A stretch of DNA of 64,000 bases, taken from assembly GCA_963969365.1 (NCBI GenBank), contig OZ017760.1, forward strand, positions 1,860,001 through 1,924,000, written 5' to 3'. Position numbers and translations under genes: made by a program. The notes beneath the pieces were generated by a model. It was not told where the DNA came from. It made no database searches and saw only the letters and a program-made list of their open reading frames with translations. Below, piece after piece: positions 1 through 64,000 of the stretch. The stretch is from Asterochloris sp. CNOR1. Taxonomy: Eukaryota; Chlorophyta; Trebouxiophyceae; Trebouxiales; Trebouxiaceae. Each line of letters starts with the position of its first letter. Within the stretch, counting starts at the first letter, position 1.

Positions 1-224
1 CGCATGCATGCAATGCAGTGGGCTCACTGTTCATGGACGAGTCGCCAACTGCTGCAACTGCCACGAGCAGAGTGCAGCTAAGGGACAGGTTGCTAAAAAA
101 GGGTGTCCCGAGCTTCATGCCCATCTCACAGCGAAGTCCACCGTACAGGTCGTCTGCCGCTGGCAGCCAAGCAGGTGCTGCGCGCTGCAGCCATTGCTCC
201 CTGACTGCTGCGTGCTTTGTGCAG

Positions 225-3200
225 GTCATCACAGGCTTCCTGGGGTCTGGCAAGACCACCCTGCTGAACAACATCCTGACTCGGCAGCAGGGCAAGCGGG
301 TGGCAGTCATTGAAAATGAGGTGAGGCAGGAGATGCCCTGCGTACGCTCTGCATCGAGGCGGCCCTGCAGAGCAGTGCAAATCTGTAGGCGAGCCTGCTG
401 TGTGGCCCAGTCATCATGTCAAGACACAGAAGGAGCAGCCAGCAGGACACACGCTGCTGCTATGCCATGAATAGCTGCTGTGCATGCTCCGTCAGCTTGT
501 TACTCATATTGCAGTGCCAGAGGCAGAGCCAGTGGCTCAAGCTCGGTGGTCACATCTGCCTTGCCTCTTCTGCCAGCAGGTTCTGGCTTGACCCCGATTG
601 CCCTCTGCCTGCAGTATGGCCAGATCGACATCGACAGCAGCCTGGTTGCCAGCGTCGACAAACTGCAGGACTCAGGCCAGGTCAGCTCCTTGGATCAGGC
701 TGCCCTGCACTCATGCAGTGCCTTGCAGCAAGCCCTAGAATGGCGCTTTTGATGATGACTGACACTGCCTGAGGCTGCCCTCTAGCGTGCAGCCTCCTGC
801 TGTGGTTCAAGGCTATGTCCATGACGGCAGTGATTGCTGCACTTCTGCATTGCACTGCTGGCAGTGGTGCTGGTCTCAGGCCATGGAGTGCTCCAGTCCC
901 TGCCCTGCAGATCATGATGCTCAACAACGGATGCATGTGCTGCACAGTGAAGGAGGACCTCTTGAAGATGCTGTTTGAGCTGGTGAGTCGCCTGCCTGGT
1001 GCCCTCTGCCTGTATAAAGGCACACCTCTTCCATTGTTGTTGCGTCATGTTCATTTGTTGTTGTTGGCGCTGGAGGTGCCTCCTCATGTGCTGGGCTCAA
1101 CTTGATGCAGCTGTATTCTAGCTGTGGGCCTGCCCCGCAACCACTGGCTGTGTCTGGTAATGAGCTTCTTTTTTTGCAGCTGCTCTTTGGCTGTGGGCGT
1201 TTGTGCAGAAACGGTCTGCGCAGACCTAAATCCCTTGGTGTACAGGCATACAGCTTGTCTGCTCAGTCAGGCCTGCAGGGACCACCAGTAGGTGGCGACG
1301 ATCTCAGCTGCCCGCCTCCTTGCAGCAGGCATGACCGCCTCAGCCCTGGCTGGCTGCCTGCAATTCAACGGCAAGCCTGCAGGCCTAGGGATTACCGGAC
1401 CTGAGGCAGGTGCCAAAGTTGACCATTGTGCAGCCTGCCAGGCTGCAGCCCACAGAGAGGTCTGTGCAGGCTAAGGCCTGGAGCTCTCTTCAAGCTGTGT
1501 GTGACTGTTGTTTCCCTGCCTGCCTGCAGTCGCAGCGGGAACCCCGTCCGGAGCATGTGATTGTGGAGACAACAGGCATGGCCAAGCCCCTGCCCATTTT
1601 GACCAGCTTCATGATGTGGGACGTGGCCCAGCACTTTGACCTGGACGGTAAGCTGCTGTGCATGCCTTGCTGGGCAGGAGACTGATGGCAGTCACTTATG
1701 TCACAGCATATGCAGCAGTCTGATTGTCAAGCAGAAGTCTTGGGGACGGGTCTCGTCATGGCCCTCGGCGTCATGCTGGTGGCCCAGCCTCTGCTTCAGA
1801 TTGTGAGTTGCTGTCTACCAGTTTGCACCAGGTCAAAGGTGGGGCAGGGACAGGGGGAGACAGTGCCAGGCCTCCAGCTGTAAGGCCCCTGGGCTGGGAT
1901 GTGGGTGGGATGGGACTGTGGCTGTGGCTGCAATCTGCATGGTGGGTGGCTCTGACTTGCATCAGCACAAGCAGCAAGCAGCAAGCAGATGGCTCACTGG
2001 ATTGGGCTCCGCTGTGACACTGTATGCTGTCCCTTCCCTGCAGGCGTCGTCACAGTGGTCGATGCCAAGCATGTGGTGCGCCACCTGGACGCCAAGCCAG
2101 AGGTTGACGAGGAGCCCAATGAGGCCATCTCCCAGATTGCCTATGCTGACCGGATCATCCTCAACAAGACTGACCTGGTGGGGCTTGTGCCCTTTGTGGC
2201 TACCATCTGCATCCATGGCCTGCCCCACATCGTCTGTGCTGATGTGAGGAGCTTCAGAACCTGGATTGGTGCATCACAGTAAATGCAATGCAGAAGAGAA
2301 CTTCCAAAGCAACGCCTCTTTGATATATTCAGAGATGCTGACAGATGTTGTGGTCGCTCTGCAGGTCAGCCCCGAGGAGCTGCACAGCCTCGAAGGGCGC
2401 CTCAGCAGAATCAACCAGCTGGCTCGATTCCAGAAGGCAGTGAAGGCTGAGGTACCCCTGGACTTTGTGCTGGGCGTTGGCGGGCACGACTTGGACAGCG
2501 TGGGGAAGGAGCTGAGCAGGGTAAGTGGGTTTGAGGGGAGCATTTGAGGGAGCGGCTCTGGCCCATGCCCTTCTGTGGTGCTGGTGAGGCACTGCACGCA
2601 GATCATTGTAGCCTGGTCCCCATGTCGGGCGCAGGGTGGACAGCATGGATCAAAGTTTGAGCAGGTTTACTGGTTGGCTGGCCACATGATGTCTGATGTA
2701 AGAAACGCTCATTGCTGCATTCGCAGCACATGACTCAAAGGCCCAGACAGCAGGGCAGGGGTGCCAGGCAGAAGTGGCATTGACATTGGGATTTAGGAGA
2801 GAGGAATGGGAGGACTCTGCCGCACAAGCAGGATGACGCACTGATGGCAGGCATGACGTGAACAGCACGCATCTGAGCACAAAAAGGGTGTTGGCAGCCC
2901 ATGGACCCTGAGGTGCTGCATTAGTGCAATTTAGGCAGATCAGCCTTTGGCTTGTGCAGTGCACAGCCTTGGAGAGCCTACCTTGGTACAGTGGGGCTGC
3001 GCCTGTGAAAGCCCCTGAAGGTTGCCTGCTGAGACTGAAGCACTCTTGAAGCGGCTGCCACTCACATCATGACAAGCACCACAGCCACCGTGATTGCTGC
3101 ACAAGCCTCACACACTGCCCCCGCACCGATTCAGGAGCCAGTATGTTGTGACAGAGCCACAATCAACATGAGGAGCACCACAGTCACACCCATCTAGTTG

Positions 3201-4604
3201 CTGAGCATGCCTCACATGCCGCCCCCGCAGCGTAGCAGGAGCTAGAGCACTCCCCCTGCAACATCATGAGCAGCATTGCAGCCACTCATGTCTAGGTGCC
3301 AGGCAAGCCTCACACACTGCACCTCTACTAATGCAGGAGCCAGAGCAAGTACAAAACCACTCACACCATGAGGAGCACCACAGCCATTCGCACCACGAGG
3401 AAGAGTCCCACTCACATCATGAGGAGCACACCCACACCCACTCCCACACAGAGAGCCACTCCCACAGTCACCACGACCACAGTCACCACGATCACAAGCA
3501 CGCCGATGACGTCAGCTCCTTCAGTCTGATCATAGACGAGCCCCTGGATGGGTACAGCGTCGAGTACTGGCTGCAAGAGCTGCAGACCTTTGCAGAGTGA
3601 GTCTGGGGGCTGCTATGGGTTTCTACTGAGATGTGTGCCTACAGGGGCTGCTCCAGGCTTGCGGTTGGTGCAGAGCTTCAGCTTGAATGACAATTTGTGC
3701 TTTCTAATGGCTATGGCACAGAGGTCTGGCTGCCAGAGCTGCGAGACTTTGAAATGTGAGTCTGGGACTGCCTGCCTGGCTGAGAGTACAGCACAGGATG
3801 CTGGCTCCTGAAGCTGCTGCAGGGCTCAGAGTGAGTGTAGGGCTGCTTGTGTCTTGTCAGGGCGCGGCCTGGTCCAGGGCTTACCACTCAGTATGCGTCT
3901 GGGCTGCTGCAAAGCTGCCAAGGTGAGCAGCTTTGGCCTGCTTGAGAAGATCCCTCAAAGGGGGGCAGCGGCTCCTCTGCTGGCCACTGCACATGGAGCA
4001 TGTGAAGGCTGCAGGTGGGCGCTCAAATGGGTCACAGCTACAGCTGCTTGCATGTCTGGCTGAGATAGGTGTGTCTGCTGCGTGTCTGTGCTTGAAGCAG
4101 CCCGGCTGCTGTGCAAAGACACGCCCTTCAAGCTGTCCGGGAACTGAGGTGCCGCCCCCTTGCCTGCAGTGACCTGTACAGAATGAAGGGGTTCCTCAAC
4201 ATCGCTGGTGAAGACTCCCGAATCGTTTTCCAGGCAAGCCTGCCTGGAGGCTTCTTGTGAAGTGAACTGGTTCCTGTTAGACTGCCTTGCCTCGCATATG
4301 GCCCCATGCACAGGGTCTGTGGTAAAAGGTGCTGCTGCTGCACAACTAGCTGTGCACCACTTGCCCTAAACCCTAAACCTGTGCCAACTATGTGCAGGGT
4401 GTGCATGGGATGGTTTCAATGGATGCTGACCATGCCTGGGGACCAAATGAGCAGCGCCAGTCGCGACTGGTGTTCATTGGCCGCAAATTAGAGGAGGACA
4501 TGATCAAGGAGGGCTGGCTGGCATGCCGTGTCAGACAGCCCGGGCAGGGGGGGAGCAACGGCCAGGGTGGCTGGCAGCTAGAGTCCTCATCAGCTGTAGC
4601 ATGA
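225..4604 (+). CDS. CobW/ZNG1-type GTPase (zinc metallochaperone family), 5' end unresolved
   Basis: P-loop GTPase of the COG0523/CobW family; the eukaryotic ZNG1 branch delivers zinc to client enzymes. Exons I could chain in frame: 225-320, 615-680, 911-982, 1530-1647, 2044-2177, 2365-2520, 3337-3596, 4170-4233, 4398-4604 (390 residues). Seen in order: Walker [10 protein letters not shown], the family CxCC metal motif in NGCMCC, the ETTG loop, the NKTDL base-recognition motif, a His-rich linker of HH/SHSHH repeats, then a CobW_C domain containing the RMKGFL motif. The length matches ZNG1 proteins apart from a missing N-terminal stub, whose exon lies before position 225 or off the window. The intron after 4233 starts with GC (GCAAGC) instead of GT. 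The introns around the His-rich exon contain decayed copies of its edges. Family assignment is firm; zinc as substrate is inferred from family and His-rich linker. Confidence 0.9.
3059..3343 (+). repeat. Three decayed upstream copies of the His-rich exon start
   Basis: Segments at about 3059-3141, 3155-3246 and 3261-3343 each repeat a CATCATGA..GAGCA..CACAGCCAC-like stretch followed by GCCTCACA..GC and a GCAGGAGC(C/T)AG-like acceptor region. They lie directly before the real acceptor at 3336/3337 and resemble the real exon, which holds the same His/Glu codons. Stops interrupt the copies, so they look like non-coding remnants. Confidence 0.65.
3548..3771 (+). repeat. Exon-end plus donor duplication, period 159 bp
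   Basis: 3548-3612 (end of the His-rich exon, donor GTGAGTCTGGG) reappears at 3707-3771 with the same layout, including an intact GTGAGTCTGGG. The copied reading frame keeps the Trp-Leu..Glu-Leu pattern. A weaker third copy may lie near 3798-3850 (..CAGAGTGAGTGTAGGGCTGC). Confidence 0.75.
4364..4380. repeat. Interstitial telomere-like tract (CCCTAAA)2CCT
   Basis: Two exact CCCTAAA units plus a partial unit, the plant/algal telomere repeat, lie 17 bp upstream of the acceptor at 4397 in the last intron of the CobW gene. Confidence 0.75.
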
Positions 4605-5237
4605 GTGTGGGCCTCATGCAGTTGAAGTCGACACTGCACGGAGGAGAGCTGGGCCTGACTGATGTGCTCATCCCCAGTACACATGCATGCACTGCCCTGC
4701 CAAAGCCGTACAGACCACCACAACTGTTGTCACAGTAGTGCACTGCTCTGCATGTAATGGTGCTCAAGTGGCACAGCCAGAGGCATGAAGCTTGTTTTGC
4801 CTCTGGAAACTTTCAGCAGGTCTGATTTATCGTCTGGGCGCCAAAACAAGAGAGGCTCGCTGCATCACAAGCATGCATTGCTGCTGAAGTACTGCATGTT
4901 GGGCATGTCTATGATGCAGAGGCTTGTGCGCCACACCCCCTGCGCCAGCTGCAATCAGCCCCAGTACTTCTGGAACCTCGTCACTCTGACGGAAGGGCAT
5001 CATCACATCTGTGGTCTTGATGCCAACATGTGGCAAGCTGGACCCGGATCACACAGACGCACTTCCCGCTGAAATGGGAAGAAAGAAAAAGACATGGTCT
5101 GCTCTCTGTGATCTCAGCGGGCTGTCCGCAGGAGGCCTGCAACAAAAATGGATTAGCTGGTGAACATGCATAAAGTCTTGAAGTTCTGGGGGTAGACAAC
5201 CCCCTAGTGCGCACCAGATCTGCTGCAAGCAGGGTGC
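4605..5237. other. Intergenic: CobW 3' end to UBX gene start
   Basis: No convincing gene. A TGTAA at 4753-4757, the usual chlorophyte polyadenylation signal, sits about 150 bp after the CobW stop. An open frame from 4785 holds a Cys-x2-Cys-like patch but no recognisable domain; upstream exons of the UBX gene could lie here. Confidence 0.4.
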
Positions 5238-6949
5238 ATGAAGTTCAGCAGTGACTTGAGCGAGGAGGAAAGGAGGCAGCAGATGCAGGCTGCTCGCCAG
5301 CATTTGCAGGAGCAGCACCAGCAGGACAGCCATGAATACCTGCAAAGCCGGGTGCAGAAGCAGCGCGCTGCAAGTGTCAAGGCCGCACAAGAGCTGGCGA
5401 GGCGCAGGGATGCTGTAAAGCAGGAGCAGGACCGACATGCTTTGGAGGAGGCAGCAGCCAGGTAAAATGTTTGTGCTGCCTCTGACCCAAGCGCTGCGGC
5501 ATGCCTCAGTTGTGCCTGGACCTAGCATGCTGGTGCAGCCGGCATTTTCAACATTGCGTGTGGGTGGTGTGCCATCCGTAGAGCACTTGTGTTCTGATGA
5601 CCTGTCTGGCCAGGAATGTCGGTCTGCTGCGGACAGCTTGCCTGGCATGCAGCTCATTCATGATTTCAGAAGGCAGCAGCCAGACTCCTAAAGGTGGAAA
5701 CCGATGATCACTCCAGGAGGCAGAAGCCACCCAGCTTGCACTGCCTGTAGCTGAACGGGCAACTCCAGGAGGAGCAGGGCACTTGCTAACCTCAAACTTT
5801 TGACAGGATGCCCCTTGCAGAGGATGTATTGGGCTGAGTGTAGGCTGACAATGGAGCAGGTGGCCTGCCAAACAATGACCACAGCAGAGCCGCAGCAGTG
5901 CCGCAGCAGAGCACAATCCCTCTGCCACCATGCAATCACTTCTGCTGCAGACTCAGACAGCAGCAGGTAGAGGCTGAGCAGCTAGCGCAGCTTGAAGCAG
6001 AGAGGGCACTGCGAGAGGAGCAGGACAAGGAGTATGCCGAGGGGCTGGCACTGGACCAGGCCGTTGAGCAGCAAGCAGAGGAGGACAGGTGACGGCGGTG
6101 GCTGCAAGAGTCTGCAGGTCCACAGATGCCCCACAAGGCAGTGAGTCCTCATATGAAGGCAGGGTTTTGCTGAGCTTGGAATTTTTGCCTAAGGAAAGGG
6201 AGGGCACCCGCTCTGTGGACGCCAGGACCAGGCAACAGCAATAGAGCAGGAAGGACACACACATCATTGCCTTGATGCAGAGGTGAACCATGCACCTGCA
6301 CTGTCTGGGCATGGTGCAGAACAGGCTTCACGAGGCCACAGGTGGGTGGGAAGGAGCCTAGCACTATTTCTCAGCCCACTTGGCTATTCAGTCTTTGGAC
6401 ACGGTGATTTCTGGTGTGCAGCAAGCATGTTTTGCTGAAAGTACCCTTGCTGGTCCTTGCATGCAGGCTGAGAGCCCAGGCAGATCGGCAGCGCGAGCTG
6501 CAAGAGCACAGAGACAAATGCAGGCAGCGCGCTGATCAGCAGGTCTGGCCTATGGTGATGTTCCTGACCACCTGTGTTGATCAGAACAAACTGCACCCCA
6601 CCCATACGTTCATCTCAACTGCCACGATGTGCTTACCAACTAAGCCTGAGGTGGAGCCACTGCCACAACAATGGCTGTCCTGCTGCAGGCCTGGAACACG
6701 TCTGAGCCTTGCACACATATTGCTGTGAGGCTTCCCAATGGTAGCAAAGTCAGCCAGCAATTCCCTCTTGCCTGCAGCCTGAACGATGTCAGACATTGGG
6801 TTCAGTGCCAAGAGGAGTTCCCTCTGTGGGAAAATGACGAGTGGCTTCTAGCAACTGCATACCCCCGCTGCCCACTGCAAGATTTCACCTGCACCCTGGC
6901 AGATGCTGGCCTGCATGAAAACACAATTTTGCTGGTGCAGCACACATAG
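5238..6949 (+). CDS. UBX-domain protein (p97/Cdc48 cofactor type)
   Basis: Exons 5238-5461, 5951-6088, 6467-6542 and 6689-6949 join with matching phases into 232 residues starting at the ATG at 5238. Residues about 1-145 are a highly charged Glu/Gln/Arg coiled coil that includes EEQDKEYAEGLALDQ, the segment that precedes the UBX domain in FAF1/FAF2/PUX-type proteins. Residues about 147-232 form a ubiquitin-like UBX fold (VRLPNGSKVSQQF near its start, ending just after NTILLVQ). UBX domains dock on p97/Cdc48 and link it to ubiquitylated substrates. FAF2-like relatives also carry UBA and UAS domains; none is visible, so either this is a short form or 5' exons in 4.6-5.2 kb were missed. The canonical FPR p97-contact motif was not located. 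Confidence 0.82.
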
Positions 6950-7284
6950 CTTAACACTCCATATGGTGGATGTATCAGTACAAGTGAATTCCTGTTGTAT
7001 CTTGAAGCCCTGCGGCAGCTAGTGAAAAGCTGGACAGAACAGGACTCTGCAGTGATTGCAATTCTAAACAAAAGGAAAAGGAGTGCAGCATCATGGTTCA
7101 TCTGAGAAAGGCTTTCTACAGCGCTCAGCACCGTGGATCCTCCACAGCAGCTTGTCATGTGTGCTTTAACAGCTGCTGGGTGGCAGCACAGCTCACTATG
7201 CTGCCAGAACCAGGCCACAGGGCCTACGTCCAAGCTCTGGTGCTCCGCTCAAAATCTCTAAGGCTTCAAGTCAGGGCCTGAAGT
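6950..7284. other. Convergent 3' intergenic spacer
   Basis: Lies between the stops of the UBX gene (+) and the MAPR gene (-). Nothing gene-like was recognised. Confidence 0.5.
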
Positions 7285-9586
7285 CTAGTCTGTCACCTCT
7301 CCAATGATGGGGTACTTGAACTCAAACTTAGCTGCAGCAAGTGACACATGTTCTCAGTATGGGTGGAGAGTCGACAAGCAACGGCACACCAGGTGGAAGC
7401 TCTGATAGCCCACCTTCCCACTCCAACAAAGTCTCCTCCTCTGCCTTGCTGAGATCTTCAAGGTTGCTATGACAGTCCTCCACTTCTGTGGATACCTTGG
7501 CAAAGGCAAAGGCGCACTCCTTCCCAGCAAAGGGGTACACGCCATCTGGGCCATAGAAGACTGCGCCTGCAGGGATCACAGAGAGTAGACAGAGTGGGCT
7601 TGATAGATGAGCAACAGAGATGGTGGCAGTCAATCGGGTGCAGCCACTGGCTCTGCCTGCAGGCGAGTTTGACAAGGTGGGCTGTGCAGTATTGGGCATG
7701 AGCTCGCATTGAGTACTGCTGAAACTTAGCTTGTTGCAGCAGCAGCAAGGGCAGTAGATGGGGTCATGGCCTGCTGGCCTGATTGCAAGCTGTGCTAAGA
7801 ACTCCAGCTGCCACTGTCTTTATCATACCACCAGTTTTGCACTAATGTGCATGAAATGGTGCCAACACTGCGTTCCAGCGCTGGCTGCACCACAGGGTGG
7901 TGGCAGGACACCTTGACAAAGCAGCATGTTCACACGAGAAACCTTCAAGTCAGAGATCTTCCACTGTTATTGCCTGGCTGCCTCACCTGTGCTGACATCA
8001 AAGACCACACCGCGGATGGCCAGCAGGATGGGTTTGCTGGGGTTTGAGCCATCATACTGCGCCAGCTCCTTCATGGTGAAATCTTTCAGGGGCACAATCT
8101 ACATACCAGCAAGCATTCCTTCATGTGCATGATGCTTTTGGCACTGAGGGCCCACTCATGTGCTGGAGCAGTTGACACAGCATGAGGCTGCCTGGGCAGC
8201 TCTGGCGGCTGTGTCGCCACCAGCTGGTGCAGTGGCAGAGCGCGTGAGGCACTGCCTGAGACCGCTCTGTACAGGACCTGACAAGAGCAACTGCTGGAGT
8301 TCGACACCACAGCAGGTGCAGGGATGCAGCACAGTCAGGGGATCACTTGAGTTCCACCAGCAGGGTAGCGTGTCCCTGAAACTTGCAACCACCTGCCTGA
8401 CGGAACAGGGCAGGCGCAATGGCAGAAGACTTCTGGCGCAGCCAGAGACTGATAAGGGTGCACAAAGCCGCAAGGCAGCCCGCCCAGTCCAGGGTTGTGG
8501 CTCCGTCCAGAGTACTGGACCGGCCCCCTCAGGTGCTCATCCACCTGGCCCGCAATGCCAGTCCATGCAATCGTTCAGAACCGTTGTCGCTGGCACGCCC
8601 TGTCCGTGCTACTGGACAGAAGCAGCCTCGCCACGCCTTTTCCCCACCACGTCACACTTTTGAGCACGACACATCTCCGTGGATGAGTGTGCCTCCTTCA
8701 AGGCAGCAGCACGCTTCCTCTCACCAGCCACCCACCTGCCCAACTATGCCGTACTTCTCAGCAAAGCGTGTCTCCCAGTCTTTGAGGGTCTCCATCTCCC
8801 GCACAGTGCAGTCTGACAACAGGTCATTGCAGTCCTCAGCGCTGATCTTCATCTTGGCCAGAGCTCGTGAGCACTCCTTGCCAGCAAACACATGGTAGCC
8901 GCCGCCTGCAGGGGCGAAGCTGCGCAGTGAAAACAGCTTACAAGAGGGCCACCTGTCGGGATAAATTAGAGCCCGCCTTGTGCAGCGCTGGCTGACCAGG
9001 GCACAAGGACAGCCAATATATGGTGGCCAGGCAGCGCAGGCATCAGCTAGTAAGGCAGAGCTGATTGAGCCACCTATAGGGGCCAAATTGCACTCCAGCA
9101 GCATGTGTGGCCAGGCAATCATGCATATGCCGGCAGTTGCAGAGCAAGTCAGATCAGCGAGTTGCAGACCTGGCTGTGCTGCAGCACAACGTAAAGCAGC
9201 AGGGCAGGCACGGCCGCAAAGTGGCTCTGCACCAGCAGTTGTTGCTGCTGGGCGCAGGGTGCGCCCACACATGTACAGCTGTTAGTGCATTGCTGTGTTG
9301 TGTCAGCCCAAGCCTGTTCCTCACCAACGCCATAGAAGTCCTTGCCCTCTGTGACATCATAGACCTTGCCTCTCACTGCTAGCAGCAGCGGCATGAAAGG
9401 ATCCCTGCCATCATACTTGCGCAGTGACTGCAAGCTTATGTCTCCGATCTGCTTGGGCATATAAACTAGCGGCTCTGGAGCTCTATAAGTGATGAGGTTC
9501 TTAATCCAGAGGATCAAAATTGTTGCCAAGAAGACAGTTGCAGCTGCATGAGGTAGTTCAACTGAGGTGTCAGTGTCAAGCTGCAT
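7285..9586 (-). CDS. Membrane-anchored protein with two tandem MAPR (cytochrome b5-like) domains
   Basis: Exons on the minus strand, 5' to 3': 9586-9325, 8905-8736, 8098-7987, 7566-7414, 7331-7285. All phases agree and give a complete 247-residue protein from an ATG at 9586 to TAG at 7285. Residues about 15-33 are a hydrophobic anchor (VFLATILILWIK). Two repeats follow, each with the membrane-associated progesterone-receptor (MAPR) signature: a YDG..P...LLA(V/I)RG.V(Y/F)DV segment, a FYG....Y..FAGKEC segment, then a D(C/L)..L helix and a W..(K/R)F..KY.I(I/V)G close. The tyrosines in the FYG..Y segment match the haem-ligating Tyr region of PGRMC1. Most MAPR proteins have one such domain. A role in haem binding or sterol/P450 support at the ER is known for the family; for this protein it is inferred. 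Confidence 0.92.
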
Positions 9587-9821
9587 ATCTTGGACACTGT
9601 ACAGGCCAGGTGCAACAGAGATCTGGCTGCAGACTGATCTGAGCTGGCAGCTTGCCTGTTAGCCAGACGTTGTCTTGGTAGGCCTGCAGGAAAGGCTGCC
9701 ACATAGCACGTGAGGAAGCTTACAGAGTATCTCTCTCGCTGGGAATCTGGCAGCAGGTCTGACTCCAAAATATTGGGATCACTGATTGACTGGGAATGCC
9801 ACGAGATCTCAACAGAGAAGC

Positions 9822-12800
9822 TCAAACTGTAGTGACTGAGCAGGCCTGCATCTGCAGGGCTTCTGGGCAGGAATCAGAGTTAGAATTATTCTGTTGGTGC
9901 CAACTTCTGATGGCCTCACGGACCCTGGCTTCCAGAGCCTGAAGCTTGCAGGTGACCTGGACAGCAGCAGCAGCAGTCTGTCGATGGCGCAACATCCTCA
10001 ACAGAACAGCAGCTCTCAGGCTGCATGCAATCTGCATTGCCGCACAGTCACCTGTTGCTGTGTCGCAGCCTGAGAGGTTGCCAGTTCGTCAGCCAAATCT
10101 GTGAGGGCAGGTGCAGCCTGCTGACAGGCGGCCAGCAGGCCTTTGACAGAGGCCTGCGATGGTGACACCTGCAGCAGCACTTGGCCCTTGATGGTGTGGA
10201 TGTTTTGCATGACACAGTCGACCAAACAAAGGTGGTGGATCTTTACCTCTGCATGATCCTGTGCTGCCAGCAGCCGCAGCAGGGCCTGCCTGCCATGCTC
10301 TATCGGCTGGCTGCTGCTGCAGGAAAAATCTGTTGCAGCCCCGCTGCATGTTGCAACCACATGAGCCAGCAGGCTGGCCTGCACCGTCACATGGGCGCCT
10401 GTGAGAGCTTATGCACTGTCAAGCAACACCTGGGACCGCAAGACATAGGGCAGGGAGCGCTGTGGTGATGCTCTGAGTGGAACTTGATGCTGAAAGTTTG
10501 TAAAGGGGTGAATGTGAAGGCCAAGCCTGCACTTGAGTGGCAGTACCTGCTCCCTCTGCCACACGCTGCACTGCCTGAGGTGCTGACTCAGGGCACCGAT
10601 CTTCAGGAGCAACAGTTTTTGCTCAGCCTGCCATCTGCAGACATCAACCTGCTGCTTGGTGACAGGCTCTGCGCGGCCCAGCTGCATGAAAGCGCCCTGC
10701 AGGTGTTCAAGCAGGAGGCAGATGCCACCAAGGGAGAAGCACCTCTCCCAACGAATGAACACATGCAGAGCCCTTGCTGGCCCAAGCACTCAGCTCAGCA
10801 TGATGCCCCACAAAAACACTGCACCTCTGCAATAACCTTTTAAGGCGCTGCCTCAGCACCCCATCCCTGGTGACTGCAGGGGCCAACCCGCTAAGCACGC
10901 TCTGCCAAGAGGGCAGTGCGCCAATGCTGACAGCGTCCACCTGTACAGCAGATCACAGCATTCTGTCAGATGCTCAGCCACATCAGTTTCTGCCCTGCAT
11001 GCCCCGATCATGACGAACTGTACCACATCTCACAACCTCTGGTGCTATGTGTCCCACTTTTGCATGTTGGCAGCCGACTGATATGGCAGCCCTCGGCTGC
11101 TGCTGGTGCATCCTGGTCCAAAAGAGGCACGGATGAAGATCACTGACATAGAGCCCAGAAAGATGTGGCTACCCTGAGGTGGTGGGCAACCAGGGAACCA
11201 GTGCGAGCAAGGCGGTCATGGTCAGGGACCCTGACGCAAACCCATGACCCGATGCAAGAGATGTGGAATGTGATGCCCACCTCGGGATCCCCATCTGCAC
11301 TGCTGCAGGCTCCCCACTGCCCTGCAGCCCCCTGGGCTTGCCTCACAGTCTCCTGCACAAAATGCAACGCTTCTGACAATGGCCAGTGCACACAAAACAC
11401 GCAGCACATGTTGCCCGACTTTGGTCATATAGCAAATCAGCACAGGTCTGAAGGAAACCTTCAGCAGTCTGGAGCAGGGGTACTGCAGCGTCTCACATCT
11501 GACATCATGCCTTGAACAGCGAGACACAGGCAGGGCAACAGAATTCCATTGGTTTTGACAGTAGCCAAATCAGAAGGTGGTGCCCCACATGCACATGCAA
11601 CTTGTGAAGGCCACAGCAGCGCAGCCTTCCTTTGCAGGGTGCAGCACCTCACCTCCTGTCTGTCAGCTTCCACAACTGTCGGGGGCAACAACTGTCCTGA
11701 GGCTGGCAGCACGCTGGCAAGGCTGCTGAGGCCTTGTGCGGCCTGAGCCACCCTCTCAGCAGCACCAGCAATCTGTATCTGCAAGTCATGCTGGGGTTTG
11801 AAGCTCAATGCTGTGCTCCAGAAAGCTGACAGGTTGTCTCCTGAGAGCTGGCTGGCCCTGGTTACACTCAGCATGACAGCCCCCCACCCACTCCCACTTG
11901 GCTTTTCTCAGCTGGGGAGCCTGGATGCGTCAGAGCTCACCTCCACTGCTGCAGCCGCCCGCTGATTGAGCAGGGCGAGGCTGGGCAGCATGGAGGCTCG
12001 CATTGTGACTGCCAACGCCGCCAGCACTGGTGCTAGCTGCCCAAGCTGCCCCTCCAACTGATGCACCCGGGCAGGATCCACCAGGGCGGCACCATCCCCC
12101 GTGCAGAGCCCTGGACATGGGAGCAGGCTGATCAGTAAGCAGGCCAGGTGCCGAAAGCAAGCACAAAGACGGTCCAAGAATGCAGCTACAAGATGGGAAC
12201 AGTCTCTGGAAGGCTCTGGCCTTCCACCAGTCAATGCGCACACTCCTTCTGCTGCTGCAACTGTCCAGAAGGGGAGGAGCCAACACATGTAGGGAGTAAC
12301 TCTCCCTTACCTGCCACAGTCAGATGGCTGCCATGCCTGAGGAAGCCATTCTGGCCTCGCTGCCTTAGGGGCACCTGCCAGCCAGCTTGCTCATGCATGC
12401 TGGTGCTGAAGGACGCATGCTCTGAGCCTGCTGCAGTGCTGTACACGGATGCTGTCGCTGCCCTGAGGTTGGCTGAATGCCGTAGGCTGCAAGCACAGCA
12501 CTCCGCTCTTTGTCAGTTGAGATGTAGCACAATCAAAGAACATGGCCCCAAGACAGCACTCCACCTGAGCTCTTGCGAAGCCAATGAGGTGGACTAGAGG
12601 TACATCATCAATTTCTGTACATGTGGCATCTGTGTGCATGCAATTTGTGGAGTGCTCTGCATCTATATGACGCTTGAGTTGTGGAAGCTTTGCTTCCTAG
12701 CATGGCACCCCTGCAGCAGTCCGCCTCAATGTGCGCGAGGCATACTAGTGGGGCACACACCTCTCAGCTCCATCCAGCCTGCCTGTAGCCTTCAGAATTT

Positions 12801-14621
12801 TGACCCCACAGCCAAGGCATTGCCCGGCCTGGCACGCCAGTTGTGGCCTTGCATGGAAAGTTGAAAAGCCACCATCTGTGCCCAGCACCCAAAGCCAGCA
12901 ACGTGTCCAGGCGCTCCTCTGGCGCATCATTACAGCATGCCCTGCGACAAGGCTTAGTCTGGTGCAGCATTCTACCCTGACGCCCCACGCCAGCTGACCT
13001 GTTGAGGCGCTGCCTGGCCTGGCGTGCCCATCGCAGTGTGGCCTGCAGCAAGGCTGCCTCCAGAGCCTGCCCTGTGCTCAGCTGCGCCATCAAGGGCCCC
13101 AGCTGCTGGACAGTCTGGTCCAGCACGCTAGTGGCCTCTGCCACAACCTCCTGTGTGGCCTGCAGCAACAGAGTACCTAAGTGCCAGCTGCCACAACCTC
13201 CTGTGTGGCCTGCAGCGACAGACTACCTAAGTGCCAGCTGCCAAGGCCACTGTCAGCAAGGCAAGAGCCTGTGGCGTCTGCAGGACAGGCAGGGCTTTTC
13301 TGCCAGCAAAGCAGTATCAGACAGGTGTGTGAGTCAAACAGCAGCAGATGATGAGTAGTGCATGGCTGGATGACCATCAGAGGCTGCAATAATTTGGTGG
13401 GGGGGGGCATGCCACAGGACAGGGCGGCGCTTGCAGCAGAATCATTGCTTGCAGCAGACATCATTGAACTGTTATCTCTGCCTGTGCCAGGTATCTGTGA
13501 AAGGTACAGGCAATAGGGTCGCCACTCACTCCACGGAAGTCACCTGTATCTGCCCCTGCGCCAGCACGATCTGGCGGTCCAGCTGGGCATTGCGCATCTG
13601 CATCATCCTGAGCCGCTCAGCGCTGAGGCCTGCTGCTGCTCCGGCCTGACTGGGTGGCACCGCGGGTGCCCTCTCAAGCAGGCTAGCTCCGCCCACCTCC
13701 CCTGAGCCTGCACGGTGTGCTAAGCTGCAGCTCGTACTGCTGGGCTCGCTGCAGGCTATGGCCAGCAGCTTGTTGAGGTAGGCCACTTCACCCTTCAGGG
13801 CAGCGTTATCAGATTGCAGCTGCTCCTCCCTTGCGTTGGCCTGAGAGGCAGCCCTGCACCGCATTCAAGAAAGACAAGCGTCCTGCGAACAAGTATGAAT
13901 ATGATATGACATGGGCTCCAGTGCAGATGCAAACATGCTTAAGTCGCGCTCTGAACATTGTACTATAAGGAGTCGACAAGCAGGCGTGTATAGATGCGCC
14001 AAGTGCACTGTCAGATACAGCAGCTGTTTCCCAGACAGCACTGCTGCAGCAGCAAGTCCTCCATTGGAGTAGCTCATGAGCCGTTATGTGCAGCAGGCTT
14101 CACTGAGTGCCCTGCAGGGACAGTAGGCTGCCAGCAACTGCAAAGGTGAATGGCACTTACTGTGCTGTGGCCGCCTGCTGCTCCAGCCTGTCAATGGTGA
14201 TGCCCATGCTGACAATGCCAGTCCTGGCAGATCCCTCTCCCCTGCTGATTGTTCTGCTGGCAGCAGGCCTGTCTGCAGGCCGGCAAGTCCTGACACAGCT
14301 GGCAGCAGCTGCCTGAGGTGTGGGCTGAGCAGCAGCAGAGCTGGCCTCTCTGCTGTCAGGCGTGGGTAGTGCTGCCTCAAGCGCAGCATTGCTGGTGACT
14401 CTGCGGGTGGCAGTGCACCTGGTGGCACCTTTTGCCGTCAGCTCTGTTCCTGGTTTTCTGAAAGGCTTTGCTGCTGTAGATGCCAGCTTCCCAGAATCTG
14501 CTCCTGCAAGGGGCAGCGATCTCCTGCTTGGCACAAAAGGCTGAGCCCCTCCCACACCAGCCTGCAGCTGCAGCTTGTGCAGCTTGATGTGCATGGCTTG
14601 CTTCTCATTCTGATCCATCAT
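9822..14621 (-). CDS. Ala/Gln-rich helical (coiled-coil) protein, unknown function
   Basis: I do not recognise a family. Probable exons 5' to 3': 14621-14161 (ATG at 14621), 13853-13544, 13159-12999, about 12115-11941, 11874-11653, 10710-10550, 10378-10247, 10170-10051, 10020-9822 (stop). The first three join with matching phase; later borders are less sure. The N-terminus is basic and Ser/Thr/Pro-rich with LHKLQLQAG near the start. From about residue 145 a run of short helical segments follows (ENALKGEV-like QSDNAALKGEVAYLNKLL, then AERLRMMQMRNAQLDRQI). The later exons share an Ala/Leu/Gln composition with a 'VLDQTVQQLGPLMAQLS'-type heptad look, as in microtubule- or centrosome-associated scaffolds. 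That role is only a guess from composition. A TTACA (TGTAA on the minus strand) at 9720-9724 could be the poly(A) signal. Confidence 0.6.
13141..13240. repeat. 50-bp tandem duplication spanning a 3' splice site
   Basis: 13141-13190 and 13191-13240 are two 50-bp units that differ at two bases. Each holds, on the minus strand, CTGCAG followed by GCCACACAGGAGG, which is the acceptor and start of the exon ending at 12999. The gene therefore has two near-identical acceptors 50 bp apart; using the outer one would shift the frame (50 is not a multiple of 3). Confidence 0.93.
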
Positions 14622-14949
14622 GTTTGGTGACCGTAACAGCAACACACGACTGCAGGGCACGACTGCAGGGCAAAAGTCTAGGAGCCATGGTCAAGCGTCG
14701 GCTTCGGCTGTGGTGTCCATCAAGGCGCGCACGACATGGAAGCCACCTACGGAACTGATGCTCATGTAGCTCACCCTTTGGTACAGAAGCAATTCTTGTC
14801 ATTGATGGAACCTGACGCTGGGTAGCAACACAAGATGCCAGCATATTGTCCATGAGGCCCCGCCACACCTCTGTGGATACCAGGCCGTGCTGCGTCTGAG
14901 GAACAGTTGTTATCAGGCAGCTGACCTGCATTGAGTCCCGCAGGCAGCC
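14622..14949. promoter_or_regulatory. Divergent intergenic region (helical-protein gene / MRS2)
   Basis: 328 bp between the two divergent ATGs (14621 minus, 14950 plus). It must hold both promoters unless either gene has upstream non-coding exons. No TATA-like box was recognised. Confidence 0.4.
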
Positions 14950-17900
14950 ATGATGGGCACAGAGTTCAACAGCCTTCACAGTGCCCGGCTGCAGCAGCAA
15001 GGGACCAGCATGACTGGGGGCCATAATGCCAGCCTCAGGGTGCAGCGTACTCCAGGATCCACGCGAACCCGCTCCACCACAGGAGGCAGGCAGTGGGTCA
15101 AAATCAATGCTGCTGGCGAGATATCCTATGTGGAGGCAAGGCCCTGCCAGCTGCTGATGTCATTGCCAGGAGTCACTCCAGTAGGCTGAAGTAGCTTCCC
15201 TCATCAGTCTCTCAGAGAGGCTGCTGTCATGCTTTAGGGCCAGGCGACTGCCTTGTGTGCCCTCTGCTGGTGCAGCTGGGCGAGCTGCTAATTTCTTGTG
15301 CCTGTGAACCGTTTCACCATCTCTGCGTGACAAAGAGTGGCATGCTCCTGCCCTGCTGCAGCCAGTTCTACGCAATTGCGCAAGTGAACATGCCCTGCCA
15401 CACTGCAGACGGCTCAGACATCTGTGCAAGGCACAGACCAGCATGCTGCTGCCCCGGCTGCAGGGCAACAAGCATGCTATCACCAGCAACCTCTCCCTGC
15501 ACTACCGCGATGTGAGGATGGTGGACAGTCTGGTGAGCACAGCATGCCATGATCAGCCAGGCCCCTTCTTGCCAGACACATGCATTTCAAGGATCCATGC
15601 TGGTTGCAAGCTGCACCAAGGAGCCACCTGCAGCCAATCATGCAGCAAATGGGTGCACAGCATGAGAGACCTGGCGTCAGCCAGCCTTCAGGACGGCGGC
15701 TTGCACTTCACGAGTGCCATGAGCTGATATCTTCGAGCTTGTTGACCGGGACCAGCTGACTGGGTCCAGGCCTCTGTCCTGCAGGACGCGCACGGCTCCC
15801 CTGTGCACTCAGCAGCGCTGCTCATCCGAGAAAATGCCCTTGTCGTGAAGTTCGACACTGTACGCATGATCATCGACGTGCAGAACGTCTACATTCTCAG
15901 CATACCCACGCCAGGCAAGCCCTGCTGCTTCTCAGCACCAAACATTGCATGAGGTCAGCACATAGGTTGCAGCCAGCCATCCCCACTGCGGCCACTGCCT
16001 GTGCATGATCTGCTGCGCGAAGGGTAGCTTGCTTTTGGCTAGCATGAGGGCTTAAAAAGAGAGTGCAGACCCCTCAAGTGCTGAAGGGGCTACAAGACAG
16101 TGCCAGCCACAGCAGGCGGGACGGGCATGTGCTGCTGCAGGTTCAGCGCACATTGCTGCCAGCCCTACAGCCGACAGCCCTTTTGTGAGGGATTTGTCAA
16201 CCCGGGTGGACAGCAGCTGCGACACCTCCTTCCTGGGCAGGTGAGCGCCCCCTTGCAGGCAACTGCTGGGGCTTGGGACAAGCAACGACTTGTGCAGGGC
16301 CTCGCATGCCGCACTGGCAGCTGACTGGAGATGAGTGGTGCTGTATCTGGTAGTAGCTCCTGACTGCATCACGCCTTCCAGCAGACATGCCCTGGGACTG
16401 AGCATCCCAGCAGAGGCGACCTTTGCATTCTGTTCAGGCACGATGAGAACCTGCACGTGGACTGGACGCTGCCCTTTGAGCTACGGGCATTGGAAGGGGC
16501 CCTGCACATGGCGGTTGAGGTGCTGGTGACTGACACGCTGCACGTTGAGGGCTGCATGCTGCCCAGCCTGGAGCGCCTGAGCCACCAGGTGAGGCTGTCT
16601 GGGCGGCCAGGGACAGGCATGCCACCCAGTGCCTCCTGCTGCGAGACTCATGGTGGCTGCATTGGCACTTGCACAGCCTACGGACCACCAGCCTCGTGAG
16701 CTTGAGCCACCAGGCGGGGCTGCGTGCAGGCCTTGGACATGCATGCTGGCCCCAGACGCAAGTGTCCATCAGTGCCTTTCTGAACCATGCCAGCCCAAGC
16801 TGCTGACTGCCCCGCCTTCAGCATGTCAGCCACCAGGTGTGGAGGATGGCTGGACTGCCACTGTGAGCACCAGAGCAGCGCCATGCTGGGCCTCGCCGGC
16901 TCACACTCCTGTTGCCATGTGCACGCAGCGACCAGCAACACACAGCACCTTGCCTGCCAGGTGTCCAGGAAGGAGTTGGAGCGGGTGCAGAAGCACAAGG
17001 GGCGCCTGCAGGAGCTGCTGCTGCGGGTGGACAGTCTCAAGCAGGTCAGCAGGCAGGGGGTTTCTCATTTGCATGCTGCCCAGGCTGGCCAAGCTGCTTG
17101 TGCCGCTGGCACCTCAGTATCACAAGCCTGCAGAGCTTGCTGAGGTCTGTCAAAGGCCAGAAAATTTGCCTAGTGGCCAGCCTGAAGCGGTGGGCAGGTC
17201 AGGGTTTGCTTGCTGCTCAGATTGGCCAAGCTGCCTCTGCCGGTGGGGCCCCACATCACCAGCCTGCTGCTTGCAGAGCTATTCATGGCAAGCCCCATTT
17301 CTGGTTGCATCTGCAGCTGCATGCGCTGCGTGAAGCAGTCTTTATTCAGACTTTGCTTTGTGAGCGAGGCGTCTGTGAGATGAACAGTCACATTGCACAT
17401 CTGAAAAGTCTCCACTCCCTGCCTCCTTGACTGGTGCTGGGTCATCTAGATGGGAGTGGAACCTGGCTGCACAAGCCGCTCAGGCCAGCCTGCCTCGAGG
17501 ATGAAGACAAAGGCCTTTTCGGCACGAGTTCTTCGCCGGGCTGCTGCTGTAGGTGCTTGAGGGCATCCTGGATGACGACGACGATATGGATGACATGTAC
17601 CTTGCCCGGAGGGCACAGCAGGCCGCCACAAGCACCACCTTTGATCAGGTCAGCAGCTGGCACCACCTTTGACCTGATCCGCTGCAAGCAACACCATGAA
17701 CAAAATGAGCAGGGGCCACCGTACCAGGTCAGCAGCTGTTGGGACTCCTTGCTGGACAGCCACCATTAGCCAAGTACAGCTTTGCAGGCTGCCCCCAGAG
17801 ACCCACAGCAGGGCATCTGCAGGCCAGGCTGTAGCAAAACCAGCAATGCACAGGGTATACATCAGACTCTGCAGGTTGAGGCAGCCTCAGGTCAATACTG

Positions 17901-20733
17901 GCTGCAGCCCATGACTTGCTGCAGGGCACGGCAGGGTCTCGGAAGGTACAGCAAGCTGTCTCAGCCCAGCAGGCAGTCATCAGAAACTACCCTGAGCTGG
18001 CCAGCCATGCCTGAGTGAGGCTTATGGTCCAGCGCTCAGCCTGAGCGTTGCAACAAGCACAGATCTGCCAGTAAAGCAACAGCTGGCAACACCTCTGGTT
18101 GCCACGTCTGTGTCTGGAGAAGATAGCCCACAGGCTCTCTGCACAGCAGCCTCAGTGACAGCCATGCCGATTCCAAAGTGGAATCCGGCCACAGGAGGTG
18201 ACGGCACCCTCCAGGCAGAGGCGCCACAAGAGAGCAGCAGCTTGCTCCTGGATCCCAGAACACGGTCTTGGATGCAGGAGGAGGCGCCACTGCCTGGCCA
18301 GCGGCAATGCAGAAGCAGCGGCCCCCGCACAGTGGAGGACCCAGAGTTTCAGGATAACCTGGCAGAAGTCCTGCGCCGCCTCACAGAACGTGAGGCTGTG
18401 GTTGGTGCATGCTTGCATAGGCTTGCTTTGTAAGTCTCCAAGAAGCCTTGTCTTCAGATCAGCCAGCAGTCCCCTTAACAAGCACAGCAGCCAAAGCTGG
18501 TGAGCAAGCTGACATGGTGCTGTGCAGCTGTATTCAGCATGCTGCCAGCACAACTATCTTGCTGTGCAGCCAAGACCAGGTCTGTCGCCAGCTTGCTTTA
18601 CGAGCTCCTGATCAACCCCTGTCATGCTGTGTAGCTGTGGAGAGCGACCTGCCGGCTGCACCCACCCCCAACAGCATGAACCGCAGCATCTCACTGTTCG
18701 CAGATGCTCGTCAGCGCAGTCAGCTAGGGGATGGCTATGGGTAAGTCTGCATGTTCCTGCCCAGTGCTGGGGTACAGCTGGGTATGTCACTGGCCAGCTA
18801 GGGACCCATCACAATGTCAGCAGATTTCTGCATGTGCTCTCTTGGAGCGCCACCTGCATGTGTAGCTGACCATAACAGAGGGCTTGCTTTTTTGTGGATG
18901 TCGCAGCGCTGCAGCAAATGTCAGCACCCAACGATATGGTGTTACACCAGTGCTGATGTGCAGGCTGTCCTTGCCACCATGCCAGCATGGCAAGGGTCTA
19001 CACTTTGCCTTGCGCTTGCCATCCTTGTTTTGCACAAGCGTTCGTCATCCCTGTTGAACAGCAAGGAGTGGTGTGCATGCCAGCCTACTGCTAACAGAGG
19101 CCTTGACTACACCCTGTGACATGCAGGGCTGAGATACTGCGGAGATATGGGCCAGAGACAGGTCAGGCATCATCTTTGCTGCATGTTGTTGTGACGGGCA
19201 GCTCGGGAGGTGGCAGGCCTGCTTGGCCACCACTTGCAAGGCTGCTTACGCCACACAGTTGCGGCAGTTGCTCTCCAAGTGCATGACACTGTGCAGCTTG
19301 TGCAGCGCAGAGGCGTCTGATTTCGATTCTATGTGGCCCCTCTTTGTCGATGCTCATCACATCGAGGGGTGCGAGAGCATGCTTGAAAGTTATTTCACCC
19401 AGGTAAAGCTGCATCTTCAGCCGTCTGCAGAGTGCCAACCAATTGTAGGCATTGAACCTGATGCTGTGCAGCTTCTGGCATCGCTGCTGCTTGAGGCACC
19501 TTTCCCTCAGATCCTTCACACCTGCGGTAGGTCTGCAGCAAAGTTAATGTGCAGCCTCTATCTGAGTCAGTGTTGCCGAGCAACCTGCATGGATGTCCTG
19601 CAGCAGACTCTGGCTGCAGTCTCTGCTCGCTCCACCTGGCCTGCTTGCTGCTCGTCAAGGCAATGCCCCCTTCAGACCTGTCGATTGCCCTTCTGCAGCT
19701 GCCTGTGCCTCAGCTGCGTCCTGCTTACATGCAGTGCTGCCTGCAATCTTGTCTGCCCTGTCTCATCATGAAGCCTTGCTGTCTGAGGTAGACTGCCCTG
19801 CGCATGAGTCCCTTTCTAAGCTGGCTCCACATGACTCAATGCTTGAGCACGTCACCGTCAACTGGACAGCAATTTGCAAAATGGGAATGAGCTGCAAATT
19901 GTGACAAATTGCATTGCCCTGCAGCTGAGCCAGATCCTCAGCCGACTACAGCAGCTCAGAGAGCGTATCAGCGCAGCTGAAAATTTGGTGGCACTGGAGC
20001 TGGACCACCGCCGTAACCAGCTCTTCACATTCAGAGTGGTGCGCAAGGACATGTCCCTCAAGGGCGACGGCGCTGGCAGCTTTCTCTGAGCATGCAAAGT
20101 GCCCCTTCCTGTCTTCCCAGTCAGCCTGAATGTCTGCAGGGCTGTGTGCATGCTTTGGCTGCAGGCACCTCTGCTGCAGCCACCTGTGACGGCCTGCACT
20201 CAAGTGAGCCCCCTTTTGCTGCAGGTCATCACTGTTATTACCAGTGTTGTGTCTTTCGTCGCAGCTGTTGGCTCTGTTATGGGCATGAACCTCCATTTCA
20301 ATGTGGCCCCGACTCCCTGGGCGAGTCTGCTGAGCCACACTGCACCAGCTGCAGTAGCTCTGCATGTCATGAGCTGCTGATTGCTTTGCTTGATTTGTGA
20401 CAGTCTTGTGCATGCGCTTGCCGGCTGGCTACCCAGTTTGCTGCACCAGTTTGCTGCACCAAGTCTCACGCGCAGCCTTCTGCTGACCCTTGCTCCTGCC
20501 TCATGCAGTTAAGCTGGCTCCTTTGTGCAGCCATAACTTTAGGGCTGGCACTGCTTATGCTTGCTGGCACCTTTGCCTGGGCAAAGCAGCAGAGGCTCAT
20601 GTTTGTGCCTATGATAGCTGTCACTGTACCTTCAGTAAGTGGATATCAGGACCTCTACAATGCGCTCTGCAAAATGCATAGACTCAAGAACCTGACGGTG
20701 AACTGGTCTGTGATACAGGTCCATACAGCTTGA
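14950..20733 (+). CDS. MRS2/CorA-type magnesium transporter
   Basis: Two-TM Mg2+ channel family of plants, mitochondria and plastids. Clear exons: 14950 to about 15129, 15464-15532, 15784-15914, about 16150-16241, 16438-16588, 16961-17044, 17553-17648, about 18150-18430, 18648-18738, an exon ending at 19402, about 19930-20038, from 20225, and 20509 to the stop at 20733. Markers in order: HYRDVRMVD, LLIRENALVVKF, WTLPFELRALE, the helix from VSRKELERVQ, the acidic stretch DDDDDMDDMYLARRA, ESMLESYFTQ, LDHRRNQLF, then the pore: TM1 ends in the diagnostic Gly-Met-Asn (SVMGMNLHF) and TM2 is LLCAAITLGLALLMLAG. A Ser/Pro-rich insert precedes the ESMLESYF helix. The introns after 15129 and 15914 appear to use GC donors. 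Organelle versus plasma-membrane location cannot be told. A TGTAA at 20756-20760 follows the stop. Confidence 0.88.
16571..16848 (+). repeat. Three copies of an MRS2 exon end with its donor site
   Basis: 16571-16597 (GAGCCACCAG then GTGAGGCTG, the real donor) is repeated at 16696-16722 (GAGCCACCAG then GCGGGGCTG, donor changed to GC) and 16816-16848 (CAGCCACCAG then GTGTGGAGG). Spacing is about 120-125 bp. Confidence 0.72.
17041..17283 (+). repeat. Intronic tandem duplication downstream of an MRS2 exon
   Basis: 17041-17145 and about 17188-17283 share GGTCAG..GGGTTT, GCTGCxCAGxxTGGCCAAGCTGC and the following CCxCAxxATCACxAGCCTGC track. The first unit begins at the donor of the exon ending 17044. 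Confidence 0.65.
17632..17743 (+). repeat. Donor-spanning micro-duplications after the acidic MRS2 exon
   Basis: GCACCACCTTTGATCAG then GTCAGCAGCT at 17632-17658 is followed at once by a partial copy GCACCACCTTTGACCTGATC, and ACCAGGTCAGCAGCTG recurs at 17724-17739. Confidence 0.7.
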
Positions 20734-21019
20734 TGCAGTCTCTGCTGTCTGCCTATGTAAGTGCCTGGCTGAGACCACCACACCAAGACTTCTTTGCAAT
20801 CTATGCATTTCCTCATAGTCTGCATGTTTTGAACGCTAGTTGCACAATCTTGCAATCAGCAGCATGAAGTGATGAAGTATCCATTCTTGAACGAACGAAA
20901 TAGACAGCAAGGTGGTCAAGTGGTCGTCAGCATGAACCATGAAGCATTCACACCAGTGGCATTGCCAGTGTGGCAAATTACAGCGAACTCAAGGGGCAGA
21001 GGCAGGGCATGTACATGCA
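20734..21019. other. Convergent 3' intergenic spacer
   Basis: 286 bp between the MRS2 stop (+) and the WW-gene stop (-). Apart from the TGTAA at 20756 nothing was recognised. Confidence 0.5.
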
Positions 21020-24000
21020 TTAGTGGATCTCAGAGAGCACGTGCAGGGGCGTGCTTGCGTCGATGTTTCCGCTCTCCTGCATCAGTCTCATACTGTGGGG
21101 CTTTGCGTCCAGCCTTGCGCCCACCAGCACGCGGCCTGGCTGCTGCGGTGGTCGCTGTCTCTCCATGTCCTGCATGGCGGAGATGAGCATCTGTGAGCAG
21201 CAGGGGTTGTAAGTGGCATCAGTTGGCGGAGGCAGCCCAGTGCAGAGGCTTGCAGGAGTGGAAGGCGGAAGCCTGTGCAGAGCACTCCCCTGCCCGGGCA
21301 TTCACAACAAGGCAGCCATGCATGCAGCTGGGTCCTTCAGGCCAGCTTCAGCAGGTAACAGCAGGAGTCTGACTACAGTGCCCTGCTGCAAAGAGCCGCT
21401 GTGCTGCGATGATAAAAGTCAGCTCCTGCCCCAGCAACCCCTCAGTACAGTTCATCTGTTGAGCCTGATGCAACACCCCAGGTCACCTGACGACGCTTCA
21501 GATGCGCCCGGCTGCGCGCTGACCACATCAGTGTCGGGCGCTGCTGTGCTGCCGCTGGCCCCTCGAGCCCCTCCTGTGGCAGCGCTGCCTGCAGTCAGGC
21601 CAGCTGAAAGTCAGCTCATGCCCAAGCAATCTCTGAGGGCAGGTGATGCGTCCAGGGCAACACCACACGGTCTGACAGGTGTTGAGCCTGTCACCAGTCA
21701 ACACTGCCGCAGAGCTGACATGCTGACTACCCTGACCATCAGAGCCACAAGCTTTGGGCTGCTTTACATCTGTCATCGAGTGGACAGTGGCATCTCAGAC
21801 CTGTTGACATCAGTCTTAACAAGGCTGAAGTACCAGGAGATGGCAGAGTTGGCATGAGGCTTCAACAGCCCCGATGCAGGCGCTGCTCCACAGCTTAAGC
21901 ATGGCTGCTGCCGCCGCCCACCTGGCCGGTCGCCGGCGCCAGCCTTGCGCCTCCGGGGCTTGGGGTCCTCATAGTCTGCGTCCAGCGCAGGCGGCGGTCT
22001 GCGCTTGCGCCGACTCTTGCGCTCAGCCTGCGGCAAGTGAGCAAGAGGCTGCTGGAGGTACAAAGGCATCACCATGCCTGTGCTGGATGTGATCCAGCTC
22101 ACGTCCACTCAACGGTGATGTGTCATGGTCGCTGGGCTCTGCAGCTAGGTGCCAGTACAGAGCGCAGGGGGCGCGTGCTTGCTGCCTTCGCCTGCACGGC
22201 CCCATGCTCACACTAAGCATAGCTAGGTAGCTCTCTTTTGGCACCAACGCACTGCTGAATGCATCTCATATAGCTCAGAACAAGTACCCAGGATTGTCCA
22301 AGGCCTCCAGGAAGAGCAAAGGTGACTGGAAGCGCCCCCTAAACCCTGAACCCTCACCTGGGGGGCTGTGTCAGCATCACTGATGGGCACGTCCTCCTCC
22401 TGCCCATCATCCACGGCCCCACCCTCGGCGCTCAGCTCAAAGTCAGGGTCATCGGCAGGCTCCACCCTGCACAGCATGACTGATTCATTTCTAGAGTCCG
22501 TAGCCTCAATGAACGGGCTTAGGACTAGCATGCCACCAGATGTGACGTCGACCTGCTCTGAATAATTGATGCCCTCCCGGACAAGCGGGTTGTGGGACCA
22601 TGATTGTGCCATGTCCATTGGCTGCTGCCTCGCGCCGTGCACAATGACAGTCATAGGCTTAGCCCCTGGAGACCTCTCCGCCTCTGCGGCCACGGCCTCT
22701 TCCTGCCCGACAGCAAACTCAATGCCTCTGGGTGACAAGACGCCGAGCTGCAGACCCTCACCTGCGCTTGAGGGTGCCCCGCCGGCTGCGCTCCGCTCGG
22801 GGCACGACGACAGGGATGGGCTCAGCCTCCGCCTCGGCAGCCAGGGCCTCCTCCTCCTTCTGCCTGGCCCTGTCCCGCTCTGCCCTGTCCCGCTTCCTGG
22901 CGGCCGTCCTCTCCTTTTTGACCGCCACCTTCTGCCTGCGAGCAGGCTCGTTGCCCTCCCTGTCCTTGGCGGCAGCAGGCTCCTTGGCGCGTGGCTTTCT
23001 GACAGGCACCACCTGCCTGATCACCTCCCTACAAGAAGGGTTGAGGTTGGTTAGAAGCTGTCTGAACCTTTGATGTGCATGGCCCTGATATCTTTTCCTG
23101 GATAGAGGGAGGTTGAAACAGGTAAGTGAGCCTGCAGGCAGCACTGCGTATCTTGCAGCCCTCTGCTTGGCTGCTGCAGTGCAGGCGATGCGTTTGATGC
23201 AGTCTAGCCTGCGAGGCGGCACACACATACTCAAGATAGTTGCTGAGGGTGGCTTGCAACCCCAGCTTACTAACAACGGGCAGCTGCATGACAGCAGGCT
23301 GGCCGCATCTCAAGCGCCCTGCCTGTCAGGGGCACTGCAGGGGAATAGTGCAGCCAGCTGTTGTGCAGAGAGCAGGTGATGTTGTAATGTCCAAGGCTTG
23401 CATCTCTCAAGCGCCTCTGGCTGCGGGCTCTGTGCACTGATTGCTGCAAGGGATCGTGACTGTGCTTGCAGCGGATGCAAGTGTACTTGCCAGAGCTGCA
23501 GACGGGGTTCCTCTGGCCGACCCAGAGCACACAGCGCACAGCAGACTTTACCAGGCCATGCTGGCCTCTCACGCGCACCTCTCAGGCGCCTCCGCTCGTT
23601 CTGTGTGCACTGGGTGCTGCACGGGAATGGTTCGCCGCTGAATGTTGCCATGCTCCCGGCGGTAGGCTGCTGTGGTCAGCATGTGGGCAGGCTTGCCCCA
23701 GTACTTGGGCCCCGGGACAGCCGTGGTCTTGTTCACGGCACGCACGACTCCCCGCAGGCCGGGAGGGCCTCCAATGGTGCCAGGAGATGCGGGCTGCACC
23801 AGGGGCAGTGGAGTGAGTGAACTGGCAGCCGTTAAAGGGCCAGGCTGGAAGGTGCAATTGGTCTGTGTGGGTGACAAGCAGGCACGGGAAGGAAAGACTT
23901 GCACGAACTACCCGCAAAGGCCTGCTGCTGGCCAAATGCAGGCCAGTGAAGTGGGTCACAAATGTGAAGCCAGGACGAGCCAGGATCCTAGAGGCGTGAG

Positions 24001-27000
24001 ACAGTGTCAGTGAAACAGATCAGACGAGGAAGTGGCACCCGCTGCTTCCTACACATGCAGCTGGTAACTGACGGCAAGGGTGCACTGTTCTCAGGAGGCG
24101 CTGATGCGACCGTGAGGGAACAGAGGACTAAGATCTTGGCTGTGTGCGCTGTTGTGCTGGAGTCAAGACAGGCAAAGCAGGCAGGGCCCAAGCTGCTCAC
24201 CTTCTTGCTCACAGCTGCTGACCCTGGCCTGGCCCCAGGCCTCCGCATCAGGTGCCTGCAGCACAGCCAGGCAGGTGCGTCAGTCAGCTGTGTTTGCAGA
24301 AAGGCAGCTATATCTGTCAGCGCTGCAGGCCACTGTGTGGTGTGGGTTCAGGGAGGTAACTTTTCAAGCAAGCAGATGTATGTCTGCTAGATGCTGCAAG
24401 CCAGCTGCGTGGTCCGGTATCTGCACAGGTGGGACTGCGCCAGAGGCTTTGCAGAGGTACATGCCTCCCCTGCAGATGGACTCTAGCCAACAGCCACAGA
24501 GCAATGGATGTCGTACCAGCCTAATGGCTGCAGTTTGCAATAGACCTGGCAGGATACTGCAGGCTACTGCCCCCGCTGGCCTCAGCGGCGTGGGTTGCAG
24601 ATTGACCCATGCACTGCACAGCGTGACGGTTCCAGCAGGGGGACGGTAACATTCAAGGTACCGTTGTCTGACACAGCCAGCAGAGCTCACCTGCCCCAGC
24701 GGCGGTTGCGCATGCGCTGCTGAGTTGCAGGGTTGGCCATGCGCCGCACAGCCCGCCTCAGCTTGGCCAGAATGATCTGCCCGGGGTCCTCATTGGGCGG
24801 CGTGGCAGTGGGGCTGGCAACCGTGACCAGGTCAATTGCACCCCGGGGCTGGGGAGCCAGGTGGCCGAAGGTGAAGTCCTGGATGACAATGCTGCGCTTG
24901 GGCGCTGCCGGGTGCTGCCCAGCCTGCAAGCCGGTGCACAAGATCTGCAGCTCAGTGCGAGTTCTTCTGTTTGCAGTGCAGGCTTGGCTCCGCTTGGAAA
25001 CTGCACGCTGCGCGCGCCCCCTCTCTCCCCCCCACCCACAAACACCATCACCTAGTTTCGCACAGCAAAATCCTACCTGGGCCACTGCTTCGGCAGCGCC
25101 TGGCTGCGCTCCAGAAGCGCTCCCTGACGCCCCAGCCCCGGTCTCCAGTGCCTGAGCAGGCCCCGTCCCCGCTGCTGGCGGCTGAAAGGTTGGCACAGCC
25201 ACAGCGTGCCCCCCTTGGGCCCCGTACCATGGCAAGGGGCCCCCAGGCAGGCCGCCACTGGCAGCCACGACTGTGGCTGTGGCGGCGGGGATGTGGCGCC
25301 CTGTGGGCCCAATGTAGGCCGTCCCGCCGGTGGGCAGAGGAGTCGCCAGCACGGCGCGCTGCTGCCTCCGGGCCTCCGCGTCTGGCGGCTCCTCTCCCGG
25401 CTCTTGGGGCAGCACCTGCACGCGCTGAGTGATGAGTTTTTCCCATTCAGCACCCAGTTGGCATCCACCTGGTATTTCATGTGAGACCTATTCTGTCAGG
25501 CAGCTCCATGCCAGACAGACAGATCCAAAGTCAGCAGGGCGTCGGGCCCAGCAACAGCCCATGATGGCATACCCTGCAAATGCATCCAGCTGTGATGTCA
25601 AATGAGTAGAGACACCCATTGCCATCAGAGGAAAAGAGCATGCCAGACTGCCCCCCACTATACATGCAGCTGCCTTGTTCCTGAGCCGCAGCCGCCAGAA
25701 GGTCTGCCACAGCGCCTGCTGGGTGCAAGCAGCAAGGTTGTGCACCGCAAAGGTGAACATACTGCTGGTGCACTGTACGGTGGTGCTCACCTGAGCGACG
25801 GCATCTGTAGCCAGCAGGGCACTGGGGTCGGCGACAGCCCCTGCCGACCACACGCCCTGCTGGTGCTGGTGCGCCCGCTTCTGCACCTGCATCTGCTGCT
25901 CGGCCGCTGCCTGCAGGAGGCCGCTGCCAAAGCCCCCGCCGAGAGCAGCACCGTTGCCTGAGGCCTGCCTCCCAGCTGCGCCATCCATGCCTGCAGCAGG
26001 AGTGCTCAAGCTCACTACAGAGGACTTTGGTGATGCCATGCAATGGTGACATGAGACGCCCCAAGTGGGTCACCATCCAGGAGACTTGGGCAGAAGCACG
26101 GCATCCATCTCCAGCCGCCAGGCGGGCTACGCAAGGCACACTTGGTGCTCATGCAGGTGAGCTTCTGCACTCTTGGGCTCTGTAGGATTTGACATCACTG
26201 CTGTGTCACAGCACCTCTGCCTGTGCAGGGCACCCAAAGAAGGCAGCAGTTTGAGATAGATGCAGGCGCTTGCCAGCGGGAGTTGCGCTGCCGTACGACG
26301 CCCCAGACAGCTGCGGCTGCTGCTGCAGCCCGAGGTGCCCACTCCATTGCTGGGCAGCCTGGCCTGGCAGCGGGTGCTGGTGGGCCTGCCCATACTGCGG
26401 CGCCCACCCCTGCTGCTGCGCAGACAATAACCGTTGCTCAGACCAGTTTTCAGGTAGCATAGGTGCACTGGGCTGGATGCTCCAGATCATTGAAAACGGG
26501 ACAAGTACTGAGGCATGCCATGCAGACCCAGTGCTCCACAGCACCTGCCCGGCTGGTGACACCTGAAGGGTGGAGAAAGGGCAGCAAAAGCACAGCAGCT
26601 TGTGTCTGGGAGCCCCCAGGTGGCACGACCCACCTGTCCAGCAGCATAGGCACTGCTGTGACCTGCCTGCACGGGCGGCTGCTGCTGCTGCTGGGGTGCC
26701 ATTGATACGCCGGCAGACAAAGTGCCGCTTCCCGCCTGGCTGAGTGTGGGTTGGGACCCGGCAGGCAGGCGAGTGCCGGGGACCAGCCCCGAGGCTGCAG
26801 CAGCCGCAGCCACAGCGGCGGCTGCGGCCGCAGCTGACTTGCTCATGGGGGGCGCAGAGGCCAGCTCGGCCGGACGATGCCAGGTGGACACCTGCATGTC
26901 ATCAGAGCAGAGACTGAGGGACCAGCACTCTTTCAGGTGTGAGGAATGAGCACCTGACTTGCTCATGAGTGTTGCAGTGACGAGCCCTGCAGGACCTCTG

Positions 27001-29587
27001 CAGGTGGACATTCTGCTCTATCATTGGTAGATGTTTGTTGTGGCTGACGTGCGCATACAGCGGCGCAAAAGCAAGGCTCAGGAGGGCATGCCAGGGGGAC
27101 GCCTATAGGCCAACAGCAAGCTGAGTGACACCTCTAAATGCCTGTCATGGCCTTTAGATGATGTAGACACTGTGCCATCCCATGTCAGGACAGCAGCTCC
27201 ACAGCTCTGTCATCAAGCTGCTGAAAGACCAGTCTCACTCCAGGACGCAACTCTGCATACCTGAGCGACCCTGTGGTGATCGGCAGCGCTTTCCCATGGC
27301 GGTGGTCAAGCCTTGATATGCTGCAAAAACCGCAGCAACGGACTCCTCCAACAGACAGCATGGTGAGGGCCTTTCTCACCTGGTAGCCCTGCTATGCTGA
27401 ACCTGCCCATGACTGTGGGGCAGCAAACAATTGCCAACAGACATAGATGAGCTGCTATCAACCCTCCCAATACAAAAACTTTTTGCAGGGACATTCTAGG
27501 CTGTAAACTGCTGGCTGAACCATGATATGACACCTTGGTGACCCTGTTGTGGTAGTAGCGCTTCCCCCCAGGGGCAATGTGCTCAGTCCACTCAGCATCA
27601 TGCTTCAGGGGAGGGGTGGTCCTCCGCTTGGTGGCGCGTGGCACGCGGGCAGACCCCGCCTGCTGCGCCTGCCACAGGAGCATCTGTTGCTGATGCTGCT
27701 GAGTGCTCCCTGCAGGCGGACAGCTGCCATGGGTGCAGAGGCTTTGTCCTCATAACAGGTGTCAATGTCCTAAAACAGACCGCTGAGTGGGGTGGAGGCT
27801 TTGCAAAATTGACAACCACTGCCAACAACCTGCATTGCAGAGACAGGCAGGTAGCTGCAGCCTGCACGTGCTGCCATGGGGAGACCTGCTTGCTCAAAAG
27901 TCCCCGCAGGTGGCAGTCATGATGAGAACGCAGGTTGCAGTGTGACCTGGCTGACTGCCTGACAATCTGCAGCGCGCTGCTTGACAGATGCCCATGCACG
28001 TGGCAAGCATTGACCAGAACAGGCCTCAGCGTGCAGCGCTGGATCGATGATGGCAGCCCATACTACCGGTTGCCATGGGCAAGCTCAAGCACCAGCACAA
28101 GAGCCTCAGATGCTCACCTGGCACCGAGCCTGCCATCCCTGGCACACCCTGCAGCTGGCTCAGGTTCCCAGACCCTGCTCTCTGGGGACCATCGCTCCCA
28201 GGCAAGCCCAGGTTGCCAGACCCGTTCAAGTCCATCAGACCCATGCCAGCATCCAAGCTGGGCAGGCTGGCATGCTGCCCGGAGGGCAGCGGCGTGTACT
28301 GCCCCGCCTGGCTGACCAGGGGAAAGGTCAGGTCGAAGCCCTGGCCACTGCTGGCTGGCGGCAGGGAGGGCAGCTGCTGAAGCTGCTGCTGCTGCTGCTG
28401 CTGCTGATGCCCTGCAAAGGCGGTGCTGGCCTGCGCCTGGGGCCCGCCTGCCTTGGGCAGGGCCGGCACCGGGCCAGCAGCTGAGCTGGGGGCACCTGGC
28501 TGGGAGTGGGTGCCTCCAAACTGTGGCAGGGGGCCACTGCCCAGAGATGCGCTGCTGGACTGCAGCAGCCCAGACCTGGCGCCTGGCCCCACGGCCTGAG
28601 CCGCTCCGTTGCTGGTGGGCAGCCCTCGTGTTGGGGGGGCAAAGCCAGGGGCCAGGGTGGGCCCCACCAGTTGGGCCGGCACCTGACCTTGGGCAAGGCT
28701 GCGAGGCATGTGAACGCTGGGAGAGGCCTGCCACCCCTGGCTGGGGGCGCCCTGCCTGCCCAGCAGGGCAGAGTAGGCCGCCAGAGCCTGGCTCAGCTGC
28801 TGTTGCTGGGCGGCCACAACCGCCAGGCCTGAGGTTGTGCGTGCCACGGGATTTTGCCCTGCTGCCTGCACAATGCCATCAGGCGCCCTGGGCCCTGCAG
28901 CATGCCAGCAAGACCTCAGGGGTGACAAGGGGTTCTGCCATGAGTGACAGGACTGCCATGGGGGCCTGAGTAGCACCTGTGACCAAGCCCCCTGGGGCCT
29001 TCAGGGCAAGCGAAAGTGCTCAGTGCCTGTGGACAAGCCTCAGACATGGGCCACATTGTACCCAGTGAATGTGAGGGCTCTGGTGCTGTCACGCTCCTTC
29101 ATGTTCTGCTTCAGCTGGGCGCGGAGCTGCAGTGCGCAGCTACAGGGCAGCCTTGCATGCCCATGCCTGTATCCACCTCTCAAGCGCGCATTAGCTTTGT
29201 GCTCTCTGATGCTGTCACCCCAGCCAGCATTCCTGCCAGGAGTGCCGCTGGAGCAGTGCAGACATCTGTTGCACCCACCATGCCTGCACTCAGTAGGACA
29301 GGTACCTGCTGTGGCTGCGCTGCTGCATGCTGCCTCACATCTGCCACAACCATCTCAGTGGAGTCAACACGAGGCCACAGCCAAGCAATAGACAGCTGCC
29401 TACCTGCTGCGGTCTCGCCCTGCTGCTGCAGCGCTGCTGCCTGCCACGCCATGTCAGCCGCATTACCATCTGCCTCTGCGGACAAACCAGCTGCTGCAGA
29501 ATGCGCCTGCTGACATGAAGCAGCCCCAAGTCCTGGCGCCACCCCTGAGACAGGCAGAGTGAACCCGTTGGGCGCTGAGTTGCCCAT
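21020..29587 (-). CDS. WW-domain protein with long Gln/Ala/Pro-rich regions, probably nuclear
   Basis: The ATG at 29587 opens exon 29587-29407; it joins 28894-28118, 27709-27534 and 26891-26634 with matching phases (464 codons). Residues 1-320 are Gly/Ser/Gln-rich low complexity with a poly-Gln run (28378-28405). A WW domain is split by the intron between exons 3 and 4: AEWTEHIAPGGKRYYHNRVTK joins VSTWHRPAEL, giving the two spaced Trp and the YYHN core. An Ala run and more Gln-rich sequence follow. Further likely exons: about 26420-26277, 26000-25794, 25464-25078 (EWEKLITQRVQVLPQEP), 24905-24697 (IILAKLRRAVRRM), about 23820-23640 (PGPKYWGKPAHML), 23030-22758 (Lys/Arg-rich EKKER-type helix), 22738-22370 (acidic), about 22050-21900 with KSRRKRRPP and KPRRRKAG basic clusters, and 21189-21020. 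WW domains bind Pro-rich ligands; the basic clusters suggest nuclear import. No FF or rotamase domain was found. The 3' half could be a separate gene. Confidence 0.68.
22337..22354. repeat. Degenerate telomere-like tract
   Basis: CCCTAAACCCTGAACCCT, about 2.5 units of CCCTAAA with one change. On the minus strand it lies just inside an intron that starts GTGAGGGTTCAGGG, so the telomere-like motif overlaps the 5' splice site of the WW gene. Confidence 0.6.
23398..23632 (-). repeat. Tandem copies of a WW-gene exon edge, period about 177 bp
   Basis: 23398-23453 and 23575-23632 share GCAxCTCTCAxGCGCCTC, TCTGTGTGCACTG or GGCTCTGTGCACTG, and TGCTGCAxGGGA. Confidence 0.7.
26831..27016 (-). repeat. 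Upstream echo of the second WW half-exon
   Basis: The start of the exon with maximum 26891 (minus strand GTGTCCACCTGG...ATGAGCAAGTCAG) is repeated at 26953-27016 (GTCCACCTGC...ATGAGCAAGTCAGG). Both keep the ATGAGCAAGTCAG core about 50 bp after GTCCACCTG. Confidence 0.8.
27257..27569 (-). repeat. Downstream echo of the first WW half-exon with donor
   Basis: The exon end at 27534 (minus: GGAAGCGCTACTACCACAAC..GGGTCACCAAG, donor GTGTCA) recurs at 27257-27296 as GGGAAAGCGCTGCCGATCACC..GGGTCGCTCAG followed by GTATGC, a usable donor. Confidence 0.75.
28378..28405. repeat. CTG/CAG trinucleotide run (poly-Gln in WW gene)
   Basis: A near-pure run of CTG on the plus strand codes for eight consecutive Gln on the minus strand inside exon 2 of the WW gene. 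Confidence 0.85.
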
Positions 29588-31623
29588 GAGGTAAGCCCCT
29601 GGCCACGCCGGCTGTGCCTCCCACCTGCAAGCAGGCAGCAGATGCCTGGGCTCTGCCTGAAAGTTGTTGACACAGTATCACATGCACTGCAGCCCTGCTG
29701 CTGCCACTTGAGCAGCCACTTGACTTTGCCACACAGTATGGTACACTGCTGCTGGCAGAGGGAGCTGAGCGACGGAAGACTCCCTGCAGAGCCAGGCCCT
29801 GGCATCCTCTGTCCCCCGCAGTCTCACTTACGAGCTCCCTGATCTGCATGGCAGCCGCTGAGGCTAGTTGCCCTGGCAGCGTCCTGGTCCCATGATGCAG
29901 CCCACAAAGGTCCTCACATAGGCACAGGAATTGAGAGAGCATGGAGACCCATGCAGTGCCAGGCCTCAGGCCTCAGACTTGTCTGCCTCAGGCTCACCCA
30001 CTGCCCCTTCCGTTTTGCATGGAACGAGCTTCAGAGCCCTGAAACTCCAGGCTGCGAGGCCTGGCAGTGATCTGATCCCTTGATGCAGTCCTCACAGGGC
30101 CCCGGGTGGGAGGGCTTGGCATCAGAGCTGCCTCTAGACCCAGGCCAGTGTCTGCGCCTGCTGCTGCGCTGTGTGCTGCTGGCTTCGGACGACGAGTGCG
30201 CCTGCAGGCAGGCGCAGGGTCAGTAGCGACCACCTGTGGGTTGTGATGCTGAGAAGCCAGAGGCCGCTGCCTGCACCTGCTACTGTGCTCTGTGCTGCAG
30301 GCATCATGCGGCGTGCGTGCCTGCAGGCACAGCACTGGTATGTAGGTCTGTAAGGCGTCACCCGCGTCCCCCTGGCGGCTCTGGTGTGACGGGGTGACCT
30401 GCTGGCCAGGCAGTAATGGGCACTGCAGTCTGGTGCAGTGACGCTGGTGCTGCCCTGCAGGATGCTCCCTGCGGCTGACAGTTGCCAGGTCAGAGGCTGC
30501 ATGCACAGGGACACACAGCATGGCGCTGCAGGGTGAGGGATCACCTGCCGGTCTCATGCTGAGGGGTCGCGCCACTCTGCTCTAGCAGCGACGACATGCC
30601 CATGCCCTGGCGCAGAAATGCAGCGCAGCCTGTGTCTCACCTGCAGGACCAGACAAAATCTGCCTCGCGCTCCACGTTGACTGGTCAGCAGGAACAGACA
30701 GCATGCAATATCAAGTGCGTGCTGTCTGACAGCCTGACAAGACCCTGAAGTCGCAAATCTCCCCCTCTGTGCCACACGATGCGCCAAGCCAACCTCCTGT
30801 GGAGGTTAGGCGCGCAACCTCTGGCTTTGACCAGGCGTCTGCGCCGACTTGTGACAAAGACTGCCATGCAGGGGCCTGCCCTTCCTTGGAGGCAGGGAGG
30901 GGCTGAGCGCAGCGCCTTTTACTGGTTGCGGACCAGTCAAATGCAGGGGGTTCAGGTCATGTTGAGCACAGCTGCAGCTTCCTTGCAGCACAAGGCTCTT
31001 TCAAGACACTCCCCATCCAATCACCTGCTGCTGGGGCTGGCTTGATGTCAGGAACGGCAGCAAGTCCGCGTCTGGAGCTCCGCCTCGTGATGCGCTCTCT
31101 GCGCTGCCAAGCGATCACGGCTAGGTCAGCCAGGCCGGCAGCAGATGCGCAAGCAAGGTCTGCGCAGGCAAGCCTCTGAACTGACCAAGTTATTCTAAAT
31201 GCAGGAAGTTTCCAGCGAGGCCAGCCCGCAAAGGCTAGCTAATTTTGAACCTGGACATGAACAGCCAAGGTGACAGCTCACTTGGAAGTCGACCTTGTCT
31301 GTTTCTGCAGAAGTCTGCTGTCTGGCAACGCCGGGTCAAGCGGCCACTCTGTGGGCCTTCTTGCCCTCTCTTGGCGTTTGAGATCTAAGTAGCTGTCTAA
31401 AGCAAAGGGGGTTTCACTTTGACTCTAGGGTCCAGTCAATTCCCTGAGTTGTTGCTTGGGGTGTGCCGCCTTGGAGCCTGGTGCCCTGCGAGGGGAAGAC
31501 TGCTGGTCACAGTCATACCCAAGCATAACTCTCTCATGACTGCGAAGTCTACGAGCTGAGAGGGCGTGGCAAGCCAGTCAGGGGGGCTGAGCCCCCCCCT
31601 GCGCCATACAGGATCCAGGGTGT
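29588..31623. other. Long segment without a supported gene, upstream of the WW gene
   Basis: Candidate 5' flank of the WW gene. An open minus-strand frame at 29994-30575 has no recognisable domain. An approximately 117-bp tandem duplication is present (about 30150-30210 and 30267-30330, sharing GCCTGC(T/A)(G/C)CTxCTGxGCT and GTGCGCCTGCAGGCA-like ends), the same style as the exon echoes, so undetected exons may lie here. Confidence 0.4.
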
Positions 31624-31879
31624 TTGCATTTCGGGCAGCAACCTCAGCTAGCAGTCCAACGTGGTGATGAAGCCCAGCACAGTGCCAAGGCCTGCTATGA
31701 GCGCCGGCTCCCTCTTTACCAGCCAAGTACAGTGACCTGCTTGATATGCCTGTACTGCTTCTTTTTGTACCCCTACACCTTCAGCAAAGTTCATTGGTGG
31801 GATGAAATGATCATAGTCCTATGCCCGTGCATTGAGGCTACGGACTTTAAATTTAAATCATCATCATCCCTGATGGGAT

Positions 31880-32760
31880 TTGTCCCGAAACCTGGACCCA
31901 GAAATAGCCAGAATTTGCTCAACTGTGGCATGCGAGACTGCTGTGCATCAGCAGGTGCTCCTTGTAGCACTACTGAGCTCACCTGGTGGTGCTTGCACTG
32001 CAGTGGACATGCAAGCCGTACACTTGTACTTATGCAGAACTTGTATGGCACCAGGCCCGCTTGCCACACTGTGCTCAACTGTGGCATGCAAGACTGCTGT
32101 GCATCGGCAGGTGCTCCTTGTGGCACTGCCGAGCTCACCTGGTGGTGCTTACTCTGCAGGTTGCAAGGGCAGCTGCTAATGTCGTTCATGCCTGCTCTAC
32201 AGGGGCCAGGGCCGCCAGCATCGCAGCACCCCTACCTCTCTTAATGCATTTCTAGCTGCTGCTGACACCTGTAGCATATTGCAGGGGCTGAGTGCTGCCA
32301 GTGGGTGCTTACCTACCCCTCAGGCATTGCTCAACTTGGTTGGAGCTGCAGCAGCAGGGGTTCAGCTGAGCACTGCTCTCAAGCTTGTCACACCTGCTGA
32401 GCTCAGACATGCTGTAGCAGGGTGCCAGCAAAGGCTGCAAAAGGGGCCGCCATGCTCTGGCAGGAGAGACAGCAGTCAGGACACCACGCCCTTACACTTG
32501 TACTACCTGTGCAGGAATATCGTGTGGCACGAGCCCCGCCTTGTGCTGTGCAATGCATTGCTGATCTGGATCAACCTCCTGATGCTTTCCAGATCACAAT
32601 GGAGTGGATGGCTGCATTGCAAGTGGCAGTGCCAGTTTGCAGGGGTGCCTTAGACGTGCCAGGGCAGCTGCCCCAGATATCTTGGCCCCTGAAAGTGATT
32701 CAACCCATGTATAGCACCATGAATGTATCGAATCTCAGTGTGAGTGCCTGCAAACTGTAA
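31880..32760 (+). CDS. Possible exons of an unidentified protein
   Basis: I do not recognise a family. Plus-strand frames with coding-like composition: about 31918-32003, 32073-32200, 32286-32420 and 32512 to the stop at 32760 (EYRVARAPPC, ITMEWMAALQ). TGCAG acceptors precede several of them. The first two are copies of one unit, so some may be echoes. All lie inside the candidate inverted-repeat interval. Treat as tentative. Confidence 0.25.
31918..32158 (+). repeat. 86-bp segment duplicated at a 155-bp period
   Basis: 31918-32003 and 32073-32158 begin CTCAACTGTGGCATGC(G/A)AGA and both end in CTGCAG. A flank copy relates 32010-32067 to 32492-32550 (TACACTTGTACT..TGCAG(G/A)A..GTxTGGCAC). Confidence 0.88.
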
Positions 32761-32979
32761 GTGACATGCCTTTCAATAGATATGAGGCCTTTTCCTTGCT
32801 GCCAGGATTTGACATTAGTGGCCAAAAGCTGTCTCTCCAAGATCTTCTAGAACCCACACATTGTGTGACAATCTGGCAGTTCCTGGGTCCAGGTTTCGGG
32901 CCAAGTCCCATAGGGGTTGATTTTCCTTTCTTAATCGACTAGGCATACATGAAAGAACATGTTCATCAGATGACCTGCA

Positions 32980-35900
32980 GGCAGCAGCAAACCTTCTCAA
33001 CATGTAAATGTGGCCATGTAGACATCCTGTTCAGCAGCTTGTGCATGTGGCAGACCTGTTGCTGTTGTGTCTGGACTTCACTCTTTGTGAATGCCTTGCT
33101 GTGCCGTGTCCGGCTGTCTGCGGCCTTCACTGCGGCACCCGCGTCCCCTGGCTGAGCCTCCCCATCTGCACTCCGTTTGATGTCAGGGTGCAATATTCCC
33201 TGGCCACCGGCCTGCTCCAAGGCCATCTCTAGGGCACCTGGGGGAGTCCAGCAAACAAATCATGGAACACATGCCCGCTCATGGCAGAGACTTTGGTTAG
33301 ATGCGCTGTCCAGTGCACAGATTGTGCTGCCAGGCCTCACCAGAGGCACTGGTGGCCACTTCAGCAGCATGCTCAGCCCGTTCCAGGGCTCGGAAGACCT
33401 GCTCAGCTGCCTGGCGCTTAGCCCGCAGATCGCTCAGGAGCAGGTGCTCCTCGCTGAACATGTTCTGCTGGGCAGCCTCATTGACACTGCACAGCACAGG
33501 CTCTGGTGTCACAACTGGGGCGCACACGACAGACGCCTGGCTACCCATACACAGGCCTCAGCCACTGGAAGCGCTGCCTTTACTGTGCTAGGACAGAGGC
33601 TTCAGCTGCACTGACCCCACCTGGAATGACCATCAACCCTCATGTCAGCCTCCATCTTGATTGCCTGTGCTGCTGCCTCCTCAGCAGCGTCTGCGGCCTC
33701 ATTGATCCAGGCAGCGCCTGCAATTGCAGGCCAAGACCGTGTCAGCTCGCGTTTTCAGTAAGCATAGACAGAGTTGGCTGCAGTGACTGGAGCTGCTCAT
33801 TGCTGGGCGTGTGATGTTGGCCAGCAGCCAGCTGGGTGCAACAATGCATGCAACAACATTGCTGGGACAGCAGCCTCCAGTGCATCAGCCACATGCTGCA
33901 AGTCTGGGTGCCTCTCACCCTGAGCAGCCTTCTGTGGACTGACTGAGGTTAAGACCTGAGCAGCGTCTCCTTTCTTGCTTGTAGTCAGGCTGCCAATGCT
34001 CTTGCCATCTTTCAACTGTTTATTGTGCGCTGCTCCAGATTTCGACATCTCACCTGCAGCGACAGCAGATGTTTAGCCCTGACGAGGTGTTGAGCAGTGC
34101 AAACAAACCCTTGGTAAAGTAAAACCACCTTGAGGCTCTTCTACTCACTCGCTGAGTTCCCAAGATTTTCTATCGCGTCGGCCGCACGATTGCTGTGTTT
34201 CACTGCCTGTTCATGGGAGGCTGATGCTTTCTTGTACTGTGCAATCGTTGCTTTGGCCTCCCTGATAGTATCTTCCGCCTGCACCAGGCAAAGTGTCCTC
34301 AACAGCAGCAGCAACCAGCACAGACAGAACAGGCAAGATGGATGTCTGCAGCCACATGCAGGTTATGAGCAGTATGAAGCAGCACAACACAGCTGAGCTG
34401 GTGCGCTTATTCTAGCTTGCGCGGAGGGGTGGGCAACTCAAGGCCAGGAGCACTAAGAAGCCAGGCAAATCAGATTCCTGCAGCTTAAGGGGACAGGTGC
34501 AAGTCACAAGGCCACCAGCTTCAAGCGTCACAATGTAAGGGAGAAAAGGAAGGAACTGACGGCCCAGCCTGGGCCGGACGACGTGGTGTCAAAGTTAAAG
34601 ACAACTGCTAAGGCCAACCAGTTTTGGCTCCAGCTCCTAGGGGACATGACTACTTGGGCCAGGCGACATGACATGGTGTCAAAGTAGAAGACTGCCGCTA
34701 AGGCCAACCAGTCCTGGCTGCAATTTGGAGGACGTGACCACTGCAGGCCATGAGCCCTGTCTAACAGGGACATGACCACTGAGGCCATGACCCTGTCTCA
34801 CCTCCCCCTGGGCAGTCAGCGTCTCAAGTCGCTTCTCAGCTTTAGCAATTTCAGCTTTGTTGGCCTGCTCAAAGTTGGTCGCGATCTTGCTAAGGCGCTT
34901 GCGCCAGTGGCCCATCGCTGGCGTCAGGGCCTGCAGCATCAGGGCATGCCAGAGTTAACTCATGCTCTGCCTGCTGACCGACAGGGCAGCAGGCCTGAGC
35001 GGGCCACTCTCAAGTCAAGGTTTTGCTGCAGTGAGGTACTTGCTGCTGAGAGAGACTGAGAGAGAGATCAAAATGATAGCATGCTCAGCCATCATGACAA
35101 CCTCTTCTTCAATTGAGATGTATGTCAGTCTGCAATTTGCACTGTCAGCAGGCACACATCCGCTCGTCCACCTCCTGTGCTACCCTGCCCTGCTCTTCTG
35201 GAATGCTGGTCCACTCTGTGATCACAACTGATCGGCATGCTGCACTGTCAGCAGCCCGCACACTCAGGCTGGCCAAGAGGAAACATTGCCAGTGGCACAT
35301 CTCCTGACTCCTCCTGCCTGCTCAGCCACTTGATGATTTTCGTCAGTTCAGCATGCTGCAGCAGCCGAGTCCCTTGCGCTGGTCAGGAACAAGGACTCCC
35401 ACGGCAACATTCCCAGCCTCCCTTGCCAGCTGCACAGGCACCTCAGCAGGCTCCATGTGGGTTCACTGCCCACAGCCCACACTCACGCTGGCTAGAAAGG
35501 AAACCTCCTGCGCTACCCTGCGCATGCTGTTCTTGGGGCTTTGGCTGAGGGCCTGCATGGCTCGCACAGGGTTGCTGCGCTGCAGATTGCCCGTGATCCT
35601 GTTCAGGTTGCGACCAAGGGAGCCAAACTCCTGCATAGCAGCAGCATAGTAAGCCTGTGGGCTGCAGCAAGGTCTAAGAGCTTGCAGAGCAAGTGCATCA
35701 GCCTATTAAGCTTCCTGCAGGGCAACAACAGCAGCTGCATCTATACAACCCAGATGTGCCCTCTGACAGCTTCAAGGAGGTCACCTTCTGGCTTCCTCGC
35801 CACAGCACTAAGTAGCATCAACAACGGCCGCACCTGTATGGACGCCTCCAAGCTGTCAAGGAGGCTGGGGGCATCCATCTGCAGCATGATGGCTGCCTTC

Positions 35901-36257
35901 TCAACCTCCTGTGCGCTGGTCTCTGTGGCCTGTGCAGCACGCTCCATGGCCTCCGCCGACTTCTCAATAGCCTGGCACAAGCATGGTGGCTTGTGAAGTG
36001 ATGTTGAGCAGCTATGCCGAGCAGTGCATGCTACTGATTGTGCAGGTGGCATCTTTGCTGCGGGGGCACCGAAATACAAGCAGAGTACATATTGCACGCA
36101 GCAGGCCCCAATGCTGCCTGTTCTCAGCAGAAGCACATCTTGCATAACATCGCGTACCTTGCACATAGGTCTAGCTACCGCTAGGAAACTGGCAATGAAC
36201 ACCCCTGCCAAGCAGATCAACACGAGAAAGAAAACTCCAATGATAGAGACAATGTTC
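32980..36257 (-). CDS. Membrane-anchored Ala/Glu/Lys-rich coiled-coil protein (DUF948-like organisation)
   Basis: Exons 5' to 3': 36257-36158, 35971-35834, 35630-35487, 34930-34802, 34278-34149, then about 34048-33850, 33720-33640, 33480-33316 and 33230-33056. The first exon holds one transmembrane helix (IIGVFFLVLICLAGVFIASF). Next come AIEKSAEAMERAAQATETS and PSLLDSLEASIQEFGSLGRN, the layout of a plant/cyanobacterial family with a TM segment followed by an amphipathic 'sliding' helix region (DUF948-like). The rest is a long coiled coil (ERLSKIATNFEQ-like RLSKIATNFEQANKAEIAK; EDTIREAKATIAQYKKAS). Phases agree for exons 2-4. A plastid-membrane location is a guess from the resemblance. The start Met lies upstream of 36257, and the 3' end is unresolved; the last exons could belong to another gene. 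Confidence 0.6.
34581..34770 (-). repeat. 90-bp tandem duplication in an intron of the coiled-coil gene
   Basis: 34581-34670 and 34671-34760 share (A/G)TGGTGTCAAAGT..AAGAC..C.GCTAAGGCCAACCAGT..TGGCT..A and GGACxTGACxACT. A partial third unit (GACATGACCACT..GGCCATGA) follows. Confidence 0.85.
35242..35514 (-). repeat. Echo of the exon end and donor at 35487
   Basis: 35463-35514, which covers the donor of exon 35630-35487, is repeated at 35242-35294: both carry CAG(C)CC.CACACTCA.GCTGG(C/T)..AGAGGAAAC or its variant. A third relic near 35165-35200 shares ACCTCCTGxGCTACCCTGC. Confidence 0.65.
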
Positions 36258-36980
36258 CTGTAGATGGCAGCACAAGGATCGAAATGAAGGGAACAGATGC
36301 ATAAGCATGCACTGTGCAGCAGCAGTCGCATAGCACTCCTGCAGCCTTCTATTCACCCATGGGGTGCACCGAATGCCGGGGCAGTGCGAGGAGGGGTTGC
36401 GGGGGGAACAAATTGAGCAACTTGCGCGGCCTGCTGGCGTTGGCGCCAGCAAGGGGTTGTGTCTAAGCCTGATGCCAGCGGAACTGCTTCTGCACTGGAG
36501 CTGCAATCAGGGGCAGTGATGAATGATTGATTGCACGCATGCAGCTGCAACAAAGCAGGGCAGCACACTGTCAAATGCACACATGCGCCTAGCTACCTAG
36601 CAGCCACAACTCTGTATGATCTATGAAAGCTGCAAAATTGGGGCAGTCCCCTGCCCCAAGATGTACATTGCTTCCTCAGCGGATTTCGATACATCGGGCA
36701 GGCAGGCTCTGTGAGGTCTGCTCCAAAAGGTACGGTACACTCTGTTTCAAGCCCAGGACAACGGTTGTTGTTACAGTGTTTTTTAGCAGGGATTTTCAGA
36801 AAGCAAGTGGGGATGGCCTTGGAGTGGCAAGTGAGGGGGTGGCTCCTGAGAGTAGCTCACAACAAAAACTCCTGAGCATCAGGGGCAGTGGAACGGCAAT
36901 GGCGTCAAAGAATTATTAGCAGGGATTGCTGTCTGTTCTCTCACATGTTGAGTGCAGTTAGGTTGTGCCTATTGTAGATG
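36258..36980. other. Gap between coiled-coil gene 5' part and DUF1995 gene 3' end
   Basis: Should contain the first exon and promoter of the coiled-coil gene (-). Minus-strand frames at 36171-36580 show no recognisable domain. A TTACA at 36767-36771 is a possible poly(A) signal (TGTAA on minus) for the DUF1995 gene. Confidence 0.35.
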
Positions 36981-39900
36981 TCAAGAGGAGTCATCCTTTG
37001 AGGCTTGACGGGCATGCTTATTTGCAGCGGCTGCATCCTGGCGAGTGATGAGGTCGCGCAGCCTGGACAGCTCCTGAACAGGATCCAGCACATTGCGAAC
37101 GCGCTTCCCATCCAGGTCAACGCTGCCAAAGCGAGAGTCCTGGGCGTCAAAGCTACGGCTGGATGCGTGGCCAGCCTGCGACCTTCTGTTGAGTTCACGC
37201 ATGCTGGTGTCCAGCACTTGATCTCTGGCTGGTGTTCTGGCTGTGCCTTGAAGGGCCTGCAGGCGTGGCAGGCGCAGTCAGCATTCAATGGGCCGTGAAG
37301 GACTGCCGGCAACATAAGGGTAGGCACCTCACAACAGGACACAATGGCTGGTGCAACAGACCACTTCTGCACCAGGCCAGGTCATTGTTTGTCAGCAGTT
37401 GCCCACCCTCTGAAACCTGTTGCCTGCTGGACGCAAGCGCTGGCTGCCGTTGCCATCTGCAGTCTGGGTTGCGGAGCCAAGCTCTGGAAGTGAATCTGAG
37501 ATCGCCGCTGAGACAGGCTCTGCAGGCAGGTCAGGCATGTCAGACCGGAACCGGCTGGTTGGCAGCACAGCATGACAACCATACTGACACCTCACCAGAG
37601 GTGCATGCAGCCTTGCTGGACAGCGCACTGCAGCAAGCAATGTGCAGCTCTTGTTGCATCTGTAAGCTGGCCACAGCAGCAGGGGAAGGCTGGGGGAGCA
37701 ACCCTGAGCAGGACTCGCCATTGTACAGGAGGGGCAGCCTAATGCTGAGCACTCTGTGCAGCCAGCTCCCGCTTGAAGAGTTGCACACCCTCCAGACTGG
37801 GGCAGCGTGCAACTCCACTGGATAGCCAGCTCAGGCCATGTGGCTGGCCCAATCGCAGCCCTGCCACTCACCATCATACAACAGGGGCAGCTTAACGCTG
37901 AGTACCCTGTCCACCCAGCTCCGGCTGGAGCGGGTTCCGGCTACCCTCTTCAGAAGATCCAGCAGCTCTCGATAGGTGGGACGCCGAGGAAGAATGTCTA
38001 AAATGCGTGAGCCCTGCCCATTGGGCCACATGTAGTGCACCTGCAGGCAGCGGGCAGCCACTGAGGTTGGGGAGACTTGCTCTCAGTTGAATGGCTGTAG
38101 ATGATGCACCTGTAGGCAGAGGCAGCCACCACAATTGGCAGAGTCTGCTGTTCCTCGTGTGGGCAGATGCGCTGCACCTGCAGGCAGGCCCAGCCACAAA
38201 GATCGAGGAGCACTGCTGCTGGTCATACGGCTGCATCTATTGCACCTGCAGGCAAAGGCAGCTACATGCACGACAGTCGGCTGATGGGCCACACCCACCT
38301 TGCAGCTGCTGCACTATTTCTTGCGCTACGGGAGCAGCTACGGCTTGATGTAGGGCCCCATGGGCACTGCAAAGTCAGGCCATTCCTCACAGCCTGTGAG
38401 AGGCTTCTTGGCAGGCAGGCAGAGGGTGGCAGCCAGCCGTCCAAGATGACACCAAAGGCAGTGTAGCCTTGGGCAGATCTCAAGTCTTTTACGCCCACCT
38501 GCCAGCCACCCGGGTAGCATTTGAGCAACCTGGCATCGTCACCCATAACTGACACCCTCTCCAGGACATAGATGTCGGTGAAGGTCCCCAAAAACTGCTC
38601 AGCGTCTTTCCTGGCCTGCCCAAAACTGCAGAACAGGAGACACCTCAGCAACTGCTCAGTCAGGCAGCAGTTCCACCATGCCACACAAGAGAGGAGATGG
38701 TCAGGCATGCAGCTTGCAGTGAGGCACCCTCACCCAAAGTCTGACACAACTTGGCCTGTGGTTGACCACTGGGGGTTGAGCAGCAGCGTGAGGCGTTGAG
38801 GCCCCTTCAAACCTGCAGGCCAGTGGCAGGATGGCCCTGAGGAGCTCTTGCTGCAAGATCTGGCCACGAATACTGCTCAGTAAGCGGCAACGCCATTACA
38901 GCAGGGAGAGTCCTGATGCGTGGGGCTGCGCTGTCTGTGAACGGAAAATTTAGGGTGCATCAAACACCGCTGCAGTAAAACTTTGCATTGCCTCCTGGCA
39001 TTGTGGCTGATAGATGCAGGTCTCAGCAGACGGCTTGGTTGCTCACCTGCTAGCTGCTGCAGCTGCGGCAGAGTGTCAGCTGTGGGAAAGACAGCCGCTG
39101 CCATGTTGCTGCTTTGCCAGGCTCCCACACAGTCACTCTCATCCAGCCACTGTGCCGAGAGCCGTCCCTGCACAGCTTATGAGTGGACGCTAAGGATCTT
39201 TTGGTCATAAGCCCTGAGTAGCTGCACGCGAGTCTGGTATTCACATTCAGAAAGGTCCGTTTCAATACGTTGACCTGGATACCCTCCTGCATTGAGATGC
39301 TCCAGCAGTAGCTCTCTCCAAGCTTGCAAAATAAACTCTTCAAAAGACCACTTTGGTTCCCAAAAAGTCACCTACCGTCAGTGAAGTAAGTCAGGCCTTG
39401 CCTAGACATGTGCACCTAGAGGCAATCCTGCTTGCTGACATGCCCTTGCAGCGGCTTGACCAAGGCTGAGATCGTGACTGTAGCCTGCTGGCAGATGCGA
39501 ACAGAACACACTGCCCCATTCCAGGATGTCCCCGAGCCTCATGATCTGAGTCAAGACCCTTGAGAGGCGCACCTGGAGGCCCTCCTGCTTGTTAAGTCGC
39601 ACCAGCAGCGGCTCAACCATGGCTGGAATCATGACCTTGGCCTGCTGGCGGATGCCCCCTGGCCACCCTGTTTGCTGGCTGCTCATGCCCTCCTGGGGCA
39701 GCATTAGCTCCAGCGTCAGACGGCGCTCCCCCGCTGCACGAGCTCGCAGCACAGCCTCAACTGCCTGCACAGCAAACAAGGATGCTCATTGCAGGCAATC
39801 TTGAGTGGCCCACAAAGGATGGCTGTGCTGGAGCTGGTCTTGCGTAGCAGGCTGCAAGACAGCGCCAGATACTTGTGCGGAAAAGGATTTGACATGGCTT

Positions 39901-40395
39901 AGTTGGCATGCTGTTGGCATAGCAGAGGCACATTGCAAGCCATGGCGCTGCAAGTGTTGCTCCTGGTGCAGCAGCCATAGCTCAGCTTCAGGGGCCAGCG
40001 ATACTTGCTGTGAGGCTTGTATCTTGACAAAGGTCAAGCAATGACGCAACAGGATGTCACATCGTGCATCAACACCTTACAGGTGCAGCATAGAGAGACG
40101 GCAGATACTTACACCCCCGCCAGAGACACAGCAGATGTCTGCTACAACCTGCTCAGACAACAGAGACTAGCTAGCCCACCTGCTGCAAGACCTTGTTCAT
40201 GCACATGCCAGATTCCAGGCAGCAGTATTGCCCAGGTGCACAGGGCTGCACCAGAAGCAGGCCTACCTGCTGCAAGGCCTCATTCATGTGCAGGGGCAGC
40301 TTCCAGGCCTTAGCCTGTCGCTTGTCAAGCAAGCGAACAGTCTCCGGCCCCTCCAATGGTCCCAGGGGGCCCCACTCACGTGTGAGCTCCTCCAC
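36981..40395 (-). CDS. DUF1995 family protein (plastid-lineage)
   Basis: Exons include about 40395-40269, 39764-39573, about 39150-39045, 38812-38734, 38625-38499, 38040-37872, about 37552-37409 and 37217-36981 (stop). Family landmarks: MNEALQQ joined to AVEAVLRARAAGERRLTLEL at the start; AAAVFPTAD; the core LTLLLNPQWSTTGQVVSDFG, which is the family's 'NPQW..VVSDFG' motif and continues in phase into FGQARKDAEQFL; then LLKCYPGGWQ. DUF1995 proteins are restricted to photosynthetic eukaryotes and cyanobacteria and include proteins linked to photosystem II assembly (LPA3) and chloroplast adenylate-kinase-like annotations. The exact role here is unknown. The initiator ATG and any transit peptide lie 5' of 40395, because that frame opens with GTG rather than ATG. 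The C-terminal tail (RELNRRSQAG..DLITRQDAAA) is not part of the domain. Confidence 0.8.
37715..37940 (-). repeat. DUF1995 exon end duplicated, period about 154 bp
   Basis: The exon end encoding VLSVKLPLLYDG (37869-37940) is copied at 37715-37787, where the same frame reads VLSIRLPLLYNGE. The copy follows the real exon in transcription order and its frame is still open across this stretch. Confidence 0.85.
37995..38290 (-). repeat. Four-unit array of acceptor plus exon start, period 68-69 bp
   Basis: CTGCAG or CTGTAG acceptors on the minus strand at 38041, 38110, 38178 and 38246 (69, 68, 68 bp apart) are each followed by GTGCA and a short similar exon-like stretch, and preceded by a GCTGCC-like tract. 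The innermost one (38041) is the real acceptor of exon 38040-37872. Confidence 0.88.
39413..39640 (-). repeat. DUF1995 exon segment duplicated, period 158 bp
   Basis: 39571-39640 (exon encoding VEPLLVRLNKQEGLQ with its donor) is copied at 39413-39480: ACCT(A/G)GAGGC(A/C)xTCCTGCTTG, CAGCGGCT(T/C)(G/A)ACCA and GGCTGxxATC. A more distant relative may lie at 39280-39330. Confidence 0.85.
40175..40315 (-). repeat. Echo of the first DUF1995 exon end with donor
   Basis: 40175-40230 and 40261-40312 share CC(C/T)ACCTGCTGCAAG(A/G)CCT(T/C)(G/A)TTCATG and a TTCCAGGC tract about 86 bp apart. The second contains the donor of exon 40395-40269. Confidence 0.8.
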
Positions 40396-40659
40396 TCTGT
40401 GTGCTTGCTGCAGACACCAAAGGCAGGTGTCAATGCCCCTTGTGTCACTGCAGCTCCCAGCCTGGCAGCTCTGCTACAGGAGCAGGTCTGCTCTGTGTAG
40501 GTGCTGCAGAGACCAGATGCAGTGGCAGCCTCTTGCAGCACAAGCTTGCAGCGTTCAGTGCCCTGCCTGGATGTGAAGTGCTGAGATTAGGCAGTATCGC
40601 CCCGCCACAGCGATGTGAGGCTAGCCTGCCCACAGTGGGAGGCATGGCTACATCCACAA

Positions 40660-43100
40660 ACGCTGCAATGCGAAGCAGATGCAACTGGGGTAGAGGCTGC
40701 AGCGTACCGGGCAGTTACGGATATCATGACCTGGCTCCCCGCACACGCTGCAGCTCCGCGGGTTGATGCGAGTGCGGGAGGGCCCTTTGCGCTCAGCAGC
40801 TGTCCCGGCTTCCTCTTGCTGAAGAATGGAAAGTGACAAGTTGCAGACAGAGTCCACGATGCTGAGGCAGCAGGCAATGGGAGTCATGCGACGTGTGGCA
40901 GCAGCAGTTGCTTTGCATTTTCTATTAGCACAGCACAGAGAGAGGTGACATTTGCAGTTGCAGGCAGCCGTTCCAGCGTCAATGCCACATGCAGCACTCG
41001 CATCTGGCTGCAGATTAAGCCCAGAGGTTGCCTCAGCGTCATCCTGTCTGGGCAGCGGCAGGCACCGCGTAGCCTGCTGCGCTGCTGAGGGCAGCACTGG
41101 GAGCGCTGCCTCCTGGGCAGAAGGCGCCTGCCCTGTCATGCTCCCCTCTGGGGGCGCTGCTGCCTCCTGTGCTGAGGAGGCTGCCTCAGCAGTCTGGCTG
41201 TCAGCCTCTGCCTCCGCTTCTTTCTGCTTCAGCTCAGGGCACCCCTTGCGGTTGTGCCCCTCCTGACCACAGTAGGAGCAGACCTTGGGCCTGTGCATCA
41301 TGGACTTGCTGGTGCGCTCGCGATTCTCAGAGGTAGCATAGTGCCGTCGCATGGACTCTGCAATACGCCTGCAGGAGGGGCAGCGCTGGATTCAGCGCTC
41401 GACAGCGAGGCAAGCGCAAAGTGCTAGCTTGAGGTCCACCAACTGCCCGCACTCAGTCCTCATAACCTGCCTGCAGGATACTTACGCTGAGCGTCTGCAC
41501 TGAGGCCTGCAGGCCGCTCACAAAACTCTGCCCTCAGCTTGGCAATGGTCCCAGCAGAACCCTGCTGTTGCGCTCCTGCAGACCTGAGCTCGCTCACCAG
41601 CAGCCTGCGGCATGCTGGCAGTGTCCTGCTGGCATGCTTCTTAGAGGGTGCATGACCTTCACAATGCGCAAAGCACATAGTGCAAAAGCAAGTCATGAAT
41701 GGAACAGCGGCTCAGTCGCAGCACCCCTTCAAAAAGACTGCTGCATGGGCAGCGGGCAGCCTTGACATTCTGGTGCTGGCATGCTGCTGCCCACTGAGCT
41801 CACAACAGCACTTGAGCTGACAGCCCTGCAGACCTGCGATGAGCCTCTGTGATGGGTCTAGCCTCAACAACAGGTTTGAACCCGTTCTTCCCTTGCAGCT
41901 TAGGGCACCCCTTGCGGTTGTGCCCTTCCTGGCCGCAGTATGAGCAGGTCTTGCGCCTGTTCAGCAAAGCCTTGCTGATGCGTTCCCGCTCCTCTGGATC
42001 AGCCAACCTCTTGCGCTGGGTCTCTGCAATCTGCCTGCAGGCAACAGTCATACAGACCATGTCAGGAAAGGTGTTTGGATCCTGGGAGAACAGGCAACAT
42101 GCAGTCAACTCAGAGAATGAAAGAGCTGTGGTCATAGCAGTGCAGAGTGCTTGCGCTGAGTCGCTGCCACAGATTGCAATGCCTGCAGAGTAACTGAACA
42201 AACATGATTGCCGCTCTGGCGGGGATTTACATTTACCACGCCAGCAGATGGTGGCAGGACCAAAGACAAGCTGTGAGGGGCTCTTGCTGCTGCCAAAGTA
42301 CTATGCTGGCAGCAGTGAAAAGCAGGCTGCAGTCTATATATGACAGTGCAGCCAAGACCATGTGACGACGTCGTACTGACCTTCGCTGCTCATCGGTGAT
42401 GAGGCGTGTGAGCTTGGGCTCAGCCTCAACCTCCAAAGCATCTGCGGGAGAGTCTTGAGCCTGCACAAGGACACAAAATCGAGGCTGTACAAGCTGTCTT
42501 GCCTGATGCTTGCGAAAGCAAAAGTGGCATATTGCGTCACTCTTCATGCATTGTGCACTGCTTGGGCAGGCGCCACTGATGCAGGCGCAGTGCAGAAGCA
42601 GCTATGATGTGCAGACTGTGCCAGGTTCATTGCCGGGTACCTCCTGCTCATCCCCACTCCTAGCTGCCTGTGATGTCTGTTGCTGCCGGCCGCTAGGCGC
42701 ATTTGCTCGAGCTTTGATGCCAGGCTCCTGCGTCTGTGTGGTGGTGGCCTGCGCCTGTCTTGCTGAACTTCCTGCGCTGTCACTAGTGGTGCTGCTGGCT
42801 GCTTGCGGAGGGCTTATATCACGCTTGCGGCCCTGCAGGATAAGTCTTTGCTGTGGTTGTGCAGCATACTGCTTTTGCAGCCTGCTGCCTTGTTGATTTG
42901 GGATGCCAGCACGCTTGCTGCTCTGCCTGGTTGGCGGCAGGGTGGAGCCTGCTTGCACGCAGGTGCCAGCTCTGCTGGACATTGGAGTCACTGCTGGCGA
43001 CCTTGCCTGTCTTGTGGCCGTGATACATTGCAGTGCCAAGCCTCTCTGTAGATCTGATGACCTTCCAACGGTAAGAAAGAAGCTCTGCAGAGAAGTTGAG
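40660..43100 (-). CDS. CCHC zinc-knuckle protein with duplicated knuckle exon
   Basis: Minus-strand exons: about 42890-42640 (Ser/Thr/Gln-rich), 42465-42381 (KLTRLITDEQRR), 42036-41850 (QIAETQRKRLADPEERERISK then the knuckle CSYCGQEGHNRKGCP), about 41620-41486, 41370-41000 (RIAESMRRHYATSENRERTSK then an identical CSYCGQEGHNRKGCP) and about 40830-40695 with a third knuckle CSVCGEPGHDIRNCP. Each fits CX2CX4HX4C, which binds zinc and single-stranded RNA or DNA. The basic helix before the first two knuckles resembles NUMOD3-like DNA-binding modules, a weak resemblance only. The two helix-knuckle exons are clear tandem paralogues. Start and stop are unresolved; the exon at 40695 ends in a donor (GTACGC), so more sequence follows. 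Confidence 0.65.
41227..42036 (-). repeat. Tandem paralogous helix-knuckle exons
   Basis: Exons at about 41227-41372 and 41895-42036 encode the same plan: (R/Q)IAE..R...A....ERER(T/I)SK, then the identical 15-residue knuckle. About 670 bp apart, longer than the small echoes and both still coding. Confidence 0.9.
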
Positions 43101-43392
43101 GAGGCTGCACACGGACCAGACATCCAGCACCATGCATGAACCACATCTTCTAAAATTAGAACCTCAGGTGCCCTGCAATGCAGCCTCACCTGTCGTGAAA
43201 AGGCCTGCGACTGAAGATGGTGTTGCCAAAGATAGCAGTGCCTCAACATCTGCTTCTGTGTATTGGCATGACGTGCCACACCAGTGGCTGCACCCTCCAA
43301 GACCTCCAAGACAGTCGAAATCGCGTTGCAGGAACAAATAGATAGACAATCTAGATAGGCTTAACCTTTCTTGACAGTCATGTGATCCTGCA

Positions 43393-45890
43393 ATGCCAAT
43401 GCTTCGCCATGCTTGCAGCAGAGTGTTGCTCTCTCAGTGCAGCCCCAGATCTGTCAGCAGTCTGCCCATAGTCCACCATGAGGCCTATAGTGCCCCAATT
43501 CTGCCCCAGGGCCACAGATTTCCAATGGCAGTATTCCAGAGCATCTACAACATGCTGCTGGAGGAAAATATTGCTCAGACGGATCAGGTGACTGCTGTGA
43601 AGCATGCAAGCAGCGTGGCGGCGGTGCATGTGCAGTGCATGCTGACCGTTATATGAGTTCATGTAGGTCTTCAGACCGCCCAGCCTTCCAACGGATGAGC
43701 AGCTACTGTTGGTGAGGCATGCACACTTGCGGTCTAGCCCAGTCGTCCTCACTCAAAAGCTCTTGCAACCATGGTCTGCAGGTGCACACCCCAGACTATC
43801 TCCATCAGTTTCTGTCAGGCACGCTGCCTGACAGCGCTGCCCGACAGATCGGCTTTGGCAGGACCACTGCCGAGCCCATTCTCATTGAGCGAACACAGGC
43901 AGAAGTTGCAGGTGGCGGCTTGTGCTAGCTAACGGGACCTGGCCTGCGTTAAGGAGTGACGGGAACTCGTGCAGCCCGGCCTGCCACAGGTGGCTTAGCC
44001 CTGTGCAACACCGAGAAGCTGCTCTGCAGGAACCCTGCTGACAGCACAGCTCGCTCTGGAGCATGGCCTCGCATGCAACACAGCTGGCGGCACTCACCAC
44101 GCATTCCCAGGCAGAGGTCAGTGCTGCTCTGCACGTCCAAGTGCTGGACAGCTTGCTGACACCTTCAAGGTCAAGCAGTGCATTTACTGCTGCTGGTCAG
44201 CCCCAACAGTTTCTGCTGACCGTAAATGCTGTCCACAGGGACTGGCTTCTGCATCCTCAACGACATGGCAGTCACAGCCAAGTGTTTGCTGCAGCAGGGC
44301 GCCGTTCAGCGTGTCATGACTGTGGATCTTGATGTCCACCAGGTGAGAACGCTGCCAAGCCCTGTGTGGAACTGCAGAGTGACTTGTTGTCTGGATGTCT
44401 ACTTGAAGCGTGCCAGATCTTGCATTGACACCGGGGGTGCGGCAGTGCAGCGGCAGCGCCTGCTGACCAGCCAAGCATGCTGGGCATGCTTTTGCAGCCT
44501 CTGCATGCAATGCATCTTCTCAGCTGCTGCCCCTAACGCCGTGGGATATCATTGGCTACACACCTGTGCAGGCCGTGACACTCTCTGATCATGTAGGGCT
44601 GCATGGTTGCTCTGGCAGGACTGCACAGGTGCCAGACGCTGTCAGCCTGGTGGCGTCACAAGTGCTTGGTCTGCCTACTCTGGTGCTGATGCATCCCTGG
44701 CGTGCAGCCATTTAGCCTGCTGGCTTTGAGCTTGCACGCTTCACATTGGGTATGCACGACGCCAGCAGCTCCCCTGCGGCTGCGTGCAGGGCAGAAACCA
44801 GTGATGTCTCCTGGGCCAGCTGTTGAATTGAGGCATCTATACATCAGCAGGCCCCTTCCTCTGCATGCAGGGGGATGGCACTGCAGTCTGCCTACAAGAC
44901 GAGCCGCAGGCATTCACCCTGAGCGTCCACAGCGCCAGAAACTTCCCCAGCCGCAAGCAGCAGAGCGATCTGGACATCCCTCTGCCAGATGGTGTATGCG
45001 ATGAGGAGTACATGAGGTGGGCCCTCATGCAGCCAGACCAGTGGACAATCAGACCAGACTATGGAATGCAAAAACGCTGAGCGGTGCTCGCTGCAACTGC
45101 AGTCCATCTGTGCTGCCTGACCAGAGATTAAGCAAGGCCAACACTGCTTGCCATTGCTTGTGAGGTGTCTCACAGCCTGCACAACACGACCTACCATTTG
45201 GTCCCTGGTCAATGCACCTGGGCCTGTGACGCGTCAGCCATGCACGCTGTTAGAGCTCATCATTGCCAGCCGACCTCACTCAGCCCTCTACAGGGTGGTG
45301 GCCACCACGCTGCCAGGCTTGCTGCAAGATTTCCGGCCCAACCTTGTAATTTACGATGCTGGCATAGACCCTCACATGGATGACGCACTTGGCAGGCTGG
45401 CTCTGACGGATGATGGCCTGCGCAGGCGAGACCTCCTGGTGAGCTGCTGGCACCTGCGGGGCTGAGTGTGGCAGTGCAGCACACACTGCAGAGGTTTGAT
45501 CGCTGCTTTGCATGCTGGAGTCATGTCATGGGTGTCTGGCTGGCAGGCTGAAGTACATCGCAGCGCTGCAGGGTGAACAAGGGATCAGCAGCAGGTAGAG
45601 GCAGCCAGGGCTTCTTGCTTCCTGTCTGCCCTTGAAACCCTCTTCAAGGGCACCTCATGTAACAAGACGCCTGCCCTAGCTGATAATTAATTGCTATCAT
45701 GCAGTATACGTAGTACCTTCATGTGGTCTTTACTATTTGATTGTAGGTGTTGGACACGTGCTTGGCGCAGGGCATCCCAGTGGCAGGCCTTGTTGGCGGT
45801 GGCTACCATCACGACCTGCACACACTGGCCGACCGCCACTGCTGGTTGCACAGGGCAGCAGCCCAGATGTGGCGGGACTATATGCTTTAG
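43393..45890 (+). CDS. Histone-deacetylase-superfamily protein, bacterial-type, with organelle-like N-terminus
   Basis: Exons 43393-43587, 43782-43911, 44030-44116, 44239-44342, 44871-45016, 45294-45438 and 45747-45890 join with perfect phase into 316 residues (ATG at 43393, TAG at 45888). Catalytic features: the GGTHHAFP His-His pair, GFCILND, the zinc ligands Asp and His in VDLDVHQGDGTA, the third zinc Asp in YDAGIDPH, and the GGGY gate. GHRFPM near the start and SARNFPSRKQQSDLD are typical of the bacterial/AcuC-like class of zinc deacetylases rather than of RPD3 or HDAC11 (HDA2). The first about 20 residues (MPMLRHACSRVLLSQCSPRS) are Arg/Ser-rich without acid residues, like a mitochondrial or plastid presequence. 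The substrate is unknown; proteins or small acetylated amines are both possible for this class. Confidence 0.92.
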
Positions 45891-46716
45891 TCCTAGATGC
45901 GCAGCCTGTGATTGACTCCAGGGTGTCTCTTGCTGATAACACCTGTTCCTGAGATCTGGGGCTTTCAGAGGTAAGAGGCTCTGTTGCTGGCTCACAAGCA
46001 CTGCCAGAAGCTCTTGTGTGAACGCTGCAGTTCTGTTGCAGAGGAATGGCGCAACTATGGACGCCTCTGTAGTGGCACACCGCGGTGTTGCACACCGCGG
46101 TGTGGCGGCCGCCATGCAAGGTCCCAGAGCAGCAGCCTGCTCCAACAGAGCACCGCAGCAAGCTGCCACTAGCAAGATGGGTGTGTTTTGTAGCTCAGCA
46201 CAGCCGCTCTGACCACGCGTGCCTTGCATTTCACTCATCTCTCCTGCTGCATTGGCACAGCCAGACAAATGCAGGTCTGATTCTCAGCACTGCTCATTCA
46301 AGGCACAGCCTCTGTGCTGGCCTGCAATCCGTTGACTCGTGTCTCCTTTGGCACATTAGCGGGCTTGCACCACAAGTCAAAGTAATAATTTCCTGCATGT
46401 GCTTCAATTATAGTAAACATGGGTCAGTAGTAAACTGCTGAGTCGAATTAGCAGTTAGAGACTGCCAAGTGCTGAATCATGCACTTTGCAGACTGCGATT
46501 CGACTCATCAGCAGTTTACAGTTCCACTCATCAGCACTTTGCAGTTCCACTCATCAGCACTTTGCAGTTCCACTCATCAGTGAAGCAGTTCATGAGCAAT
46601 CGGGCAATTCAGGAAGTGGCTGTGGCTGCTGGCCACTGCTCATGAGATCTGTCCCATTTCATGTTGGGCTCCTGTGCTCCAGCTGCGCCAGCAACGTATC
46701 CCATCTGGGCTCATAC
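45891..46716. other. Convergent intergenic region with a 23-bp repeat
   Basis: Lies between the HDAC-family stop (+) and the GST stop (-). No gene recognised. A CACCGCGGTGT palindrome-like doublet (46078-46102) and the 23-bp array at 46503-46580 are the only structures noticed. Confidence 0.45.
46503..46580. repeat. 23-bp tandem repeat, 3.4 copies
   Basis: Units starting at 46503, 46526, 46549 and a partial at 46572, consensus ACTCATCAGCACTTTGCAG plus TTCC. Units 2 and 3 are identical; unit 1 differs at two bases. Confidence 0.95.
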
Positions 46717-48041
46717 TCAGCAAAACCTTTCATAGCTGGGCCTGTGGGTGTGGGTTGCGAGGTACTTCAAAGCATGTGGGCAGTCAGAAGGTTGAGATGC
46801 TGCAGCAAACAGGGGCAAAGACTCAGGATTGCACTTTGCACAAGGCAATCACAACACAGCAAAGTCAACTCTGCCGCTAGGCAGCACATGCAACCTGACG
46901 CACCCAGCGCCTAACTGTAAGGACTGAATGCAGCTGCCCACATATGGCCATGTTGCTAACCTGGGCTAGGTTCAGAGTATACACCAGCTGAATGTCTGCA
47001 GCACTGAACTTGTCCCCCACAATGAATTCCTGATTACTCAAGGCGTCCTTCCGCCACGGTCAGTCTGGTCTTGAGCAAAGACAGCTGGTAGGGTGTTGCC
47101 TGCATGGCTGCAGAAGGCAGGGTTTGCGTAGTGCATGCAGTATACACGTAAGTCAACTTCCTCTGAACTGCAGTGACACAATGGTGCAGCCAGGCCTGCC
47201 AATGTCAACAGACACACAAAAGGGGCTTGCCTGCGGTGCCCTAAAGTCCTTGGGCAGGACCCAAGCCTGCAGGCAGGCACACTGAGATGTCATCCGCTGG
47301 GAGCTGTAGGCTCACAGGGATGAGAAACAGCTGCAGAACACTGCAGCTGGAACTGGCTTCGTAGTACTGCAGCTCACACCCATGACAACTCACAAGGTAC
47401 CTGCATGCAAAAAGAGCTGCTGTGACTCAGTCCAGATTCAATCAGCTGCTGATGGCCATCGAAACCAGGGCAGCACTCACATTGACTTTTGCAACTCTGG
47501 AAGCTCTCAGCGTACCACATCCACTTCAAGAACTCGCCTGCAAAGGGCAAGGGAAGTAAACAACCCGTGATGCCAAGCCAGGAAGGGCTGCTGGCGTGCC
47601 AGAAGCAGACAGCCCCACCTCGGAGAGGCAAACCCTTGGTACACTCCAGCTTGTTCTTGGTGTCAAGGTTCTCCAGGAGCATTTGTATGACTGCTCCTGA
47701 CTCCCACAAGACCTCCCCATTCAACTCCAGTGTAGGCAGCTGCGCATTGGGAGTCTTCTCCTTAAGCTCTTGCTCCTTGAACTCCTCGAAGGACTGTGAT
47801 TAGAGCAGAGGTCATGTTGGTGCACGAGGGAGGCAATGTGCATGTGCTGGAGTCATAAACTGCACTTCAGAATTATGAGACAGCAGCAGCCGTGGCGAGA
47901 AGGCGTCTTAACATCTGCTGCGCTCTGCTCACGACTGTCCTTGACTCTGCAAGGGACGCCCAGCTCCTTGAGCAGCCAAAGAGGCCTCATGCTGCAGGCT
48001 GTAGGGTAGTGCCACACTAGGATGTCATCAGTAGATCCCAT
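46717..48041 (-). CDS. Glutathione S-transferase
   Basis: Cytosolic-type GST. ATG at 48041; exons about 48041-47933 (DDILVWHYPTACSMRPLWLL, thioredoxin-fold start with the Ser/Tyr region), 47795-47640 (NAQLPTLELNG and WESGAVIQMLLE, where the Pro is cis-Pro and ESGAV contains the glutathione-binding Glu-Ser), 47537-47484 (GEFLKWMWYAES), about 47040-46969 (FIVGDKFSAADIQLVY, the GST_C N-cap signature) and 46821-46717 (PHALKYLATHTHRPSYERF and TGA). The join between the first two exons did not keep phase in my reading, so a small exon or another donor is missing. Part of the C-terminal domain, expected between 47480 and 47040, was not placed. GST function (glutathione conjugation) is firm by family; class is not assigned. 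Confidence 0.82.
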
Positions 48042-48106
48042 GCTGCCCAGCGGAAGTAGTGTGTATTGACTGACTTTGCCAAGAAGAGTAGTAAATTCCA
48101 CTGTCC
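48042..48106. promoter_or_regulatory. 65-bp head-to-head spacer between GST and CEP95 genes
   Basis: Only 65 bp separate the divergent ATGs (48041 minus, 48107 plus), so 5' UTRs and core promoters must overlap or extend into each other's coding region. No TATA box was seen. Confidence 0.6.
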
Positions 48107-51100
48107 ATGGCGGAGACTGCCGAGGAGCACTCACAGCAGCTGGTCGCCCTCACTTCCAGATTGCTGGTAAGCTGGCAGCAGTGTTTCTTTGCTTTGCCCG
48201 GACATCAATTTCGTTGTGACAAGAGTGCTCTCTGCAGGGTGCAGCCAGCCTTGCAGTGACTTTGGACTCAGAGCGTGATGTGGTGCTGGCCTGCTCGAGG
48301 TGGGCTGCAACCTTGTGAGCCGTGAAGTGCATGTGCATCCCACCATCATGCTGCTGGCATGCACAGCTGCTTTGAAGTTACTAACCCTGACAATGGTTGC
48401 TGATGCAGCACCTCTGTGCTGGTGGCATGCACCGAGGCTCTTCTTGGACAGAAGCTGGATGGCATCATTCGGCGCCCCATCACTGCGGCAGACAGGGCCT
48501 CCAACATTGAGGTGATCGTGGAGACACTGGCCAGCCAGGTACAGTGGAGCACCCTGCAAGACAGGCAACATGATCGGGCAGCGGCGCACGATTGCACAGA
48601 CAGCATGCCAAGACGCAGGTCCAGCTGCTGGCTTCGCGCTGGGACCTGGGTTGGCCTGGGCAACACCCTGAGGTGAGCTGGAGCAGCAGGTCCTCATGTG
48701 TGCCACCCTGCTGTGCAGGTGCTTCACACAGAGCTGACCCACATCTCGGGGCAGCGTGTTGTGCAGGGGGACCTGACAGACATCAGCAACCTGGTGGAGA
48801 TCCTGGCGGCGCTGACCTTCGTGGCCACGCCCCTCGATGCTGCAGGCGAGTGTGGGCTTGTTCGGCAGAGCACTCAGATGCTGCTGGCATTGGAGGTTGC
48901 CATCACTGCACTGCACCGCTCAGCGCGGGGCAGCTGGCAGCACTCTCTTCCCGATGTCAAGGGCAGCTGGTGTTACTCGACAAGCTTTATCTGCACATTC
49001 ATATTTTCTGCAGCTAGCCTCTCGGCCAGGTCACTCTGCCCTGTGTGTGGACACACGGGCCAGTGCCCACACCATGGGACGGTGTGGGTCAGCTTGGGTC
49101 ACGTTGCCCATCAAATGTGAAAGCGTTGCAGGCAGGTTTCTGCCCAGGTCCTCTGGAAGAGCTGGCAGCGCTGACCATTGTGGCTGCTCTCCTGATGCTG
49201 TCCGTGAGCAGCTGGGGCCTGTTGTGATGCACAGGCAGCTGCTGGACAAATGCAGGCCAGAGATGTTTTGCATGAGGGTGTTGTGGTCACTCTGTGCAAT
49301 GCCTGGTGTGAGGAGGGCAGGATTCGCTCAAAGGACATATGCGTGACACCCTCTGCTGGAATATCTGATGCAGCACCCACAGGACAGCCAGGCAGAGGAG
49401 AGGCCGGCTAGACCGCTGCACAGCAGGCCCCATTGCATGCTGTTGTGCTGCACTGACCATGAAGTGGTACCTCAAGCATCAAGCTCAGCTTGTGCAATCA
49501 CGAGACTTGAGTGGCTGCTCAGCCTGTCTATACCTGTGTACATCTTGCACCAGCTGAGGGCAGCATTGCTGGGCACTTCTGTTTGTAGGTGTTCATATCA
49601 GCTCCTGTGCATGCGGGGCAGCCCGCTGGCAGCCATCTCGTTCCCCGTCCTGCTGCCTCAGTCGACTCTGAAACCCTGGTGTCGCGCTGCTCAGCAGGGC
49701 ACTGCGACAGCGAGGACCAGGGCTCTGATGGGCTGGCAGCAGAGCTGGCAGAGCTGCCTGGCCACAGCAGCATGCCAAGTGCGCAGGTGGCTGAGCCTGC
49801 AAGTCTTGACGGCCGGGAGGACCACAACAACTTGACCGGGCTCGGAGCCCACCCCAGAGGCGCTCTGCAGCATGACCTGCTGCGCGCCAATGATGAGCAG
49901 GAGGCTGCTCTGCTACAGCGGGCAGGTGCTGCTGCGCAGGATTGGCACCAGGCAGGTGGAGCAGACAGTGGTGAGCGCTGTGCCCAAGCAGGAGAGGCTG
50001 CTGGGCACTGGGCTCAGCCAGAGGTGCAGCAGCAGGAGCAGCCCCAGGCTGTGCAGACGGGAGGGGACCAGTGGACCCAGCAGCTGGAAGCCGTGCAGTC
50101 TGATGCGCAGGAGTGGGCAGAGCCTGGCGGGCATCAGAACCTGAACTGGGATCACGGGCAGCAAACCGAGCAGCAGCAGGCAGCGGCTGGTTCTCAGACA
50201 GCCCCTGAGAGCACATCATCTGATGAGCAGTGGCAGGACGCTGAGGGGGCAGATGAGAATGCAGGCAGCACAGTATTGCAGCAGCAGCACCAGGTTCCTG
50301 TCCAGCACAGGGGGGGCGGCAAACGGCAGCAGCAGCGGTCAAGGCGACCTGCAGGTGCAAGCGGGCACACTGCGCAGCCAGGGGCTGCCAGAGGAGTGCA
50401 GGCAGCCCAGACGAGGCCGGCAGGACGCAGGCAAGGGCGGCCGCACCGGCTGCGGTCAGTGCACATGGCGCAGTGCATGGCTGCGGCTGCCAGTGGTGGG
50501 GCGCTGGCGAGGCTGGCAGAAAGGTATAGTTGTGCTGGCAAGCACTCTTTGCATCATGGGACTGCAGCAGGCTTAAACGTGTACAGATAGTGCATGGCAG
50601 TAGCTGCTGAGGGGCGGGATACTACTAGGGCTGGCAAAGTGGGAATGCCCTGCTGGCAGAAACAGGGTCTCTGGCCGATCGGATGTCTTGGCAGCAGTTT
50701 GAACGAGGCAATCCAGCATTGCAACTTCTAGAAGACCGAGAACCGTGCCTGCCATGCAAATTGCCCCTCTGTGTGCAGCCTGTGCAGCTGTTTGAGCTAC
50801 CCGCAGCAGCAAAACTTGCCTCTGGCAGGGAATGTTGGCATTTACTGTCTGGATTTTCTTTGCCTGGACTGGAATTTCTGATTCTAACAAGAGTCTGTGT
50901 GGGTGCAGGCTGGACACAACAGCAGATGCCGGCGATGGAGCTGCTGCCCAGGCAGGCTCTGTGGGCCTGCAGGGCAAGCAGCCGGCGTACAAGCTGGGGC
51001 GGGACCTCTCTGCCAAGTTAGAGCACTTGTACTCCCTTCAGCAGGTGGGTGCAACACGGGCTGCTGAGAAGTGTTCCTGCAACAGTTGAGCTTGTGGGAC

Positions 51101-54100
51101 ACCGCAAGCACAACCTGCTAATGCCCCTGTGGAGGCCCTGCATGCAGCTTGTCAGCTCTCCGGGACCTCTTGGCCAAGTATAGAGACTCCCAGTACCTTC
51201 AGCAGGTGAGCATGCGTCGAGCGCTGTCGCAAAAGTCTGCCAGTGCTGCGGGAGAGCGCTTCAAGCCCACTGGGCCTGGCGGTGTGCTGCCTGCCAGCAG
51301 ATTGTGTACTTCAGCAGATGCTACCCACAATTGTTTGTCTCATGCTGAAACTAGCGGTGCACTCAAGAGGGGATTTCCCATCAAGCACACTTGCCCTTCT
51401 GCAAGACTGCTGAGCAGTGCAGATGTGTAGCTGAGACGCCTTGTGTCAAGTCAGCAAAATGCAGCATGCATAGGACATACTTTGCAATACTGACACCCGC
51501 ACCTGTGGCCCGCAAGCAGCAAATGCAAAGGCAGAAGATGCATGAACACAACGCTTCCTCAAGTGGATTGACAGGTTCTGCTGCCCACTGAGGTGTGCCT
51601 TGCCGGGTGGCATCTGTTGTCCGACAGGAGCCACCGCAGGCTGGCAGGGCGAGGCCTCTATCACTCATGAGATGCTTTGCGCAGTCTTCATGCCCGTGAT
51701 GCAGGACGATGCTGCAGCTGTGCACCAAAGCAGCGCCTGCTGGAGCAGGGATGAGAAACACACCTGACCTTTGCAGGATAAGCAGTGGTTGTGCTGCCTG
51801 TCGTGCAGGATGACCCTGCAGCTGTGGCGCGCAAGCAGCGCTTGCAGGAGCAGGAGAGACGGGCGGAGGAGCGCCGCATTGCGCTGAAGAAGGCTGCCTG
51901 GATGAAGCAGGTGGCTGCCAGGCGGCGCCTGCAGGACGCCCGCTCGCAGCAGAGGGCCGTGGCAGCAGCACAGGGACATCGATTCCAAGCCAGACGCAGC
52001 AGCATCAAGTGAGCCTTCTGGTGCCTGCCACTGCTTCTGCAGTCTGGCTGGCAGCTACCTGCTTGCAGCCCAGGGCTCCCGCAGCTTCAGACCGACATAC
52101 AGGTGCAGGTACTTGCATCTTTGCTGCTGCCCTAGTCTGCTCGGAGCCGACATCTGCCAGTGTGGCTGCTGCAGGGCTGCCCAGTTGACGGCCCAGGCGC
52201 AGGCACTAGCCAAATCGCTCAGCCTGCAGAGGAACGCTGCGGAGGAGGCGCACTTCAAGGAGGCCTTTCTGGCTGCTGTGGAAGCAGAGAAGGAGAGGCT
52301 GCTGGCAAGCAGGAGGCGGCCTGCAGGACAGCCTTCAGAGAAGGGGCTGCCCCAGGCAGATGCCGGGCAGGACGCGGTGAGTGTTTGTCACCAAACAGAA
52401 GGCTACTGCAATTGCACTGCATGGGCGCTACCCCGCAGGGGCTGGGGACAGCTCAGGCGGTTGCAGGGTGGAGGCGGATGAGTGCAGCGCCTTGTGGCAT
52501 CAGTGAGTGGCGCACAGGAGGCCCTCCGCAAGGCAACTAGATGTGCAAGTACTTCACAGGCAGTGGTAGGATGCGCAATCTGCAGCTGGTCATTTTCTGA
52601 TCTCTCTCCTCGCTGGTGGTAGACACCAAGTCCAGGCAGTCTCTGGGCAGGTTGCATTGAGTGCAGCTGTGGACTTGATCTGGTTGGCAACACGGAAGGC
52701 AGCTGGTGTGGCATTGCATGGGTCTGCAAACACAGGTGTGCAATGGCAGGGCAGCGCACAAGCACACGGGCATGCCTCTGTACAGATGTGCACATGACGC
52801 TTGTCAGCTGCCGGCCCTGCTGCAAGTGAAAGATTGGTTCAAAGCCAATGTGCAGCAGCAGAGGGTGTGTCTGCGGTTGCTTTCCTGCGGCAGGATGAGC
52901 AATGAACCCCAACATGCCGTAGAGGCAATGCACTCTACAAGGGAAGATGCCTGCCGTCCCGTTGGTGTGACACGTTGAAGCCAATGGCTGCAAGGCTCGG
53001 ATGCAGACAGTAAGTGTACAAAGCCAAGGTGCAATGACTGCAGGAGCAACATGAGAAGAGTATGCCTGCAGCTATTGACAGCAGTTTGAGTTGGTGCAGG
53101 GGAGAGTGTTGCGGCAGGGCTGTTGACAATGTTGTGCCTAACGAATGCATTAAAGCCAAGGTGCAGTGGCTGCAGGAGCCGCGCAACAGAGTGTGCCTGC
53201 AAATGCAGACAGCCTTTGAGCAGGTGCAGGGACAGCGTGTCGAGGCAGATTTGTTAACCCTCTGGCCAATGCTGCAGGTGGAGTACGCTGAGGCCAAAGT
53301 GCAATGGCTGCAAGAGCTGCATGAGCGTGAGTGCGCAGAGCTGGAGGAGATGTTGGCACGTGAGTACCAGGAGCGCGTCCTGCAGGAGCACGAGAAGGTG
53401 GGCTGGGAGATGCACTGCGTGATCTGCTTTCACAACACTGATGGAAAGGAAAGGGAACCATCATCATCCGCTGCAGATGCATGCTTAGATGAGCCGGGGG
53501 ATGCGCTGCGCCATCTGTTGCAGGATGACTTTTGGCGCACTGAAGGGAGGGGAGGGATGCCTCATTGATGAGCTGGGAAATGCACTGCTTCATCTGGCAG
53601 ACAGAATGTAGGGGAGGGGAACATTTTCACTGTTGCGGGAGCATGAGATGGTGGGTTGCCATGAGTGCTCTGCTGCAGAAGCCTGGAGTAGTGGCCGGCC
53701 TTAGACCAGAGAGGCTATGAAGGGCACTGGTTGGGGGCTGAGACTTTCCTGCTGTAAGCATAGGGGGCGTGTATAGCACCGAGAGTGGGACATGGGCCAG
53801 TGTTCTGGGCACAGCACTGTTGCAGGCTTTTAGACGCCAGGCGCTGCTCCGCATTCCATGTGTGTCTAGGTGAGGACGAGATGCGCTCGGCTTTGTGCAA
53901 GCACGTGCTGCGAGAGCCGGAATAGGTGGGCTGAGCTCATGGCGTGCAGCAGTATTGTAGGAGCGATACCCATGTCCCATTTGTCTGGTGGCAAGCCTCC
54001 TGCAAAGGTTGTTAGACAAGCTCCGTTGCCTAAGCCGCACCTGTGTGGGATTGTTTCACACCGGCAAGGCAGTCTCCTGTTCAGTCCATCCTGCCTGTCT

Positions 54101-54378
54101 GCTGGGGCCTGGTCCTGCTAGCTTGTTGACACCATCCGCTCAGCTCCAGCTTGCCACCTCTCATGCTGTGCTTGCTCAGCATCAGGGATTGCTGTCTGCA
54201 GGACGTCCTGCTCTCGGACCTGCGAAGGGAGGCTCTGCACGCACAGGTGGCAGCCACAAAGCAGCGCTTGGTCTCTTATGCAGACATCAGCAGGCACCTC
54301 ACAGAGATTGCCTCCCATGGTGCTGATGCGACAGCCCAGCGCATACAGAGCCTCATCAAGGCCATCTACCGAGCATGA
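48107..54378 (+). CDS. CEP95-like centrosomal/basal-body coiled-coil protein
   Basis: Exons at the start: 48107-48166, 48238-48299, 48409-48538 and from 48719, in phase between exons 2 and 3. The N-terminal unit reads ..[20 protein letters not shown], then ASNIEVIVETLASQ, VLHTELTHISGQRVVQGDL and ISNLVEILAAL, which matches the calponin-homology-like N-terminal domain of CEP95 (a centrosome/spindle-pole protein), including its 'L.HI.G..VV.GD...I.NLLEI' core. A long acidic Gln/Glu-rich linker (49.6-50.5 kb) follows, then coiled-coil exons: 50895-51048 (LGRDLSAKLEHLYSLQQ), 51803-52010 (AAVARKQRLQEQERRAEER), 52176-52378 (LAKSLSLQRNAAEEAHFKE), 53279-53397 (YAEAKVQWLQELHERE) and the last, 54203-54378 (RLVSYADISRHLTEIASHG). 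Many introns contain copies of these exons. Orthology to CEP95 is inferred from the N-terminal domain and overall layout; it implies a centriole or flagellar basal body. Confidence 0.72.
48790..49215 (+). repeat. Exon-end echo in the CEP95-like gene
   Basis: 48803-48850 (..CTGGCGGCGCTGACC..CGTGGCC..GATGCTG) has a copy at 49161-49207 (..CTGGCAGCGCTGACCATTGTGGCT..GATGCTG followed by TCCGTGAGCAG). Confidence 0.65.
51000..51210 (+). repeat. Duplicated coiled-coil exon end with donor, period 161 bp
   Basis: CGGGACCTCTCTGCCAAGT..ACTCCCTTCAGCAG then GTGGGT (from 51000) is matched by CGGGACCTCTTGGCCAAGT..AGTACCTTCAGCAG then GTGAGC (from 51161). The copied frame still reads RDLLAKYRDSQYLQQ, so it may be a second real exon. 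Confidence 0.88.
51486..51860 (+). repeat. Two upstream echoes of the ARKQRLQEQ exon start
   Basis: The real exon start (51802-51856, GCAGGATGACCCTGCAGCTGT..CGCAAGCAGCG) is echoed at 51698-51755 (GCAGGACGATGCTGCAGCTGT..CAAAGCAGCG) and more weakly at 51486-51540 (..CCTGTGGCCCGCAAGCAGC). Spacing is about 104 and 212 bp. Confidence 0.78.
52830..53330 (+). repeat. Four copies of the AKVQWLQE exon start
   Basis: Anchors AAAGCCAATGTGCAG (52841), AAAGCCAAGGTGCAATG (53020), AAAGCCAAGGTGCAGTG (53152) and GAGGCCAAAGTGCAATG (53289), followed by (A/G)CTGC(A/T)GGAG-like sequence. The last is the real exon; the one at 53152 remains open (IKAKVQWLQEPRNRVCLQM), the others carry stops. Confidence 0.83.
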
Positions 54379-55560
54379 CATGCTGCATTCATTCATGAAG
54401 CTTTTATGTTGTGGCTCGCCCCCATATCGTTGCAAGTCCTATGCAGAAAACAACTGCTAAGGGGTCCGGCACATCCCCTTTTCAGTTTGCTGTGTTGATG
54501 CCAAGCATGTGCCTTAATGGGGTGTCTCAGACAGCATGTTGGCCTCAGAGCCTAAAATATGACCCGTGATGACAAGGAGGGGCATCTGGATTGGGGTACT
54601 GTGCAAAGCTCTCAAGACCAACAAATGAAGATTGGGCTGTGACAACGCAGATGGAAGGGGCAAGGGGAATTAATCAGGCTGCTCTGATTGTTGAGGACAC
54701 ATGATCTGACATGGTGCAGGTCTTGAGCCAGCTGGTGTGCATGGTTGAAGGCAGCAATGAGGCAGACGTTGCACCGTTTCAAGCTTCCTGTCCCTTCCAT
54801 CTGGGTGCAGCAGGAATTGACGGCTGATGCCATCAATCTGGAAGACATGTTTTTGAAATCGCAATGCTGCACCATGGCAGAAGAGCTCCTCGCACAGCTT
54901 CGGCTGGTTGACGTTCAGTCAAGCATTGAAGGCATAAACCTCACAGTCCTGGAGGGGTGTTACAAGGACAGAGATTGGCTTTGGTGCCAGTGTTGAGGAC
55001 TCTCAGTGTTCCAAGCCTGCTGCTCTGCAATGAGTCAGAAGTTCACATTGCACACTCCAGTCTTCACCTTGCTCACTGCAGCCCTCTATCATGCAGCTCC
55101 TCCTGGTTGAACATGCACTGTCAGGGAGTTGCAGGCATGAAAGGGCAGCCCATGCTGCTGACAGCTGTACATTGGAAAGCAGAATGGCTGGCATCAAAAT
55201 AATGTACTAGCGTCCAGAACTGGCAACAAACTTTTGAGCGCAAGCAAGAGTGCATGCAGTGCAGAAATTTGCAGCACCCTTGCGCATCGCTCAGCAGTAG
55301 CCAGTTTGCCCTCAAGCCTCCAGCTGCGCACTCAATCGTGAGCTGCAGAAGCAGTTGCCATCTGCAGTTGTGGCCACCGACATGATCGCTTTGATGACAG
55401 GGTCTTTCGCCAGTGCTCCCATCGTGCTGAGGCCAGCTTGATCTGTAGCAAGCGGGGCACTGGTAACCAATGACTGGTTGCTTGAGGCAAGAAAGTTGTG
55501 CTATGATTTAGAGTCCAGTTCGGTTCCCTTGTCCCCACTAGAGAGAAGTCACACCCAGGC
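54379..55560. other. Intergenic: CEP95-like gene to PMS2
   Basis: About 1.18 kb. A plus-strand frame at 54745-54996 has coding-like composition (LPVPSIWVQQELTADAINLE, MAEELLAQLRLVD) but no recognised domain; it could be an alternative 3' exon of the CEP95-like gene or a small unknown gene. The remainder shows nothing. Confidence 0.35.
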
Positions 55561-58500
55561 ATGCCTCCAGGGACCATCAAGCCCATCGGCAAAGGAGATG
55601 TTCATAAGATCTGCTCTGGCCAGGTCATTTTGGACCTGGCTACCGCTGTCAAAGAGCTTGTAGAGAATGCTCTGGATGCAGGGGCCACCAATATTGAGGT
55701 GACAGGCGCCATAGATCTGCAATGGGGTTGCCTGCTCATGTTTTTGCTGGTCTCAGCAGCATCTGCACTGTCGCTATTTTCGCTGAGAATATGGTGCATG
55801 CTGCATAGAGCAGAGCTTGACCCACTGCAGCAACAAGACAAATGATGCAGCATGTGCACACAAATGCATGATGTGAGGTGCAAGGTGCAGAGTATGGCAG
55901 CATACCCACTGTCTGACAATTGCATATTTTAGGTGCGCCTGACAGAGTATGGCAGTGAGATGATTGATGTGGCTGACAATGGGAGCGGCATCGCTCAGGA
56001 GGATTTTGAGACACTCATGCTCAAGTATCACACCTCCAAGATCACGAAGTTTGAGGATCTGCAGGTCGGTGTCCATGCAGGAGACACTTGAGTTTCTGGA
56101 GTGCTGGAGGGGGAGTGCTTTGCAGGACTCTGTTCAGGAAACCTTCTGCCTTGCTGATTGAATGCCCTGGCGCTGAGCTGCCGGCTTGTGAAGCTGCGTG
56201 AGGTGCCATGCTCAGCGCATGGTGCTGCCGGACGCTGCCATGCACCAGCAACACAATTGCGAGCCACCTGCATGGCAAACTGCTGTCTGCATGCTTCTTG
56301 TGGGCCAACATGGCAATGACCTGTATCCCTCGAAGCAGCACCAGATATTATCCTCACATGAGCCCCATGCCGGGGCACCTAGGGGATTGGAGCAGCCTGC
56401 AGAGCTCGCCGTCGCACAACCAGTTGCTGTATCACCCCCACATGCAGCCAATACAAGCCGTGGGCAGATCTTGGGCTTGTAGGCTGACTCAGCTGACTCT
56501 TTGCACAGGCAAGGACACCCCCTGTCGTTGTGGTCACCTTGCTTGGCGGGTGCAGGCTGTGGGCACCTTTGGCTTCCGTGGAGAGGCGCTCAGCTCCCTC
56601 TGCGCTCTGGCAGACGTCTCTGTGGTCACTCGCTGCAAGGAAGCTCTCCTGGGGCAGAAGCTGTCATATGACCATGCCGGCAGGCTGGGGCAGCAGAGCC
56701 CCACTGCCAGAGCCCCCGGCACCACTGTCACTGCCAAACAACTTTTCCACAATCTCCCTGTGCGGCACAAGGTGAGCACTTGTTGTGCACGCTCTGTTTG
56801 GGCAGCATCTGAGCATGCCACCAGCTTGGTAGGCTGGGGCAGCAGAGCACCAGGACCACTGGCCCTGGCAGCAGTATCACTGTCAAGCAGCTCTTTCACA
56901 ATGTGCCTCTGTGGCACAAGTCGGGCAGATCGATTGGAGGCTCTCGTTGGGTAGCAGCTAAGCATACCACTAGCCTAGTTGGCTGGGGCAGCATGGCCCC
57001 CCCTGCAACGCCCTTTGGCACCACCTTTGCTGCCAAGCAGCTCTCCAACAACCTGCCTGTTAGGCCTCAAGGTGAATGCTTCTGCTCAGCTCCCCCACGC
57101 TGAGCATTATCTGGGCTGCCACGTATGCTTCTGTTTCCAGCTCGCATGGGCAAGACACATGTCAGATCTGCCTGCGCGTGGTGCAACCAGTGAATAAGAT
57201 CTGCGGGGCGGGAGCTCATCACACCTGCTCCGCTCATGGCCACATTCTCGCTGTTAAAAAGTACTTTTCAGGCCAGGCCTCAGTGGTGCAAAGATGCTGC
57301 AGCACTTCCACCAGTAGCGCTTCACCAAAGTCCTCAAGACTTGCAGCTCACTATGACTGCAGGAGTTCAAGCGTCACATCAAGCGGGAGTACGGCAAGCT
57401 GCTGGCAGTGCTGCAGGCATATGCCCTTATCTCGACAGGGGTGCGCATCATCTGCACAAACCAGGTCAGCCCACTTTTGAGGATACGTCTGCGTTGATCT
57501 CATGAGTGTCAGCTTGACGCATCCCACGCTGCCTTGCTTTGCATTGATCCCTTGTGTATTCTGTGCATGGCTATGGTTTGACTGTTGTACCTTTCCTGAC
57601 TGGACCAGACAGATGGTTGCCGCCTGCATCTGGCAGCTGTGTGTCTTGGCAGACCGTTGAGAACACATCTTAAGGTCACCACATATGGCGCCAGCTCATC
57701 AAGAGCCCAGCACCCATGTGACGTTGGCAGGTCTGCAGATGCCATAGCCTGGCCTAGTGCATTGACACTGTGGCAGCTGCTTGTGCCAAGGGCAGCTGAC
57801 GTTGGCAGGTCTGCAGATGCCATAGCCTGGCCTAGTGCATTGACACTGTGGCAGCTGCTTGTGCCAAGGGCAGCTGACGAGCCCAAGTCGCATGCTGGTC
57901 AATTTACTTCAGGCACAAACCTACAGCGCTGCAGCTGACCTCCATCCAAGTCCCTGTCTGGCTGGGGTGGCTGCTTGGTGTTATCGCATCTCACCCTCCC
58001 CACTCAAGCATCAAGTCGAAGCACTTCACTGTCCAGCACACATAGCTGTGTCTTGCTGCAGGTGGGCACTGGAGCACGCAGCACAGTGCTGAGCAGCCAG
58101 GGGGGCACCAGCTTGTGGGCCAATGTGGTCACTGTCTTCGGCTCCAAGGCAGCCCACAGCCTGCAGGAGTTCAGTGCGGCGCCTGCCGATGGCATCAACA
58201 TTGAGGGGTGAGCGGTGACTCTGCGGTGTCAGCAATGGCTGCAATGCACTGAACTGGGCAATGCTGCTTTCCTTGCTTCCTTTCCTTGCACGTGTGCCTA
58301 GCCTGTCCATGAGGCTGCCGCCAATCAGACATAGCATCGTGAGGGGTGAGGGTTCTGCTCACATCAGCGATTAGGGCAGTACTGTGGCAGTACTGTTTGA
58401 CCAGGCAACCATGCGCTGCACTGCCTGCTGACCTGCCCCGCATGGTAGGGATGCGCCAACCTGCAGACCAAGCCTGCGCTTCAGAAAGGGCTGAGATGGC

Positions 58501-61500
58501 AGCACATACATGATAGCAGCCACAGGTGTGCATCATGCACGTGTTACATCATTTCAAGGCTGCCTCTTTGCCCTTGCAGGTAGGCGTGCCAGCCAGTCAA
58601 ACCGTTGCGGAGTGTATTGCTGTCTGGTCCTGCTCATGTGCCTGCCTGCTCATGTGTCAGGTGTTCATTGTATGCAGGTATGTGTCTAAGCCTGCTGCTG
58701 GGGGACGTGGTGCTGCTGACCGACAGTTCTTTTTTGTCAACCGTCGCCCCGTCGATCTGCCCAAGGTATACCTCCCTGGGGTGGCTGGTCCCTGCCAGCA
58801 AAATGTTCTGCATGCTTAGCTGTCTGGCAGCCACTGTTGTCAGACTGTGGTACTTATCCAGCATAGTCTCCCCAATTGTGCTGCAGCTCTTCCGGCATCA
58901 TTTACCATTTGTACCATCTCAATACCCCTCTCGACGTCCTTTCAGTGCCCCACATTGCTAGCAGTGCACCGGCTCAGCACCATCTCCCACCACCAGATGG
59001 TGCCAGGTCTAGGGGTCAGTAAATGGCTTGGTGAGGGTGGGAGCAGGCCGATCTGGTGTGTCTCTGGCTCCGCCCACCGCTGCCCTGCAGAGCTGTGCAC
59101 CACCTGCCTGTCCCACACGAACAGAGTTGCAAAGCACGGCCTCGTTACCAAAATACCCCTCTGCCCCTGAAGGTCCCTGGCCCCACTGCCTGCAGATGAA
59201 CAAGGTGTTGAATGAATGCTTCCGTGCGCTTTCCAGTGCAGCAGGTTCCAGTTCGCGGCCCATGGCAGTCATCAACCTCACCACTGACAGGGGTAGGTGA
59301 GCCAGCGAGACAGAAATACACTTTGTGGGTTGCAACTCTGTAGGCGCAGCCTCTTTTACTCTCTGTCTTCCACAGCATGGGCGCTCAGAGGTGCATTGCA
59401 CAGGCTGTGGCTGCGTGAATGACGACTTGCTGTCCCTTGTTGTCTGGACTTGTGCCACAATAATCAGGGCCAGGGTGTGCTCAGGGCTTCCATGTAACTT
59501 AGCCAAATCCCTTCAGGTGGGGCAGCGCTGCCTTAGATGGGGCAAGTCAGCATGCTGCACATCAGGTATGAGAACCCCCATAACGTGTGGACGCAGCTGC
59601 AACCTGCCCTGACGTCCCACGGGCACTGCAGGAGATGCCTCATGCTCAATGGGCAGGCATTTGCACCACCCAATGCTTTCCCCTTGCAGATGCCAACCCC
59701 ATGCCAAGACGTTACACATTGCTCAGATGGAAGGTCCTCTGACAGCCTCCTCTCTGCCCTTTGCAGCTGCAAAGTTAATATCTCACTGTAACATCACACA
59801 ATGCTCTGATGGCAGGCCTTGTGACCACCTGCTCTTTGGCCCATGCAGCTACGATGTCAACGTCACGCCAGACAAGCGCAAAGTGCTGCTGCACAGCGAG
59901 CAGAGCATTGTGGCTGCCTTCCAGCAGGTCAGTGCACCACAGGAACAGCGCCTGGTGCCTTCAAGCGCCTCTGGTGCACTCCATGGACAGCCTCTGGGGT
60001 CCATGGAGACGCCGCGCTGCCTCAGCAATACATTTGGGAAGCGCCTCATTGTGCAGATACCCAGCTCGTCTGTCTCTGGTGCACCTAGGCGCCAGCGCTG
60101 GCGCCTGCAAGCGTCCCTGATCATGTGCCCTTCATCTATAAGCTTGTCCCTACCTCTCATGCTGAGCGTCCCATCCTCAGCCAGTAAGGCTGCAGGTCCA
60201 ATGTCCAGTCATTGTGCTGCTGCCAGCTGCACTGCTGTGGCTTGGCGTGGACCTTGAGCATTGTGGCACATTCTCTGCTTGAACAATGCAGCCCATACCA
60301 GGGACCTAGCAGCATCGATCAGCCCTGCTGCCCTGATGCAGCCCTGCTCAGGGCCTTCCCTGCGGCACAGACTTCAGACCTGCACAAGGCCCATCCCATG
60401 CCGTTGTGTTCTGAGGCAGATGGTTGCTGCCTGCAGGCGCTGACTGACCTCTGGGAGCCCTCACGCTCCACCTTTGCTTTGGGCACTCAGGTGGCCACCC
60501 CCCAGATTCAGTCGCCGCGCCAGAGCCAGTCTCCTGGCAGCCTGGTGCAGCGGCTCTCTGCAGGCTCGCAGCCGTCGCAGGCTGAGGGACTTGGGGAGTG
60601 GAACAGCGAAACAGGTGGGCCCCTCTGCTTGTGACTGTCAAGCTCTGGAACCAGCTGCTAGCTTGTAGCTCTTGCAGGCACAGTGCGGGTGGCTGGGGAG
60701 CCTTGCTATGACTGTGGTCTGAGTCAGCAGGCCTCTGCAGGCTGGCAGACACTGCAAGCAAGGGGACTTGATCAGGAGCACTATGTAAAGTACAATCATG
60801 GGGGCCTATCTTGTGTGGCTACCTGATGCAGCGGCACTCTGGCAGTTCATGGGCAGCAAGAGCCCACTCGTGGAACCTAAAGTCCAGCTGAAAGTTACCT
60901 CCTGTGGCGTCTGTCCAGGCAGCACTGTTGCCACTGAAAGTCATCCCTGCTGACACCGCTGCACTTGCTACCTGCCCCTGTTGTGGTCACAAGACACTGT
61001 TTACTGGTCCTGAAAGTTCCTCCATGGAGACCTGGCCTCTTGAGCCCCAGCCAGTGAACTCAGCTTCTACTGGCTCTCCTGCAGAAGCTGCTGTGCAGTC
61101 AGCCAGCGCTGGCAGGAGCTCTGGCGCTGCCCTGCCCCTGTCACGCTTCAGCCGGGGCAGCAGCGACACCACCCTGTCAGGGTGAGCTGACTTCTTCCTG
61201 GAGGCTGTCATGCTGCTCCGCGTTGCTGTATGCATATTGCCTGTACCAGGGGCTGAGTGCTGAGCACATCCTGTAGAAGCTCCCGCGTGCACTCAGACCT
61301 GCAAGCTGAAGTGTTTTGTTTCATGGGGCAGCTCATACTGCCTTGTAGCCAGCTAGCATCTGGATTTAATGCTCTGCTCAGGCCCTGAACCACTGCTGTG
61401 TGCACTCAAGATGAACTAGGTGCCTCAACAGGTGAGGGCTGCCTTTGCACCCGCAGCTGGCCCACCTAATGCGCTTATGTTGCAGGCAGAAACGTGGACG

Positions 61501-64000
61501 GTCTGAGGGCGGACAGTCAGCAGCCACTCCTGCGTTGAAGCAGCCGCTGATAGCTGCCTTTGCTCTGAAGCAGGCCTCGCCTGCACAGCGACCGATGCAC
61601 GTGGGGGCTGGGCAGGCACAGGCACAGGAGGCCTCACCCACAAAGCAGCAGGCCCAGTCAGGGGCTGAGCTGGTACTGGCAGAGCACATTGAGCCGACGC
61701 AGCAAACAGGGCAGGCAGGGGCTGGCCAGGCACATCTGGGGACCAATGCGACACAGGCGCAGACAGAGCACGCCTTGTCAGCAAAGCCACGCGGGGAGGC
61801 AGGGACTGGCCAGGCGCAGGCCGCAGCAATGGAGGGCAGCGACGACGAGGCCAGCTCAGAGGGAGAGGATGGTGTGTGCCGCTGTGATGCTGCATTCCTG
61901 AAGTGTCACCTGCTGTAGCAGGCTGGTGGGGGCATGAGCTCAACTACTCTTCTTCACGTCGAATCTCAATTGAGCGGCTAGCAGCCTGGATGCGTGAGAG
62001 TCTACATCTGATTAGCACAGTGGGAAAGTGGCCACGTATGTCCCCTGTATTTGATGTGTGCGAGGCTCTTGTTGAGCCTGCCATTGCACCGACCCAGTTT
62101 TGCAAGATACCGGTGGGGCTGGATGCCCTGCACAGCGCCATGAGTTAGCCATCCTGGCAGCATCCCTGCTGAATGCAGAGAACATACCACCCATGTGACT
62201 CTGCAGCTCTGAAATCTCATGATGTGTCCATGCTGTTTTTGGTTTTATGTCCTCTGGGGCGTTGCCTGCAGGCGATGTTTCAAGCCTGCGGTCTGCCATG
62301 CACAGGACTTGGACGCCACCACTGTGCCTTTGATGGCGCTCTGCAGCCAGCAACCCCCTGCCCGCACTGCCTGCAGGCGATGGAGAGCCACGCTCTGCCA
62401 AGAGGAAACTCTGGAAACCCCCGGGCATGGAGCGGCCCATACCGCCCTCCCCACCCTCAGCTGCTGCAGGGGCGTCACGCCTGTGGCAGCAGCCGACTTG
62501 CCCTCGGCTGCCGCATGTGCCAGCCGTCCAGCTGCACACTGACACAGTGGCTGCTGCACCTGCTGTTGAGGGTGGCCAGCAGCACCATGCTGCTGATGGA
62601 GGCGGCAGGCAGCCGCTGGCTACACGCCTGGACGATGCAGCAGGTAGGCTGGCCCCTGCTGCTATGCGCAGCTCAGTGGGCGGCCACAGGCGCTCTGGTT
62701 CTGTCTCAGGCAAAAGCAGCGACATCGATGAGGAGGGCAAGGGCTTGGGGCCAAGAGAGCGTGAGTCAGGCAAGCATCTGGCAGCGTGAGGGCTGCAGTC
62801 TCAATCCAGGCAGATAGTGGCAACTTTCGTGCTAGCCGGAACTTCTGTGGGGTGGCTGCAGCTGCTGGTGTCAGAGCACACCCTTCCTTGACTGCTCACC
62901 CTGAATCTAGAGATTTGCAGCTTGAGTTGCACAGCCGCATGCGCTAGGCCTGACAGCAGGCCAAGCCTGCTCATGCACACTGCGTGCTGCAGGTGAGGCA
63001 GGCGCTTTGGGCTCCTGTGGTGACAGAGCATCCCTGCCCATGGGAGCTGCAGGCTCCTGCGGCAGCCAGCGCCTGCAGCAGCGCCATGATGCCAGCAGCG
63101 GCTCGCAAATGGGCACCCCGGCTGCTGCGGGACCCTCTCAGCAACAAGGGGCAGAGGATGCAGCAGTGCAGGCTGCAGCCGACCAACAGGATGAGGTGAG
63201 GCAGCCCTGCTGCGTCTTGGGAGTGGGCGGGCACAGCTTCAGCTGTGCAACAGGACAGTGTCATACATCAGGGTGCATGACCGGCAAGTGATGCCTCGTA
63301 GGGCTGGTGCCGGCAAGGGCCCACAGCTGGGCACTGGGGCTGCTGTGGGTCTCTCTCTGCATCCGGGGGCAGACAAGGCAGCAGACCAAGCTGCAGCAGA
63401 CCCAACAGGATGAGGTGGGGCCGCTCCACTGCATGTTGAGAGGCATCAGGCACAGGGTCAGCCATGCGAGAGGAGTGCCCCATACATCTGCGTGTGCAGC
63501 CAGCAAGCACAGGTTCCAGGCCTGGCCCATCATGCCAGCGTCGGCCCTTCAGCTGGGCATTGGGGCTGCTGCGGGACCATCTCTGCAGCATGAGGCAGAT
63601 GATGCAGCAGTGCAGGCTGCAGAGGACACAAGCGATGAGGTGAGGCAGCGTTGCCCGTGGGGGAGGCATGGGCCCACTCCAGCTTGACGGCGGGCTCTCT
63701 CTACTGGTGCCAAGCATCTGCATAGCAGCTCGACCCCTGGAGATCTGCCCCAACCAGGGTGTTGCGGAGCTGAACAAACATGCAGTGGCCATTAGCAAAG
63801 CACCAACGTTGCGCCTTGTCATGACATCTTCATCGCTGCAGCTCATGCTCTTCTGCTGCAAAGCGCGCACCATTGTCATGCCCAGTCTTGGCAGCTGACC
63901 TGCCATTGGACCTGTAAAGGCAGTGGTACCTGTGGCGATGGGGGAAACAGGGGCAGTAACAGCTGCAGAGGGCCAACACAGCTGAAGTAACGCTGAGCCC
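55561..64000 (+). CDS. PMS2: PMS2-type MutL mismatch-repair protein (plant PMS1), continues past the window
   Basis: MutL-alpha subunit. Exons joined in phase: 55561-55698, 55933-56064, 56556-56771, 57363-57464, 58062-58207, 58678-58765, then 59196-59292 and 59849-59927. GHKL ATPase motifs: [12 protein letters not shown] (Mg/ATP Asn), [35 protein letters not shown]. They are followed by [12 protein letters not shown], the MutL-specific [15 protein letters not shown] and [30 protein letters not shown] at the start is PMS2-like rather than MLH1-like. A long Ser/Gln/Ala-rich linker exon follows (60.4-61.9 kb: [23 protein letters not shown], acidic [12 protein letters not shown]). A weak candidate for the start of the C-terminal part is 61945-62010 ([14 protein letters not shown]). 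The endonuclease domain with its DQHA-x2-E motif was not found up to 64000 and probably lies beyond. An exon between 59292 and 59849 is missing in my model. Confidence 0.88.
56683..57072 (+). repeat. Triplicated PMS2 motif-IV exon end, period exactly 149 bp
   Basis: GGCTGGGGCAGCA begins units at 56683, 56832 and 56981. Each unit is about 89 bp of exon ([16 protein letters not shown] region) plus 60 bp of intron. Unit 1 is the real exon end with donor GTGAGC. Unit 2 keeps all 29 codons open (..[15 protein letters not shown]) but its donor position reads TCGGGC. Unit 3 has a one-base-type frame change near its middle yet keeps [18 protein letters not shown] and a GTGAAT donor. Confidence 0.95.
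57719..57874. repeat. Perfect 78-bp tandem duplication
   Basis: 57719-57796 and 57797-57874 are identical over 78 bp (start TGACGTTGGCAGG). The array lies in the PMS2 intron between 57464 and 58062 and must be recent. Each unit contains GGCAGGTCTGCAG. Confidence 0.97.
59640..59880 (+). repeat. Two upstream echoes of the PMS2 DVNVTPDKR acceptor
   Basis: The real acceptor at 59848 (AATGCTCTGATGG..CTCTTTGGCCCATGCAG then CTACGATGTCAACGTCAC) is echoed 82 bp upstream (ATTGCTCAGATGG..CTCTGCCCTTTGCAG then CTGCAAAGTTAATATCTCAC) and about 77 bp before that (AATGCTTTCCCCTTGCAG). Confidence 0.8.
63095..63645 (+). repeat. Three copies of an exon-like unit, periods about 219 and 225 bp
   Basis: Units end in GATGAG plus GTGAGG, GTGGGG and GTGAGG at 63195, 63414 and 63639. 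In the shared frame they read [40 protein letters not shown] and [30 protein letters not shown](C/A)TCTC and GCAGTGCAGGCTGCAG core is obvious. Probably part of the PMS2 linker; whether one or all are used as exons cannot be told. Confidence 0.83.

Follow-up and report, generated by a model that had tools for sequence, protein, structure and literature searches.

Direct copies of exon edges within adjacent introns of an Asterochloris genome, probably explained by random short tandem duplication and selection on exons

Short tandem duplication is a common form of DNA insertion, in which the copies are direct and adjacent and the breakpoints show microhomology. The repetition of exon sequence within an intron is also familiar from tandem exon duplication and from mutually exclusive exons. 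With respect to intron gain, the tandem duplication of an exonic AGGT (the Rogers model) is one form of tandem duplication as a source of introns, which is a standard model (PMC3443670). In the RdRp gene of potato, a tandem duplication across an intron-exon boundary is described in which the copied acceptor joined a new spliced intron, together with a second tandem duplication of 83 bp that lies within an intron (PMC4974935). Introner elements, as they are presented in PMC9860276, alter intron content genome-wide, mainly in rapidly evolving lineages such as the green algae. For one such alga, Asterochloris glomerata, a genome of 56 Mb is given with 10,025 genes, around 9 introns per gene and a GC content of 56-62% over 98% of the genome (PMC6652019). 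Below we describe a region of Asterochloris sp. CNOR1 in which introns carry direct copies of the edge of the neighbouring exon.

The window, i.e. the whole stretch of 64 kb that was analysed (C15:1860001-1924000), was complemented with 250 kb from three other contigs, in the form of five blocks of 50 kb (A-C from C1, D from C2 and E from C10), which gave a sample of 314 kb out of an assembly of 56.38 Mb in 21 contigs. The GC content of the window is 53-64% per 2-kb step. Within the best 120 of 7878 matches to the PMS2 protein of the window, the best named relatives are trebouxiophyte green algae, with Trebouxia sp. C0005 as the first (65% identity). Gene models for the window and the five blocks were made with a self-trained generalised HMM with exon-length modelling, using the sequence only. 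They comprise 56 genes with 739 exons (median 123 bp) and 683 introns (median 223 bp), in which neighbouring genes sometimes look fused and a share of the exon edges will be wrong; the splice consensus from the first-stage HMM is close to CAG/GTGAGC for the donor and CTGCAG/G for the acceptor (the slash marks the junction). A Pfam scan of 7 of the 11 predicted window proteins identified a domain in 6 of these 7 (CobW, histone deacetylase, MutL/PMS2, DUF1995, DUF5745 and GST), and a search of the window with Rfam (gathering threshold) and ARAGORN returned no matches. In the PMS2 model, the predicted 3' part (61486-63898) gave no MutL C-terminal domain match in the Pfam scan and may be part of another gene. 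Repeats were identified by banded Smith-Waterman self-alignment; self-BLASTN missed a 50-bp array that was shown by TRF. In this way, 105 non-redundant arrays (score of at least 34, offset 45-400) were obtained in the 314 kb. The term 'echo' is used here for an array with one copy across a predicted splice junction and the second copy entirely within the adjacent intron.

The sample proved rich in local direct repeats. At a score of at least 34, self-alignment recovered 147 pairs at offsets of 20-1000 bp, 104 of which lie at 60-300 bp, against 6 pairs at 1020-2000 bp and 3 at 4020-5000 bp. Dinucleotide shuffles (3 x 314 kb) yielded 8 inverted matches and no direct repeat in BLASTN at E<=0.01, and all 8 inverted BLASTN matches within 1 kb in the real sequence were self-palindromes. 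Direct BLASTN repeats within 1 kb numbered 25 in the 64 kb of the window and 9, 5, 5, 10 and 8 in the five other 50-kb blocks; that the window is the richest block is expected, because this region was chosen for having caught the eye of an earlier reader. Repeats cover 6.8% of the exon bases, 5.4% of the intron bases and 4.0% of the intergenic bases, compared to a far-offset background of 0.5%. As a function of the distance to the junction, the coverage is 6.5-7.1% at -150 to -121, 3.4-4.2% at -105 to -46, 6.1-7.5% at -45 to +14 and 4.2-6.0% at +15 to +149. Exon-exon local repeats (blocks A-E and window) occur at twice the random expectation (18 against 8.9). One exon-to-exon repeat in the window, 41230-41375 and 41896-42041, has an in-frame offset of 666 and corresponds to zinc-knuckle-like repeats in the DUF1995-bearing protein, and a 23-bp minisatellite of 3.6 copies (94% matches) is present at 46499-46580.

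The arrangement of these repeats relative to the splice junctions deviates clearly from chance. The 105 arrays consisted of 32 echoes, 18 intron-intron, 18 exon-exon and 14 exon-intron arrays without a junction, 7 arrays with junctions in both copies, 13 other arrays and 3 intergenic ones, where 400 random shifts gave an expectation of 13.2, 29.3, 8.9, 20.2, 6.2, 16.2 and 10.9, respectively. The echoes are 2.4-fold over expectation, and none of the 400 shifts reached 32. Intergenic repeats are below expectation (3 against 10.9), in a sample of which only 8% is 'intergenic'. The echo pattern is real and present beyond the window, as 22 of the 75 arrays outside it are echoes (8.9 expected); in the window alone there are 10 (4.3 expected, P = 0.0075) and in the BLASTN set 15 of 52 (7.4 expected, P = 0.0045, 2000 shifts). 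When 60-bp exon edges were compared with introns, 40 of 1297 junction edges matched their own adjacent intron, equally at donors (21/647) and acceptors (19/650). The controls gave 5/1197 for the next intron over, 1/1298 for the intron of another gene and 0/1297 for the reverse complement; the absence of inverted copies, together with the excess of near pairs (147) over far ones (6 and 3), means that the copies are direct and local, as in short tandem duplication. The matching frequencies for exon interiors (8/708), intron interiors (8/848) and exon ends against the next exon (7/589) were lower as well. Among the window junctions that are supported by domain matches (25 introns), 3 of 50 have an echo, the limits of the second matched stretch of CobW having been set by hand.

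These data also bear on the initial annotation, which had reported exon-edge copies with their splice sites in introns of eight or more genes of the window. At a score of at least 30 and an offset of 20-520, 15 of 55 pairs in the window are echoes, with array pairs counted singly and around 3 of 55 expected by chance from the far-offset rate, and they occur in 8 of the 11 gene models, in agreement with that report. The annotation had also proposed to compare repeat frequencies between exons, introns and intergenic DNA as a check on the junction bias. The outcome of this check is mixed (6.8, 5.4 and 4.0%, as given above): the peak in density is mild, and it is the echo configuration that is enriched. 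As to the fixed periods that had been listed, repeats with periods of 50 (13138-13243), 69 (38036), 82 (59714), 90 (34580) and 149 (56679) are all present, as are those of 153-161 (3567, 31907, 37713, 39401 and 51000) and of 218 followed by 225 (63087-63649). Not all of them are echoes of a junction, however: the repeat at 34580 is intron-only, the one at 59714 reaches only 2 bp past the predicted acceptor, and the one at 31907, with a period of 156, lies in an element with terminal inverted repeats. This element of ~1.06 kb (31863-32921) resembles a small DNA transposon and has terminal inverted repeats of 50 bp (84%). Its segment 31907-31962 matches contig C1 at 3936754 (91%), and the stretch just left of the element has an inverted match at 22476-22527.

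The youngest echo of the window (13130..13243, minus strand) is a 50-bp tandem duplication across the acceptor at 13159, with CTGCAG in both copies. The unit, which runs from ...ctgcag into GCCACACAGGAGGTTGTGG, is repeated head to tail across the acceptor (13138-13243) with TGGCAG at both breakpoints, and the copies differ by 2 mismatches, both on the intron side. In the PMS2 gene (56679..57058, plus strand), the exon end with its donor (56771) is followed by two decayed copies at a period of 149 within an intron of 591 bp; a PMS2 piece of 331 residues aligns with residues 2-328 of the solved PMS2 chain 1ea6, and this alignment continues uninterrupted at the position of the intron with the echo. 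The gene with the CobW domain has two echoes on the plus strand, an exon end with donor (3596) that is copied 159 bp downstream with GTGAGT intact (3567..3766), and an acceptor (3336) with a His-rich exon start that has an upstream copy at a period of 197, and also of 99 and 299 (3064..3386). On the minus strand, the acceptor at 30201 and its exon start have a copy in the upstream intron (30142..30329, period 119), the exon end with donor 37871 has an echo in which GTGAGT has become GCGAGT (37713..37929, period 153), and the exon end with donor 40266, in the gene with DUF1995, has an echo at a period of 87 (40174..40308). A further exon-edge copy on this strand (39401..39655, period 157) contains a small predicted exon (39440-39484), which is probably an error of the gene finder caused by the copy. 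On the plus strand, the acceptor at 51808 with its exon start has an upstream echo (51691..51854, period 104), a copy at 53020..53248 (period 132) spans both the acceptor at 53175 and the donor at 53223, and at 63087..63649 an exon end and its donor are present three times, at spacings of 218 and 225 bp, in copies that are possibly coding. The multi-junction pairs at 39401, 53020 and 63087 could, by their predicted structure, qualify as duplicated exons.

The pairs of highest identity (at least 85% and at least 45 bp) are informative with respect to the origin of the copies. Four of the five are contiguous, with an alignment of 0.86-1.28 of the period (13130, 57719, D 36011 and C 15133, the last being another echo), and the fifth is the spaced repeat at 31907 within the transposon-like element. 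In their layout, the high-identity pairs look like ordinary tandem duplications with microhomology. The perfect tandem duplication at 57719..57879 (plus strand; period 78, 5-bp overlap TGACG) is intron-only, and represents a young event of this process away from any junction. Nine arrays are the youngest by TRF (match of at least 88%, period of at least 20), and these were found at junctions (3), in introns (4), in intergenic DNA (2) and in exons (0), against an expectation of 3.1, 3.5, 0.7 and 1.7, respectively, so that this small sample reveals no preference for junctions at birth. For echoes in general, the alignment covers a median of only 0.39 of the period, and in the 25 older ones the residual similarity of the unit outside the aligned part had a mean z of 0.23, against 1.1-2.0 in simulated tandem echoes. 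In view of this low residual similarity, some of the older echoes may have eroded severely or may be copies with a spacer; the missing similarity could be explained either by large indels in the intron or by spaced copying.

Introns with an echo are considerably longer than others (median 436 bp, n=40, against 216 bp, n=643), as the initial annotation had anticipated. Echoes are present in 3/208 introns shorter than 150 bp, in 14/88 of 400-600 bp and in 9/32 of more than 600 bp, a trend that is in part due to the larger target that longer introns constitute. As the difference in length exceeds one unit, more than one duplication may have occurred in long introns. In the copies, the splice dinucleotide was kept at 5 of 14 donors and 5 of 7 acceptors in an automated count, in which sites are misplaced at alignment gaps (e.g. 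3596) and 1 of 19 acceptor hits was dropped. Inspection of 15 echo rows by eye gave GT at 5 of 7 donors and AG at 7 of 8 acceptors, but this count is biased upward because alignments must end in matches. Judged from the aligned copies, there is no sign that the splice sites of echoes are being kept.

A strong contrast was observed in the reading frame. Within the 105 arrays, the offset is divisible by 3 in 15 of 18 exon-exon cases and in 13 of 32 echoes, and at a score of at least 30 in 27 of 33 and 22 of 51, respectively. Within exons it is thus mostly in-frame events that survive, whereas at junctions any length passes, and this contrast fits selection that sorts random duplications by gene structure. 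Junctions are spaced by ~210 bp in gene space and the units mostly measure 50-250 bp; 1211 of 3000 randomly placed simulated units crossed exactly one junction. This number does not support the argument in the initial annotation that junctions would be crossed less often if tandem duplication were random. Random tandem duplication was further simulated on the predicted gene structures, with retention of units within introns or across one junction and with intron bases drifting and exon bases mostly held, and the sets were scored only by the identity and length of the hits (400 of 514 sets were usable; 114 were dropped for too few hits). In the best 40 of the 400 sets, the ratio of edge to intron-interior matches had a median of 3.1 (5-95%: 1.4-7.7), compared to 3.57 observed, with medians of 2.4, 3.2 and 2.5 for the best 10, 20 and 80 sets. 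Unfitted, all 400 sets gave a median of 1.64, and 21% reached 3.57. For the ratio of edge to exon-interior matches, the observed value was 2.73 (based on 8 hits in the exon interior) and the best 40 sets gave 1.2-2.4. When ages were drawn uniformly from zero, the simulated junction-anchored ratio was 0.73-0.82, far under the observed one, and the echo alignment covered a median of 0.9-1.0 of the period, against the observed 0.39; the array-based ratio of echoes to intron-intron arrays was then 0.91-1.83, compared to 1.78 observed. Under the model, the fit requires that there are few very young copies. The collapse of unstable identical tandem copies would make young copies rare, but that is a guess.

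Considering all data, we assign a probability of roughly 0.77 to the reading that random short-range tandem duplication and purifying selection on exons explain the echo pattern, with no need for a mechanism that targets junctions. Tandem duplications of around 50-250 bp would arise effectively at random along the sequence, with microhomology-primed slippage or end joining as the probable mechanism. Units internal to an exon would survive mostly if in frame, and units across one splice junction would survive at any length. The latter would be tolerated because the mRNA is not altered when splicing uses the outer donor or the inner acceptor, and the second copy of the unit would turn into extra intron; we infer that these are the sites used and that the echoes are neutral. 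Echoes would also stay recognisable for longer than intron-only duplicates, because the exon part of one copy is maintained by purifying selection, while both copies of an intron-only duplicate drift. The net outcome would be longer introns with spare, decaying splice sites. Among the mechanisms that had been offered in the initial annotation, the selective retention of copies with no effect on the mRNA agrees with the frame test and the simulations, but a junction preference was absent from the young arrays (n=9), and its interpretation is partly supported. Duplication targeted to junctions, through breaks linked to splicing or transcription (R-loops, paused polymerase) or through microhomology between splice motifs (TGCAG/CAGG), appears unlikely to us. 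The 2.4-fold excess over random placement, the mild peak of repeat coverage at the exon edge, the edge/exon-interior ratio (2.73 against ~1.8 expected) and the low number of intergenic repeats (3 against 10.9) would all agree with it; yet the youngest arrays lack a junction excess (3 against 3.1, n=9), donor and acceptor sides are equal, and, provided that young copies are scarce, the untargeted model yields the observed ratio of edge to intron-interior matches.

The limited aligned length of the echoes (median 0.39 of the period) and the near-background similarity outside the aligned part could also point to short spaced copies, produced by templated insertion after a break, instead of true tandem duplication. 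We regard this as very improbable, since inverted copies are missing both at exon edges (0/1297) and among the BLASTN hits within 1 kb (8/8 self-palindromes), pieces of exon interiors that lie in introns and lack a junction show no excess (14 against 20.2), and 4 of the 5 high-identity pairs are contiguous. A combined version, in which splicing- or transcription-coupled copying places short and often spaced segments with an exon edge and its splice signal in the adjacent intron, is a long shot, slightly less plausible than junction targeting as such; if true, it would be the lineage's standing supply of spare splice sites. No more credible than spaced copying, to our judgement, is a function of the echoes as alternative exons or splice sites or as decoys under selection. 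Many echoes do retain the splice dinucleotide (5/7 GT and 7/8 AG by eye, 5/14 and 5/7 in the less biased count), but at 80% identity two bases would be retained about as often, the offsets have no clear 3-bp frame bias (13/32), and the PMS2 and CobW protein families continue unbroken across the echo-bearing intron. That gene-finder errors or local composition would have produced the pattern as an artefact is hardly believable, even though the gene models were self-trained on sequence alone and some genes look fused: introns of other genes (1/1298) and reverse complements (0/1297) barely match or do not match at all, shuffled sequence yields no direct repeat, and echoes occur at domain-supported junctions (3/50). 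The preferred reading, random duplication sorted by selection on exons, would provide a measurable route for introns to grow and to acquire spare splice sites. The echoes also hold a warning for annotation, as gene finders can predict exons within them.

A comparison with the systems described earlier makes clear what is shared and what differs. The duplication in the potato RdRp gene, as described in PMC4974935, gave a new intron and exon that are spliced and expressed, whereas here the copy appears to remain inside the old intron and many introns are lengthened. Like in the Rogers model, local tandem duplication yields spare splice sites (PMC3443670), but that model, in the form described there, needs an exonic unit and an intron length that equals the period, whereas the units found here cross an existing junction. 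Seven of the 105 arrays bridge one intron (8 introns), and the intron length is off the period by 16-80 bp in 8 of 8, unlike what is expected for AGGT-type intron gain. The pair at 16563..16746 (plus strand) is an example; its copy 1 lies across the donor at 16588 and copy 2 across the acceptor at 16729, and as the intron measures 141 bp and the period 125, it is not an AGGT-type gain. Introners, according to PMC9860276, are dispersed similar copies. The two units that were searched across the 56.4 Mb (very common words skipped) both matched their own locus only, which agrees with the view of the initial annotation that the repeat unit is local and specific to its gene. Mutually exclusive exons involve a whole exon with both of its sites, whereas an echo contains a single exon edge; having one junction is what defines the class, and a clear frame bias is lacking (13/32). 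Among the titles listed by a literature search, there was no report of genome-wide exon-edge copies in introns, nor of counts or survivorship of such copies. Compared to ordinary short tandem duplication, the difference here is that filtering by gene structure makes the junction-spanning copies stand out. The kind of event is already known; its density and the tests applied to it are new here.
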